The notes beneath the pieces were generated by a model, which was not told the DNA's origin, did not search any database, and worked only from the letters and a program-made list of their open reading frames with translations. Shown one piece after another: positions 1 to 64,000 of a stretch of 64,000 nt of DNA. The position numbers and the translations under genes are program-made. Position 1 is the first letter of the stretch; every line of letters begins with the position of its first letter. Origin of the DNA: Pseudocercospora fijiensis CIRAD86 (lineage: Eukaryota > Ascomycota > Dothideomycetes > Mycosphaerellales > Mycosphaerellaceae); NCBI RefSeq assembly GCF_000340215.1, contig NW_006921532.1, positions 649,844 to 713,843 on the forward strand. Direction: 5' to 3'.

Positions 1-2272
1 TGCTACGCTATAGCAATACTTACGAAGCTATATTAATAAGGACCCTAATAGATAGGTCGACCTCCTATAACCGGCCGAATTTGTATATAATAATAGCGTG
101 TATTTATTAACTAAGGTTTTACTATATATAGCTATAATAGGCTAAAACGCTACCTTACTACAAGATCTATTTACCTCGCTCGAGGCCGAGCGTAAGGAAA
201 GGGAAGCGCGTTAAGCCCCTAAAATACTAGCGGCTATCGAGAGGGTTTAAAAGATACGAGAGATTTACGCTAAGATAGCTAACAAACTAGCAAAGGCCTA
301 GGCCTATTAGAAGGCCTATTATAATAAACACTATATACCGATAACCTTTAAGCAAGGCGATATAGTTATGCTTAGTATAAAGAACCTCCGTATCCGTAAA
401 CACCTATTACCCGATAGCAAAATACGCCCTAAACTAGCACTACGGTTTATTAGCCTATTCCGAATCTGAGAACCGAAGGGCAATAGCTAGGCCTATTAGT
501 TATAGCTCCTACTATACTATACTATCTATAATACCTTCTATATCTCCCTCCTTAACCTATACTACTACCGCGGAGGCCCTAAAGAAGCCCCTACTAAACA
601 TAAAGAGATACTAGCCGACGGTAAAGAGCTATAGTCTATAGAACGTATTCTAAAGCATCGGACTAGACAAGGTAAGAAGGAGTACCTCCTAAGATAGCAA
701 GGCTATTTACCTAAATAGGACTCGTAGGAGGCTAAAGATTCCTTTAAGAATATAGCTAAGTTGTTAAATAGGTATTAGACTAGTGTAAAGAATAAGAAGA
801 AGGCTAAGGGCCTATAATGTCGCCTAGGAATAATGCTACCCCTAGGGTACTATTAGCTAACTAATCGGAGGCCGACAAACTAGGACAATAAGACTATACT
901 ACTATAGTAGACGCGTACCGAGTGCTAACAAACGCACTATAACGCGTTAACTATTCGCTACTCTTTTAGGAAACTGCCTCTTTATTAGCGTACCCTATAA
1001 GACCCTTCTCTTAGCGCCCCCTTGTTCTATCGAGATCTCGAGGCCTAGGCGGTCGGCGGGGATAGCGCGCGCGGATAGTAATAATAATAATAACGACGGC
1101 GCAGCTAGCGCGGCTATATTAGTAACAGTATTACGGAGTGTATTACTATTTAAGAAAGGAAGGATATAGCTATATTAGTAATAGTATTGCTAAGTTATTA
1201 TTAGTTAAAGAAGGAAATTAGAAGAAGGTAAAGATAGCGCTAAGACGACTAGGGCCGCTATTATTAACATTACCTGCTATTGCTACTATACCTATAAAAC
1301 AACCTTACCTATACTACGAGCCTAAAGCACTATACTAACTAAGTTAAAAGATTAGACCTATTAAGGGTTTAATTAAAACTTTAACTAAGTTAAAAGATTA
1401 AGTAGCTAATAGACTAACTAAGGGCAAAACTATAGAGCTAAGTTAGCTAGGGTCGATCTTGTAGATAATAGGTTACTCCTCGATCTTTCCGACCCTTTAA
1501 GCGAAGCGAACTTTAACTATTATACTTATAATAGCCTTTATCTATAGAAACTAGAAGAACTGAGTTTTTTGAAAAGATATAATTAGTTAACACTTAAAGG
1601 CTACTAAACCTAACTAATTAGAGCTAGTAAAACTACGATAGTAAATAATAGTCCTTATAATAATAAGAACAACCCTCGGAACGGACAAACCCTCGGAGCG
1701 GACATTTCTAGGTCTTTTAAGAGTAGACGTAAAGAACTCGGTACGACATTACTTAGAGCGGAGGCAGGGCTATAATACCTCGTACGTCTACCTATTATAG
1801 TAGAGAAGACGCGCTTATATTATAATTAGTCGAAGGCCCTTAATTCTTATAGATATATATCACTTTATAGTTTATTATATATAGGGATATCGTAGTTAGA
1901 GTTGTATATTATATTATATTAGAAGTAAGGTTTAATATAGTTATATAATTAGGTAGTTAAGTGTTTAATTTAGCGCGGCTAAGCGGCTTATTAGACTTGC
2001 TAAGTTAGTAGTAATAGAGGTCGAGATTGGGATACAGATAGGCTACGAGGGCGCGGCCTTTAGAAGGGAAGCGTATATTAGAGCTAAAGAGGCTATACGT
2101 AATTAGTATATAATTAGGCCGAGTAAAGCTAGGGTCTTAGTACCTTAGGTAGGGCTTAGCGCTTAGCGTTAGGCTAACTAGCCTGCCTTCCTCCTTCTCC
2201 TCCTAGTTCTCTATCGAATACTACCTATATCTACTACTACCCTATCTACCTACTAATATAACCCCTATTATA
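1..2272 (+). mobile_element. 3' part of a RIPed Ty3/Gypsy LTR retrotransposon (same family as element B), cut by window start
   Basis: This segment aligns by eye with the 3' third of element B (about 41140-43311): integrase C-terminus, then a chromodomain-like stretch (codons for SIERIL and KKEYLLR near 640-710), a stop near 815, an untranslated region, a polypurine tract (agaagggaag, about 2061-2070) and a 197-bp LTR. Stops are almost only TAG/TAA at former Gln or Trp codons, as expected from RIP. It is a separate insertion from element B, with its own LTR. The 5' part lies outside the window, so its target-site duplication cannot be checked. Confidence 0.85.
2076..2272 (+). repeat. 3' LTR of the left-edge Gypsy copy (197 bp)
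   Basis: It matches the two LTRs of element B (29224-29420 and 43115-43311) and has exactly the same length. It starts TATTAG (RIPed from TGTTAG) and ends TTATA (RIPed from TTACA). It shares the block with gcttagcgcttagcgttagg and the pyrimidine-rich tail ending in an actaata-like sequence. Confidence 0.8.
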
Positions 2273-2600
2273 TTACTATTCCGCTACTTCTTTAAAGTAC
2301 TCGCTACGGTACGTTTACGCTTCTTCGGGTTAGTAGTAGACTACGCTTCTACTATTATAGTAGCGGACTCTATAGCCTCTTTAGCTTTACGAGACGCGTT
2401 AGGTTTATAGCGGAGAGGTATTATTTAGTTACTATATTAGTACTAAATCGACGGTAGGCTCGAGAAATACCTCCTTCTTAACCCTAAGCGTTACTACTAG
2501 AGCGAGAAGTACGAGAAGTATAGCTAGAATAGCATTCAATTTAGCTTTACTAACAAATTATAAGGAGACGCGAATCGCGCGGTATACGTGGGGTAGGCAC
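2273..2600. other. RIPed repeat remnant between the Gypsy LTR and the gene island
   Basis: The RIP-like composition (TA-rich, CpA-poor) continues to about 2595 and then changes abruptly to ordinary sequence. On the minus strand there is a decayed coding-like stretch with a basic PKKRKR motif near 2310-2330, perhaps the C-terminus of a nuclear transposon protein. The element type cannot be assigned. Confidence 0.45.
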
Positions 2601-2840
2601 GGTTACTCCGGCACGGTAATATGACCTCCCGTCCCATCTGCCGTCAAGCAGAATGAGATCAGAAACATCCAGCCAAGTTCAGACTTTTGCATCGCAATTG
2701 CGAGAATTAGGTGTTAAGAGACCCACAAGAAGCGAAAGGAAGCAGATGGGTTCACAAATAATGTGCGCTCTGCGGGTCCTTGTGTAAGAACATCTTACGT
2801 CTTCCTCGCAGAACAACTCATCGACATCGTCAGCACTGCA

Positions 2841-4521
2841 ATGTTCGTTACATATGGATTGATCGCTGCCGCCATCATTGCCCTGCTCTACCCTCTGTTC
2901 CGCGCTGCAACGAGTCCATTGAAGGACGTACCGGGTCCATTCCTAGCCCGATTCACCCGATTATGGTTCTTCCGCAGCAGATGGAATGGCCATGCACATC
3001 TGGATAACATCGCGCTACATGGCAAATATGCCAAGGATGGCCAATTCTTTGCGCCGATTGTTCGCCTTGGGCCAAATATGTACAGCATCTCGAGGCCAGA
3101 CAAGGCTGTGTACGGCATTGGCAGCAAGATGCCAAAGAGGTAAGCCGACCACTCAAAGATCAGAAGTTGTGTCAAGCTGACTTGATGCCTCACTTGAGCT
3201 CTTGGTACGAAGGGTGGAAGCACCCAAGTCCTGAGCGTTGGACGATGTTCCCTGATCGCAACATCCAACGCCACGCCGAAACAAGGCGAAAGTTCCAAAG
3301 CATGTACTCTATGAGCAGCTTACTACATTACGAGGAATACGTCGAGAGCACTCAAGACGTCTTCCAAACTCGACTTGAGGAAATGGTCCAAGACGGCAGA
3401 ACGGTCGACATGCACCATTGGCTTCAATGCTGTACGTGAGACAGCCTCCCAAACCAAAGCGCACCGACACTTAAACCAAAAAACCACGCAGATGCCTTCG
3501 ACGTGATCGGAAACATCACCTACTCCCGCCGCTTCGGCTTCCTCGACCGCGGCGAAGACGTCGAAAACGTCCTCGCATCCCTGCACTCCATCATGTCCTA
3601 CAGCACCTTGGCAGGAATCTACTCCTGGGCGCACCCCCTCCTCTACAAACTCCTCGAAAAACTGCCCGGCTCCGGCGCCCAAGGACGAAACTACATAATC
3701 CAATACACCCAACGCCGCATCCGCGAACGCGAAGCCGAACGGCTCCTTCAAAGCGAAAAACGCCACGACCACGACCACGACCACCAGCACGCACCCCGAG
3801 ATTTCCTCGACATCACACTCGACGCATCCCAAGATCCCGAAAACGCCATGACGCCTTACCACGTCAGCATGAGTAACATAATCGCCGGTTCCGACACGAC
3901 GGCCATATCTCTGAGTTCAATTTTCTACCATTTATACACCAACCCGAAAAGTCTGAAAAAACTCCGTCAAGAACTCGACACGACGGCAGGGAGTAGTAAT
4001 AGAGGAAGAATCACGTGGAAAGAAAGTTTTGAAATTTTCGTACTTGCAGGCTTGCATCCGAGAAGGCTTGAGAAAGAATGTGTTCTGCGACTGTGGAGGG
4101 AAGTTCCGCCGGGGTGTGGAGGAGGGGGGATAGAAATTTTGGGACGGGCTTCTTCCCGGAAGGGACGGAGGTGGGGATGAATTCTTGGGTCGCGCATTAC
4201 GATGCGGAAATTTTTGGGGCGGATGTCGAGGAATTTCGACCGGAGAGGTGGATTGATGCCGACGGGGAAGAGTTGAAGAGGATGGAGGGGTTGTTTGTGC
4301 CGTTTGGATTGGGGTCGAGGACGTGTATTGGGAGGCATGTTTTCGTATTTGGAGATTTGTAAGGTTGTGCCGATGATTGTGGGGGGGGGGGGGGGGGGGG
4401 GGGGTTTGATTTGGAATTGGTGGATGGTGACAAGAAGAAGAAGGGGAAGTTTGAGACGAGGTGTTTTTGGTTTTGTAAACCGGAGGGTTTTAGGGTTGTG
4501 GTGAAGGCGAGAGTGTTGTGA
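2841..4521 (+). pseudogene. Cytochrome P450 (pisatin-demethylase-like), frameshifted
   Basis: This encodes an ER-bound haem monooxygenase; the substrate is unknown. The ATG at 2841 starts an N-terminal membrane helix (GLIAAAIIALLYPLF) followed by the proline-rich hinge DVPGPFLARFTRLW, typical of pisatin-demethylase/benzoate-hydroxylase-like fungal P450s. Introns at 3140-3198 and 3432-3491 join in phase. The I-helix AGSDTTA lies near 3883, the PERW motif near 4240 and the haem ligand motif FGLGSRTCIG at 4303-4332 (Cys codon 4324). From about 4035 the conserved text jumps frames repeatedly: SYLQACIREGLR, then LWREVPPG, then FFPEGTEVG, then after the haem motif YLEICKVVPMIV. This is followed by a G24 run, and the last frame ends at TGA 4519-4521. 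So it is a decayed gene, or this stretch carries several indel errors. It converges on the CYP505-like gene 117 bp away. Confidence 0.8.
4381..4404. repeat. Poly(G) tract, 24 bp
   Basis: An uninterrupted run of 24 G lies inside the 3' coding part of the P450, between VVPMIV and GFDLELV. A 10-bp C run follows downstream at about 4555-4564. Tracts like this are mutational hotspots and are also hard to sequence. Confidence 0.95.
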
Positions 4522-4638
4522 TATGTAGGTCTGTCTGTTCATTCTATGGAATGTCCCCCCCCCCAAACAATTCTCGCTATATATTCCATGTCAGGATGCC
4601 CGCGTGCGCCAAATTTCGGAAAGTAGTGTTGTTATTGT

Positions 4639-7600
4639 TCAAGCAAAGACATCAGTCGAGTAGCGTTCATTTCTCAACAATCCAAACCATTTCTCCAAAT
4701 CCTCTCCACTGACCTCCTTCCCCTCCGCTTCAGCCTCGTCCTTCGCAATTTTCAGAAACGCCTGCTTGACCGATTCTCCAAGTCCTCGGCTCCCACACAC
4801 GTACACTCTAGCACCTTGATCCCAGAGTTCCACCAACCTCCGTCGATCCGCCAGAATGACTTGATCGACATGTCGATGCCCTTCAGACAGGTCGGCCGCT
4901 CGACTGAAAGATCGGCGAACCACACTGACCGCCCCGATCTTCTCCCAGAAATCGAATTCCTCGCGGTAGAGATCGTCCTGTGCCGGATGGCGACATCCGA
5001 AGTAGAGATTCGCGGGGGCGAGTTTTTTGCGTCCGGATCCGATCTGAGAGGCTCTTTCTTGAATGAAGCCGCGGAAGGGGGCTAGTCCTGCGCCTGCGGC
5101 AATCATGATCACGGGCGTGGTGTCGGCGCTCGAGGGGAGATGGAAGGCGGCGGGGCTGGGCTTGACGGCTACGTGGACCATGTCGCCGGGCTGAAGCTGG
5201 CTGAGATGGTGGGAAGCAACACCAACGTGGCGGCCAACGCCCGAAAGTGATGGTTCGTCCAGAACTGCGTATGTAAGCGTTATCACATGGGGGTCCGACA
5301 GGGGTGAGCTGGAAATGCTGTACTGCCGAACTCGCATGCTGATAAGTGATGCGACAAAGGCAGACAGCGGCAGCTGGATCTCAGGGTAGCGTTCGAGGAG
5401 GTCGAGGAGCGAGATGCGCTTGTTGGTAATGTTGGCTTGAAAGTCACCGGTGGCAAGATCTGAAAGCTCCTTCTTGGTCTGGTCGTCTCCGGCCGCTTCG
5501 ATAAGCATCGCTAGGTTGCGCTTGGTCGCTGGCTGTGAGAGCTCCAAGTAGGCCGAGAACAAGTTATGCGCGGATATCGGATGGTCTGTCGGTAGCGTAG
5601 TGCCTGTGCGTGATGTGATCTTGAGCATAGCATCCCAAGGGAGGGAGAAGCGTTTGGCAACTCGATGGACCGTTTCTGCTGGGTTGAGTGGCAGGACGGC
5701 AAGATAGTCGCCTGCTCGGTAGGTCAAGCTTGATGGCAGCCGGAGCTCAATGTGCTTCTTGACTGGAGCGCCGGCTGCTGTGAGCGTTTTCGTGGAAAGT
5801 ACTTTGGCTTCTGAAACGTCGGCGCGCAAATTGGATGCTCGCTTGCTGAAGACCTCGATCGAGACAGCTTGAGCCAGTGATGATGCCGCGGAAGTATCAC
5901 CTTCCTGGCCGCCAAATTTCTGTCGTAGTGCTGGCCACAGTGTCTCGTCCTCCCAAGCTTGGAAGGCCGACATCATATCTCCTCTCGCAGCATCTGCAGA
6001 ACCCATCTCGCACATTCGCTCTCCACCGGCCGTCTCGAGCATGCTGTCGATGGCCTTGGGTACCCTGTGAAAAGTCTGCTTCCAGTCCGAGTGCCCACAG
6101 CCAAAGACTGTATAGCTGGTCTTCAGCTTCTCGTCCGACGACAGATTTTGAAGCCAGTTGTAGAAGTGTGCGGCATTGTCCGTCGGCTCGCCTTCGTAGC
6201 TTGCAGTCACAATGACCACGGGCTCTTTGGCCGGCAGATTTTGCTTGGCAGTGTCCAACGTATCGACCTTCGAAGCCTTGAATCCATGTGCTCTGGCACC
6301 TGCTGCCAGTGTCTGGGCGAAAGCCTCGCAAGTTCCGCTATTACTGCCATAGAGAATCGTCATTGGGATGCCTTTGTCGTCACTCTCACTTGTCGCTGCT
6401 GGCACATTTGGGCCGTGCTTGATATCGGCTGCAGTTGATCCTGCAAGGTGCCGCTCGATGCTTAGTGGTGTCCAGCCTTCACGAAGAGTTGCCCTGATGA
6501 AGAGGTCCTTTGGTTTGATGGTCAATGTGAACGCAGTATGAAGCACGTAGCTAGGGTCGTCCAGAGTAAAGTTGAAGTACTGTAATAGCATGGGCAGAAC
6601 AAGCATCATTTCTTGCCATGCGAATGGTCTGCCAATACATCCGCGAGCTCCGTTGCCGAAAGGCTTCCAGTAAGGTGTGAATCGCGAAAAATTGTCATCC
6701 AACATGCGTTCAGGTCGGAACTCCTCCGCATCTTCTCCGTATATAGCAGGGTCTCGGTGAACGTTGTGCAGGAGGACACGCGCCACCTCGCCGTGTGAGA
6801 TATGATACTTTCCGCCAATCACCTCTCCTTGTTCACTCTTGGGCGACAGGGAAATCGATGGCGCTGTCGAATGTAAGCGTGCTGTCTCTCGGAGCACGGC
6901 TGTGATGTATGGCAGCTTGTCTAGGTGATGAGCTTCGATATTCTCTTTGCCAATCACGCGGTCCACTTCTTCTTGCGCTTTCCTGTACGTGTCGGGATTC
7001 TTCAGCAGACAATAGAAAGCATACGAAAGCATACCACTAGTAGTTTCGTGACCCGCTATCAAGAATGTAATCATGTTGTCGATGATGGAGGACTCCGGCA
7101 GGCCTTTCTGCGTTCGTGGATCTTTTCCCTTGATCATGGCGTTCAACAAATCTTTAGAATTGTTCGGTTGGTCCCTCCGCTGTTGTATGAGTTCCGCCGA
7201 CAGATTTCGCATGTACTCGATATCAGACCACCATTTCGCCTCGTCCGCTTTGTAGAACGAAGTCATCCAGCCGGGTCGTTTCGATCTGACATCGGCATAC
7301 TTCAGAAAGTTCACCATGCTGTCGATGAATGGATGCATATGTTCGGTGTAAAAGCTGTTGAAGCGATAGTCCATGGCACATAGCGCAAGGGTATCAAGGG
7401 TCAGTCGAGTAAAATCGACGGCGACCGGGATCTTGTATGTCGTTCCATGTCGTGCCCACTTGAGCACCAGCTGCGAAGCAATATCTTTCATGGAATCGAA
7501 CATGTCTTTGATATTCAGCGGCCCAAACGCGGGAACCAAAGTCCTGTGCGCGATACTCCAGTTCTCCTCGCCGCCATGAGCTGTGAAAAGTCCATCGTGG

Positions 7601-7866
7601 ATGCCATTTCTCAGCTGGCAGAGCGCTGCGTTGATGGCTTTCTCAAATCGCTTTTCGTCGCACAGCTCCCGCATCAGTTCTGCGCTGGCCACAAAGATCT
7701 GTCGTTTGCCGAGGATGCTTAGGCTGAAAATGTCTCCGTACTTCTTTCCTAGATCTGCCAGGTTCATTATAGGCACATCTCCAGACACGTCGAGTAAGTT
7801 GCCAATGATTGGATAGCCAGGAGGTTGTGGTATTGGGACAGTGTCCCTCTCGTCGATCGCCGCCAT
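4639..7866 (-). CDS. Self-sufficient cytochrome P450 / NADPH-P450 reductase fusion (CYP505, P450foxy type)
   Basis: An intact single-exon protein of 1075 residues, the usual length for this family, starting at ATG 7866. The haem domain (about 1-460) has AGHETTS at 271-277, the ExxR motif at 327-330 and the haem loop FGNGARGCIG at 403-412 with Cys410. The reductase half has a flavodoxin FMN loop (YGSNSGTCE, about 506-514), the FAD site (RQYSISSSPL), NADP-binding stretches (AAGAGLAPFRGF, YVCGSRGLGESV) and the C-terminal YSTDVFA. Family members hydroxylate fatty acids at omega-1 to omega-3 without a separate reductase, and relatives occur in secondary-metabolite pathways. There is no N-terminal membrane helix, so the enzyme is probably soluble. 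It is fully open, in contrast to the broken P450 next to it. Confidence 0.95.
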   Translation of the reverse strand: MAAIDERDTVPIPQPPGYPIIGNLLDVSGDVPIMNLADLGKKYGDIFSLSILGKRQIFVASAELMRELCDEKRFEKAINAALCQLRNGIHDGLFTAHGGEENWSIAHRTLVPAFGPLNIKDMFDSMKDIASQLVLKWARHGTTYKIPVAVDFTRLTLDTLALCAMDYRFNSFYTEHMHPFIDSMVNFLKYADVRSKRPGWMTSFYKADEAKWWSDIEYMRNLSAELIQQRRDQPNNSKDLLNAMIKGKDPRTQKGLPESSIIDNMITFLIAGHETTSGMLSYAFYCLLKNPDTYRKAQEEVDRVIGKENIEAHHLDKLPYITAVLRETARLHSTAPSISLSPKSEQGEVIGGKYHISHGEVARVLLHNVHRDPAIYGEDAEEFRPERMLDDNFSRFTPYWKPFGNGARGCIGRPFAWQEMMLVLPMLLQYFNFTLDDPSYVLHTAFTLTIKPKDLFIRATLREGWTPLSIERHLAGSTAADIKHGPNVPAATSESDDKGIPMTILYGSNSGTCEAFAQTLAAGARAHGFKASKVDTLDTAKQNLPAKEPVVIVTASYEGEPTDNAAHFYNWLQNLSSDEKLKTSYTVFGCGHSDWKQTFHRVPKAIDSMLETAGGERMCEMGSADAARGDMMSAFQAWEDETLWPALRQKFGGQEGDTSAASSLAQAVSIEVFSKRASNLRADVSEAKVLSTKTLTAAGAPVKKHIELRLPSSLTYRAGDYLAVLPLNPAETVHRVAKRFSLPWDAMLKITSRTGTTLPTDHPISAHNLFSAYLELSQPATKRNLAMLIEAAGDDQTKKELSDLATGDFQANITNKRISLLDLLERYPEIQLPLSAFVASLISMRVRQYSISSSPLSDPHVITLTYAVLDEPSLSGVGRHVGVASHHLSQLQPGDMVHVAVKPSPAAFHLPSSADTTPVIMIAAGAGLAPFRGFIQERASQIGSGRKKLAPANLYFGCRHPAQDDLYREEFDFWEKIGAVSVVRRSFSRAADLSEGHRHVDQVILADRRRLVELWDQGARVYVCGSRGLGESVKQAFLKIAKDEAEAEGKEVSGEDLEKWFGLLRNERYSTDVFA

Positions 7867-8300
7867 GGCGAATACTGGGAGGTGCTGACGATGGACAGCG
7901 AAAGGAACACGATGCAGACGAGTCTGGAGATATATATGAAGTGCTCTTGGCCTTCACATGAGGAAGAAGCCGACAATATATAATAACGTAAGCGAGGCCT
8001 CTACTACGTAACCTTCCAACTTTGTCAGTCAGCGCGGGGAGAACTCTACAGCTCCGAAAAATGAGGCACAACGCATAACTTACCAGCGATCTGTCGAGTG
8101 GATCCTAGAGGTAACGAGCACTCCTAATAAGGTCAGCAGCTTGATGACGGAACCAGATCCCGCAGCAAGCACAATTAGGTCTACCCGAGGACGCGTCTTG
8201 AGGCCCCCAAGATAGATATAACGACTCTTCCAATAACAAGCCATATTCTGGGGTATCAACAGCAGCTGCAACATGCAACGCTAACAGAATATCACTCAAT
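7867..8300. other. Intergenic region upstream of the CYP505-like gene
   Basis: 434 bp between the CYP505-like start and the PPN1 stop. It contains a short TA-rich stretch (tatataataacg near 7976) that may belong to the promoter. I see no coding signal or repeat. Confidence 0.5.
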
Positions 8301-10320
8301 TCATTGCCCAAATTCCTCATCGATCTCATCTGACGACAAGGTCTCCACAAAAGCTCTCCTCACAAACGTATACCACGCCTCGTTCCGCTTCCGATACTTC
8401 TTCGAATGCTTCTTGTGTTTCTTTTTCTTCTTCTTATGCTTGCCACCACCCTCTATCTCTTCTTCGTCTTCTACTTCTAGTTGCTCACTGTCGTTTGAGT
8501 CTTCGGAAACAAAATCGCCAATTCTACGGGCGAGATCGATCAGGCTTGGCATCGTCAGGTCCTCAAGGTGGTAGACCCGATCTTCTTTGGTGTCGTAAAG
8601 GACTTCATACTTGAACTTCTTGGGATTTGGTTCGTGGTCCTTTTCGTGCGGCTTCTTGCCCTTGTGCTTGCCTTCATGCCACCCGGCGGGGTCGACTTCA
8701 CTTTCGCTCACGGATGACTTGGTGAAGTCGTTGTTGATGTAGGTGAGATTCGCGAAATATTGCGTGTACTTCAACAGGGACAAGGTCTGGGGTGAGTAGG
8801 CAGGTCCGGGTGGCGCTGACTTCGAGGGCGCCTCCGGGACTGTGAACTTATTCTTCTTCTTTTTCTTCTTCTTCTGAATCTTCACATCGTCGACATCATA
8901 GTCAAAGGGTGCTGGGGCCGGCAGATCGATCGCATCTAGGTCGGTGTTCTCCAGTCCGGTCGTGTTGTACTCAAAGACGCGCAGAGTCGGAAACAAGTTG
9001 GGCACAACGCTAGCGCTGACGAACGATGCGGCAAAGCGCTCAGCATACTTTCCTCCCATCTTCTTCAAATATTTCTTCTGCTTCTTCTTGTACTTTTCCT
9101 TGTCTTGTTTACCTTTGCCGGAAATAGTATCAAGCCAGCTCTTGGACTCGGGTTTTGGTGGCTCGGGAAGCTCGGCCCATTCATCACGCAGCTGGATGAA
9201 GTAGTCGGTCTTCGCCTGAGCAGAAAAGTCGCCGTCATCCGGCCCCAAAGCGCGAAGGTAATGCATTCGCCCTTCCTCGGTGTCTTGCTTGATCTCCTTG
9301 AAGTCCTGGAACATGAAATGATCATAATTGAAGTGTCCGTAATGAGTACTCACGATCACATCCCTGTACTGCCGCAGCCATAATGTGTACTTCTGCCAAC
9401 AGGTTTCATCCCAGGATGTCTTCGCCTCCTGTCTTACCGGAGGCACATGTCCAATAAGCATGGCCTTCATTCCCCGGTCGCGCATGAACTGAAGCTGGAT
9501 GCGAAGCCACTCCATCTGTCGGTATCCTGGCTCGCTCTTCAAAGCACAGCCGTCTGCAGCAGCATTGCTCCCAAAGAAGTACAACGTATTCAAGCTAAAG
9601 ACCGCCAGCTTCCGGGGAATAACCTCGACGTAAAACCACCCTCCCTGCTCAAAGGAGTGCCTTTGGACCTCGGGAATGAATTGTCTCCAGACATTTGCAT
9701 AGGTTCTCGTCCACTGATTTGGACCCTTCTCCAAAATGTTGTGTGGCAAGATATCGTTGTTACCCAAGTTTGGCACGATCGGGACAACATAATCGTGGTT
9801 CGGATCCTCATCCTCCTCGTCTCCGTTGTGCTTGCCAAATGTTTCTGCCATCTTCTGTACCATGAATCTATTCAAGCCGAGAACCTGCTCAGCCGTCCGC
9901 GGCAACTCGTCATCATTGTCGTGCCTGGCGGAGTCTCCTGTCCATATCACGAAGTCGATGTTGTCTCTGAACTCCTTTGCGACAAATTCCATCGTTTTGT
10001 TGATCAGCGAAATCGGGCTGTCGCATTCGCTCGTTTCTGCGCCATATATGCCGGCGGGTCCCTGACCTCGATGGCATGCTGCTTCTTCTGATGTCGCAGA
10101 GTAGACCTCGTAGAAGCGATCTGGATGAAAATCTGGGTAACGGATTAGATGCAGCCCAAGACGTCTCCCAAGCTCTCTGCGCACCTGTGATCTGGAGGAA
10201 GCGACCATGCAGTGGCCGCTTCTTTGTGAGTTGTCCATCGATGAGTGGCACCTGGGCCGGAGGCGCTGCAAGTGCCTGTGCCAGTAGTGCTGAGGCACAG
10301 AGTCCCGTAAAGCGGCGCAT
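8301..10320 (-). CDS. PPN1: Endopolyphosphatase, vacuolar metallophosphoesterase (PPN1)
   Basis: It cleaves long-chain inorganic polyphosphate internally, in the vacuole. The start is at 10320: MRRFTGLCASALLAQALA is a signal peptide or signal anchor. A 52-nt intron (10133-10184) splits the first metal-binding motif; joined, it reads FLQITDFHPDRFYE, as in the family. The mature model has 655 residues, close to the yeast protein. Calcineurin-type metal motifs follow in order: DFH (46-48), TGDSARHD (about 110-117), LGNND, IGHVPP and STHYGHFNYDHF. The C-terminal third carries several Lys runs (KKKKKKKNKF, KHKKKKKKHKKHSKK), likely low-complexity and perhaps polyphosphate-binding (inference). An ATG at 10298 in another frame gives a 665-aa ORF but lacks the signal peptide and the joined metal motif, so I prefer the spliced model. 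Confidence 0.93.
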
Positions 10321-11386
10321 GGTGCGACGTATGTCCTCTTTCAGCGTTCCTCATAGATTCCTCATACTCCCACTACCAATGCACCATCAAAAACGCCCAA
10401 TGCAAAAGAACGATGACCTGTAGAACCAAAAACTCCGGAATGCTGCGAAAGTGCGAACCACAGCAGCGTCTTGGCTCCGAAAAGCTCGAAGATGACGACA
10501 ACTCTGGACGCGGGGGTACGGTACGGGGACGGGGAAAAGCAGGGCAAAATATCCGGCCGGGGAATCGGTTCGGTTCCTTGCTACGATTATTCTAATCAAA
10601 GTGGTAGAATAGAGAAACGAGGTGAAAATAAAGAGCAGTCCTCTGTACTACATATTTCCCATCCACTCACTCACCGTCAGTTCTACCTTGATGGAAAAGC
10701 ACGCGACACCCACGACCCGCACACCATTCTGAACGTGAGGGAGACATTTCGATGCGGTTTGAGCCAATCAGAAAATGCCGCTGCAGCACGCTTCGGATTC
10801 AGCGAACGCGAGGCGTGAGACTTCTTCCATGTCAGCCGCCACATGCTCCTCCCACGTCTGCGTCACAAGGTGCGGGTGGTGGGGGAAGTGAAAGGTGACG
10901 CATGCACGGTTTGGGAGGGAGGTACATATAGTATTGGGAGGTGAGGGAGATGATTGTCAACGCAGCATGTGAAGCGTGATGAAGTGAATGAGCAAGCTCT
11001 GAGAAAGGTAAAGCACGATAGATGTGCTGGGCATGTAAAGAGAACTTTATCTTGTCATAAGCAATAAGCAGGTCATGCGTGCTGTACTGCGAATCTTTCC
11101 TTTCGGCCGTCCTTTCGCATCGCTTGAAATCTATAACTGCCCGCTCGCCATCAAATATTATTGGAGCAGTAGTGATAAGAAACACCATCCAAGATCCCGC
11201 TCGGCTCCGTTGCTTTCTAATGCTCAATGCGATTCGATCACAACTCGAGGGAAATCGCTGCAATGATAGTGTGATCGATCTCGTTCCCTCATGTGGACTC
11301 AACGCGGCCGTCATGATTGCGTACGTAGCTGGGGGCTTGATTATATCGAGGTTGGAATCGCTGGGTCCACGGCAAGACTGACCTTC
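10321..11386. other. Intergenic region, no gene recognised
   Basis: About 1.07 kb between the PPN1 start and the 3' end of the secreted-protein gene. Base composition is like the genes and there is no RIP signature. It holds the PPN1 promoter and probably the 3' UTR of the neighbour. A minus-strand 160-codon ORF (10832-11314) has no recognisable domain and is not called. Confidence 0.5.
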
Positions 11387-12233
11387 TTACGAAGACTATA
11401 TTCTCATATCAGTGTACTTTTCAGTGTTGCCTTTGATCGGGCTCACATGTTGATTGTTGGATCGACATCGGGACTTACGTTGATCGTGTTGCCGTCTGGG
11501 AATATTCTATTAGCATGTATGCAGTTAAAACCAATAGTGCGCGGATTACTTACTGTCATTGCCCTGGTTACCAGTGATTGAGCCGAAAGCGTTGCCGTTG
11601 CCGTTACCCTTGTTGCCAGTGATGCCTTGAGCAGGAGTCAGTATTGGATTCGTGAACATCTCGGTGATCAAGCGTACCATTGCCGTCAAGGGAACCAGAA
11701 CCGTTTCCATTGCCGAACTATGATTATGATCAGTAAATGTGATGTATGGAAACAGCAGCAGCCATCGAATAACATACAGTGTTGCCGGAGCCAGAACCGT
11801 CTGCGAAACGCAAAGTCAGCATTCTGTACGTATCCATTTCGTTGCTACATCACTTACTTCCGGCCTCGTTGCCAGAGCCGGAGCCGTTGCCAGCAGAGTC
11901 GCCGTCTAAAATCTGCATTAGCCTCCTGGTGTTGAAGGGCGTCTACCATCAACACTCACTGCCATTGCCAGAGCCGGCGCCGTTGCCAGCAGAGTTACCG
12001 TCTAAAACCTACATTAGCCTCCTGCTCTTCAAAGACGTCTACCATCAACACTCACTGCCATTGCCCTTATTACCGTTCCGGTTTCCATTCAGGTCACCAG
12101 TAGCAGAGCCGAACGTGCCAAGAGCAGATCCGATAGACTCTAGACCGCCGGCACTGCTCTGATCGGCTGGGATGGCGAGACCAGAGATCGCGACGGCCGA
12201 GGCGAAGATGGCGAAGATAGCGGAGGCACGCAT
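11387..12233 (-). CDS. Small secreted Asn/Gly/Ser-rich protein encoded by eight mini-exons
   Basis: The start at 12233 gives a clear signal peptide (MRASAIFAIFASAVAISGLA). Exons (minus strand) are 12233-12056, 12001-11960, 11905-11858, 11800-11778, 11717-11678, 11625-11554, 11495-11479 and 11395-11387. All seven introns are GT-AG of 52 to 83 nt. The joined model is 429 nt, 142 residues. After the signal peptide the protein is mostly short motifs such as NGNSAGNGAGSGNG and NGDSAGNGSGSGNEAG. Exons 2 and 3 begin and end in phase 1, and their introns are near-copies of each other, so exon-intron units have been duplicated in tandem. There is no enzyme domain and no Cys-rich pattern. It could be a cell-wall or extracellular low-complexity protein; the function is unknown. 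The last acceptor (11396) is the least certain part. Confidence 0.72.
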
Positions 12234-13227
12234 TTTTGATTGATGAGAGTGTTGTGATTAAAAACAATGGGCCAGAAAATTGGCAGTGGTCGAGAAGTGC
12301 AATTGAAGGAATGTGGGTAGTTTGTTGGTTGGAGTGCGTGTAGGATCGAAGCAAAAGTGACAAGAGACTGGCCGTTGGTCATATACCTACCTTTCTACAT
12401 CGTATTACTTGCGTGCTTTGCTCCGGATAGACGCGTAGCCATCGCGAATGATGTGCATGACCGCGAAGCTTGTAGATCGGCGTCTTCGGCAAGGGAGATC
12501 TTGCAGCAAAAGATCAAGCTAGACACCGATAGCTTGAAATGACATCCTTCTCCTTCATCAAACCTCGGAGGAGTGCAGAGTGAGAAGGTTGACGAGCCTA
12601 CCAATGATAGAAGGCGTCGTTGTTTAAGGCGCCACTGAGGTGTAGTTGACGACATGAAACGCAAATGCGACTCGCCGAAAGTGGTAAGACGCAAGACCAC
12701 CTTGAGTCGCAGATGACTACTTTGGGTAAAGACGTAAGATTTTGATGTGTTTGTAAAGTGGAACGACAGTTGACGCTTTCGGGCGACGGCGTTGTTTTGA
12801 AGCTCTGCGCATTATTGTCAGCTTGCACGGAAAAGGACATCACACTGGAGGGCTAGCTTCCGACATGAAATGCGAACAGCAGAGCCATCGCGACTTCCTC
12901 GCTTGTGACCGCTGCTGAATTTGTGGTCATCAGTTCTCCAGTGCAAGAGTGTTTGCATTCGTGCCAGTGAACGGCCAAGCCATCTTGTGAAGCATCGTCG
13001 TATGCTTATGATTGTGGCGGAGGGCTGGGAGGGCACGTTCCAACTGTTGCAGCGGATGTGGTGTGTGAAAAGGAGGCGCTCCTTAAAATAGGCTCAGGAC
13101 GGAGCGGTCGCCGAAGACTTGTCGATCACAACTCGGTGTCGTTTCATCATCAACTCGTTTGGAGCCGCATGCTGAGATGATACGAAGCTCGATTGCTTGG
13201 AGCCTCTGGCAGTGTACGTCTCCGATT
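12234..13227. other. Intergenic region between the secreted-protein gene and the transposon
   Basis: About 1 kb with ordinary composition up to the transposon boundary at 13228, holding the promoter of the secreted-protein gene. Several 60-100-codon ORFs on both strands show no domain. A short motif, gacatgaaaYgc, occurs near 12651 and 12863. Nothing else is supported. Confidence 0.45.
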
Positions 13228-13241
13228 AGGGACCTTCAGAA
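13228..13241 (+). repeat. Left terminal inverted repeat of the Harbinger-like element
   Basis: agggaccttcagaa, matched at the right end by ttctaaaggtccct with one C/T difference. The preceding ATT (13225-13227) is repeated after the right end. Confidence 0.75.
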
Positions 13242-13619
13242 ATGGTCAACCTGGCCACCGGCTTCCAAATAAGCGCTAGCTTGTAACCGTTAGGTGAAGG
13301 ATTAATATAGCGCTTTTTACGGACCTTTAGAAGAGGCCAATTAGTATGTAATTGAAAGCGGTTTAGTATAGTAAGGAGCCCCTGTTCTAGACCTTCTAGG
13401 AGTATAGACCTCAGCTATAGACCTATAGACAGTATAGTATACTAAACTATAGAAACTAGAGCGATTATAGTTACTATAGCTACTACAACGGTCGTTACTA
13501 TTACGAGTAAATACCTCGAGGAAGATAGTAGTAATAAGGACTAGTAGGCGTAGAGGGAGGGTAAATAATAAATCTATACGTAAATAGTAGTACCGCTAGT
13601 TAAGGCGTAACCGACTATT

Positions 13620-14727
13620 TAAACCGGCGAGAATATATAATAAATAGCGCTTCGACCTTCTTAGTTATCCGGAGGCTAATATTAAGGGTAACTTCCGCTT
13701 TATAAGGCCTAAATTAATAGAGTTAGTAGACCTATTAGATATTAGTTTAATCGTATTGCTAGTTAGCCTTAAATTGCTACCTATAATAGTACTTTATATT
13801 GTCTATAAGCGGCTGTCTAGTCTAGGCTTCTAGAAGGATATAGATAAGAAGTTTAGCTATTTAGCTACTATATTAAGTTATATATTTAATACGGTAGTAT
13901 ATAGCCTAGCGCTAAAGTAGAAGTCGTTCTTATTCTTTAATAAGAGGCGGCTTAGTAAGCAATATCTCCGGAGCCTAGCAGAGTCGCTATATCTATTAGT
14001 TAGAGTGTCTAGTGTCTTCGGATATATAGATAGCACTATAAGGAAGATTGCGAGACCTAGTCGCAACTAGAGGGTGTTCTATAATAGCTATAAGCACTTC
14101 TATAGCCTTAAATTCTAAGGTATATAGCTACCGGATAGAATACTGCTTATTAATAGCCCTTATCCTAGCTCTTACGGCGATAGTCGACTAGTACGCGAGT
14201 CTAATATTAACTAGGTATAGCATAAGTTGTTTAATAACGACCCTATCGAAGACAAGCTCTTTCTCTTTAGTAACTCGGTATATAGACAGGTTAATAGCAT
14301 TATTAGATCGTAGAAGTCGAAGAGAGGCGGCTATCGTAACCTTATATAGGCGCAGGTTACGAAGGAATAGTCGGCTCTACGACAGTCGGTCGAATAGGGG
14401 TTTAGTAAGATAACTAACAACTAGCTATTCTTCGAGTATAAGAAGGGGCTACGGACTAGTTTAATGCCGATAGGGTCCTGCTATTTAGTAGCAGTGTTAC
14501 TTACTAATTGCCTATCTTACTATCGTAGAAACAAGGTCGCTACGTACTACGGTTTAAGATATCTAGATACTAGAGATTACTTAGGTACTAAGCTGCTACC
14601 TATACCGCTAGTAGGTATAGAAATGCCGGATCTAATGCGTACAAACCCTTCTAGTAATAGATTAGAGGTTAGAAGTAATATAGAAGACATAGGGGAAGTA
14701 GTTATTAATAATAGTAATAAAGAATAG
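13620..14727 (+). pseudogene. PIF/Harbinger-type DDE transposase, RIP-inactivated
   Basis: One reading frame, interrupted almost only by TAG/TAA, carries the DDE_4-type nuclease pattern: FGYIDSTIRKIARP with the first Asp near 14020, RVFYNSYKHFYSLKF, LPDRILLINSPYPSSYGDSRL with the second acidic site, and EYKKGLRTSLMP before the C-terminal helices. The last stop-free piece is 14464-14727. Several Gly codons read Ser or Arg (GGN to AGN) and several Gln/Trp codons read stop, as RIP predicts. The stop at 14725-14727 faces the end of the minus-strand ORF about 50 bp away. No active protein is possible. Confidence 0.8.
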
Positions 14728-14773
14728 TAAAGAATAGCGATAGATTAGTAAGGAGATAATATCTAACTCTTCC

Positions 14774-14806
14774 CTATCCTCTTATTAATACTCGGATTAG
14801 ATACGG
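14774..14806 (-). pseudogene. C-terminal tail of the Harbinger minus-strand ORF
   Basis: When element A and one copy of its aagag duplication are removed, the minus-strand frame from 28091 continues here for about ten codons (PYLIRVLIRG) to a TAG at 14776-14774. That stop could be the true end or a RIPed Trp codon. Confidence 0.6.
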
Positions 14807-14811
14807 AAGAG

Positions 14812-14999
14812 TATTACGATATAACACTATTATATATACGATAGTAGGTAGCGGTTACTATCGACCGCTACGGTTGCTATTACTACTAATAGTAGGACTA
14901 TTATATAGATAGCTTGCCTCGCGGCACCTTAGAGAATATATTAACCTTTGTACTATATAACCGTTACGATACCTTCGTACTATAACCGTGTACCTAGCA
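14812..14999 (+). repeat. 5' LTR of element A (188 bp)
   Basis: It starts TATTACG (TG RIPed to TA) and ends CTAGCA. It differs from the 3' LTR at about 17 sites; every difference I could find is a transition, mostly with the mutated state (TA) in this 5' copy. Confidence 0.88.
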
Positions 15000-15039
15000 A
15001 CTTAGTAGCTTCGCTTAATACTTAGTTAGCTTCTATACT

Positions 15040-18000
15040 AACTACTAGTCCTCTATCCGAATCGACCCTAGTTATTACGGCTACGACGAGAATCGACGCG
15101 ATTAGCTATAGGTCCTACCGATCTTCCGCCGATTACTACGATTTAACTCCTATCCGTTACGACGGTACCTATTCGATTTACTACCCTTCCGCACTATACC
15201 CTACCGACGCGCGAGCGCCTTATCGGCAATCCTATTAGTACCCCGAGGAGATAGTAGTAGTAGTTTCTACCTTTAGTAGTAATTGCCTACTATACCTAGG
15301 TCTAGGGGTAGCCGCTTTCCCTAGGAGGACCTGCCCGATAAGCTACGCTCCTCCGCCTTTAGTCGGTTCTCTATTATTATCCTCCGTTTAGAGACTATCT
15401 CGCCTCTACCCTCTTACTAATAGTTTACCTGCTTACCGTAGCTCCTTCGGACTCGCTTCTAACTCCGGTAGAAGCCTCGAAATTAGCTAAGCTAGCGGTT
15501 TAACCGCTGCCCTAGTACTACAATCTCGGATTGCTAGATATAGAGCCCTATATCCTACGTATCTGTTCCTATATTTAGAACTACGTCGATTATAGCGAGA
15601 ACTTCGCAACCTAGCTTAGGGCAAAGTACGGCCGAATCGACTTACTTACCTTATACGTTCTATATTATTACCCGCTCGTAGGAAATCCGCCGCCTCTATA
15701 GGCTAAAATCGAGGAACTCTACCTAGACGCCCTTAACGGTTATAACTTCCTAGGATAGTAGATAGTAGATAAAGGAATTCTAACTAAATCGGTTAAGGAG
15801 CTTAAAGCCGCGCTCCTAACGGTGCGCGATTTACGCTATTACCGTTAATTCTACCCGGAGATCTATCTACTACCTATAGTAGAGCAGCGCCTACTAGCCT
15901 AACTGCCTTAAGTTCTACTACGGCCTACGGTTTCGCCTATTACTATAGTAGAAATAACCGTACCGCCGGAATAGCGTCCTAGTTCGCCTAATAGCTCGCT
16001 TAAATCGGTTTTCTTACGGAGGCTACTTAAGCTACGATACCCGGCGGACGAGAATCCTTAGAAGCTAAGGGGGCCTCTATCTACGACTTCCCCTAAGGAA
16101 CTATTAACTAAGCCTTCCGATCTGTCGACGTCGCCGTTCTAGGACATCGGTCGCGGCTAATTGCCTCTAATAAACGACGGCCTTACTAACCTATAGGCTA
16201 ACGAGCCGCGTAGTCGTTTCTAATATCGTACTCCGGTAGATGCCTCGTAGACAACCGAGGAGATCGATAGGGCGAATATCGCTATATAACAAAACTATTA
16301 GCGTTATAATTATCTTCGCGAATTAGCTAGACAGAGAGGAGTCTATCTTAACGAAGTCGTATTAGACTTTCTAATAGAATAGGCGATTTTACTGCTATTA
16401 GCTACGCGTAAGCTAAGTCCGCCCTAGCCGAACCTAGGTTAATACGATTACTAGTAGAGGGCAGACATATATATAAATGCCCGTAGGTATAGCTGCTTGC
16501 GTCGGGGCGGGTTTGCGCTAGGCGATCTGCCTAGCAATCTACCTAGTAATTCTCCTAGCAATCTACCTAGAAATCCTCCTAACGATCCTCTACTACTACT
16601 ACCTAGTAACTTCGATCTAGGTAATTCCTCTCGTAAGCCGGCGTAGGGTTAGCCTTTGCCCTTTCCGCTATTAGACTTATAGGGTCTACTATAGGAAGGC
16701 AAGAAGCAACGCTAGAAATACCGTCGGTATAGGGATAATCCGAGTAAGGATAGATCTTTATCTAATAGTAAGGATTCGGACGACTCCGATTAATCCTCGT
16801 CGGATAACAATAGCTCCTTAGATGCTAGTTATTATAGATACGCCCGCCGTCGTAGATACCGTTAGTATTATCGGGACTACGTTACGGAAGCGCTAGTTTC
16901 TAAAGCGAGTTATGTCTAGGGGCACTACGCCCGCCCCTAGTAGCTACAATTCGATCTAGCGTATCTTAGGTTCTTCGATCCTCTACTTAGCGTTATAGAT
17001 TATAGCGAGGGAGACTACGCCTTAGTTAGGAACAAGATAATATACCGTTCGGTATATACTTTTATCGAAGTAGCTAAGGATTATACTTATATCGTAGGGC
17101 AAGAGACAGTTCGTCTTAACCTCTCTCTTTACTTTCGAGGGGTAGCGCTTAGTTAGTATTATAGTTACCTTTCTAGCTACAACCGAGCAAAGCTCTACGG
17201 CGGATACGGTCTAAAGCGCTAGGAACGTTGTCTTAGTAAGAAATAGAAGGTCCCTCCGATAAAGGCAATAGATCTCCTTAATAAGTAACGCTATAACTAG
17301 TAGGATATCGCTTTAGGGCATTTAGTAACAGACTTTATTATTAAGACGGTGCGACTCGCTAAGAATACTAGCGTACGGAAATCGAACTAGCTCTTAGAAG
17401 CTTACCGTCGAATAGACCCGCGCCTCTAATTAAATATAGACGAGCTAAATCGTCGTATAAAGGTCGATAAATAGGTTACGCACTACGAGAAGTAGGTATT
17501 AATCTAGGAGTATATACTTTCGTCCTCGTCTAATTGTCGCTAAGACGCTACGACTAGGAACAATAGCTGCGCTAGTAAGGCTGCCTAGTAGAACCGATAC
17601 GAAGGGAACGCCTCTTATACTCTAGCGAGCTTCGCTCTAGTAAGAGTATCCTCTAACTACTAGAACCGCGATATCGACCGACCGAACCTACTACGCCTTA
17701 CTAACGCCTATTAGTAGAATCGCCTGCCTAACGCCTCTTAGCAGAATCGCCTACTACTAGTAGGAAATAGTAAAGGACTATTAAAGGGTAGTAGCTCTAC
17801 CTTCTTCCCGAAAGACCTAAAGCAAGTCGATTCGCGCCTATTTAATCGATAGAATAGAAAGTGTAACAATCGAGCTCGTAAGTAGGCTAACTTTGCCGAT
17901 AATAGTAAGAAAGCAGGCGATATCGTAAATAATACTAACTAAGCCGACGACGGCTATTAGGAGGATAGTTAGGAGGATAATAGGAGAACTAACGTAGATA

Positions 18001-21000
18001 ATTATAGCTATTTTAGTAACGCCGGAGAAGACGCCGACTACTTTACTAACCTATACAACTCCGATTCGGGCTTAGGAGCTTACTTTATAGATATAGGCGA
18101 CTACTTACTATTAGCGTTAAACTCGGTGCTATAGGCTAAAGCGTCCCTACCGGCGGCGATCTAACTATTTGTCTCTACGAAGTACGCTTACAAGGTCTAT
18201 AGGCGGCGATTTAAGTTAGGTAACCTTCTATACTAGTATATTCGTAAGAAGTATATAGGGGCGACGACGCCTTCTACTATTATCGAACGCGTATTAGCAA
18301 ACCTAGAAGTAATTTAGTCGAAGGCGCCTCCGTTAGCTTAGTAAGGTTACATATTCCGGAATTAGCAATATATAACTTTCCCTCTTTAGTTGTTACTATC
18401 CGGTACATCTATATAGGTCTGCCTAGATACTAGCTATACGCTTACTATTGCGGAAAAAGACTTCGTTTCAAGCTATTGCCTAGACGTAGAGGTACGCAAG
18501 CTACGCGAACTAATCGAAATCGGCGGTATTACTAGCGTATATCGCTCCGGGGAATACGTCGTATTAGATATGTTTATCCCGGTAGCGAAGACAGACGGTA
18601 TAGTCTCCCTAGTACGAATAACTTGTAAGGTTTACCTAGTTCCTAAACTAAAGGCAAAAATCCTAGTTAGTATAGATACGATTACTCTAGAGGGAATAGG
18701 GATCGATATTCCCGTATAGACGGTTACCGTAGCTAGTTAGAATAACGCCCGCTTTAAAGTAGCCGTTAAGCGTAAGAAAGGGAAGTCGGTTTAGCGCCCT
18801 ATAAGGCTAGCGGAGGACGTAACATTAGCGCCGCGTACGGTCGCCCTCGCGCTAGTTAAGTATAGTAGTAACTTCCCTAAGGGCCGGGATTTTATTCTTA
18901 ACGCTAGTTTCTTAGTCTAGCTAACTAGCAATATATAGGGATTGTCGTTACAAGCTCCGCCGTTAGTAATAGCGCATAATCAGGTCGTAGACGCTAATTT
19001 TTCTTATATATATATTCGTAACGATGCGACGACTCTAGTAACGATTCGAGCTAGATAGCTACTCGGTTCGTTAAGTAATAGGACTATTGCTAGGGCCTAC
19101 TATATCGACGTAGCCGACTACGGACCAGCAGGATTGAGTCCTAACGCTTTTACGGCTACGCGGGATATGCTAAATGTATAGCGGGAATACTAGTACGCGT
19201 TAGGCGTAACGATCTATAGTAACGATAACTAGGTAGACTAAATCGCTATAGCGGTCGAGCGGTATCTAGAGCTTTTTACAGATCGCTAAACAGTAGTCGA
19301 TATTCCCGAGTACGATTACATACCTATCCTAACTGTACTAAATTACCTAGATCTATTACTGCCCCCCTATATAATTAACCTAGTTAAGAGGGATCGTAAA
19401 GTAGTAGACAAGATATATAACGACCTATACCGCTAGGGGAAGATATAGCATATAACCGAGCCTACGCCCTTCGGTTTTCTAGTGTTTGTCGTATAGAAGC
19501 GCGTTACTAACGGTAAAGGTAGTATAATTAATAAGCCGCGGGCAGTAGTCGATATACGCGCCTTAAATAAGGTAACGATCCCTAACAGCTATTAGATACC
19601 GCTCTAGGCGGATCTCTTTATATAGTTAGTAGGGTGCTAGTATATTAGTACTATAGACTGTCTAACCTTCTTCTACTAATAGGGCGTAAAGCCGGAGGAT
19701 CGTTATAAATTAACGATTAATACTTATCGTAGCTAGGAACAGCACAAGGTCGCTATTACAGGATATTCGAATAGTGTCTAATTCGTATAGCGGAAGCTAG
19801 ATTAGATCCTTCGCGACTGTCGTAGCTTTACGCGGGCGTATATCGACGATATCGTAGTGTTTTCGTAGACGTTGCCTAAGTATCTCGATTATCTAGAAGC
19901 GGTTTTCTAGAGATTAGACGCCGTAAGGATTAGCATTAGTCCGAAGAAGACTTTCTTAGGCTTCCTCTCTGCGACCCTTTTAGGTTAGTACGTTAGCGGC
20001 CTCGGTCTAGCTACGAGTAAGGAGAAAATTGCAGCGATTACCTTACTTTAGTTCCTAGAAAACGTATAGAAGCTAGAGTATTATCTCGGTCTAACTAATT
20101 AGTTGCGGCAACACATCCTATACTACGCGTAGATAGCGGCGCCTCTATAGGCGGAGAAAACACGCTTATTAAAAGAGGCGCTAGTTACCGGCAATAGTCG
20201 TCGCCGGTACGTCGCCGTTACGACGCTAGATAAGAACGATTAGCACCGTAACGAGCTAGTAAAAGCGTTTCGCTTGTTATAATCGATGTTCTACGAGCCC
20301 TCCTTCCTATACTATTTCGACCCTAACTATCGCTTATACGCTAATATAGATTCCTCTAAAGAGTTTAGCTATAGCGCAGTGCTCTACTATATCGATAGGG
20401 ACCTAGACCCTATTCTATCTAAAAGAAAGGCGCAGTTGTTTCCTTACTATAAGGTTTAGCCTATTCTATTCTTAAGCTAAGGCCTAACTTAGGCAGAGAT
20501 ACGATATTAGCTAACAGAGCTCGAATACTCGGGAATTGTATAGATAGTAAAGAAGGTAGGCTATTTAATATATACTTTATTAAGGCCGACGACTATCTTT
20601 ATAAACTACTATACCGCGGTCGGTCTTACTAACTCGGTATCGATAACTATAACTACCGATATAGGTAAGTAGAACCTAAAATTAGTAAGGGTATCGATGT
20701 TCCTTTCCTAATATCGAGTTAATATAGTTTACCGTCTAGGGCGGATATACCTAGTTCTAGACGCCCTTAGTCGACTTCTAGAGGATATAGAGTCGCCTAA
20801 GTTAACGCCGGACGAGGAGAACTTAGACCCGCTCTCTTACTATACCGACGTTACGCCCTCTTCGGCCGATCTAGAGGAAGTAGCCTACTTCTATACGATA
20901 TTAGTAGAGCTAGATCCGGATTTCCGACGTTAGTTAAACCGAGCGTACGATAACGACGAACATTAGTCTAGGGTTTTACGACTAGTTCGATAAGCGTAGG

Positions 21001-22560
21001 CGCGGAATACTTTAGAGCGTCTCTATTCGAAGAGAGCTAATATACCTTCGGTAACGAAAACGCTAGTTCGGTATAAGGGTAGCAAAAATCCGGACCTATT
21101 CGTAGGTAATAAGTTTAATAGTCCGCTAGGTATTCGATTCTTCGAAAGGGACGGCCTCTTATATTTCTATAACTAATCTTTAGGGCGTAAGCGACTCTAT
21201 ATCTCTTAGGCCTTAATAGGCGAGATCTTCGAGTAGGCTTACGATAACTGTTGCTACTAAGGCTTTTAGCGCGTCTTCGACCGCATTTAGGCTTCCTTCT
21301 TTATATATCGACTCGCTCGCTACCTTCGCCTCTATTTAGATTATTATTACTAGTATCTCCTTTTACGTACCCTCTAATACGCTCCTTACGGCGAACTTTA
21401 CCCGATCTAGAATATAGAGGGCCTATACTATACTATAACGATAGATCTCGTAACCGCCTTGCCGGTTACGACCGATAGATTTAATATACTATATACGATT
21501 ACTTATAAGACGTCTAAGCGGGTAGCAGTCGTTCTAGGCAAAGAGGACTAGAAGGCCTACGACTAGGGCATCGCTCTAATCGATAGGCTTTACTTAATAG
21601 ATATAAGTTTGCCGGTAGTACTTATCGCTAATCGTAATCCTCGCTAGCTAAGCGACTTCTTTAAGAGCGTTTTCTCGCGCCTATATACGAAGCTAGCTAC
21701 GTCTACGGCCTACTACCCTTAAACCGATAGTTAATCCGAGCGGACTAACTAAACGGTCGAGACGGTAATTCGTTACTAGTTAGCGGATTATCCTAGCGAG
21801 GATTAGACGACGTTTATCCTATAGCTATAGGCTACGCTTAATAACTCCTATAATACGACTACCGGTTAGTCGCCGAACGAGGTTGCTACGGGCGTAAGAA
21901 CGAATCTCGACTCGCTCGATATACTATACGACTATCCGTATAATAGGGCGGTAGCGCGTAGTCGTATCTAGAAGGAAGTCTAGGATGCGATTACTTAGGC
22001 GAACGTAAAAATAAAAGAATAGTATAATAGCAAGTATAAGCCCCTATTCCTTAAGCTAGGTAACTATATTATACTTCGCCTATACTATAGTTACGAAGGG
22101 CTAGGTTAGTCGTACAAGTTTAGCTACTGTTTTAAAGGGCCTTTTATAGTTCTCGAGAAAGTCGGACGACTAGCCTACTATCTCGAGTTGCCGCTATTAA
22201 TACGTATCTATCCGGTAATATCGGTTTCGTAGTTAGAAAAAGCTCCTAAAGACCCGGATCCTTTTAAGAGAACTATTAATTACAAGCCTCTACCTATCGT
22301 AGCTAAGGATAGTCTAGGTTCTAGCGATAAGGGCGATTCTTACGAAATCGAGCGCTTTCTCGGGCGACGGACCGTCGTCTAAAGAGGCTAGCCTGTTCTC
22401 TAATACCTAGTAAAGTAGAAGGGCTATAGGAGCGCCTATAATATATAGTATAATATCGACGACTTAACGGGCGTAGACGATCTACGCAAAATCTACGATA
22501 ATATATACCCTCTAGAGGAGGTACTACTATCCCGTACCCTCCGTAGGGTAGTAAAGCGGA
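15040..22560 (+). pseudogene. gag-pol of element A with C-terminal chromodomain, RIP-inactivated
   Basis: The gag region (about 15040-18150) includes a low-complexity PSNLPSNSPSNLP stretch near 16530-16600. The protease LDTG-type site near 18425 now reads LDTS. The reverse transcriptase spans about 19400-20050 and keeps YIDD (19839-19850). RNase H follows (about 20300-20480), then the integrase core (about 21400-21800) and the C-terminal module, ending in a chromodomain (YEIERFL at about 22341, YLVKWKGY near 22410). Stops are almost entirely TAG/TAA at Gln/Trp positions, so the frame can be followed for long distances. This matches Ty3/Gypsy chromoviruses of fungi. Confidence 0.82.
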
Positions 22561-22899
22561 CGAGAGCTCGCTAGCCTTTTTTAGAGGTTACTAGCTCCGC
22601 CGATAAAGGCGAGGCTAGGCAATCCCTCGCAGTTCGTCGTAAATCGATACGACTCTGCGGGCCTGCGGCGCGACTCCTCCTTTAGAATTGTAATCTACCT
22701 AGGCGTACTCTTATATCGTTATCGTAACTACGTTACTTAGGCAACCGTTATATATAGACGCGGGCTATTCCTTATTTAGTATCGATCTTTCCGGCATCCT
22801 ACGATAAGAGAGCTTTCTATTAATTACCGATAACGAATAGAAACGGACCTTAAGCGCGAGAACCGCGTCCGCCGCGGGGATCGTAAAATAGTAGCTTTT

Positions 22900-25800
22900 T
22901 AGTAAAAATTTCTATAGTACCGATCGCGATATAAGCGCCTAAACGTTATATTATTCGAGGCGGATTTATAACGCGCGTCTCGCCTATACTATAAGGCCGA
23001 TACGTTCGACCTCCTCTAAAGAGCGATAGCTAAGGAATATCGTAGAAGCGAGGATCGAGACCCTTAGGATACCGCGATAGGGAATAGTAAGATTAACGCT
23101 CCTTACGGGGAACCGCTACTATTAGACGGTCTAGGATCGGCCGGACAGTCCTTGTTTGTTACCGGCTTAACGCCTACGCCTAAGCTAGAGAGTAAGGTAA
23201 GCAATAAGGATATAGTATTAGATACTACGGTCGAGAATTATACGGCCGCGCCTAAGCTAGAGGACCTAACGGACAAGGAGGATATAGTATTAGATACTAT
23301 AGTCGAGAGTCGTACGGCCGCGCCGGAGCTAGAGAATGTAACGGATAAGGAAGATATAGTATTAGACAAAACGGTCGAGAATCGTATAGCTGCGCCGGAG
23401 CTAGAGGATATAACGAGTAGAGAGGATATAGCTTTAGATACTACGATCGAGATTCCTACGATCGCGGCTAGGCCTAAGGATATAACGAGTAGAGAGGAGG
23501 CAGCCGTAGACCCTTCGATTGAGGTTCCTACGCTCGCGGCTAAGCTTAAGAATATAACGAATAGAAAGGATATAGCGCCTAGCGCTACGGTCGAGATACG
23601 TATAGCTACGCCTAAGCTAGAGGATATAGAGAACTCGATAAAGGATTCGGTAGATAGAGAAGACGCAATAGCGGATTAGATCGGCGAGTATCGTAGAGAG
23701 ATAGATAACGCTACGCTTAACCCCTAATAAACGCGTCTAGAGGAATATAGTACTAATCTAGCGTAGACGCTAGAGGGCTTTACGATCCTCGCTACGGCGG
23801 AAGGCAATCTTCGATAGACCTTTTATAAGGCGCTATCGCTTATTTCTACTAACGGCAGTTTAAGTACTAGCGAGGTTTAGGCGGTATTAAGCTACGCTAC
23901 TAAGAATAGATATATACGGCCTTTCCTGACATTTACTAAGGACGGACTAGACACAGAACTATACTACGTATTAACGGACTCCGGTCGACAACTATTATAG
24001 CGATATACACCGTTATTCTTAGGCCGCGGTTGTATTAACGATACGCTAATAGCGAGCTTAGTACCGTTGCCCCCGGCTAATAATATAGACGAATCCGATT
24101 TAGAATTACTCGAGGTAATAGCTCGCCTATAATCGTAGGGGACGCTAGGCAGCGAGTTTAGTACTATATAGCGTTAGACTATTGCTAGCCTATCGATAGT
24201 GCTTCTAAATCTAGACTATCCGCTCTCTAATATTAGACGGTTTTCCTTTCTAAAATATTACGTACTAGCGGTTATCGCGGTAGTTAATCTAGATTACGTT
24301 TTCGATAGGAAGTCGTTTATATAAGCGGTTATAGCGCTTACTACGAAGAAGAAATAGTTAACGGAGCTAGCGAAGGCGTTAGTAGGCGAGAGCCGACAGA
24401 CAGGCCGAGCGCTCTATAAGGCTATAGCCGACTACTTTATCGATAAGGACGACCCTCCGCCGCACTATTTAAGTAAATAGGAGTTTGTTTAGAAGGGTAA
24501 AGCGTTATAGGTCGAGATTCTAGAGGCCGAGAAGCTATAGGATATCGTGCCGGGCTTCTTTGCCCTTTACCGAGACGCCGCTACCTACGCGTCTAGTAGC
24601 CTAGTTAATAGTACGGAAAGCGGCCCGATTAATCCCGTTAGCGCGTAGCTTCTTAATACGCCTTCGGCTTTAGAATCGGCACTACCGTTAATAATACCCG
24701 CAAATCGACCGGCTTTACTAGAATTACTATCTTCGCTAGCGCGTATACTTCCTAATTTACCGCTACTATAGGTACCCGCCTTCCTAACGTAGGCGCTAAG
24801 TAACGGCTCGCTATAAGCGCCCGTACTAGCTCCTCCTAAGCTCCTAGCTACTCCGATTAAGTCGGTTTTTAAGGAACCTCTAGTTCTATTTCCTAAAGAA
24901 CTTAAGTTCGAGCGGTAGCGGCTTCGAGGCTAGCGTACGCGCTAGACTTTAATTAATAAGCGTCTCCTTCGCGCTAACGAGACGCCCGAACAAGCTGCAA
25001 TCCGGTAGTACGTAGAGTATAAGGACTATAATAAGAAAGTCGATACGCTAATCGCCGCTAATCCTATAGAGCGTAATAAGAATAGAGATATACGCTTTGT
25101 CTAGGCTGCGAAGCTCGTACGTAACGCGTACGCTAAGGACGCTAACGGTCGGCTACCTAATCTTTTTCGCCTACGCCTATATAAGCGAATAGTCGAATAC
25201 TATTTAGTAAGGCTTTAGCATTACCTATATTATCTATACCTTATAGCTAGCGATCGGCGCTTCTAGATTCTACGCGAATTGTATTAGTATATAGGCAAGC
25301 TAGTTACTAATTTTAAAAACCTACTCTTTACGTAACTATACTCCTTCTAAATCGTAAACGACGATCTCGCCCGTAAATACTCTATCTTTAGAACCGACCT
25401 CTACTCGGACGGTTACGATACGTAGTAGGAGATTTACGTAATACGCTTTAGCGAGTACGTAGCGCTTATAATAGCGGGCGAATTAAAGGAGCTTCCTAAT
25501 CTAGCTAACCTCGATACGAATTTTCTGCTAACTATTACTTTCTACTATACGAAGTTATAGCACCGACTCCTAGTAAACATTACCCGCTTACGCGAGAACT
25601 TCCTTAGCTTAAGCACCTATACCGGCGACTTACGATTCTAGCTAGTACTGTCTCTAATCCGTAATAGAGCCGTCGGTCTTATAGTACGCGCTATCTTATA
25701 CTTCCTATAGATAGTCGATCTCGTATAAGAGTAGTTCTACCGCTTCGTCCTAAAAGAATATTACGATAGCATTATAGTAGGCGGTTATCCGGTCCTATAT

Positions 25801-27885
25801 AAGCGTAGCGAGAACGGTAAGGATGTCTCCTACCGCGATTACGGTAAGGAATACTAAAAGACGGGCAAGCGACCTATTAGTAAATACGTCGGAGCGATAA
25901 AGCATTACGAGATCGACTTAACTACCTACGGCGAAGTCTAATTCTTATAGATAGTAGCTACCGGACGACTCTTAATAGTACGCCTACCTCTACTAGACTC
26001 CTAGCTTAAGGACTATACCGTTTAGCTACTACTAATCGGTATAGAGCTTAGTACCTAGTTAGCTATATAGCTCTATAAGTAGTATAAGTCCTCCCTAAAC
26101 TCTAGTAGTCTGCCCTATCTATACCGTCGTAACCTAGGTCGCCTAGCTATTACCTAGGACGTCGTCGCTTATACCTAGCGATATATTACGGTCTGCAACG
26201 CCTATACGCTTCGTAGCGAGGGCTATATATCCGCCCTCTATACTAATAAGGCGCTTACGGATACGAAGGCTACTAATACGTCGCGTACAGAATAGTACGC
26301 TTAGCTTATAAGTAGCGGTCGCTACTAGAACGGTACCTATACCGCTAATAAGGGCAAAGGCATACCTCTACTACTCCTTAACCGTTAATGCCTAGTAGAC
26401 TTTAGCCTAGTCTACTAGCTAACTTAGATCGATCTAGTATACGCCTTATCTACCTTTATCGCCTATATCTAGACACTTAAGGACGGCGCTATCCCTAATA
26501 GATTAGAGCCCGCGCTAACGCTATAGTTCTATAATTTGCCGAAGACGGTCTCTACCGATCTAGTCTTCGATCCTTTAGGCGTCTAGGAGCGTATTATATA
26601 GGGTAATACTATTTTTAAGTACGATAAGATAGTAACGAATAAGAATTACTAGTAGTACAATATCGACTATACTTAGGATCCTATAGGCGCATTCCTAGTG
26701 CCGTTACCCGACTACTCGCTAGACGAGACCGACCTTACTAACGCGCGCCTCTTTAGTAAAATCTTCCCTCCTAAGCTCGCGACTCGGGCTAAGCCGCAAC
26801 CTCCGGCCGTTGCCCTACTAACTAAGGCGATCTAGCTAAACTCTTCGCGCGTATTACTATCGACTAAGTTAAATACTCGCTAGAAGCTAACCGCTAGCCC
26901 GTTCTTAGCGCCTCGCTTATCGTCGAAGATACCGCTACTATCTAACCTATTCTCTACGCCTACGAAGGCTCTAGTTGCGGCTTAGCTACTACCGCCTAAT
27001 AATACGGTTACGTAGCTATAGTATAAGCTCCTATCGCTTCTAATACGCTTGCTACCTTTGCCCGCTCTATAGGAAAACACTATAGGCGCCTACGGACAAT
27101 ATTAATATAATGCGACGGCAATTAGTATACGTACGCTTAACTTACAAGCTCTCTACTATATGCGCTAGTCTAAGTTAGTAGCAACCGAGGTATACTAGCT
27201 TTAATAGATACTAGCTAAGGCACAGATCCGCGAAGCAACTAAGCGCTAGATAGCCTAGTAGTATCGTCTTTCCGCTATAGTCTTAAAGGAGTCGCTTACG
27301 CTATCGCTAACCTATCTATACTACGATTTCTTATGCGTCGCGCTATAATAGGTAATCCCTATACTATACCTAATTAACGAGGACGCTTTTAAGCTGCTCG
27401 GCGGCGTATAAGGCAATACTACTAAGGATAAGATCGCGAAGCTTAACGTATAGATAGCCGACTACTTTAAGCTATATAGTGCTATACGCGACGCCGATAC
27501 GCTACTATTGCTAGGTGCCGACTTCCCTAATATCCCTATCGATTAGTTAGACTACGCTACTACTATAGCGGACGTAGTTAATACCTCGCTGTCCGATAAT
27601 AAGACTATAAAGACCGTCGCGCCTTAGCCGTAGCTAAAAGCGGTTTAGACTATACCGACTAGCTTACGCGACGCCCTTCGTAACCGTCGTAATAAGCAAG
27701 TATAAAACCGACGCAATTATTACTAGAGAGACACGATTCTACACCTAGCATTACCGTTCTAGTATACTGTTTAGGCTTAGCCTTTATGCGACGCTATTAC
27801 GCTCTTTTGCCTTAAACCTTCCTACGGTACGGCCTACTAAGGACCTTTGTTTTAGGACACTATAGACAGTGCCGACCTTTTTTGT
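22900..27885 (+). pseudogene. Very long second ORF of element A, unknown function, RIP-inactivated
   Basis: Downstream of the chromodomain, in a different frame from pol, a single frame runs for about 1650 codons with only RIP-type stops (TAG/TAA). It begins with an acidic part holding six tandem 24-residue repeats (23179-23610). It continues with a helical, Lys/Leu/Tyr-rich body (around 25100-26500, for example YRDYGKEY and KYVGAIKHYEIDLTTYG) and ends just before the polypurine tract. I recognise no protein family in it. It is not a second pol: there is no YxDD or integrase signature. The start is uncertain. Confidence 0.6.
23179..23610 (+). repeat. Six tandem 72-bp (24-codon) repeats in the second ORF of element A
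   Basis: Each unit follows the plan P-x-L-E-(D/N)-x-T-x-(K/R)-(E/K)-D-I-x-L-D-x-T-(V/I)-E-x-x-x-A-A. The first three units are the most alike, and a seventh partial unit (PKLEDIEN) starts at 23611. The 528-nt stop-free stretch 23152-23679 exists because this repeat contains no Gln or Trp codons for RIP to convert. Confidence 0.85.
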
Positions 27886-27897
27886 AGAAAGGGAGGC

Positions 27898-28085
27898 TAT
27901 TACGATATAATACTATTGCATATACGATAGCAGGCAGCGGTTACTATCGACCGCTACGGTCGCTATTGCTACTAATAGTAGGACTATTATATAGATAGCT
28001 TGCCTCGCGGCACCTTAGAGAATGCATTAACTTTTGCACCGCATAACTGTTACGATATCTTCGTACTATAACCGTGTGCCTAGCA
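27898..28085 (+). repeat. 3' LTR of element A (188 bp)
   Basis: The same length as the 5' LTR and aligned to it without gaps. It keeps more CA/TG than the 5' copy, for example gcaggcagcgg here against gtaggtagcgg there. Confidence 0.88.
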
Positions 28086-28090
28086 AAGAG

Positions 28091-29218
28091 CTTCGGATAG
28101 CTGTTTTACTATAGCGAGAGCTATATACCTTACTTCTTAGTATCTTAGCAAGATGCAAAGGCAGAGAATAGTAAGGGATACAGAAATTTCTAGAAGTCTT
28201 CGAAATTTACTATTAGTAACTAATAGAACTATAGCATTATAACTAGTAGTATCGAAGGTAGTAACAACTATGCTAGAGAATTCGCCTCTTACTAAGTTTC
28301 TTACTAATTCTGGAACTAACGAGCACTCGGAATACTGTATACGATATACCCGATTTAGTCCTCTTCGCTTAAGTCTAACACCTCGATTACGCGAATGTCT
28401 ATATGCTAGCGGCTGTTAATTTCCAATATCTAACGCTTCTGGTAACTACGAGACAGTTCTATCGCTATCGTAGCCGTCGTTACTATATCCTATCGGCGTT
28501 AGAACGTTAGTAACGAGGTTCTCGTTAAGGCTAAAGTTAGTAACCTACGATAACTGCGAAGGAATAAGAGGAACGTGTCTAATACGTCTAATAATAAGGG
28601 CTCTTAGCTTATTAAATTAACGTACCGTAGACGCGTATATTAGCTTTATACGCTTCTTAGAGCGGCTATCGATATCGTCTATTCGGCGGATTAGATAGTA
28701 GTTGTTTGTTGCCTCGGAATAATAGTTAGCTCTTAGTTGATTTGCTAACGTAGTAATAGCTTCTCGAAATAGCTCTAATACTCGACTTAATAACCGCTCC
28801 TTATTTAGCTGCTTCTTACTATCGATATCTAAGCGGCGGCGCGCTATATATAGCGTCGAAGGGGGATTAGAAAGAGCCGGATTTGGTGCTAGCGTTAATA
28901 GAGCTATAACAACTAGACTCGGTGTCGATAGACTTACAAACGCTACTAGTTCTTAGACTCGCTACGATATAATACGGAGTATATTGTCTTAGACTTGCTA
29001 AGCTAGTGTCTTATAACTACGCAGTTTATTAGGCGTAAGAAGCTTCTCGCAGAGCTTCTTATTGTTTAGCAATATAGTGTCCTTAAAGCGATTAAGTATC
29101 TGTTTAAACTCGGAGTCCTTAGTAACTATACCGGAGGCCGTTAATAGCGCTCTATACTCGATAACTCGCTTTGCAATCTACCTACGAATAAGTGTATCTA
29201 TGCCCTTAATAGCACGCT
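28091..29218 (-). pseudogene. Harbinger minus-strand ORF, central part
   Basis: A long minus-strand frame with RIP-type stops runs through this whole host segment. It is basic and helix-rich (for example IAKRVIEYRALL near the right end, and KLCEKLLTPNKLRSYKTLA). PIF/Harbinger elements encode a Myb/SANT-like DNA-binding partner in this position, so that is the likely role; I cannot see a clear SANT motif. The frame continues into 43317-44060 on one side and into 14806-14774 on the other. Confidence 0.6.
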
Positions 29219-29223
29219 ATCTA

Positions 29224-29420
29224 TGTTAGGACCAAAGAGGTTGTACGTAATTAGTATGTAACTAGGCTCGAGTGAAGCTAGGGTCTTAATGCCTTAGGTA
29301 GGGCTTAGCGCTTAGCGTTAGGCTAACTAGCCTACCTTCCTCCCTCTTCTCTTAGATCTCTATCGAATACTACCTGTACCTACTACTACCCTATCTACCT
29401 ACTAACAGACCCTTCTTATA
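29224..29420 (+). repeat. 5' LTR of element B (197 bp)
   Basis: It starts TGTTAGG and ends TTATA. It differs from the 3' LTR at about 12 sites, all transitions. Confidence 0.9.
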
Positions 29421-29639
29421 TAGTATTCGATCTACCCTTTAAGGGCAGTAGCTAGATAGTTCTTATTTTAAGCTTTTAGCGGTATAGCTACGAATAAGAC
29501 TAATCTAACTATATTACGCCCGAAGAACGGGACCTATACGTACTATTCTATCGAAACAACCGTACTAATTATTAAGCAAGGCCTTCTATACGGCCTATTA
29601 CACTAAGTTAAACATGCTAGACCGGTGTCTACTAATTCC

Positions 29640-32600
29640 GCTACATCCGTATCTTAGGGGCTAACAATACATTATTAGTGCTACCCCTTATTATAATAGC
29701 CGGCTTATTACGAAACAACAATCGCGGCGCCGCTAGCAGCGCTAGCAACGACAATGCTAGTAGTGTGGTGCCTGCTAAAGTGCCTGCTAAAGTGCCTACT
29801 AGAGTACCTACTAAAGTGCCTTCTACTAAAGAGCCTACCGGAGAGCCTGCTAAAGAAGAACCTATAATTCTAGGTAACGACCTAGAGTTGCCTGTTAACG
29901 ACATTCTTAACAACATTGTTAATCGACGATGTAGCTAACTAGCCTTTAGCCCTTAACTGTTAGGGAGACTTTAAGAAGCTACTTAAAATAGGCTTACTGC
30001 CCTACGTTAAGAACAATAGCTAAAGGATAATCTCCTCGAGCTCCGTCGCCTTTAGGAAGCCCCGACAACTAAACTAATAGCGGGACCTTCTTTACTACCT
30101 ATCTAAAAGAAGGACGCTAAACTTAAGGACTATACCGTGTTTTACGGATCTAGTCGAAAGCAGTATAACGACTATATTCGTGACTGTGAACTTAACTAGC
30201 GCAACGTACTAAGAGCGCTACTAGACGACTATTCCTTAGTCGTACACGCTATGCAGTATATTAATAGCGACCTAAAGCGTATATAGGATAACTATTTCGA
30301 TTCCCTCGACGATTAAACCGCTATTTAGTAGCAAACCTATAAAACTATTATACTAGACACCCTTAGAAACCCTATACTAAGGCAATAATATACTTAGGAC
30401 CTATATCTTCGAGCTAAACAAAAGACTAATTAATCGGCTCGTTTATTCGAGGCCTACTTAAAAACCCTTAAAGACGACCTTCTACCTAAGACTAATTCTA
30501 TATAGATCTCCGAGATACGCCTAAAACTTAGGTAGGAACTTATCCTCGAATTAGACCGTCGCCGCGTGTTCGAACAAGCTAACCTAATACGCATTTAATT
30601 TATAGTCGAAGTAGAAACAGCCGAACGAGCTATCTAGCTCTAATAACGACTAGAATTAAGGATCCGACTAGCTAGTACTAACCGTAGCAACCGTAGTAGC
30701 CGCGGAGGAAACTAAGGTTCCTACTAAGACAACAATGCTAATAGTAGGAATAGTAACAACGACCGTAGAAGAGGCCGTAGCCAGCGACTATATAGAGGAG
30801 GCCGTAATAGGGGCCGTAGAAGGGGCTCGTATCCCTATAGTACTAATCGCTTAACTAATAATAGTAGCAATAGCGGCTATAGCAACCCCCTAACTAGATT
30901 GAAGTGCTTTAATTATAATAGTACTAGCTATCTATTAGGCTAATGCGATAAACTAAGGGATTAGACCCGAATTAATCGTACTTCCGCTAAACACCGAAAG
31001 CACCTCTTAGCGGCTAACGCTACCCCTATAGGCTAACCTTCGAAAAAAGAGTAAGCGCCGTACTAACTGTTAGCCTCGTACGGCGTAAGACTATCGACAT
31101 TGTGCTAGCTATAACACGCTCCTACCTTGTATAGGACACGAAGGGCACTAGCTATTAAACTAAGGTTATACTAGATCTAGGAAATTCAGTTAGTGCCCTT
31201 ATTAGCTATCGCCTAGCTAAGCAATTAGACCTTCGACAACTACCGAGGACTAACCTACTAACCCTTGCTTGGTTTAATAACGCTCGGCACTTAACCTATA
31301 GGGCCTACTATATTCCTATAGCTCTAAAGGACGACCTCGGAAATGAACGCCTACTAGACTTTACTACCTACGTAGTAGATATAGACAACCTATATAGGGG
31401 AGCTACTATTGTTATTAGCAACCCTATTCTTAAGTACTACGCTATAGCTATAGACCTAGGCCTCTAGAAGTAGCGATTTAGAATCGCTAGGAAAGAGGAT
31501 ATTAAACACATTAATATTAGCGAGTGTCCTAATAATATTAGGGTCCTATTTATTAGCAACCTAATACTAGCCTCCGCCTTAGCTAATCCGACTACCGACC
31601 TGCTCGGTAATAACGATAAGCCTATACCCCCTAATAGTATAGACCCTAATTAGCTTGCTCGCATACTAGAGCCTATTCGAGAGACCTATATTAATGTATT
31701 CAAATATTACCTAGCATCGACATTGCCTATGTTTAAGGAGACGGATTATAAGATTAACATTATAGAGGGCAAGGAGGTTCCTTTTAGCCCCCTCTACAAC
31801 CTTAGTAAGCGAGAGCTTGCTATATTGCGTAAGTACCTAGAGGAAAACCTAGCTAATAGCCGCATTCGGTATAGTAACAGCCCTACTAGTGCCCCTATCC
31901 TGTTCGTACTAAAGAAGGATAGTAGCCTACGCCTCTATATCGATTATCGTAGGCTTAATGCTATTACTATTAAAGATCGCTATCTACTTCCTCTTATTAA
32001 TAAGACCCTCGATCGCCTTTCTAGTACCTACTACTATACTATATTAGACATTAAGGACGCCTATTACCGCATTCGTATTCGTAAGGGCGATAAATAGAAG
32101 ACAGCCTTTCGTACTCGCTATAGCTATTTCGAGTACTTAGTTATACTATTTAGGCTAGCTAATGCCCCTACTACATTCTAGTCCTACATTAATCGGGCCC
32201 TATTAGGCCTATTAGATTACCTCTATATAGTTTACCTAGATAACATCCTAGTTTATATATACTTACCTCACATTGCGGAGCACTAGGCTATAGTCCGTAA
32301 GGTCCTCGACCGCCTACGAGCCTATAGACTATATTACAAGCCTTCTAAATGCACCTTTGCTGCTAAGGAGGTAGCCTTCCTCGGTTTTATCGTATTAACT
32401 AATAGTGTTAAGGCTAATCCGGATTGGATTAAAATAATTACTAAATAGCCTATTCCTACGTCTATTAAGGAGCTTTAATCGTTCCTTAGCTTCGCTAATT
32501 TCTACCGCCGTTTTATTAAGGGCTATTCGAGGCATGTAATGCTATTAACTAAGCTTACTAAGACTAAGGCAAACCCTTCTAGAGAGTTTAGGTAGACTAA

Positions 32601-32885
32601 CAAAACACAAGCCGCTTTTAACGGTCTAAAGAAACGATTTACTAAAGTCCCCTTATTGTACTATTTCGTACTAAGTAAGTAGATCCGAATTAAGACTAAC
32701 GCTTTACAGTTCGCTATATCGGCTATTATATTATAGCAATTAGATAATAACTATTACTAGCACCCGATTGCCTTCTTTTTACGAAAGATAATCGATATAG
32801 AACGTCGATATAAGACCTACGAGTAAGAGCTCTTAGCAATCGTAGAAGCCTTTAAGCATTAGCGCTACTATCTTAATAGTGCTTA
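29640..32885 (+). pseudogene. gag-pol of element B, 5' part (gag to RNase H), RIP-inactivated
   Basis: gag starts in the region 29640-29680 and contains short V-P-A/T-K repeats (about 29766-29830) and an RNA-binding Arg/Gly-rich region (about 30670-30830). A CCHC zinc knuckle at 30905-30946 has lost its second Cys (Cys to Tyr), its His (to Tyr) and a Gln (to stop), all RIP changes. The reverse transcriptase spans about 31720-32250 ([19 protein letters not shown]), with the catalytic box read as YLDN at 32233-32244. RNase H (AIVEAFKH) is cut at 32885 by element C. 31723-32097 is the longest stop-free part. Confidence 0.85.
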
Positions 32886-33193
32886 TATAAGAACCTGAGC
32901 AAGTAAAGTCTCCTATCCTGCCTTAGCAAGCCTATGTAACAATTATGTAATGTTATTACGTATAGTACGATACAGCCGCGCTAGCGATAAGCTTGCTTAG
33001 CGTATACGCGTAATGCTCGATTACTCGTACGGATATACTCGGTAGCCGGTACGGCAGATATGCTATCCGTACTAGGCCTAGTTAATAGTAGTCGCTCTGC
33101 CCTATTCTAAGAAAGGCACAGTTTAGTTCTACTTTCTACTACGGCGATTAGTAGAGGGTATTCTATACGTTGCTATATACCTATTTTCTTATA
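32886..33193 (+). repeat. 5' LTR of element C (308 bp)
   Basis: It starts TATAAGAACC (from TGTAAG) and ends TTCTTATA (from TTCTTACA). All differences I could find from the 3' LTR are transitions. Confidence 0.9.
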
Positions 33194-33659
33194 GTTCTAA
33201 ACCGTCTACCCTTCGTAGCGGCCTATAGAACCCCGAAAGATAAACGCAAGCGATCCGAACGCGCCGGGCGCGGGAAACGCGTAGAATAATACATTAGGAG
33301 CGCCTATAGTATTAGAAAACGACGCGGCGATATAACAATACGAGGCCGAATATTAGGCGCGCCGGGAAGCGACCCGCCTACGGCTCGAACGATTTCTAGC
33401 TAAGTAAGAAGTGCTTAGGCTAGAAGTGTAGGCTTAAGAAGCTAAGCGAGAAAATGCGCGTCTTTGTACCCTTAGGGACGTAGGCGATGCGCTAGCTCCG
33501 AGTAGCGGTACCGCCGGCGAGGGTCCTACGATAACCCTACCTCTAGGCGACGACGACGATAAGGACGAGGAAGAATTAGCTAACGAGTCGATTTAGAGGC
33601 CTGAATCTTAGAGAGCTAAATCTGTCTCGTATCGACTACCTCTTTCCGGAAGTGCGCTA

Positions 33660-36600
33660 AGCGTAGCCCCTATGCCTAGTATAAGCTACGCAGTCGCTAG
33701 TCTTGCGGCTATTAAGCCTCGCCTAAAGGAACCTAAGCCCTTTAAAGGCGATACGATTAAGGAGTCGAGGCGATTCCTTCGAGAACTTTCTATTACCTTT
33801 ATACTATCCGGAGCTACCTATTATACGGACGAGAGCAAGGTGCTTTATAGTATTATATACCTCGTAGGCGATATATAGGAGCGATAGTATAATAAAAACA
33901 GCCTTAAGGACCTATAGAATTATACCTACTAGGACTTTAAAACCTTCTATCGGGACTGCGTCGGGGACCCTATAAACCGTATACTAAACGTAACCCTCGA
34001 GTATAAGGCGGCCCGTTAGCGTAAGGGACAGTTAGTCTAAAGCTTTGCCCTTAAGCTCGCAGTGCTCGAAGATTAACTTAGCGACTATAGCGAGGAGTAT
34101 AGGATCCGCTATCTCCTCGTTAAACTCTAGCCGGCGATTCGTAGCGCGATTATTAAATACTATATAGTGCTAACGACGCGTTACGAACTCGTAGAGCTTG
34201 CGACGCGTATCGAGACCCCTAATAAGCCGTCTAGCAAACGCAAGGATCGTAACTACGATAAAACCGGAGGTAGCAAAGGTAAGAAGCGTCGATCTAATAG
34301 TTAGGCCCGTAAGTAGCAGTTAAATCGCGACCGTAGCGTAGGCGGAAAGCATACGAAGGGCGATAACTCGTAAGGCAGGTATAATATTAGCAAGGTCGAA
34401 TGTTATAGCTGTCGTTAGAAAGGCTATTACAAGAACGCGTACCCGAACCGCTATCTCTAGAAAGACGACAACCCTACGGTACGCAAGGTAGCCGCTAACG
34501 CTAAAGAAAAGAAGAACGACTCGAAGGCTAAGGGAAAAGATAAGGCACCTCCTAAGAGCTAGGGATAGGTACGGAATCTTAACTAAGTAGCTTAGTAGTA
34601 GTAGTACCTACGGGACGCGTACGCGGAGCAATTGTTACGTAAGAAGGGGAAGTGTCCGTCGAATGCTTATTAGATAATGCTGCTAATATTAATATAGTAT
34701 CTTAAGAATTCGTTCTACGATACTAGCCTTAGCGGATTGTTAACGCCGTACTGCCTAGTACCGATAGTTTCTAGGGCGACCGAGGATACTACTACGGAGC
34801 GCATTATCTACGCTTACGGATCGCCGACTCTATAGGCTAAGAACGTATTACTACCGGAGTGTTCTACGCTTTCGAAATGCCCCTCCCTAATATCATTCTT
34901 AGTAGGCCTTAGAGGCGCGATTAAAAGGTAATCGTCGATAGCTCGACGGATGCCTAGACCTATAGGAACGAAGCTATAGCGCGTTCGATACGCGTACGGG
35001 AACTATAGGAATTCTAGAAGGATATACGTAACGCCCTATACATATATGCGATTAGCGTTCGCTAGCTCCGCGATATCGCTAAGGGTTCCTCCTTACTAGA
35101 AGAATTTAAAGACTTCGAAGACGTCTTTATAATAATGCCCGAAGCGAGGCGCAAGCTCCTCGAAGACGTAGAGTATACGATTAACCTAATCCCCGGAACG
35201 AAGCCGCTATATAAACCTCTCTACTATTCTTTAGGAAGAGAGCTTAGCGACCTTTGTAATTACCTAAGCTTAGCCTTAGACAACGATTAGATCTAGCTTA
35301 GTATAAGCGAGGCGGGTACGCCGATCCTATTCGTACTAAAGAAGGATAGCAGTCTAAGACTCTACGTCGATTATAGGGGGCTAAACGAGATTACTATCAA
35401 AAATCGTTACCCCCTGCCCCTTATTAGCGAAACGCTTAATAGGCTTAAGGACGCCGAATAGTATACGTCCTTAGACCTCTAGGATGTATATTACCGTATT
35501 TGTATTAAGCGGGGCGACGAGTAGAAGACTACGTTCCGTACGCGGTACGGGCACTTCGAGTATAAGGTAATGCCTTTTAGGCTTACTAATGCTCCTACTA
35601 CGTTTTAAGGATACATTAATAGGGCGTTAGCTAGCCTAGTTAATATTTGCTGTATCGTCTACCTTAACGACATCCTCGTCTATAGCAAAACGCGAGAGGA
35701 CTACGTACGAGACGTACGCGCTGTCCTTACGCGGCTTAGAAAGTTTGCATTATATATAAACAGAAAGAAATATTCCTTTTAGAAGAAAGAAGTCGAATTC
35801 CTTAGGTTTATCGTTAGTACCGAAGGCGTATCGATAGATTAGCGTAGGGTAAACGCTATTAACGAGTAGCCTCGCCTATTAACGCTAAAGGAGGTTTAAT
35901 CCTTCCTCGGATTCTATAACTTCTACCGGAGGTTTATCCCTAATTACTCCCGGATCGTTACACTACTAACCGCCCTGTCGAAAGGAGCCGTAAATAGCCG
36001 AAAGCTAGGGCAGGTCCCGTAGGGCGAAAGCGAGGAGCAAGCGTTCCGCTAGCTAAAGGCTGCCTTTAGCTCGGCCTCGATATTACGACACTATAATCCT
36101 ACGAAGCCCCTACGTATCGAAACCGATACCTCTACGTTTGCCTTAGTAGGAATTATATTACAATAGAGCGAAAATAGGAATTGGTACCCTATTGCCTTCT
36201 AGTTACGAAAAATAGTCCTAGCCGAGACTAATTATAAGACCTATAACTAGGAGCTCCTAGCGGTTGTCGAGTCCTTTAAGCATTAGCGCCCGTACCTCGA
36301 TAGCGCCTAGTATACGACCCGCGTAGTTGTCGACTACGCTAATCTTAAGGGCTTTATAAAGATAAAGTAGCTTATTAGAAGGTAGGCAAGATAGGCAACC
36401 TTCCTTATATCTTTTAACTTTACTATTAAATATCGGGCTAGTAAGCGAAACCTAGCCGATACGCCTTTACGACGTAGCGACTACGAGAGCAAGTCGTAGG
36501 CGGTAAACAACCTTCTCCCTATATTATAGTCGAAACTAGCTCTATAGTTAAATCTGCCCGAGGATATCGAGCCGATTATAAAACGCATCTCTATTATATA

Positions 36601-38260
36601 TATAGGGATGCGAGACGCTAGTGCAGCGCTAGCGGAACGCAAGAGTTTTATTAGCAGTCCTATAAGAGTAGCGGCTACTATCGTTAGGAATAACGGGCCC
36701 TACTACGAGACACCTAATATAATCCTTAGTTTCGTACGCACTTTATAATAGCTAGAGCAAGCGAGAGGAGGAGGCTTATACGAGACAAGCTTACCGGCGG
36801 GTAGCTTAGCCTCGTTAAGTAGTTCTAACCTCCCGCCTAGCTATTCTCGTCGTAGTAACCTTATTTACTACGGCGATGCGCTATATATCCCTAAGGACTA
36901 CGTATTGCGTATGCAACTAATACGCATATACTACGACGACCCTTTAGCTAGACACTTTAGTATAGCTAAGACTATAGACCTAATACGCCGAAAGTACTTC
37001 TAGCCGAAGATAGCCGAGGATGTTACGGCCTATATCCGTACCTATAGAATTTGTTAACGGTCGAAGGCGAAGCGCTATCGCCCCTATAGAGAGCTCGCTG
37101 CTCTACCTATACCGACCCGACCTTAGTAAGAGTTAACAATAGACTTTATTACCGATCTCCCGCCGAGCAAGCTCGGCGCCTACGTATATACTACGATCCT
37201 CGTAATAGTCGACCGCTATACGAAGATAAGCCTCTTTATCCTAACGACGAAGAAGTGTATAGTAGTAGAACTCGCGGATATCCTTTAAAGGGAGGTAATT
37301 AGACGTTTTAGAGTGCTATTAGGTATTGTTAGCGATCGTAGATCGCTATTTACTAGCTAGTTTTAGAGCGACTTCTGCTTCGAAGCGTATATAAAGCGCA
37401 GGCTTAGTATAGCCTTCTATCCTTAGACTAATAGGCAAACCGAACGCGCGAACTAGACCCTCGAGCAATACCTACGATACTATTACTCCGAGAACTAGGA
37501 TAATTAGGCTAAACTATTGCCCTAGGCAGAGTTTGCCTATAACAACAGCGTTTATCCTGCGTTACGTATAAGCCCCTTTAGGATGCTCTACGGCTTTAAT
37601 CCTAATTTAATGCTAAGGTAAATAAGCTGCTAGCTCGGGACGAGCTAACTAAGGGAAGGGCACTAGCAGCTATCGACGCTGCGGAGCGACTATAGAAAGC
37701 GCATAAAACGCTTACGGAACGCTAGCAGAAAGTAGCAGAATACTAGGCTAAGCAATACAATACATACTATACTACTAAGACATATAGTATAGGCGACTTA
37801 GTCTTACTATCGATAAAGAACATTAGCTTAGATGTCCTAAAGAAGAAACTTAGCCCGAAGTATATAGGGCCTTTCCGTATTATTAACGCAGTTAGAGCGT
37901 AGGCGTACCGCCTAGCACTACCGTCAAGTACGAAGATCTACAATGTTTTCTATATTTCCCTCCTCGAGCCTTAGTATAGGCGCGATAGCGAGGAGTATAA
38001 GATAAGTATACCTATCGCTAAAGGTAACGAGTAGTAGGTAGAAACAATCGTAGTAAAGAAGATAAAGAAGCGGAAGGCGTACTACCTTATTAAGTAGCGA
38101 GGTTAGCCTAAAGAATACAACACTTAGGAGCTAGCTATTTATATTAAAGATTCTATAGCGTTAGACGAGTTCGAAGCTTAAGCGAAGCGCAAGCGTAGGT
38201 AGTAATTAAAACAAAAGAAAATAAGACTTAAGAAAAAATAGTAGACACATACTCGTTTCG
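33660..38260 (+). pseudogene. gag-pol of element C, RIP-inactivated
   Basis: gag begins near 33672 (LKEPKPFKGD, typical of fungal Gypsy gag). The zinc knuckle at 34401-34443 has lost its His and last Cys to Tyr, with a stop inside. The reverse transcriptase (about 35320-35830) has its catalytic box read as YLND (35660-35671). RNase H, a zinc-binding integrase N-terminus, the integrase core (LTIDFITDLPPSKLGAY near 37135) and a C-terminal part (IGPFRIINA, NVFYISLLEP) follow. A chromodomain-like region lies near 38040-38170. Near 37615 the frame shifts by an indel, which RIP does not explain. Confidence 0.82.
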
Positions 38261-38340
38261 CTACTAAAAAGGGCCTATCGGCCTAATATATATACAGATA
38301 GCGCCGCGTAGGCGCGGCGACGGCGGGCCGCCTACCCTAC

Positions 38341-39000
38341 TTATCGTTATCCTCCTCTTCGTCCTCCTCTTCGATACCTATAGCGGCATCGATAGTAGCG
38401 ACGGCGTTAGCGCCGACGCGCTAAGCGAGGTTCTAGTGCGGTTAGTATGCGAAGCGTAAGTAAAACGAGGCTGCGGGAAAAAACTATACCTAACGACCGA
38501 TCTCTACTAAACTAGCTAGGTTAGTACCGATATACTCGAGCGTACTAAGCAAGTTAACGTCCGTAAGGGACCCGCTAGCGGCCCTCTTACGGGCTAGGGC
38601 TTTGCCGCCTAGGGTTACCTTATTCTTATTAGTATAAAAGACGTTAAGCGTAGATAGGATAACTAACATCGAGGTTAGTATACGGAGCGCAAGCGAAGCG
38701 CGTACGAAATATACGTACGACGACGGAGTCTAACTCGGCCTAGAGTGCCTCTAAGGCCTCGTCCGACTCCTCGACGGAGTCGTAGCCGTCTAGGTTATAC
38801 AAGTCGCGCGCGGAGCGCGCGGCGCGAATGCGGGCTAGTAGCGAGACGAGGGAGCGTACCGTAATAGGAGTATAGGGGTAATAGCTGCTATAGCAGCGAT
38901 TATAGTTGCGCTTAGTAGCTAGGTCTATATTGCCGCCTATATAAAGCTTAGTTAGGTCTACTAAAGCGAGTTAGTTACGAAGCGCATACGCGTAGCAAGT
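38341..39000 (-). pseudogene. Antisense ORF in the 3' region of element C, unknown function
   Basis: The minus strand between the chromodomain and the 3' LTR carries protein-like text in at least two frames: a heptad-like acidic segment (YDSVEESDEALEALQAELD, about 38730-38790) and a C-terminus ending in a very acidic tail (EEEDEEEDNDK) with the stop near 38341. Stops inside are of the RIP type. The two parts may be exons or may be offset by an indel. I do not recognise the family. Extra antisense ORFs are known from some plant Gypsy elements, but that does not identify this one. Confidence 0.45.
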
Positions 39001-39571
39001 AGCGAGAAAACGTACCGTTAGCTGTTATATGCTTAAAGTAACGAGTGTAGCCCTTTAGGACTTTTAGGGGGCGCTAGGCCGGCGTAGTAGGCGTCGTAGG
39101 GCTAGCGCCTGCGGCGCGCTTGCCTGCGGTACGCGTAGGGGTAGATATGCTAGTAATGTTTTTTTTTAATAGATATTTAAAAAAGAAAAATCTTTAAGTA
39201 ATACTAGGGGGGCGCGAGGGCAGAGTAGGCGGGGCGTAGGCGTATAGTGTTCGGAGCGCTTAGAAAAAGAAGAAGTTTTTAAGCGGGCTTCGAATGCTTT
39301 AAATACTCGCCTCGCTTTCGGATAGCTTGCGTTCTCGCGTAGCTACCGCGTTCTTAGAAATTTAGGCAACTTCTAGTTAGTACTAGAAGCAGCCGCGCTT
39401 TAAATCTATAAACAAATAAGCAACTACGAGGCAGATCGTAACGTGCCTAGCAACTATAGCGTAGCAACAGATGCGTATAAGGTGCGTATATATAGCGTAG
39501 AGTATAAGAAATAGTATAATTTACTATATTGCCCTATAGCTAGGATAGCTATACTAGGGGAAGGAGATAAT

Positions 39572-39879
39572 TGTAAGAACCTAAGCAAGTGAAGTCTCCT
39601 GTCCTGCCTTAGCAAGCCTATATAACAATCATGTAATGTTATTACGTATAGTACGATGTAGCCGCGCTAGCGATAAGCTTGCTTAGCGTATACGCGTAAT
39701 ACTCGATTACTCGTACGGACATGCTCGGTAGCCGGCACGGCAGATATGCTATCTGTGCTAGGCCTAGTTAATAGTAGTCGCTCTGCCCTATTCTAAGAAA
39801 GGCACGGTTTAGTTCTACTTTCTATTACGGCGATTAGTAGAGGGTGTTCTATACGTTGCTATATACCTATTTTCTTACA
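39572..39879 (+). repeat. 3' LTR of element C (308 bp)
   Basis: It starts TGTAAGAACC and ends TTCTTACA. It has the same length as the 5' LTR and aligns without gaps. Confidence 0.9.
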
Positions 39880-39884
39880 GCTTA

Positions 39885-41973
39885 GTATACAATTTAGGTC
39901 TATATAGACTATAACAACCGCCGTAGTATTACTAAGGTTACTAGGGTTATAGGTCGATAGGCTAGATAGGCCGTCTACCTCGCTAGGTTTGATTTTAATA
40001 TATTATACCGGCTAGGCGTAAGTAACCCTACCGATAGCCTATCGAGGCGACCTAATTACGATAGCGAGACCTAATATATTAATTCTTTGTTTCTAACCCT
40101 ATAGTATAAGATTGCTATAGCCCGTATTGTTAATAAGCAAGCGTAGGATAAGCGGACTTCCGGACCCCGCGGCGACAACAAATACTATAGCGGAGTTATC
40201 GTTCTTCTAGTATACGTTAAAAGAAAGGACGTAGATCGCTCGAGCTATAATAACTCGATTAAAGACATTGCTATCTATAGTAATAGCCTATATAGCGACA
40301 GCACTATAGAAGAGGTTATAGTAGTTCCGGCTACTAGTACTATTAGATATATATAATGCGTACCTCGTTCGATAGCACGGGTACTATTAAATAACCTTGC
40401 AAATAGGGATAGTTAATCGTTTATAGATAAGCTATTGCGTGCTTAGTAGAGGGACGCCTTTGCTATCGAGCGTATTAATAAGCTTGTAAGTAGGCGGGCG
40501 ACTCGATCTAGTAAGAGTAATAACAATTAGTCGATCGACGACAAAGGTTACTTAAAGTTTAAGGGTAGGTATTATATCCCCGCTAAACAATCGATTAGAT
40601 AAGAGCTTTTAAAGAGGCACTATAATAGTAAGCTCGCTAGTTACTATAGTATAGAGAGGTCGCACGAGTTACTATCGCGCACATACTACTAGCTAAATAG
40701 TAAGCGGCATATAAAGGAGTATATACAGACCTATGCAGTATACTAGCGAGTTAAAGCACTAAAGCACTTACTATTTAGCGAGTTGTCTTCACTTCCTGTT
40801 CCTAGGAAGCTATTTGCTAAGCTTATAATAGACTTTATTATAGGCCTTCTGCCTGCTAAGCGCAGGGGCAGCAAGGATGTATATAATGCTATCCTTATTA
40901 TAGTAGATCGATTTACTAAAGGCGCTCGATATATCCCGGCGCGTAAGGATTGGACTGCTATTAATATAGTAGAGTCGCTATAGACTAACATCTTCTACAC
41001 CTATTAGGGGACCCCTAAGGGGATAGTCTCCGATAGGGGTACGACATTTATATCGCACTATTAGAGCGAAATATGCCTATAGCTAAGACTAAAGCATCGG
41101 CTATTAACAGCCTTCTATCTATAGACTAACGGTTAAACAGAGAGGCAGAATACTACCCTATAGCAGTACCTACGCAGTTATATTAATAAGAACCCCGAGG
41201 ACTAGGTTAACCTCCTATAACTAGCTAAATTCGTATACAATAATAGTGTCTACTTATCTACTAAGGTCTCCCCTTATTTTGCTATAATAGGCTAGAACGC
41301 TGCCTTACTATAAGACCTATTTACCTCGCTCGAGGCCGAGCGCAAGGAAAGGGAAGCGTATTAAGTACTAATACCTAAGACACTAGCGGCTATTAAGAGG
41401 GTTCAAAAGATGCGAGAGATTTACGCTAAGATAGCTAACAAACTAGCAAAGGCCTAGGCCTATTAGAAGGCCTATTACGACAAACATTATATACCGATAA
41501 CCTTTAAGTAAGGCGATATAGTTATGCTAAGCACTAAGAACCTCCGTATCCGCAAGCACCTATTACCTAACAGTAAAACAAGGCCTAAGCTCGCACTAAG
41601 ATACATTAGTCTATTCCGTATTCGAGAAGTTAAGGGCTCCTCCGTATAGGCCTATTAGTTGTAGCTTCCTCCTTATTATACTATCTATAACACCTTCTAT
41701 ATATCCCTCCTTAAGCTATATTACCTACGCGAGGGGGATAAAGCCCCTACTAAACACGAAGACATACTAGCGGATAGTAAAGAGCTATAGTCTATAGAAC
41801 GTATCCTATAGTACTAGACTAGGAAAGGCAAGAAGGAGTACCTATTAAGATAGCAAGGCTATTTACCTAAATAGGACTCGTAGGAAGCTAAAGCCTCTTT
41901 TAAAGATATAACTAAGTTGTTAGATAAGTATTAGACTAGTATAAAGAACAAGAAGAAGGCTAAGGGCCTATAA
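39885..41973 (+). pseudogene. gag-pol of element B, 3' part (end of RNase H, integrase, chromodomain), RIP-inactivated
   Basis: It continues the RNase H frame cut at 32885. The integrase zinc region and core lie at about 40560-41300 (LIIDFIIGLLPAKRRGS, ILIIVDRFTKGARYIP, IVSDRGTTF), partly in the stop-free stretch 40783-40983. The C-terminal module includes HLLPNSKTRPKLALRYI, and a chromodomain-like end (ERIL, KKEYLLR) precedes the stop at about 41971-41973. Positions 1-815 of the window are the same part of a sister copy. Confidence 0.83.
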
Positions 41974-43114
41974 TATCGCCTAGGAATAATGCTACCCCTA
42001 GGGTGCTGTTAGCTAACTAATTAGAGACAAGCAAGTGTTAGCAATAAAGGACAATAAGACTACACTAGGCGCGCTACGACGCGTTAATTAATTAATCGTA
42101 TACTCTTTTAAGGACTCTACCTCTTTACTAACGCGCCCTATAGGTCCCCCTCTTATTCCTTTATTCTATCGAGGCCTCGAGGCCTAGGCGATCGGCGAGG
42201 ACGGCGTCGCGCTTATAATAGCGCGGCCGGCGCGGCTATATTAGTAACGGTATTACCGAGTTGTTATTAGTTAAAGAAGGAAATTAGAAGAAGGTAAAGT
42301 TAGCGCTAAGACGACTAGCGCCGCTACTATTAATATTACTTGCTATTATTACTGCGCCTATAGACATAACCTTACCTATACTACGAGCCTAAGGCACCTT
42401 TAATCAAAACTTTAATCAAAACTTTAAGGCTAAGTTAAAACTTTAAGCCGCCTAAAAGATTGAGCAACTAATAGACTAACTAAGGGTAAAACTATAGAGC
42501 TAAGCTAGCCGGGGTCGATCTTACAGACAATAGGTTACTCCTCGATCTATCTAACTCTTTAAGCGAGGCGAACCTCTACTACTATACTTATAATAGCCTT
42601 TACCTATAGAAACTAGACGAGCTGTGTTTTTTCTAAAAAGATAAGATAAGATTAACAATTAAAGGCTGCTAAACCTAACTAATTAGGGCTAGCGAAACTA
42701 CGAACAATAATAGCCCTCGTAACAATAAGAACAAACCCTCGGAAGCGGATATAGCTAGGTCTTTTAGAGTAGACGTAAAGAACTCGGAACGATATTACTT
42801 AGAACAGAGGCAGGGCTGCAATACCTCGTACGTCTACCTATTATAGTAGGGAAGACGCGCTCGTATTGTAATTAGTCGAAGGTCCCTAATTCTCCTAGTT
42901 ATATATCACTTTATTATATATAAGGATAGCGCAGTTAGAGTTAGATATTGTATTGTGTTAGAGGTAAGGTTTGATATAGTTACATAATCGGTAATTGCGT
43001 GTTTAATTTAGCGCGGACTAAGAAGCTTGCTAGACCTGCTAAGTTAGTAGCGATAGAGGTTAAGAATAGAACATAGACCGGCTACGAGGGCGCGGCCTTT
43101 AGAAGGGAAGCGTA

Positions 43115-43311
43115 TATTAGGACTAAAGAGGTTACACGTAATTAGCATATAACTAGGCTCGAGTAAAGCTAGGGTCTTAATGCCTTAGGCAGGGCTTAGC
43201 GCTTAGCGTTAGGCTAACTAGCCTGCCTTCCTCCCTCTTCTCTTAGATCTCTATCGAATACTACCTATACCTACTACTACCCTATCTACCTACTAATAGA
43301 CCCTTCTTACA
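43115..43311 (+). repeat. 3' LTR of element B (197 bp)
   Basis: It starts TATTAGG and ends CTTACA, followed directly by the atcta duplication at 43312-43316. Confidence 0.9.
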
Positions 43312-43316
43312 ATCTA

Positions 43317-44060
43317 GTAGGCTTATAGTCGTTATACTACTTCTAATAGCGCTTAACTATATCTCGGATCCGACCTTCTATATAATAGCTAGTATTAGCC
43401 TCGAAGTGCTTAATAATTAGTAAGGCAAAATCGTCCGATATGCGGCTGTCGCTATTAACTCGATTATAGTCGTCTTCTACGCCTTCTAGTAGGTTAAAGT
43501 TGTGCTAAGAGTCTTTAGTAGCAGTAGAAGGCTAAGAGTCGCTTAAATCTAGTATAGGCTATTAGACTACAGCCTATTATTGTTGTTCCTATTATTGTTA
43601 TTCCTATTATTGCCGCTACCGCTCGAGGTAAGCCGTTAAAGAGGTATCTATACCTCTTTAAATAAGTTAAAATAACCGGCCTTAGTAGAGTTAAAATTAG
43701 TATCTAGTTAGTAGCTATACTGCTCTCGCTATCGCTATTATAGCTTAAATTAGTTAATAAGCTTGCTATAGACATAGAGCGACTATATAGTAGCCGCTTA
43801 ATAACCGACTAGATTAGAGGCAATAGACTTCCGACTAAATATAGCTATATTAAAGAGACATCTATATAAAGAGGGTTACCTCGTAGAGCTACTCGAATAG
43901 GTATAGGCGGTGCCTATAGTAGTAGGTAGACTAGAGTAGTAAAGGCTAGTATAGAAGAGCCGGAGCCTAGGTCGATAATACGAGAGGGATAAGAGAGGGG
44001 GTCTATAGTAGCTATAATCGAGAATAAGGGTAGTTATACTAATAATTAAAGACCTCTCCT
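43317..44060 (-). pseudogene. Harbinger minus-strand ORF, N-terminal part
   Basis: The minus-strand frame includes SDDFALLIIKHFEANTSYYI and RIRDIVKRY. It crosses the element B insertion site in frame (YNDYKPTR, then a RIPed codon, then RAIKGIDTLI). Further upstream the frame is too damaged to place the start. It is likely the DNA-binding partner protein of the transposase, by position only. Confidence 0.5.
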
Positions 44061-44545
44061 ACTTCTAAAGATAGCTCTTATCCTATAGACGACATACTAT
44101 AATTAATCCTCGAATTTAGGTTCTATCTAGTTAGTAGTAGCCCTTTAGCGGCCCCCTAGTAGCCTCTATTACTAATTATAATAACGGCTATATACCTAGA
44201 CCTTTATATATATAAGTTAGTGCCCTCTCGTACTACTATCTCGAAGACCTAATAGCTACTTTCTACCTCGCTATCGTAGAGCCAATTTGCCTTTAATAAG
44301 CTAAGCCGGACAGGGTTTAAGCTACCTTCTATATTCTTCTAATACCTAACTTCTTCTAGCTAAGGCAGGATTACTACCCCTACGAGTCGTAAATATAGTG
44401 TCTTATATGCTTTTAAACGCGCGCGTTTAAAAGCACGGTCTAAGGTCTACGAGTTGATAATTTACCCCTATTCAAACCGGCGGTCGAAGGATGCGGTACT
44501 AACCTTCGCATCCACCTTGTTCCCCGACTGCGCGAAATTGGTGGC

Positions 44546-44559
44546 TTCTAAAGGTCCCT
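44546..44559 (-). repeat. Right terminal inverted repeat of the Harbinger-like element
   Basis: ttctaaaggtccct, the inverse of the left end with one transition; followed by ATT at 44560-44562. Confidence 0.75.
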
Positions 44560-45392
44560 ATTAGAACTACTAGAACTGGGTCCTATCGCTAGAACGACAG
44601 GGCCGCGAAAACCCCAGGTGCAAATTAACGTATTCTCTCCGGACTCGCGTGCTGCCAACAATGGGGAGCGGTATTTGGCACTTCGTCAAAAGCTATGCTT
44701 TGAGCTTCCAGACGTCTGCACGCGATAGCCTGATGGCGTTCCAGCCCAGGATCCGCAGGGAATAAATGAGTGCATCTTCCCCTCTGGCCACCTGCCTCTG
44801 CCCACAGCACTACCTGTTGTTCCCCTCCCTTTCCAGAATGTTATGACAGCCCAGCTTGTCCTCTCGCAGCGACGTCTTTTCCCACAACGATCAAGTCAAA
44901 CATTGCCCAGATTTGTCGCAGAGAGCGACAGGACCTCGCCAAAATGCATTGAACCAAGTGAGGGGACAAGATCCGAAATGTGCACAGCAGTCCAAAGTAG
45001 ACGAAGACGAGGTCGAGGGGGTGTGATGTGAGAATGAATTCATTGGCGACTTTCAAAACGATACATATCCAGATTGGAAGATCGCTTGACCCATGTCTCG
45101 CCAAGCTTATCCGAAAACTCTAATCTTCTTCAGATCATGTGACTCTCACGCTCGCGATAACGCGAACCCGCATGCACGCAGTCCTAGAACCAATGAGTAT
45201 GAGACTCGAGTATTGGTGATGAATGACCGAGGACTCCAAATATCACTTCTTCCACACCTTTCAAGCCGTCGGCACTCTGATATCGCGGCCTAGCCAGTAC
45301 AAGCCAGCATGTCATTCCTTATCAGCTTTCCTGGCAGCCAACCAAATTGAACCAATGTCAGCTACGAAACGCCTATGGCTTGATGCTGATAG
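44560..45392. other. Region between the transposon and the permease fragment
   Basis: About 830 bp. The first 30-40 bp still look mildly RIPed (agaactactagaactggg) and then composition is ordinary. I searched for the missing N-terminal part of the permease and found no matching helices in any frame. No other gene is supported. Confidence 0.45.
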
Positions 45393-46361
45393 ATTCCTTA
45401 CCTGCAACATGTCGGCTTGTTCTTGATTCTCGTCGGAGGACTGGTCACGATCATTGCTGTAGCGGCAATGCCTGCTCAACACGCCAGTAATAAGTTCGTA
45501 TGGGGAGATTTTCAGAACCTGACAGGCTGGCCAAACGGAGTTGCATTCTTGACTGGTGTTCTCAACGGTGCTTTCGCAATCGGAACTCCTGACTCTGTCT
45601 CGCATATGGCAGAGGAGCTGCCTAATCCCAGAGTCGATTTGCCCAAAGCCGTATTTGCTCAAGTTGGGCTCGGATTCATCACGGCTTTCGTCTTCGGCAT
45701 CGCGGTCTTCTATGGCATCAACGACCTCGACGCAGTGATTGGCAGCACGGGTTCCTTTCCACTGGGCGAGATCTATGCACAGGCAACAGGGAGCCGAGGT
45801 GCCACTTTCGGCCTTTTGCTGATCGTCTTCCTCTCCATTATGATATGTCCTGTGGGGACAGTGCTGATGCTTGGTCGTCTCTGGTGGGCCTTAGCACGAG
45901 ACAATGCAACACCATTCTCCGGCTTCTTCTCGAAAGTCAACGAGCGCCTATCCTGCCCGGTCCCCGCGACAATCTTCTGCTCCATCCTAACCACTGGATT
46001 TGGCGCGATTCAGTTGGGATCCAAAGTCGCCTTCACAGATCTTGTCGGCTCGTTCATCATCCTCACAACTGCATCATACTTCCTCGCATTCTTTCCGCAC
46101 CTACTCTCGAAGCGTTCTAACGTGCCCAAGGGACCGTTTTGGATGGGAAGTGCAGGGTATTTGGTGAATGGGATAGCGTCAACGCTCATCCTGTTCTTCA
46201 TCTTTTGGTTCTCATGGCCATACGCCAAGCCAGTGACGGTCAGCTTGATGAACTACAATTCTGTTAGTTTGGTAGGCTGCGTGGTTTTGACAGCGTTTTG
46301 GTGGATTGTGCACGGCATCAAGAACTATCCGGGCCCTAAGCTCGCGCAGCTGTACCTGTAG
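45393..46361 (+). pseudogene. Amino-acid/choline permease (APC family, HNM1-like), N-terminally truncated
   Basis: An open frame of about 320 codons covers only the C-terminal part of a fungal APC-family transporter that is usually about 500 residues: conserved FAIGTPDSVSHMAEELPNP, the helix around GLLLIVFLSIMICPVGTVLM, then RLWWALARDNATPFSGFFSKV and about five more membrane helices, ending at 46361. The nearest in-frame stop upstream is at 45390-45392, and no N-terminal helices are found between there and the transposon. Family members take up choline, GABA or amino acids at the plasma membrane. The first in-frame ATG (MPAQHASNKF, 45468) lies inside the protein, so a functional transporter is unlikely. 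Loss of the 5' half next to a 31-kb transposon suggests a rearrangement (inference). Confidence 0.75.
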
Positions 46362-46578
46362 GATGATGTTTCGTAGTCGCCTTCTGACTTTGCATGCCAT
46401 ATCAAGTACCGATCACGAGAAATAGCATCGCTGCGATTGCAAGAAAGCATCATTTCACCATTCTCCATTCGCCTGTGATATGTACACGAAGGCTGCGATT
46501 GAGCTGGAAAGCCATTGCAAGCCAGATGTATCCGTCCATCGCATCCAATCGTCCTCTATCGCTTCTGAGTCTTGACGT

Positions 46579-47049
46579 CTATTGATCCAACCTGGATGGA
46601 AAAGTTCCATTCTCTCTTTGGTCATCCCATCGCTCGCACCACGATGCCGGGCACAGGGATTTATAGGCTAGGTAGAACTGTAATCCACGTCAGCTATCCT
46701 GTCCCAATGCTATTCTACTCGTAGCGGCTCGCTCTGCTCGTACCTGGCGGCAAGGCTTGAAGTCCTCACCCTTGGCGAGGATGCACTTGTGGTAGTCGAC
46801 GTAGTTTTGCCAACAGTGCTTGGTTTGATTCTGGTTCGGGAAGCGGGCGTCGAAGCCTGGGTTATATCAGTATTTGTTCTCCTCATTCTCTCGCGATTTC
46901 GTTCGGTCGAGGGATAGTGGCAATGGGCTCACGTACCGGCTGCAGAACTTGTCAGTTGCTATCTATCTCATGGGGCGGCAAAGTAGGCATTGGAGCGTAC
47001 CTGTTACGAACTTGAAGGGCATGGTCACGCGCTCCTCATCGTCAGACAT
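46579..47049 (-). CDS. COX12: Cytochrome c oxidase subunit 6b (COX12)
   Basis: A small intermembrane-space subunit of respiratory complex IV. Exons (minus strand) are 47049-47001, probably a 3-nt exon at 46939-46937, 46856-46744 and 46677-46579. The joined protein has 87 residues (86 without the 3-nt exon), a normal length. It contains [25 protein letters not shown] with a CX9C pair, and [12 protein letters not shown] with a CX10C pair, the twin-Cys CHCH fold of this family, then [15 protein letters not shown]. There is no presequence, as expected for import through the MIA pathway. It is divergent from the B12D-like gene. Confidence 0.93.
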
Positions 47050-47293
47050 TTTGGCCGGATCTGTTCGGTGATTTGATGGGTAGATTGAGAGAAGTGCTTC
47101 GTCGCTGGAGGAGATGGTGGTTGTGGGGGTGGAGTGGTAGCGCTCTGGTGATGCATCATCTGAGCGAAGGTCAGGAAGGAACGAATCGCGGTTGCGGGAT
47201 TTGCCGCTGCCGAGCTCTTCACCTTGAACATTGAACAAGTCCAGCAGCTACAGCACAACGACAACTGACTCTCCACTCCGCTACCCACACACA
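47050..47293. promoter_or_regulatory. Shared divergent promoter of COX12 and the B12D/NDUFA4-like gene
   Basis: Only 244 bp separate the two start codons, so both promoters must lie here or overlap the genes. I see CT/CA-rich stretches near both starts but no motif that I can assign to a known regulator. Confidence 0.6.
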
Positions 47294-47717
47294 ATGCAGA
47301 CGACACGATTCGCCACCATGCTGCGCCAGCAGGCACCAACTCTCCGCAGCCGTGTCCAGCCATCTATCCGCATGCAGGCGAGGGGCTTCAGAACGACGCA
47401 GATCAGACAAGCCGTTCCGGTATGCATACATTCAGAGAAAGATCTGTAGGCTGCCTATGCTAACATCTAAATAGAAGGAAGAGCAGTCCGGTGTGTAATA
47501 TCCGCGAAGAGACACCGAAGGCCAAGAATTAATGCATGATATAGCCCATACTATTTCGCAGCGTCTCCGAACCCTCAAGAAGATCCCACCGGAGTTGATC
47601 CCTCTTGGTGTTGTCCTGGCAGCTGCCCTGATTGCTGCTGGCTATTCCATGACCAGAAAGCTTATGACCGATAAGACGCTCCGCCTTTCGAGACAAGGAA
47701 AGCAGGCAGAGCACTAG
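47294..47717 (+). CDS. B12D/NDUFA4-like (MLRQ) mitochondrial membrane protein
   Basis: Exons are 47294-47419, 47475-47490 (16 nt) and 47545-47717; the introns are 55 and 54 nt, and the joined protein has 104 residues. The N-terminus (MQTTRFATMLRQQAPTLRSR, then RGFRTTQIR) is a basic, Arg-rich mitochondrial presequence. The C-terminal half has the PELIPL motif and one membrane helix (GVVLAAALIAAGYSM), as in the B12D/NDUFA4 family first described as the complex I MLRQ subunit and later found with complex IV. The middle exon encodes only KEEQS. Its divergent pairing with COX12 fits a role in cytochrome oxidase. Confidence 0.82.
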
Positions 47718-48545
47718 AATGCAGTGTGAGCTGGGACGTAGGAGCTATTGTACAGATGCAGGACACGGACTCGGAATTCGGTTTGCGCCAATGAGGCCAA
47801 GAGAGAGGATAACATCAACTTTCCTATGTAGTGCACAATTGCACGGGTCCCGTGCTGTCACGCTACGCAGGCTGCCTTTTTGTTCATTGTTGCATTTACG
47901 GGACGCGGATATCACGTTGCAAGTCTGCACTTGACAACTGACAGAGTCGCTCCCACGTTGGACCTGCGATACTGCAACATCACAATAGCAAACAATGCCA
48001 AGACCTTGGATTGGTCGTCGCAGTTGCCAGTGAGTGCTGGCTCCTCCCGGCTATACCAGTTTGGAAATCTGGCAACGATGTACACACGTGAATCACGATG
48101 ATGCTCCCAGGTCCTCGCAATCTACGCTTTCGAGCCGACTTACGGAGACGGGATTGCGTTTTAGGGACGATAAACGCAATGGCACTCACAAAGCTCACAC
48201 AGCTAGATGCTTACCCTGGGTCTTCGTTATCAGAGCTCAGGATTCGATGCACTGCGGGAGGTAGCGCATGCGCGATGGTGGCTACGATGCTTGTGCAAGC
48301 TGCCAATCCACCGAAGCTGTACCTTGCTGTGGTGCCTGTACTGATCTCCTTGAATAGAATCGAGACTTATGTGGTGCTGCGAGACTGGCTGGCTTGCTCC
48401 AGGTCTTCACGGACAGGTACTAATCAAATGAAGATAAAGCACTCTGGGCGGGCTGGTCGTTCATGCGAAGGCACTCCTGAACAGCTACATCTCACTCTGC
48501 GCTCCAAACCCGACCTATTTTCTCTGCAGGATCTATCGAAGCAAG
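47718..48545. other. Intergenic region upstream of the LtrA-like gene
   Basis: 828 bp holding the 3' UTR of the B12D-like gene and the promoter of the LtrA-like gene. ORFs here (for example 48098-48703) overlap the next gene in another frame and show no domain. No repeat is seen. Confidence 0.5.
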
Positions 48546-50415
48546 ATGGACACGGAAACCGGTCTCTACCGAACTCCGCTCTCACAACACGACACCATCA
48601 ATCACGCTCCACACCACCCACAAGAAGAACCCATCCGCTCCGTCTCAACTCCCCGCACCCCAAAACAAACCCATCTCGACCCAAAATCCCACTTCCACCA
48701 TGATGCCGAACTCCTCTACGACCTCTTCTTCCTCGCCAACCTCACAGTCTTCACCTCCATGCACTCCGTCAACGACATCCCCACCCTAAAATCCTACATA
48801 GCATTCTTCTCCCTCCTCTGGCTCACCTGGTATCAAGTCTCCCTCTACGATGCCCGCTTCAGCACCAACAGTCTCATCGAGAGAATTTTCAAAGCTCTTC
48901 AACTCGGCGCAATGATGGGTTTCGCTGCTTGCGGTCCACAGTTCAATAACAACGAGATCAAGGACGAATACGGCGACCTCATCGGTGGAGATCCGTATCG
49001 AGGCGTTAGCCTCGTACTCATGGCGACACGACTCATCCTCGTCTGTCAATATCTCATGACGATTGTCTTCTTACGGAAGGAGAAAGCCAGTAGGATCCCG
49101 CTCGCAACGCTTTCTGCGATCTACGGCTTCACTGCGATCGTGTATTTCGGACTTTTCTGGAGTTTCAAGCTGGATTCCAAAGTCGTGGGGAATTATTCTT
49201 GGGTGGGTTTTTATGTTCTCGGGGCGTTTGAAACGATTTTGGTGACGATGTTGAGTTCGCTTTGGCCGGTGCTTGGTCCGAAAAGTGGACAGGTGATGCA
49301 GAGGATGGGGTTGCTTACGCTTATTGTGCTTGGGGAGGGGGTGATTGGCATCGCGCGGCAAGTAAGTATCTTACCATGAAAGTTCCCCTCGTGAACACAG
49401 GTCGCTGATTCCATCACCTAGTGCGGGCTTATCCTGAGAGCGTCAACTTTCTCCTTTGAAGGCTCCGTCGTGGGCTCCGTTGCTTCTGCAGTCTTGATTA
49501 TTTACTGTGCGTACCTGATCTACTTTGATTGGACTAAAGAGCACTTTGTCGGGACCGCGAAGCAACAGGTCTGGCTGCTGCTACATTTCCCACTACACCT
49601 CCTTCTGGCGCTCGCTGTCGAAGGTGTCAGCTGGTGCATCACATGGCGAGCCGCTGAGGTCAAGGTCAAGTGGCTCTACAAACAAGCCGAAAAGTGGTTC
49701 ACATACAACAGCCGCGATGGCTCTCAAATACTTGCTTCCAACGCCGACCAGCTGGATCAATTCACTTCTCAAGTTATTAACGATACATTCACCACGGCCC
49801 GCAGCCCGTCCCAGGCGTCTTTGGCTACAGACATGCGTGAAATTGCACGAGAATGCATGCCCTTGATTAGGAATCAGTCAAACTGGGACAGCGGTGTGGA
49901 TACGGGTCGTAATGCCATGACGAACGTCACTAATGCCGACCACCTTTCTCTTTTGACCGTTGCCGGCTTTAACGCCCAGGGCTTCGACTTGACGTCCGGT
50001 CGTGTCGACACACTTGCACCCGAATCAAGCCTTGTCAACTTCAAAACAACATTCATCTACACCTTCGTATCCACCGGCCTGATCATCATAATCTGCACCC
50101 TAATGGCCGCACTGAGCAAGAAAAAGAAAACCCCTCTCCATTGGCTCGGACTCGGCATAAGTGCCGCCATCGGCATCTTCCTCTGGTAATAACACAACAC
50201 CTACAACTCCCACAACTCCCTCATCAATCGCTAACACGATCACCAGCGCCTTCGTCATGCTCGCCTCCGGCGTCCCCAACAATCCCAACGCCGTGAACCA
50301 AAAGTTTAACAAGCGATACACCCAGTTCATTCAAAGCCCATGGATTCTTCCGATCATCGCTCTCTCTCTCCTCCTTGGCAAGAATCTCCCTCGTCTTCGA
50401 GCCTTGGTGGCTTGA
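48546..50415 (+). CDS. LtrA-like multipass membrane protein (low temperature requirement A family)
   Basis: Exons are 48546-49361, 49422-50185 and 50247-50415, with introns of 60 and 61 nt, giving 582 residues. After a hydrophilic N-terminus (about 50 residues) comes HHDAELLYDLFFLANL, matching the start of the bacterial and fungal LtrA family, and then about a dozen hydrophobic helices. These include ATRLILVCQYLMTIVFL, GVIGIARQCGLIL across the first splice site, and ALSLLLG near the end. Without the second intron the protein would stop at 50190 and lose the last two helices. Family function is poorly known; the bacterial founder was linked to growth at low temperature. It is probably an integral membrane protein of unknown substrate. 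Confidence 0.85.
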
Positions 50416-51266
50416 AAAATTTCTCCTGCTAATAAATCCTTGATAGTCGTCTTCCTCAATAATTCTGCCCCGATTATACCGAAAGCAGAGAAACATGACC
50501 GTGATAGTGATCGGGGGAGGAGGAGGAGTAGTAGCAGCAGTAGTAAGTTGATTCTATCTCTCGAATTATCTGCTGTAATCTAGCAGCCATAGTCAAGAGC
50601 TCCCGCTCACCTTCACAGGTGAGGATACTCGCCCAACTCAAAACTTACCAGCCCACCCACCCAGCCAAGTGAATTCTGGAGCTGAGGGGAGTAAGCTGGC
50701 ACCTGGACTTCATCATTCTGAAAATGAGAAGATGAAGAATCCTGCCGATCGTCAAGTGGTATGAGAGGTTATGGATGATGAAAGGGACATGGGAGTGAAA
50801 GCCGATTGATTACACTTTGGAGGTTCTTCTGTTGAATAATTGCGAGGCGTTTGCTCTGGCGTCATGGTAGTGTATCTGCATGATTTGATATTGTAGTATT
50901 CTGTCGACATGTTGTTCGTTCGTTCTTTCTGGCTCGAGAATGGCAGTCCGTCTGTGAGAGGGTGGGTATATCTGCGCCCAAAGTTCGATTCTCTCGCTGG
51001 CTTTGCTTCGATACATCTTCGCCCACCTGATGAGTGAGGCGTCGTACGAAGAAGTGCTTTGGGATGGCTTCTGATGTCGTCCGAAACGGGGTGGTTCCTT
51101 GGCGCTTTGATTGGCTGCCAAGGCGGCTGCACTGCACTCCCTTTCCTTCCACCAAATTGCTACTGTATGTACTGCAGTCCCACGCTCGTGCTATAAGCAA
51201 TGCAGACAACTCCCGTGCAGTCCTGCGGTGCTTGTCCTTGGTGAGGAAGAAGCGTGGTGAGCGTGG
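50416..51266. other. Intergenic region between the LtrA-like and phytase-like genes
   Basis: About 850 bp. A short purine repeat (gggggaggaggaggag near 50513) is visible. No coding signal is supported; the minus-strand ORFs of 100-126 codons (50752-51209) have no domain. Confidence 0.45.
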
Positions 51267-52853
51267 ATGAGATTCCTCAAGCCGCCGCTGCTACTCGGCA
51301 GTGGCAGGCCTAGTTCTAGTCATCATGGCGGACGACATCAATATGCACTGCTTGACCAGCAGCAACGGCTTTGGAGCAGGGAAATCGGGGTACTGTTCAT
51401 TATGGTGGTGACTTTGGCAGCCGTCACGGCCCTTGTGGTATCCGGGTAGGAGTCCTTCACTCGCGTCGCTTGACGTGTATACTGACCAGCATGTAGATCT
51501 TTCGCCCATGCTCCTGCCTACGCGAAGGCCTCTGCCGGCTGTGATTCAGTTCAGTCAGGATACCAATGTCAACCGCAAATCTCACCCTTCTGGGGTCCAT
51601 ACAGTCCTTTCTTCAGCGTGCCCTCTAGCATCTCCAGCCATGTGCCACGCGGTTGCACAGTCACCTTTGCCAACATCCTGTCCCGTCACGGTGCCCGCGA
51701 TCCCACTGCTTCCAAGACAAAATTGTACAATGCCACCATCCAGAAGATCCATGCCAATACCGAACGCTATCCAGACAAATATGCCTTCCTCAAGGACTAC
51801 CAGTATGATTTGGGAGCTGACCAGCTTACGCTCTTCGGTGAGCAAGAGATGATCAACTCGGGAACCAAGTTCTATCAAAGATATGAGCTCCTTGCGAACC
51901 ACGTCACTCCCTTCATCCGGTCATCTTCTGAAGACAGAGTGCTGGAGTCCGCCTTGAACTGGACACAAGGCTTCCATAGTGCGAAGAAAGCCGATCCTCT
52001 CACACTCGGCCGCGATTCAGCATACCCGTATCCCATTGTCGTCATATCAGAGGCTGAAGGATCCAACAACACTTTGAGCCATGATCTTTGTACCTCCTTC
52101 GAGAACGGACCGGACAGCACAATTGCTGCGAATGCGCAGAAGACTTGGGCTGACACCTTCGTTCCGGCTATCCAAACTCGCATCAACAATGATCTGCAGG
52201 GCGCCAACTTGACGACCACTGAGATCATTTACTTGATGGATTTGTGTCCTTTCGACACAGTAGCATCTCCGAACGGCCGAGTCTCTCCATTCTGCGCGTT
52301 GTTTACAGAGACTGAGTGGCATCAGTATGGCTACTATGAGACATTGAACAAGTACTACGGCTACAGCTATGGCAATCCACTCGGTCCTACTCAGGGAGTC
52401 GGTTATGCCAACGAGCTGATTGCTCGCCTTACGAATAAGGCCGTGGACGATGCGACAAGTACGAACCACACCCTGGACGACAATCCCGCAACATTTCCCC
52501 TCCGTCGCGGCTTGTATGCAGATTTCAGCCACGACAACGACATGACTGCCATCTTTTCAGCTCTCGGTCTCTACAATGGCACAGAGCCACTATCGAACAG
52601 GACTCTGACAGAAGCGGACCACGCCAATGGCTTCAGTGCAGCTTACACCGTTCCATTTGCTGCGAGAGCTTACTTCGAAAAGATGCTCTGCGTGGGAAAG
52701 AGCGAGGAACAGGTCCGAGTGATCATCAATGATCGTGTTTTGCCACTGCAGCAATGCGGAGGAGACCGTCTCGGGCGCTGCTCCCTCGGCAATTTTGTGG
52801 ATAGTTTGGGTTTCGCGAAGAGTGGCGGTCATTGGGATCAATGTTTTACATAG
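51267..52853 (+). CDS. Phytase-like histidine acid phosphatase with N-terminal membrane anchor
   Basis: Exons 51267-51445 and 51497-52853, with a 51-nt intron, give 511 residues. The catalytic domain closely follows fungal 3-phytases: CDSVQSGYQC, ISPFWGPYSPFFS, the active-site RHGARDP (His124), GPTQGVGYANELIARLT, and the proton-donor motif HDND in FSHDNDMTAIF, with the family's Cys pattern kept. Such enzymes remove phosphate from phytate or other phosphomonoesters outside the cell. The N-terminus is not a normal signal peptide: about 40 hydrophilic residues precede one helix (VLFIMVVTLAAVTALVV, about 42-58), so it looks like a type II signal anchor. The start is the first ATG in the frame, and splicing joins the helix in phase to SFAHAPAYA. 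Several Asn-linked glycosylation sites (NNT, NHT, NGT) are present. Confidence 0.88.
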
Positions 52854-53175
52854 GTCTGCATGGTCTTTACTGCATCCAGTCGCGTAGCGGAGCTCGATAG
52901 TAGATCAACACAGCTGCAGAGCGGCCCCTTCCAGTTTGCATAGCAGTGACAGTATTCTATTCTGCCATTGGTGAAGACATCCCTGCGGTTCAAAGGAACG
53001 GCGTGGTGGCCTGACGAAGGCGCCGGGGACCTCAAGGTGGGGTGGGGCTAGAATATCTATACAATGCGGGGCTCAATGCATCGTATAAACAGAACGACAT
53101 CCCTTGGCAACGGAGAGAAAGAAAGGTTCTGACGGGGTCAAGAAAGCGACTTATTTACCATTCACACGATCAGCG
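52854..53175. other. Short intergenic region
   Basis: 322 bp between the phytase-like stop and the LovD-like start. The frame of the next gene is open back to about 53104 but has no ATG there. Nothing else is seen. Confidence 0.5.
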
Positions 53176-54528
53176 ATGGTGAACCAAAAGGCCCAAGATG
53201 CCGTCCAGCAGTCTCTCGACTCGGTGACTGGCAACAAGGAGACAGGTATTGCCGGCATCGTCTTCGTAGCAGTCGACAAATCCGGAAATCAAATCTGTGC
53301 CAATGCCTCTGGCCGCAAGGGCTTGAACAGCCCAAAGCCCATGGATTTGGACACAGTCTTCTGGATCGCTAGTTGCACGAAGCTCCTAGCAACCATGGCT
53401 TGCATGCAGGCTGTGGAGCGAGGAATTCTGAAACTCGACGATCATCAGCAGGTCTACAAGTTGTGTCCAGAGCTTGAGAAAGTGCAGGTTCTGAAGGAAG
53501 ACGGAACACTCGAGCCGAAGAAGAATGATATCACGTTAAGGATGCTGCTCACCCATACTTCTGGATTCGGATACGAATTGTACGTCTTTCCAGACGGCTC
53601 CAATCTTTTCACGCGGTACACTAACGCTTGGTACGACAGCTTCAACCCCAAACTGCGAGACTACGGCCGTCCCGTAGGCTTCGATGTTTTCCACGCAGAT
53701 ATCGGCGACATCCTCCGCATGCCACTCGTCCACCAGCCCGGCACAGTCTGGGAATACGGAATCGGCATAGACTGGGCCGGCATCGTCCTCCAGCGTGCAA
53801 CGGGCACCGGCCTCAACGACTGGATCACGTCACACATAACCGGTCCACTCGGCCTGAAAAACATCAACATGTTGCCCACAAAAGAAATGAAGCAGAATCT
53901 AGCATACATGCATCAACGATGGCCCGGGTCCTCGGAAGTCGAAGAGCGAGACCACATCTACCGCGAACCCCTCCTCGCAGAAACAGAAGCCGAGAAGAAA
54001 CGTCTCTTCCACTCCGGAGGCGCAGGAGCCTATGCCAAACCCACCGAATACGTCCAAGTCCTCGCCACGCTTTTGAACAACGGGCAAGGACCCAACGGTG
54101 CCCGGATTCTGAACCCCGAAACGGTAGACGAAATGTTCACGAACCAAATCCCAGAGGTAAATAAGCAAGTTACTTTTAACTTACTACTTATCCAACTAAC
54201 ACATCCCCCTCCCCAGCACCCCAACTTCGCCCGCCAAGGCATTCCAGCAGCAAAACCCGACCAAACGAATCCCGCTCCCGAACTCTACCCCCAAGAAGGC
54301 GACCCCCCGCAAGGCTGGGGTTTGAGTTTCATGCTCACGCAAGAACCCGGTGCGACGGGGAGAGGACGGAATACTGCGTGGTGGGCGGGGATTGCGAATT
54401 TGTTTTGGTGGGCGGATCGGGAGAGGGGGGTTGCCGGTATGATTGCTAGTCAGGTGATGCCGTTTGGGGATTTGAATGTTATGGGGCAGTGGGGGGCTTG
54501 TGAGGGGGCGGTTTATGCGTCGTTGTAG
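53176..54528 (+). CDS. Class C beta-lactamase-like serine hydrolase (LovD/EstB type)
   Basis: The first ATG in frame is 53176. Exons 53176-54156 and 54217-54528 give 430 residues, close to LovD-type acyltransferases. The SxxK motif SCTK is at 66-69 (Ser nucleophile, Lys base), the Tyr motif is in WEYGIGIDW (Tyr194), and HSGGAGA (about 279-285) takes the place of the KTG box. LLTHTSGFGYE is the usual family stretch. There is no signal peptide, so it is probably cytosolic. Fungal relatives act as esterases or as acyltransferases on polyketides, but no polyketide synthase is present here, so the substrate is open. The 60-nt intron has no in-frame stop, so retaining it would add 20 residues. Confidence 0.85.
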   Translation: MVNQKAQDAVQQSLDSVTGNKETGIAGIVFVAVDKSGNQICANASGRKGLNSPKPMDLDTVFWIASCTKLLATMACMQAVERGILKLDDHQQVYKLCPELEKVQVLKEDGTLEPKKNDITLRMLLTHTSGFGYELYVFPDGSNLFTRYTNAWYDSFNPKLRDYGRPVGFDVFHADIGDILRMPLVHQPGTVWEYGIGIDWAGIVLQRATGTGLNDWITSHITGPLGLKNINMLPTKEMKQNLAYMHQRWPGSSEVEERDHIYREPLLAETEAEKKRLFHSGGAGAYAKPTEYVQVLATLLNNGQGPNGARILNPETVDEMFTNQIPEVNKQVTFNLLLIQLTHPPPQHPNFARQGIPAAKPDQTNPAPELYPQEGDPPQGWGLSFMLTQEPGATGRGRNTAWWAGIANLFWWADRERGVAGMIASQVMPFGDLNVMGQWGACEGAVYASL

Positions 54529-54949
54529 AATTAATAGGGGGATGTGATGTGATGTGTTGTGTTGTGTGAGATTTTTATATATATATATATCGTTTTTTTT
54601 TGGGATAGCTATACCATACTTGAGTTCTCTTATTCAAAGAGCCAGCCTGTCGCTTCTCACTAGCATGTATGTTGTTTGCTTGAGAAGACCGATTCTTCCA
54701 GATGAATGGATTGATATTTCCTTCCAGATCCTTACAGTAGGGGATTCTATCATCAGCACATTCCAAACAAAACAACCTCCAATCTCCTCGAACAGAACAG
54801 ACCTAAATAAAAAAAAAATCCGATTGAACAACCAAAAAAAAAAAAAAAAAGGAAAATCGTCTCTGCAAAGCGACTCATCATCATCATTCTCATCAAAAGC
54901 TAGAAAGAAATACTGTAGAACTAGCTATTGTAATACAAAGTTCAAATTT
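54529..54949. other. Convergent intergenic region with low-complexity tracts
   Basis: It lies between two convergent stops. It contains a TA dinucleotide run followed by a T run (about 54576-54601), and A runs at about 54809-54818 and 54834-54850 (17 A). No gene is supported. Confidence 0.6.
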
Positions 54950-56500
54950 TCAAACTCCCCCAAACCCACTACTAGCCAACAAACTCATCCCCCCATCCTC
55001 ACCCAACCTCCCTCTCGTCCTCATCTTCAAAACCCCACCCCCCAATTTCTCCCCATCCCTCCTAACAAAAGCCCCCGGACAAAAAACCAAACTCTCCCCA
55101 ACATTCAACTCCACAATCCGTGAAAACATACTACCACAACACCCACCCCTCTCCCCACCCAAAGCACCCCCAGCCAAATGTCCCTTGATCGCGTCAAACC
55201 ACGCCGGAGAAGTGAATCGATGCACGATACTCGTGGAACACAAATCCAAAATTTTGGGGTCGAGGGTAGGTTCTTGGGTCGCGATGATGACGCGTGTGGC
55301 GTTGTGGCGTTGTTCGCGGATCGTGGTGCAGAGACGTTCGGTGAAATTTGTGGCTGCGGTGGAGCTTTTGGTTAAGAATTTGTGGGCTTCGTCGAGAGCG
55401 AGGACGAGGCCGGTGGGTGGGCGGTGGGATTTGATCAGGCTGAGACAGATGTCGAAGAGGATGCAGACGGTCGAGGGGTCGAGGAAGGGGTCGCTTAGGT
55501 CGAGGATTGTTAGGGAGGAGGGGGTTAGGTTGAAGAGGTTTGTGGAGGGGGGGTTCTTTGGAGACTTTTTCTTTGGGAGGGTTGGGTTTGGGATGTCGTC
55601 GGGATGCATGAAACTCTCTAAGAGGCCGAAACGAAGATTCATGGGACCGGTTTGGTCTCGCGTGAGCGTTTCTGCTGCGAGGAGTTTGCGGAAATGTTTG
55701 TAGTCGAATTCAGAAATTCCTTGAATGGCCATTTGGCGAAGGATGCGTTGGACAACTTCCATGTATAGAGGCGCGGGGCCTTCTTTTTCTGCGAGAGCCA
55801 TGAGTTTGTTCATGCGCTCGATACTCAGATCCGCCGATCTCAGTAAGAGTGGTTGCACGGTCAGATTTCCGTGTCGTTCTCCGATCCTTTCGTACGCTTG
55901 TCTCAATGCCCTCTCGTTGCTTTGCGAGACCAGAACATTGACCTGAATGCCCTTCGAGCATAGATGTGCCACTTCCGCGATAGAGGAGGCACAGTCAAGA
56001 TCATAGTGGAAGACAACACCAGAGACAGGATGTTGGACACGTCCGGTTTCAGCATTTTGCAGCAAAAGGTTCTCGAGCATGCAGCTGAGAGTGTAGCTCT
56101 TACCAGAACCTTGAGAACCGCAGATGAAGGTCGAGTTGGGAGCGTCGGTGTTGAGCATGATGGGTTCTTTATCGCCGATGGAGTCATCATTGGAAATATT
56201 GAAGCCTAAGAGGCCGTATTGTGGGAGAAGATCGGGTTGGTCGGGCTTCTTAGACCCACAAGTCGGTACTGGAGGGCTCGAGGAACCTGGCTCGGATACC
56301 AGACCGTCAGTGTCGTTGGATGATGTCTCCTCCTCCTCCTCCTCCTCCTCGGACAGGCCCTGATCGACTTTGTGTTTCACCGCGAGTGAGAACAAGGGTG
56401 TGGTGCGAATCTCTTCATTGCGACCAGAACGCCCAGTGGTGGAAGCGTTGAGGAATTTCTGGAAGTAAATCTTGTCTTTCTCGTATGCTAGATTGCCCAT
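54950..56500 (-). CDS. P-loop ATPase, HerA/FtsK-like, uncharacterised
   Basis: A single-exon frame of 516 residues starting at ATG 56500. The N-terminus has an acidic run (E51-E58, from a GAG repeat). GSQGSGKS at 128-135 is a Walker A motif preceded by a beta strand (STFICG). Walker B is GLVLALDEAHKFL with Asp370-Glu371, and TRVIIATQEP is a sensor-like strand. This is the arrangement of HerA/FtsK-type ATPases that move DNA or proteins, but I recognise no accessory domain that names a function. The last 70 residues are Gly-rich. DUG2 follows on the same strand, 237 bp upstream. Confidence 0.8.
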   Translation of the reverse strand: MGNLAYEKDKIYFQKFLNASTTGRSGRNEEIRTTPLFSLAVKHKVDQGLSEEEEEEEETSSNDTDGLVSEPGSSSPPVPTCGSKKPDQPDLLPQYGLLGFNISNDDSIGDKEPIMLNTDAPNSTFICGSQGSGKSYTLSCMLENLLLQNAETGRVQHPVSGVVFHYDLDCASSIAEVAHLCSKGIQVNVLVSQSNERALRQAYERIGERHGNLTVQPLLLRSADLSIERMNKLMALAEKEGPAPLYMEVVQRILRQMAIQGISEFDYKHFRKLLAAETLTRDQTGPMNLRFGLLESFMHPDDIPNPTLPKKKSPKNPPSTNLFNLTPSSLTILDLSDPFLDPSTVCILFDICLSLIKSHRPPTGLVLALDEAHKFLTKSSTAATNFTERLCTTIREQRHNATRVIIATQEPTLDPKILDLCSTSIVHRFTSPAWFDAIKGHLAGGALGGERGGCCGSMFSRIVELNVGESLVFCPGAFVRRDGEKLGGGVLKMRTRGRLGEDGGMSLLASSGFGGV

Positions 56501-56737
56501 GATGCTAGCTGGTGGAGTGTTTATCGTGGTTTGTCGATGAGCGTTACAAGAAGCGATCTGGGTCGACTTTTATGCCCGCCAGATCGTGTCTTCAACCCTA
56601 CTTTTGAAGCTGCCTGATTCTCACACAAAGACAAGTCGTTTGCTCCCACCTAAGTCTTGTCTTACACATATCCTACACAATTCCAGTCATGTCTCGCTCA
56701 ACGCCGGCGATCGAACATGCATCTGAACGAAACCTTT

Positions 56738-59584
56738 TCACTTCTGCGGCAAATCTCTAAAAACCTTTGCGAAAATGTCCTTGGCTTTGTAAAGATTCTG
56801 TAGTCTCAGTCTTTCATTGTCCAAATGTGCGCTGTCACTAGCTTGACCACAAGGGAAGTGAGCAGCAGGTGCATCAAACTCCTTCTCCAGGAAACGAATA
56901 GCTGGAATGGAGCCCCCTTCTCGAATGTATAGCGGTTTCCGTCGCTGCTTCGGCTTCTTCTCCGGAGGCGTGATGATCTCCTCGAGCTTGTTGGCGACCT
57001 CAGCCATTGGCGTGAGGGGAGAAGGCGTTTCGACACTTTGGTGGGCGAGGGTGGTGGATGTTGCTGGCGATGGCTTCGCAGGCTGGTGTCCATTTGCCAA
57101 CTGTCTAGGGATGCCAAGCTTGAATGCCGCTGGAGGGGAGCTCCGATGGTGGTTAGTCTGGGTCTCTGTAGGTCCCCACGCGTCCATGATGGCTTCTTCA
57201 AGAGTCTTGAACAGGTCGTTAGTCCAGTCTCCTAGCCAAGGCTCGGCTTTGTGGTCGATGGTCACAGTAAGACGGTTGTTCGATTCGAGTTGCTTGAAGC
57301 CAGATTCGAGGTGGGTCTGCAAAGCTTTCGCAACCTCTGATGCTTCCTGGTTCGGTACGAGACGTATCGATAGCGCGGCTTTCGCCATACGCGGAATGAT
57401 CGTGGCGTTGTCAGGGCCAGAGGTTTGGAAGCGATGAATTGTCAACGAAGCTTCTCGCCACCTTCGCATGAGAGATGTAGCGAGTGCTTCGGGGTCGCCG
57501 AGGTCAGGGTTCCTCGACACTAGAGCGTGAGTGATGTCTGCGTACAATGCTGCTTCAGTATCGCTGACTTCTGGTACAGGATCGTAGAAGCCAGGAATCT
57601 TCACTTCTCCATTCTTGCCTGTCAGTGTTCCGAGCAGCAAGACCAAGTCCTTCAATGATTCGTCTAGCTGCGCACTACCGTCGACACCAGAGTGCAAGTC
57701 CGGATGATTGCTTTCGATCTGCACAGTCGCATGAATGACACCTCGAAGGCCATACGTCAGACATGGTGTTCGATCGTCCAGCCAGTAGCTATTCGCGAGC
57801 AAGATCCAATCTACTTCGCCAATCTTATCCTTGCTTGCCTTGACAGCTTTTTCGAAGCCTCGCGAACCGCTCTCCTCCTCACCTTCGATGAGGAAGACAA
57901 TGTCTGAGTCCAGAGCGTGTGTTGTCATCAACTCAGCACAAGCAAAGATGGCGGCCATGATTGGTCCCTTATTGTCAGAAGTGCCTCGGCCGTAAAGATA
58001 GCCGTCAATGCCTTCCATTGCGAATGGGTCGACTATCCATTTGCCGCTGGCGTTGTTCGCAGCAACAACGTCGTAGTGACCGTAGAATAGTATTTTCTTG
58101 CGTTGTGCTCTGGTCGCAGGGTTACCTCGAAAGCGAGCAAGGATGACTGGATTGCACCCATCTTCAGCTGGGAGCATCTCTGTAATGGCGCCAAAGTTCT
58201 TGAACACCGATCGCAAGTATGAAGCCGCTCGCCTGCAGTCCGCTTTATGTCGCTGGTCTGAGCTGACTGTCCTGAACGCCACAAATCGCCGTAAAGACTC
58301 CACTAATTGTTCATTGCTGGTCTTGCCGGGTACGATGCTGAGCCTGATGCAGTCTGTAATATCCCACACCGCCAAACTGTTGTCGTTGGATCCAGTCACA
58401 TAGACCGGCTTGCCTTTATGGAAGGAAAATGCCGATGCGAGAATGCGGCCGTCATGGGCCTTGAACCTGGTCTTGAGTTGATACTGTCGATCGAATTTGC
58501 GCACATAGCCAGTCACTGCAGCACTGAAGAGAAAGCCGCCACCGACAGTCAAGGACTGCACATCGTCTCGATGCGCCTTGAGATTCCGAACAAGCTGCTT
58601 CGTCTCCAGATCCCAGACATCGACTTCACCGCCGCTGCGTCCTGAGTAGACGAATGTGCCGTCCATGGCAAGCGCCAGTATCGCGTGTCCCTCTTCTCTG
58701 CCATCGTCCAGCGAATATAGCTCTTCTACAGCGCCTCCATTCTCCGCATTGAGTTTCCAAAGCTTGATCACACCATCTCCGCCTCCTGTGACCAGAGTGT
58801 CCTCTCCAGATCGCTCCGGCACTCCATCTCTCGCCAACAACATGCAATAGACATATCCATAGTGCGCAAAGTGCTTCACGTCCGCCTTGTCGATTTCAAG
58901 CTCATCCCCGCCGACGGCATGTTTGGGTACAACATCTGAGCCCGCAGGCTTCGGTGTCCGCACGCCGCCAGGTCCTCTCGAGTCGAAGAAGCGGTCATCG
59001 TCGCGCACTGCCGCAGGCAGACTCTTGATCGATTGTGGGGAGATGCAGCACCACTGTATCATGGTGTTCTGTGAGCCCAGATACGCCGTGTCCAGGGCAG
59101 CGGAATATGCGACGCAGAAGACATCGCCAACGTCAAACGGCGATCGCAAACAACCCGTCCTCTTCAGTGTTTTCGTATCCCATATGTTGACGACCCTGTC
59201 GCCTGAGCTCGAGAATAACAGCTTTTGGTCTTGCGATATGCATAGGCCTAGCACCGAGCCTCTGTGGCCTTCCAGCACCGCCCTCTTCTCATATGTGCCT
59301 AGGTCGTATACCAGAATTTCTCCTGCTTGCGTGCCTGCATAGATATGCTCTGACGTGAGAGCTATGGCGAGGATAGAGGAAGTATGGCGAAGGCGTTGGC
59401 TCAGGGAGGGAATCGTGCTGCGTGGATCGCCATGGTCCGGACTGGGCGGTCTGCTGGAAGACTCTCTGGTGGGTAATGAAGAAGGTTCAAAGTCGGAAGT
59501 TTCTGAGCCTGTGGTGTTGATGGACGGCGTCAGTGGTCGGATGCTGTTGCTGGGCACTTTCTTGTGTTTGTGGTTCGGAGACAT
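56738..59584 (-). CDS. DUG2: DUG2-type WD40-M20 peptidase of glutathione degradation
   Basis: A single-exon protein of 948 residues with the fusion that defines DUG2. An N-terminal WD40 propeller (about 65-425; for example KLLFSSSGDRVVNIWDTKTL and VTGSNDNSLAVWDITD) is followed by an M20 metallopeptidase domain (about 440-945). Metal-site motifs are FYGHYDVVAAN, DNKGPIMAAIFA, IEGEEESGSRG and, near the end, CGQASDSAHLDNE. In yeast, Dug2 pairs with Dug3 to hydrolyse glutathione in the cytosol, independent of gamma-glutamyl transpeptidase. The first 60 residues are Ser/Pro-rich and disordered. The start ATG 59584 precedes the first blade by a normal distance. Confidence 0.92.
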   Translation of the reverse strand: MSPNHKHKKVPSNSIRPLTPSINTTGSETSDFEPSSLPTRESSSRPPSPDHGDPRSTIPSLSQRLRHTSSILAIALTSEHIYAGTQAGEILVYDLGTYEKRAVLEGHRGSVLGLCISQDQKLLFSSSGDRVVNIWDTKTLKRTGCLRSPFDVGDVFCVAYSAALDTAYLGSQNTMIQWCCISPQSIKSLPAAVRDDDRFFDSRGPGGVRTPKPAGSDVVPKHAVGGDELEIDKADVKHFAHYGYVYCMLLARDGVPERSGEDTLVTGGGDGVIKLWKLNAENGGAVEELYSLDDGREEGHAILALAMDGTFVYSGRSGGEVDVWDLETKQLVRNLKAHRDDVQSLTVGGGFLFSAAVTGYVRKFDRQYQLKTRFKAHDGRILASAFSFHKGKPVYVTGSNDNSLAVWDITDCIRLSIVPGKTSNEQLVESLRRFVAFRTVSSDQRHKADCRRAASYLRSVFKNFGAITEMLPAEDGCNPVILARFRGNPATRAQRKKILFYGHYDVVAANNASGKWIVDPFAMEGIDGYLYGRGTSDNKGPIMAAIFACAELMTTHALDSDIVFLIEGEEESGSRGFEKAVKASKDKIGEVDWILLANSYWLDDRTPCLTYGLRGVIHATVQIESNHPDLHSGVDGSAQLDESLKDLVLLLGTLTGKNGEVKIPGFYDPVPEVSDTEAALYADITHALVSRNPDLGDPEALATSLMRRWREASLTIHRFQTSGPDNATIIPRMAKAALSIRLVPNQEASEVAKALQTHLESGFKQLESNNRLTVTIDHKAEPWLGDWTNDLFKTLEEAIMDAWGPTETQTNHHRSSPPAAFKLGIPRQLANGHQPAKPSPATSTTLAHQSVETPSPLTPMAEVANKLEEIITPPEKKPKQRRKPLYIREGGSIPAIRFLEKEFDAPAAHFPCGQASDSAHLDNERLRLQNLYKAKDIFAKVFRDLPQK

Positions 59585-60264
59585 GAAGAAGGTGCATCGA
59601 ATGTGGTATGGTTCTAGCGGGAGAGTGGAGATGGTTACGGAAGCCTGGCTTTCTCCTCAAGCAGAGGGCCAACTTGTCATCTTCCACCATACAATCAACA
59701 ACGACCGTCTGAGGTTGAAAGGGGTGCATGGGGATGTGCTCGGGTGTAGGTGTAGGATAACGCGTGGGATACACGCGATCGAAATGCACGTACGTACCGT
59801 TGAGTGCTGCGTCATTATCCACGGCATGACTTTCGACCCATTGACCAAATCGATCCTCACTGCAGTCACGCCGGATGGCAAGAGGCATTACGAACACCCA
59901 TCGAATCCTTCACGCGAACCGAAGCGGTCTGGCCTACCTTATAAATGCGGTCTCGGTCGTGACTCAGGCCCATTGCGTGATCAAGCCAACCGCCACACTG
60001 GGAGCAGAAATAGGAGGTCCGGGATCGACTTGCGGTCAAGCGATCCTTGCTGTGAAACAATTTTCCTGCGGTGAGCATTCGGAATAACGGTACGCGTCTA
60101 TACACCGCCCAGAACTACATGTCATTTGGCTGAGCGATGGCGGCATTGGCACGACCCTAGCCTTTCAATCCGGGCACTCTGGAAGCTGTGGCACGATCTT
60201 TTGTGTCGTGCACCTTGTATTCATTCATTCCATCATGTATTCATCCTCCTCATCGATCCTCCCT
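59585..60264. other. Intergenic region between DUG2 and the MsrB gene
   Basis: 680 bp holding the DUG2 promoter and the 3' end of the MsrB transcript (both genes on the minus strand). The plus-strand ORF 59355-60074 is antisense to the DUG2 start and has no domain. Confidence 0.5.
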
Positions 60265-60947
60265 CTAAGCCTTCGCTTTATCAACAACCGGATCCTCGTC
60301 CGAGAAGTTTATCGATACCGAGTTCACACAATGTCTCTCATCCGTCGGCGTAGCATATCCCTCTCCCTTGAACACATGTCCCAAATGCCCTCCACAATTG
60401 CTGCAAACGATTTCCGTCCTCTCCATACCAAACGTGCGATCGGTGTGTCTTGTCACCGCTCCTGGAACTGCATCGAAGAACGCAGGCCATCCGCAGCCTG
60501 ACTTGAACTTGTGGTTGGCTTTGTAGAGAGGAGCATTGCAGCCGGCGCAAGTGTAAGTGCCTGACGTAGGCATGTGTTTGTCATATTTGCCCGTGAACGG
60601 TGCTTCGGTGCCCTTTTCGCGTAGGATCCGGAATTGTTCTGTAGATGTACTGTCAGATGATGCGCTCGCTACATGAGACCTTAATGGAGCGCTAGGATCC
60701 GCACTCCAGAGCTTTGCTTACCTTTGCTCAACTGCGCTTGCCATTCTGAAGCTGGCTTGTCTGCTGGGTAAGTCATCTTGCGCGATTCTGATGTGGAGAA
60801 GAGCGCGCCGATGAATGGAATTGGCATGGAAGTTCGCAAGGCGGAGAGTGGTCTTGCGATGGAGTTGAATGGTGCCGGTGCCGCTCGGAGAGTGTTGTTG
60901 GAGAAGGCGAAGAGGGTTTGGGTGAAGGTGACGAAGAATGCGCGCAT
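60265..60947 (-). CDS. Peptide-methionine (R)-S-oxide reductase (MsrB)
   Basis: Exons 60947-60722 and 60638-60265, with an 83-nt intron, give 199 residues. The enzyme reduces methionine-R-sulfoxide in oxidised proteins. Two zinc CxxC pairs are seen (CAGC and CSNC), with the family motifs SGCGWPAFFDAV and GGHLGHVF and the catalytic Cys in RHCVNSVSINF. The first 55 residues (MRAFFVTFTQTLFAFSNNTL, Arg/Ser-rich) look like a mitochondrial presequence. A second ATG (KMTYPADKPASEW) just before the conserved domain could give a cytosolic form (inference). The promoter carries a 71-bp tandem duplication. Confidence 0.92.
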
Positions 60948-61006
60948 TTAGACTGTCTGGAGAGTGGCGGAGTTGCGTGGGTCGAAAGAGGGAGGGTGTT
61001 GGTCTC

Positions 61007-61148
61007 TTTGGAATCACATCGACCTCCTTCAGTCGACGTCGACGTCACCAAAGAGGCAACTCGATCGGCAGAGCTGCTTTGGAATCACATCGACCTCCTT
61101 CAGTCGACGTCGACGTCACCAAAGAGGCAACTCGATCGGCAGAGCTGC
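61007..61148. repeat. Perfect tandem duplication, 2 x 71 bp, in the MsrB/coiled-coil gene promoter region
   Basis: Units 61007-61077 and 61078-61148 are identical. Each contains gtcgacgtcgacgtcac, so a CRE-like core (TGACGTCG on the minus strand) is present twice, at about 61041-61048 and 61112-61119. The unit starts 60 bp upstream of the MsrB start codon. Confidence 0.9.
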
Positions 61149-61524
61149 ACAGCTTCTCCGACCTCCCTTCACCACCACCCTCTCACGTCTCACCAACGCG
61201 CAACAAAACATTCTGCGTGGACGATATTCTGTTCACACCATCTCTGGTGCAAGAGCAAGGAATTCACACGTAAAATGGATCTCAAGAGTCAGGGCATCGC
61301 AGCGTGATGGCTTCTTTGTTTCCTTCCGACAGAGAATCTATGTCCAGGTCCCCGGACTTCGCAATCGGCTATCTAAAAGAGGACTATGGATCACAACACA
61401 CGAAAGAGCTTTCCAGTCAAAGAATCCTCGTGCATCGCCCGGACGGATTGCAAAACCAGAGACGATCCGGCATGGGAAGTGCAAGAAACACATCATCAGG
61501 CCATCGTCTCGTCCACGGTCTACC

Positions 61525-63061
61525 ATGACCCCGGGTGATCGGCTCATGGCCTATCTGCGAAGACGAGATGTCCCAAATCACTTCGCGGCCTCATTGCGAG
61601 CACGTCAGCTCATGGTGGAACACGCTGCGCTTCTTAAAGCTGCGGAAGCTGAGCTCCAGGATTTCGATCGGAAGCACAGTTCGGAAATGGCTGGGATCTA
61701 GCCATCGTGCGGAGGAGAACTGCACTCGAGTCTCGGCGGAATAGACTGAAAGCAATTATGAGGCGGGCACAAAGGCGCTGTCACACATTGTGCGACGAGC
61801 CCGCTTTCGAAAATGCATAGCGTGCTCTTCACAGCCCCGGCTGTCTGGAGGCTCTGGTGGACGACCAGCGGCTTAGAGAATTGCTATTCCCCGAAGATCC
61901 AGAGCGAGACTCGCAAACAGACAACGAATTCCTTTTGTACTTGTCTGGAGAGACTGGAAGATTGCCAGATTTGCTGGTTGCATCCATTCAAGCTCGGCAT
62001 GTGATCTACGAGGGCTACGCAATCGACGACAAGATGGAAGGTGAATACAATGCGCGAGTGCAGCGTATGGACGACAATGCTGCGGCTATTGAGGAATGTC
62101 GTCGCGCCAATGTACCAGATGAAGATCCACAAATTCATGAGAAGCTGCAAGCGGACGCTCAGATGGCAGTTCAGCTACGAGAGTATGTCGACCAATGGCA
62201 AGCTCTTGAAGACAGCCTCAAAACGGCGTTCAAGCAGGCCCATATATATGACAGCCAGGTTATGCGCGCAGCTTCCGAGGCCCTAAGAGGCACTGAGCTC
62301 TTAGAAGGGAGGACCGATCTGTCAATCCTTCGTCGTCAGCTCTTCGAAGGCGAGAAAGTTCCTTTCCCGTCTCAAGCAACTTCCTCAATAAACAGTGAAG
62401 CGGCGGCAGATGAAACTCAAGATGACCGTTCGCAATCATCTCCTCAGGAAGCAGCAAAGCGAGAAAGAAACAAGGCATGGAAGGCATATGTCGATGCCCA
62501 AGCCCTCCTCGAGGAGCATCTCAAAGGCTATCATGCGGCGCTGGACCAACACAATAACGGACAAGACCCTGGAATTGCCGGATGGAAAAATTCATGGTCT
62601 ACTGTAGAATTCGACCTTAACCGGCTCCAACACGGCCAAGAAATGACGCGCAACGCAATCGAAAGCGAGAATCGCTTGCTTCGTGCTCTGAAAGTGGCGC
62701 AAAAATCACAATGTACCTCCTTTCGAGCAAATGAAATTCGCATTCCCCGACCAAGCCGACGATGGGGAATTCTCGCCCAAGTCCCAGGCTGAGACTTGCA
62801 AAAGCGCCGCGGTTGAAGATTCAAAGGTGGATGGGAGACCTGCCGAGCACACCTTTGCGAGATCGACATCATGATGAGATGAAGCCTCCGCCATCTACGA
62901 CGACGATATACCTTCGGACTCCGAAGAATTGGGAGTCTGAAAGTGTCACGGCGGGTCAGACTTATGGCAAAATTTTCCAGAAGATACGGCCGAGGGGACC
63001 GGGAGGTGGGACACTTGAGGCTGTTTCTGAATTCGAGGAAAGTGAGGATGCTTTCAAGTAG
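61525..63061 (+). pseudogene. Coiled-coil protein, unknown function, with an apparent frameshift
   Basis: The ATG at 61525 (context taccATGA) opens a helical protein (LRARQLMVEHAALLKAAEAE). The frame then stops at 61699, while a second frame starting just before carries on the same kind of text (AIVRRRTALESRRNRLKAIM), so there is a 1-nt shift near 61680-61700. A 45-nt intron (61790-61834) would remove the next stop and lead in phase to LEALVDDQRLRELLFPEDPE and a long coiled coil (to about 62693). Introns 62694-62787 and 62827-62878 then give the end MKPPPSTTTIYLRTP...EDAFK at 63061. I do not recognise the family. If the single shift is an assembly error the gene is intact; otherwise it is a recent pseudogene. 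Confidence 0.5.
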
Positions 63062-63851
63062 TTGATGTCACGTCATCGAAAGACACCAAAACACCTTGTT
63101 GGATGATGAAAATGAACCAGGCGTTCATTTCCAGAAATGCGTCCCCTCCAATCAGCTCACAGTCCCAGTCTAGCTAGTCTCTTAGTCGTTCGTAGCCATG
63201 TCGTGAGGGACTGTTCTTCTTGCAAGGACAATGCTTCATTTTACTCCGCTCCGGTGGTAGATGGGAGAAAGTTTTGAGAGGACTGATCGAGGTATGCAGC
63301 AATGTCAGTCAATCATGGAAATCTCCTTGCCCAGTGCCACGGAAGAGTACTTCAATGCGTACTGTTTACAAAACTTATATGTAGTGCTTACTGCCCGCGA
63401 TAATAAAGCTGTGGCGAGGGCTCCTTTAGAACGGACATCACCTATCGCCTATTGCGGAGCTAGCTGTTTTCGGTATAGCTGCTATTCTTGCATCTGCACC
63501 GATATCACATTCCTCATCAATGCCTCATCTTCGTTCGGAAAATCTACGCACTTATTGAGGACGCGACCGTCTCCTGCAGTGGAGTGCATTCGGGAAGTCG
63601 AGGCCTTAAAGCCGCTCCGGGAACGACTGCGAGGCAAGTGCAGCGGGACACTCAAGTGCTAAGATAGAATACCGGTTCTTGGCATCCGAAATGAAACGCG
63701 AGATGTTGTGATGTGTTGAAGCAGTGAAAAGGAAACTTTAAAAGTCTCGCAACAAGAAAAAGCAGTCGCCAAGCAAACACGAACACGACATCGGAACACG
63801 ACATCTCACAACCACCCTCTATAACAAGAATCCAAGGAATACGCAGCAGCC
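63062..63851. other. Intergenic region before the last gene
   Basis: 790 bp. An ORF of 133 codons (63261-63662) has no domain and no good start context. A purine-rich stretch (about 63715-63770) and CA-rich leader (about 63776-63810) precede the next ATG and are probably promoter and 5' UTR. Confidence 0.45.
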
Positions 63852-64000
63852 ATGGCTACTCCTACCCCAGCGGAACCCATCCTCGCCAGCAACCTCTACA
63901 CCCTCGAGACCGCAAATCAAACCCCACCTCCAGAAGTCCTCCCAAACCAATGGCAACCACCCTTAAAAACCTCATCCCTAACCAACGACTTCAACTTCAA
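63852..64000 (+). CDS. 5' end of an unidentified gene, cut by window end
   Basis: ATG 63852 in a strong context (agccATGG) follows a CA-rich leader. The frame is open to the window end: 49 full codons beginning MATPTPAEPILASNLYTLE, Pro/Thr-rich and hydrophilic. Too little is present to identify it. Confidence 0.6.
   Translation, partial: MATPTPAEPILASNLYTLETANQTPPPEVLPNQWQPPLKTSSLTNDFNF

Follow-up and report, generated by a model that had tools for sequence, protein, structure and literature searches.

The stretch of DNA analysed here (the window, 64,000 nucleotides of contig NW_006921532.1 of Pseudocercospora fijiensis CIRAD86) contains a genuine, base-exact nest of transposable elements. 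A published primer occurs exactly 14 times in the genome, as fits P. fijiensis. The base element, at 13228-44559, is interrupted by two LTR retrotransposons, A and B, and a third, C, lies within B (Table 1). All four elements bear the imprint of RIP, a mutational defence of the fungus itself, in a composition that changes abruptly at both outer ends of the nest.

Architecture of the nest

The base element is bounded by 14-bp terminal inverted repeats, AGGGACCTTCAGAA from 13228 and AGGGACCTTTAGAA (reverse complement) to 44559, which match at 13 of 14 positions. Its length is about 3.96 kb without the insertions, and B is 7.09 kb after subtraction of C and one target copy. Chance would give a 5-bp match in 1/1024 cases and a 3-bp match in 1/64. 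An earlier note on this DNA had described such repeats with flanking ATT, three LTR retrotransposons with equal LTR pairs (188, 197 and 308 bp), perfect 5-bp duplications (aagag, atcta, gctta) and a setting in RIP-mutated DNA, all of which were found. Its order of events, the base element first, then A and B into it and C into B, is upheld by the nesting. The nest is however not "four-level" as described there; it consists of four elements at three levels, A and B being siblings.

Table 1. Positions of the nested elements and their target duplications in the window
Feature	Position	Strand	Remark
Base element left target duplication	13225..13227	.	ATT
Base element (Pangu-type DNA transposon), 5' part	13228..14811	+	Inverted repeat 13228-13241; same start in other genome copies
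RIP-broken transposase, DDE_Tnp_4	14026..14508	+	Stops as X; E 2.4e-8, profile 1-158 of 158
A left target duplication	14807..14811	.	AAGAG
LTR retrotransposon A	14812..28085	+	13,274 bp; LTRs 14812-14999 / 27898-28085, 188 bp each
A right target duplication	28086..28090	.	AAGAG
Base element, middle part	28091..29223	-
B left target duplication	29219..29223	.	ATCTA
LTR retrotransposon B	29224..43311	+	LTRs 29224-29420 / 43115-43311, 197 bp each
C left target duplication	32881..32885	.	GCTTA; inside RNase H region of B
LTR retrotransposon C	32886..39879	+	6,994 bp; LTRs 32886-33193 / 39572-39879, 308 bp each
C right target duplication	39880..39884	.	GCTTA
B right target duplication	43312..43316	.	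ATCTA
Base element, 3' part	43317..44559	+	Terminal inverted repeat 44546-44559
Base element right target duplication	44560..44562	.	ATT

Copies elsewhere in the genome show the same boundaries. Other base-element copies are continuous across the A and B sites with a single target copy each; a flank probe crossed the A site in 16 and the B site in 17 of the 20 retrieved copies, and the C site at 7 of 11 loci. Forty matches were scored per retrotransposon end. Their outer edges lay within about 7 bases of the LTR edge in 40/40 for the three 5' ends and the 3' end of A, and in 39/40 for each of the other two 3' ends, those of B and C. The spacing of the base-element ends was 3.88-3.97 kb in 13 of the 20 retrieved copies. 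When the best matches to each retrotransposon, 40 for its 5' end and 40 for its 3' end, were paired, the span was 13.08-13.55 kb for 17 of 22 A pairs and 6.93-7.12 kb for 30 of 32 C pairs (the window's own included in both), and 7.14-7.15 kb for 6 of 10 B pairs.

Each of the four families has multiple copies in the genome, and repeats of 7-13 kb are a challenge for assembly, so that an assembler could in principle have fused unrelated repeat fragments into an apparent nest. The four duplications are however base-exact across 7-31 kb, the segment lengths match those of copies elsewhere, and the window contains no N bases. Such an artefact is therefore extremely improbable, and the nest is taken as real. 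The nesting establishes two lines of insertion, base element to A, and base element to B to C.

The three retrotransposons have the LTR pair and short target duplication expected of Ty3/Gypsy elements. Above the Pfam cut-offs, A retains a reverse transcriptase (19530-19961) and a Tf2-1-like SH3 domain (22101-22241); its RNase H match is below the cut-off and Pfam found no integrase core. B retains a reverse transcriptase (31909-32394), an RNase H interrupted by C and an SH3 domain (41512-41721). Its reverse transcriptase and RNase H are followed by two integrase matches that fall below their cut-offs, the zinc domain at 40588-40755 (24.3 vs 25.5 bits) and the core (18.6 vs 32.6 bits). C has a reverse transcriptase (35336-35809), RNase H, integrase zinc domain and SH3 domain (37792-37971) above cut-off, with the integrase core and a chromodomain below it, and thus shows the Ty3/Gypsy order of RVT_1, RNase H and Integrase_H2C2, each above cut-off. 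A survey of P. fijiensis reported 613 complete Ty3/Gypsy LTR retrotransposons (PMC3562529). A, B and C share with these the LTRs, the 5-bp duplications, heavy RIP, and a reverse transcriptase upstream of SH3 and of integrase where detected, and show no notable difference from them.

Classification of the base element

The base element left a 3-bp target duplication in 19/19 two-ended copies. The duplication is ANT in 16 of these and AAG, AAA or TAT in the other three; TWA was found in none of the 19. Within the PHIS superfamily, ANT is the reported signature of the Pangu group, whose inverted repeats are 11-40 bp and mostly start with AG or GG (PMC4482050). The 14-bp inverted repeat of the base element starts with AG, and its sole recognised domain is a DDE transposase (PF13359, read with X at stops), also a Pangu feature. 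ISL2EU, with its 2-bp AT duplication, is ruled out by the 3-bp duplications in 19/19. A 2-bp TA duplication was also considered; it suits the 16 copies with ANT, not the other three, and on our reading would leave the matching outer bases unexplained.

The Pangu second frame is described as having no known motif in the results of the source paper and as Myb/SANT in its discussion (PMC4482050). The middle part of the base element has a minus-strand open piece (28617-28952), a possible remnant of such a frame, and minus-strand open pieces of 110-141 codons occur in several copies. The piece in the window has no Pfam match, a possible point of likeness to Pangu. The minus strand of the middle and 3' parts (three frames each) gave no Pfam match up to E 1, and an open frame in one copy (L022) gave two matches, both sub-threshold. 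Myb/SANT was not matched in the remaining frames, where RIP could mask one. With the X-marked transposase as query against a protein collection, none of 5862 candidates reached E <= 1e-5, and a search of solved structures returned two matches, to an unrelated gametocyte surface protein (E 0.2-0.3).

The earlier note had called the base element PIF/Harbinger. The DDE_Tnp_4 transposase, the length of about 4 kb and the 3-bp duplication are shared with strict PIF/Harbinger elements, and Repbase places Harbinger2, which corresponds to Pangu, inside Harbinger (PMC12730594), so that the two names differ by group and not by superfamily. The strict label is contradicted by the duplications (TWA 0/19 vs ANT 16/19), and the broken frames lack a Myb/SANT match, although one may be hidden by RIP. 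A canonical PIF/Harbinger element is thus unlikely, and the duplications fit a Pangu-type assignment better. Two departures from Pangu are its length, about 3.9 kb compared with a reported mean of about 3.5 kb (PMC4482050), and the RIP-type composition in the measured stretch of all 20 retrieved copies. The family has at least 19 two-ended copies in the genome, compared with one complete and five degenerate Harbinger elements in the survey of P. fijiensis (PMC3562529).

RIP, LTR divergence and time

The LTR pairs differ at 17 positions in A (9.0%), 12 in B (6.1%) and 18 in C (5.8%). The nest had been proposed as a datable insertion series, and read at face value the percentages would give the series A > B > C, a ranking consistent with C being younger than B. 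However, all 47 differences are transitions, 38 of them in the RIP context CpA/TpG and 9 outside it, and there are no transversions across 693 aligned LTR bases; nor does the nesting fix the order of A and B. The differences are therefore mostly a tally of RIP hits rather than of time, and a usable LTR series is improbable. Published dating in P. fijiensis threw out every transition (PMC4981457), a practice that leaves zero usable changes in A, B and C. Thus the layers can be ordered, but their LTRs give no dates.

When the base element of the window and four of its close copies were compared with one another (10 pairs), each pair differed by 152-186 transitions and 3-8 transversions, so the divergence is mostly RIP-like. 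If the 6-8 transversions of the window copy are spread over some 3.96 kb at a quoted rate of 1.09e-9 per site per year (PMC4981457), the copies would have diverged very roughly 0.7-0.9 million years ago, an order-of-magnitude figure and an undercount, since transitions are dropped.

The target duplications may time RIP relative to insertion. At the B site, 17 other base-element copies have GTCTA (10) or ATCTA (7). In the window, both B duplications have A, but only the left one, where it follows T, is in the CpA/TpG context; the right one is preceded by the A of the LTR end. The G-to-A change therefore most likely preceded the insertion of B and was duplicated along with it. The A is shared with L011 and L024, two of the four closest copies, and may thus be inherited; on such inheritance the small indels shared among close copies are in conflict. 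Since 9/47 LTR differences lie outside CpA/TpG, a later change at the right duplication could also account for it. That the base element was RIP-mutated before B landed, and that target duplications in a nest can time RIP against insertion, is accordingly offered as a tentative suggestion, somewhat short of an even chance. The A-site target in 16 copies (AAGAG 11, AGGAG 3, AGGGG 1, AACAG 1) and the C-site target bases are uninformative for timing RIP.

A probable layered history under RIP

The overall scenario is considered very probable. A Pangu-type cut-and-paste DNA transposon (PHIS, about 3.96 kb) would have entered an ATT site outside strongly RIP-mutated DNA. The Ty3/Gypsy-type elements A (13.3 kb) and B (7.1 kb) would later have entered it independently, each with a 5-bp duplication, and a third LTR retrotransposon, C (7.0 kb), would have integrated into B. 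Each integration presumably used the usual machinery of its family, and RIP during sexual cycles probably caused the mutations and the inactivity of the elements.

The earlier note considered such a base-exact reconstruction in RIP-mutated DNA to be rarely possible by eye. In Zymoseptoria tritici, 78 putative nested clusters of 7.5-63 kb are reported, with duplications verified for a tabulated subset (PMC4522978). Z. tritici is a RIP-prone relative in which some nests also have a DNA-transposon base (PMC4522978), although species and elements differ. Nests of this type are ordinary for this sort of genome and the kinds of element are already known. The nest illustrates clearly how transposons become layered under RIP, and it warns against LTR clocks in fungi with active RIP. 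As a by-product, the analysis points to a many-copy Pangu family with a strong ANT target preference in P. fijiensis.

Structure of the nest

All the features on which the earlier note had based its nest, namely terminal inverted repeats, flanking ATT, three LTR pairs and their target duplications, were found in the sequence, and the interval it drew takes in both ATT copies. The inverted repeats of the base element, the outermost DNA transposon, agree at 13 of 14 bp, the sole mismatch being C/T. The LTRs are of equal length within each pair, and a perfect 5-bp duplication is present on both sides of each of the LTR retrotransposons A, B and C. The nesting shows that the base element is older than A and older than B, and that B, whose RNase H region is broken by C, is older than C; it carries no information on the order of A versus B. 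The proposed course of events, base element first, then A and B into it and C into B, stands, and the "four levels" become four elements on three levels, with A and B together on the middle one between the base element and C.

Coordinates of the nest and neighbouring features in the window
Feature	Position	Description
Base element	13228-44559	14-bp inverted repeats, ATT outside both ends
Base element, 5' part	13228-14811	
Base element, middle part	28091-29223	
Base element, 3' part	43317-44559	
A	14812-28085	188-bp LTRs
Longest listed open stretch of A	23068-23679	203 codons
Tandem repeats in A	23137-23640	72-bp unit
B	29224-43311	197-bp LTRs
C	32886-39879	308-bp LTRs
Amino-acid permease match	45417-46271	starts at profile position 147 of 427
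Second RIP-type stretch	1-2600	strongly RIP-type, AT-rich; ends near 2600

Four domains of C score above Pfam cut-offs, in the order typical of Ty3/Gypsy: reverse transcriptase, RNase H, integrase zinc and Tf2-1-like SH3; its integrase core and chromodomain matches fall under them. In B the matches to reverse transcriptase, RNase H and SH3 are over the cut-offs and two integrase matches under; A has reverse transcriptase and SH3 over and RNase H under, and no integrase core was found in A with Pfam. In A, the Tf2-1-like SH3 lies upstream of the open stretch that bears the tandem repeats.

The N-terminal part of the permease was matched neither in the + frames of 44566-47000 nor in the six frames of 11000-13224, and the gene is possibly truncated. 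That the ATT duplication is intact speaks against loss of the permease start through insertion of the nest.

RIP and the age of the insertions

The nest is sharply set off by the signature of RIP, the fungal mutation defence. TpA/ApT is 1.83-2.05 in the nest versus 0.54-0.62 in the 3-kb flanks, and (CpA+TpG)/(ApC+GpT) is 0.19-0.38 versus 1.27-1.43. The composition switches between adjacent 200-bp windows at the left end and across one to two at the right. Adjoining the second RIP-type stretch are reading frames that we take to be P450-like.

The two LTRs differ at 17 positions in A, 12 in B and 18 in C, of which 11, 12 and 15 are in the RIP context CpA/TpG, and no transversion occurs within the three LTR pairs in 693 aligned bases. 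The differences are mostly a count of RIP hits. According to the paper on the genome of P. fijiensis, LTR dating is less useful in RIP fungi, and all transitions were ignored there (PMC4981457); by that method all three pairs give zero. Since a single transversion per 188-bp LTR would already equal ~2.4 million years (our arithmetic, for two lineages, with the rate of PMC4981457), the LTRs are too short to date the events, and the proposal of a datable insertion series is not supported.

One base of the B target site bears on the state of the base element when B landed. It is A in both target copies of the window; 17 other base-element copies have G (10) or A (7). Because only the left target copy has TpG context, the right one being preceded by the LTR-terminal A, the G-to-A change is probably older than the B insertion. 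The other way out is a RIP-like change outside CpA/TpG, a class that includes 9 of the 47 LTR differences. A change older than B may have been RIP in the window's copy or may have been inherited; small indels shared among the five closest copies conflict with one another.

Identity of the base element

A broken frame of the base element matches DDE_Tnp_4. Target duplications were read by eye from the printed ends of all 19 copies with both ends, 16 including the window and three with ends 10-25 kb apart, paired by contig, strand and position; two further fetched copies have the left end only. The duplication is exactly 3 bp in 19/19 (ATT 6, AAT 4, AGT 3, ACT 3, and AAG, AAA and TAT 1 each). 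The published groups differ in this target: TWA in PIF/Harbinger, AT in ISL2EU, CWG in NuwaI, C|TNA|G in NuwaII and ANT in Pangu (PMC4482050). With ANT in 16 of the 19 and TWA in none, the earlier assignment to PIF/Harbinger, taken strictly, is not upheld. Pangu inverted repeats are 11-40 bp long and begin with AG or GG, and the transposase is a DDE protein without other domains (PMC4482050). The base family agrees with Pangu in duplication, inverted repeats and lone DDE transposase, and is therefore filed, with good but not complete confidence, as Pangu-type. Most autonomous Pangu candidates also have a second frame, for which the results section of that paper gives no known motifs and its discussion Myb/SANT (PMC4482050); in the base family any such frame is too heavily broken for a comparison. 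Pangu is the Harbinger2 of Repbase (PMC12730594). No earlier description of a Pangu family in P. fijiensis was found in the literature searched for the species with Harbinger, and for Pangu with transposon, fungi and Harbinger.

Other copies in the genome

In the 73.9-Mb genome (30 contigs), the left end of the base element (976-base query) has at least 42 matches and the right end (1259 bases) at least 46, window and fragments counted. Twenty copies were fetched, 10 kb each. In 13 the ends are 3.88-3.97 kb apart, hence without a large insert; the other seven are interrupted or incomplete within the fetched stretch. Short flank probes spanned the A site in 16/20 and the B site in 17/20, each with a single 5-bp target. 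The C site is uninterrupted in 7 of 11 B-element loci picked as holding it; no alignment across it was obtained at the other four.

With each 5' and each 3' end of the three retrotransposons as query, there were 183-2126 first-look candidates, and 40 full matches were scored for each end. Their outer edges fall within ~7 bases of the LTR edges, except for 1/40 at the B 3' end and 1/40 at the C 3' end. Among pairs built from these 40 best matches per end, 17 of 22 for A (window included) measure 13.08-13.55 kb, one 12.7 kb, three 20.2-20.6 kb and one 37.1 kb; the three of about 20 kb point to additional nests that hold a ~7-kb insert. Six of ten B pairs measure 7.14-7.15 kb, compared with a predicted 7.09 kb for the window's B without C, and the rest, the window among them, 12.1-27.9 kb. 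For C, 30 of 32 (window included) are 6.93-7.12 kb.

A 20-base primer for Sagui, another P. fijiensis element, has 14 exact occurrences in the whole genome (backward control 0), versus four in silico copies reported (PMC3562529).

Such a nest is not unusual. Nested clusters have been published for Z. tritici: 78 putative ones of 7.5-63 kb, 33 above 20 kb, a subset tabulated with verified duplications (PMC4522978). In Pseudocercospora, nested insertion has been suggested as the cause of fragmented copies (PMC13041039). One fetched base-element copy (L009:2887-10000; C1:6659865) contains a B-family element inserted elsewhere than in the window's copy, and the outer AAT duplication of this base-element copy is still identical ~11 kb apart.

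A comparison of 13 copies with the three parts of the window's base element shows base-element copies to be mosaic. Copy L010 matches the window at 92-100% as far as roughly position 300 in the middle part and at 59-89% from there on. L021 shows the opposite pattern, with 70-92% up to roughly position 900 in the middle part and 88-97% beyond it, apart from a single 150-bp interval at 75%. The likeness of L015 to the window is found mainly in the 3' part. Such mosaicism suggests that subfamilies of the base element have undergone recombination or gene conversion with one another.
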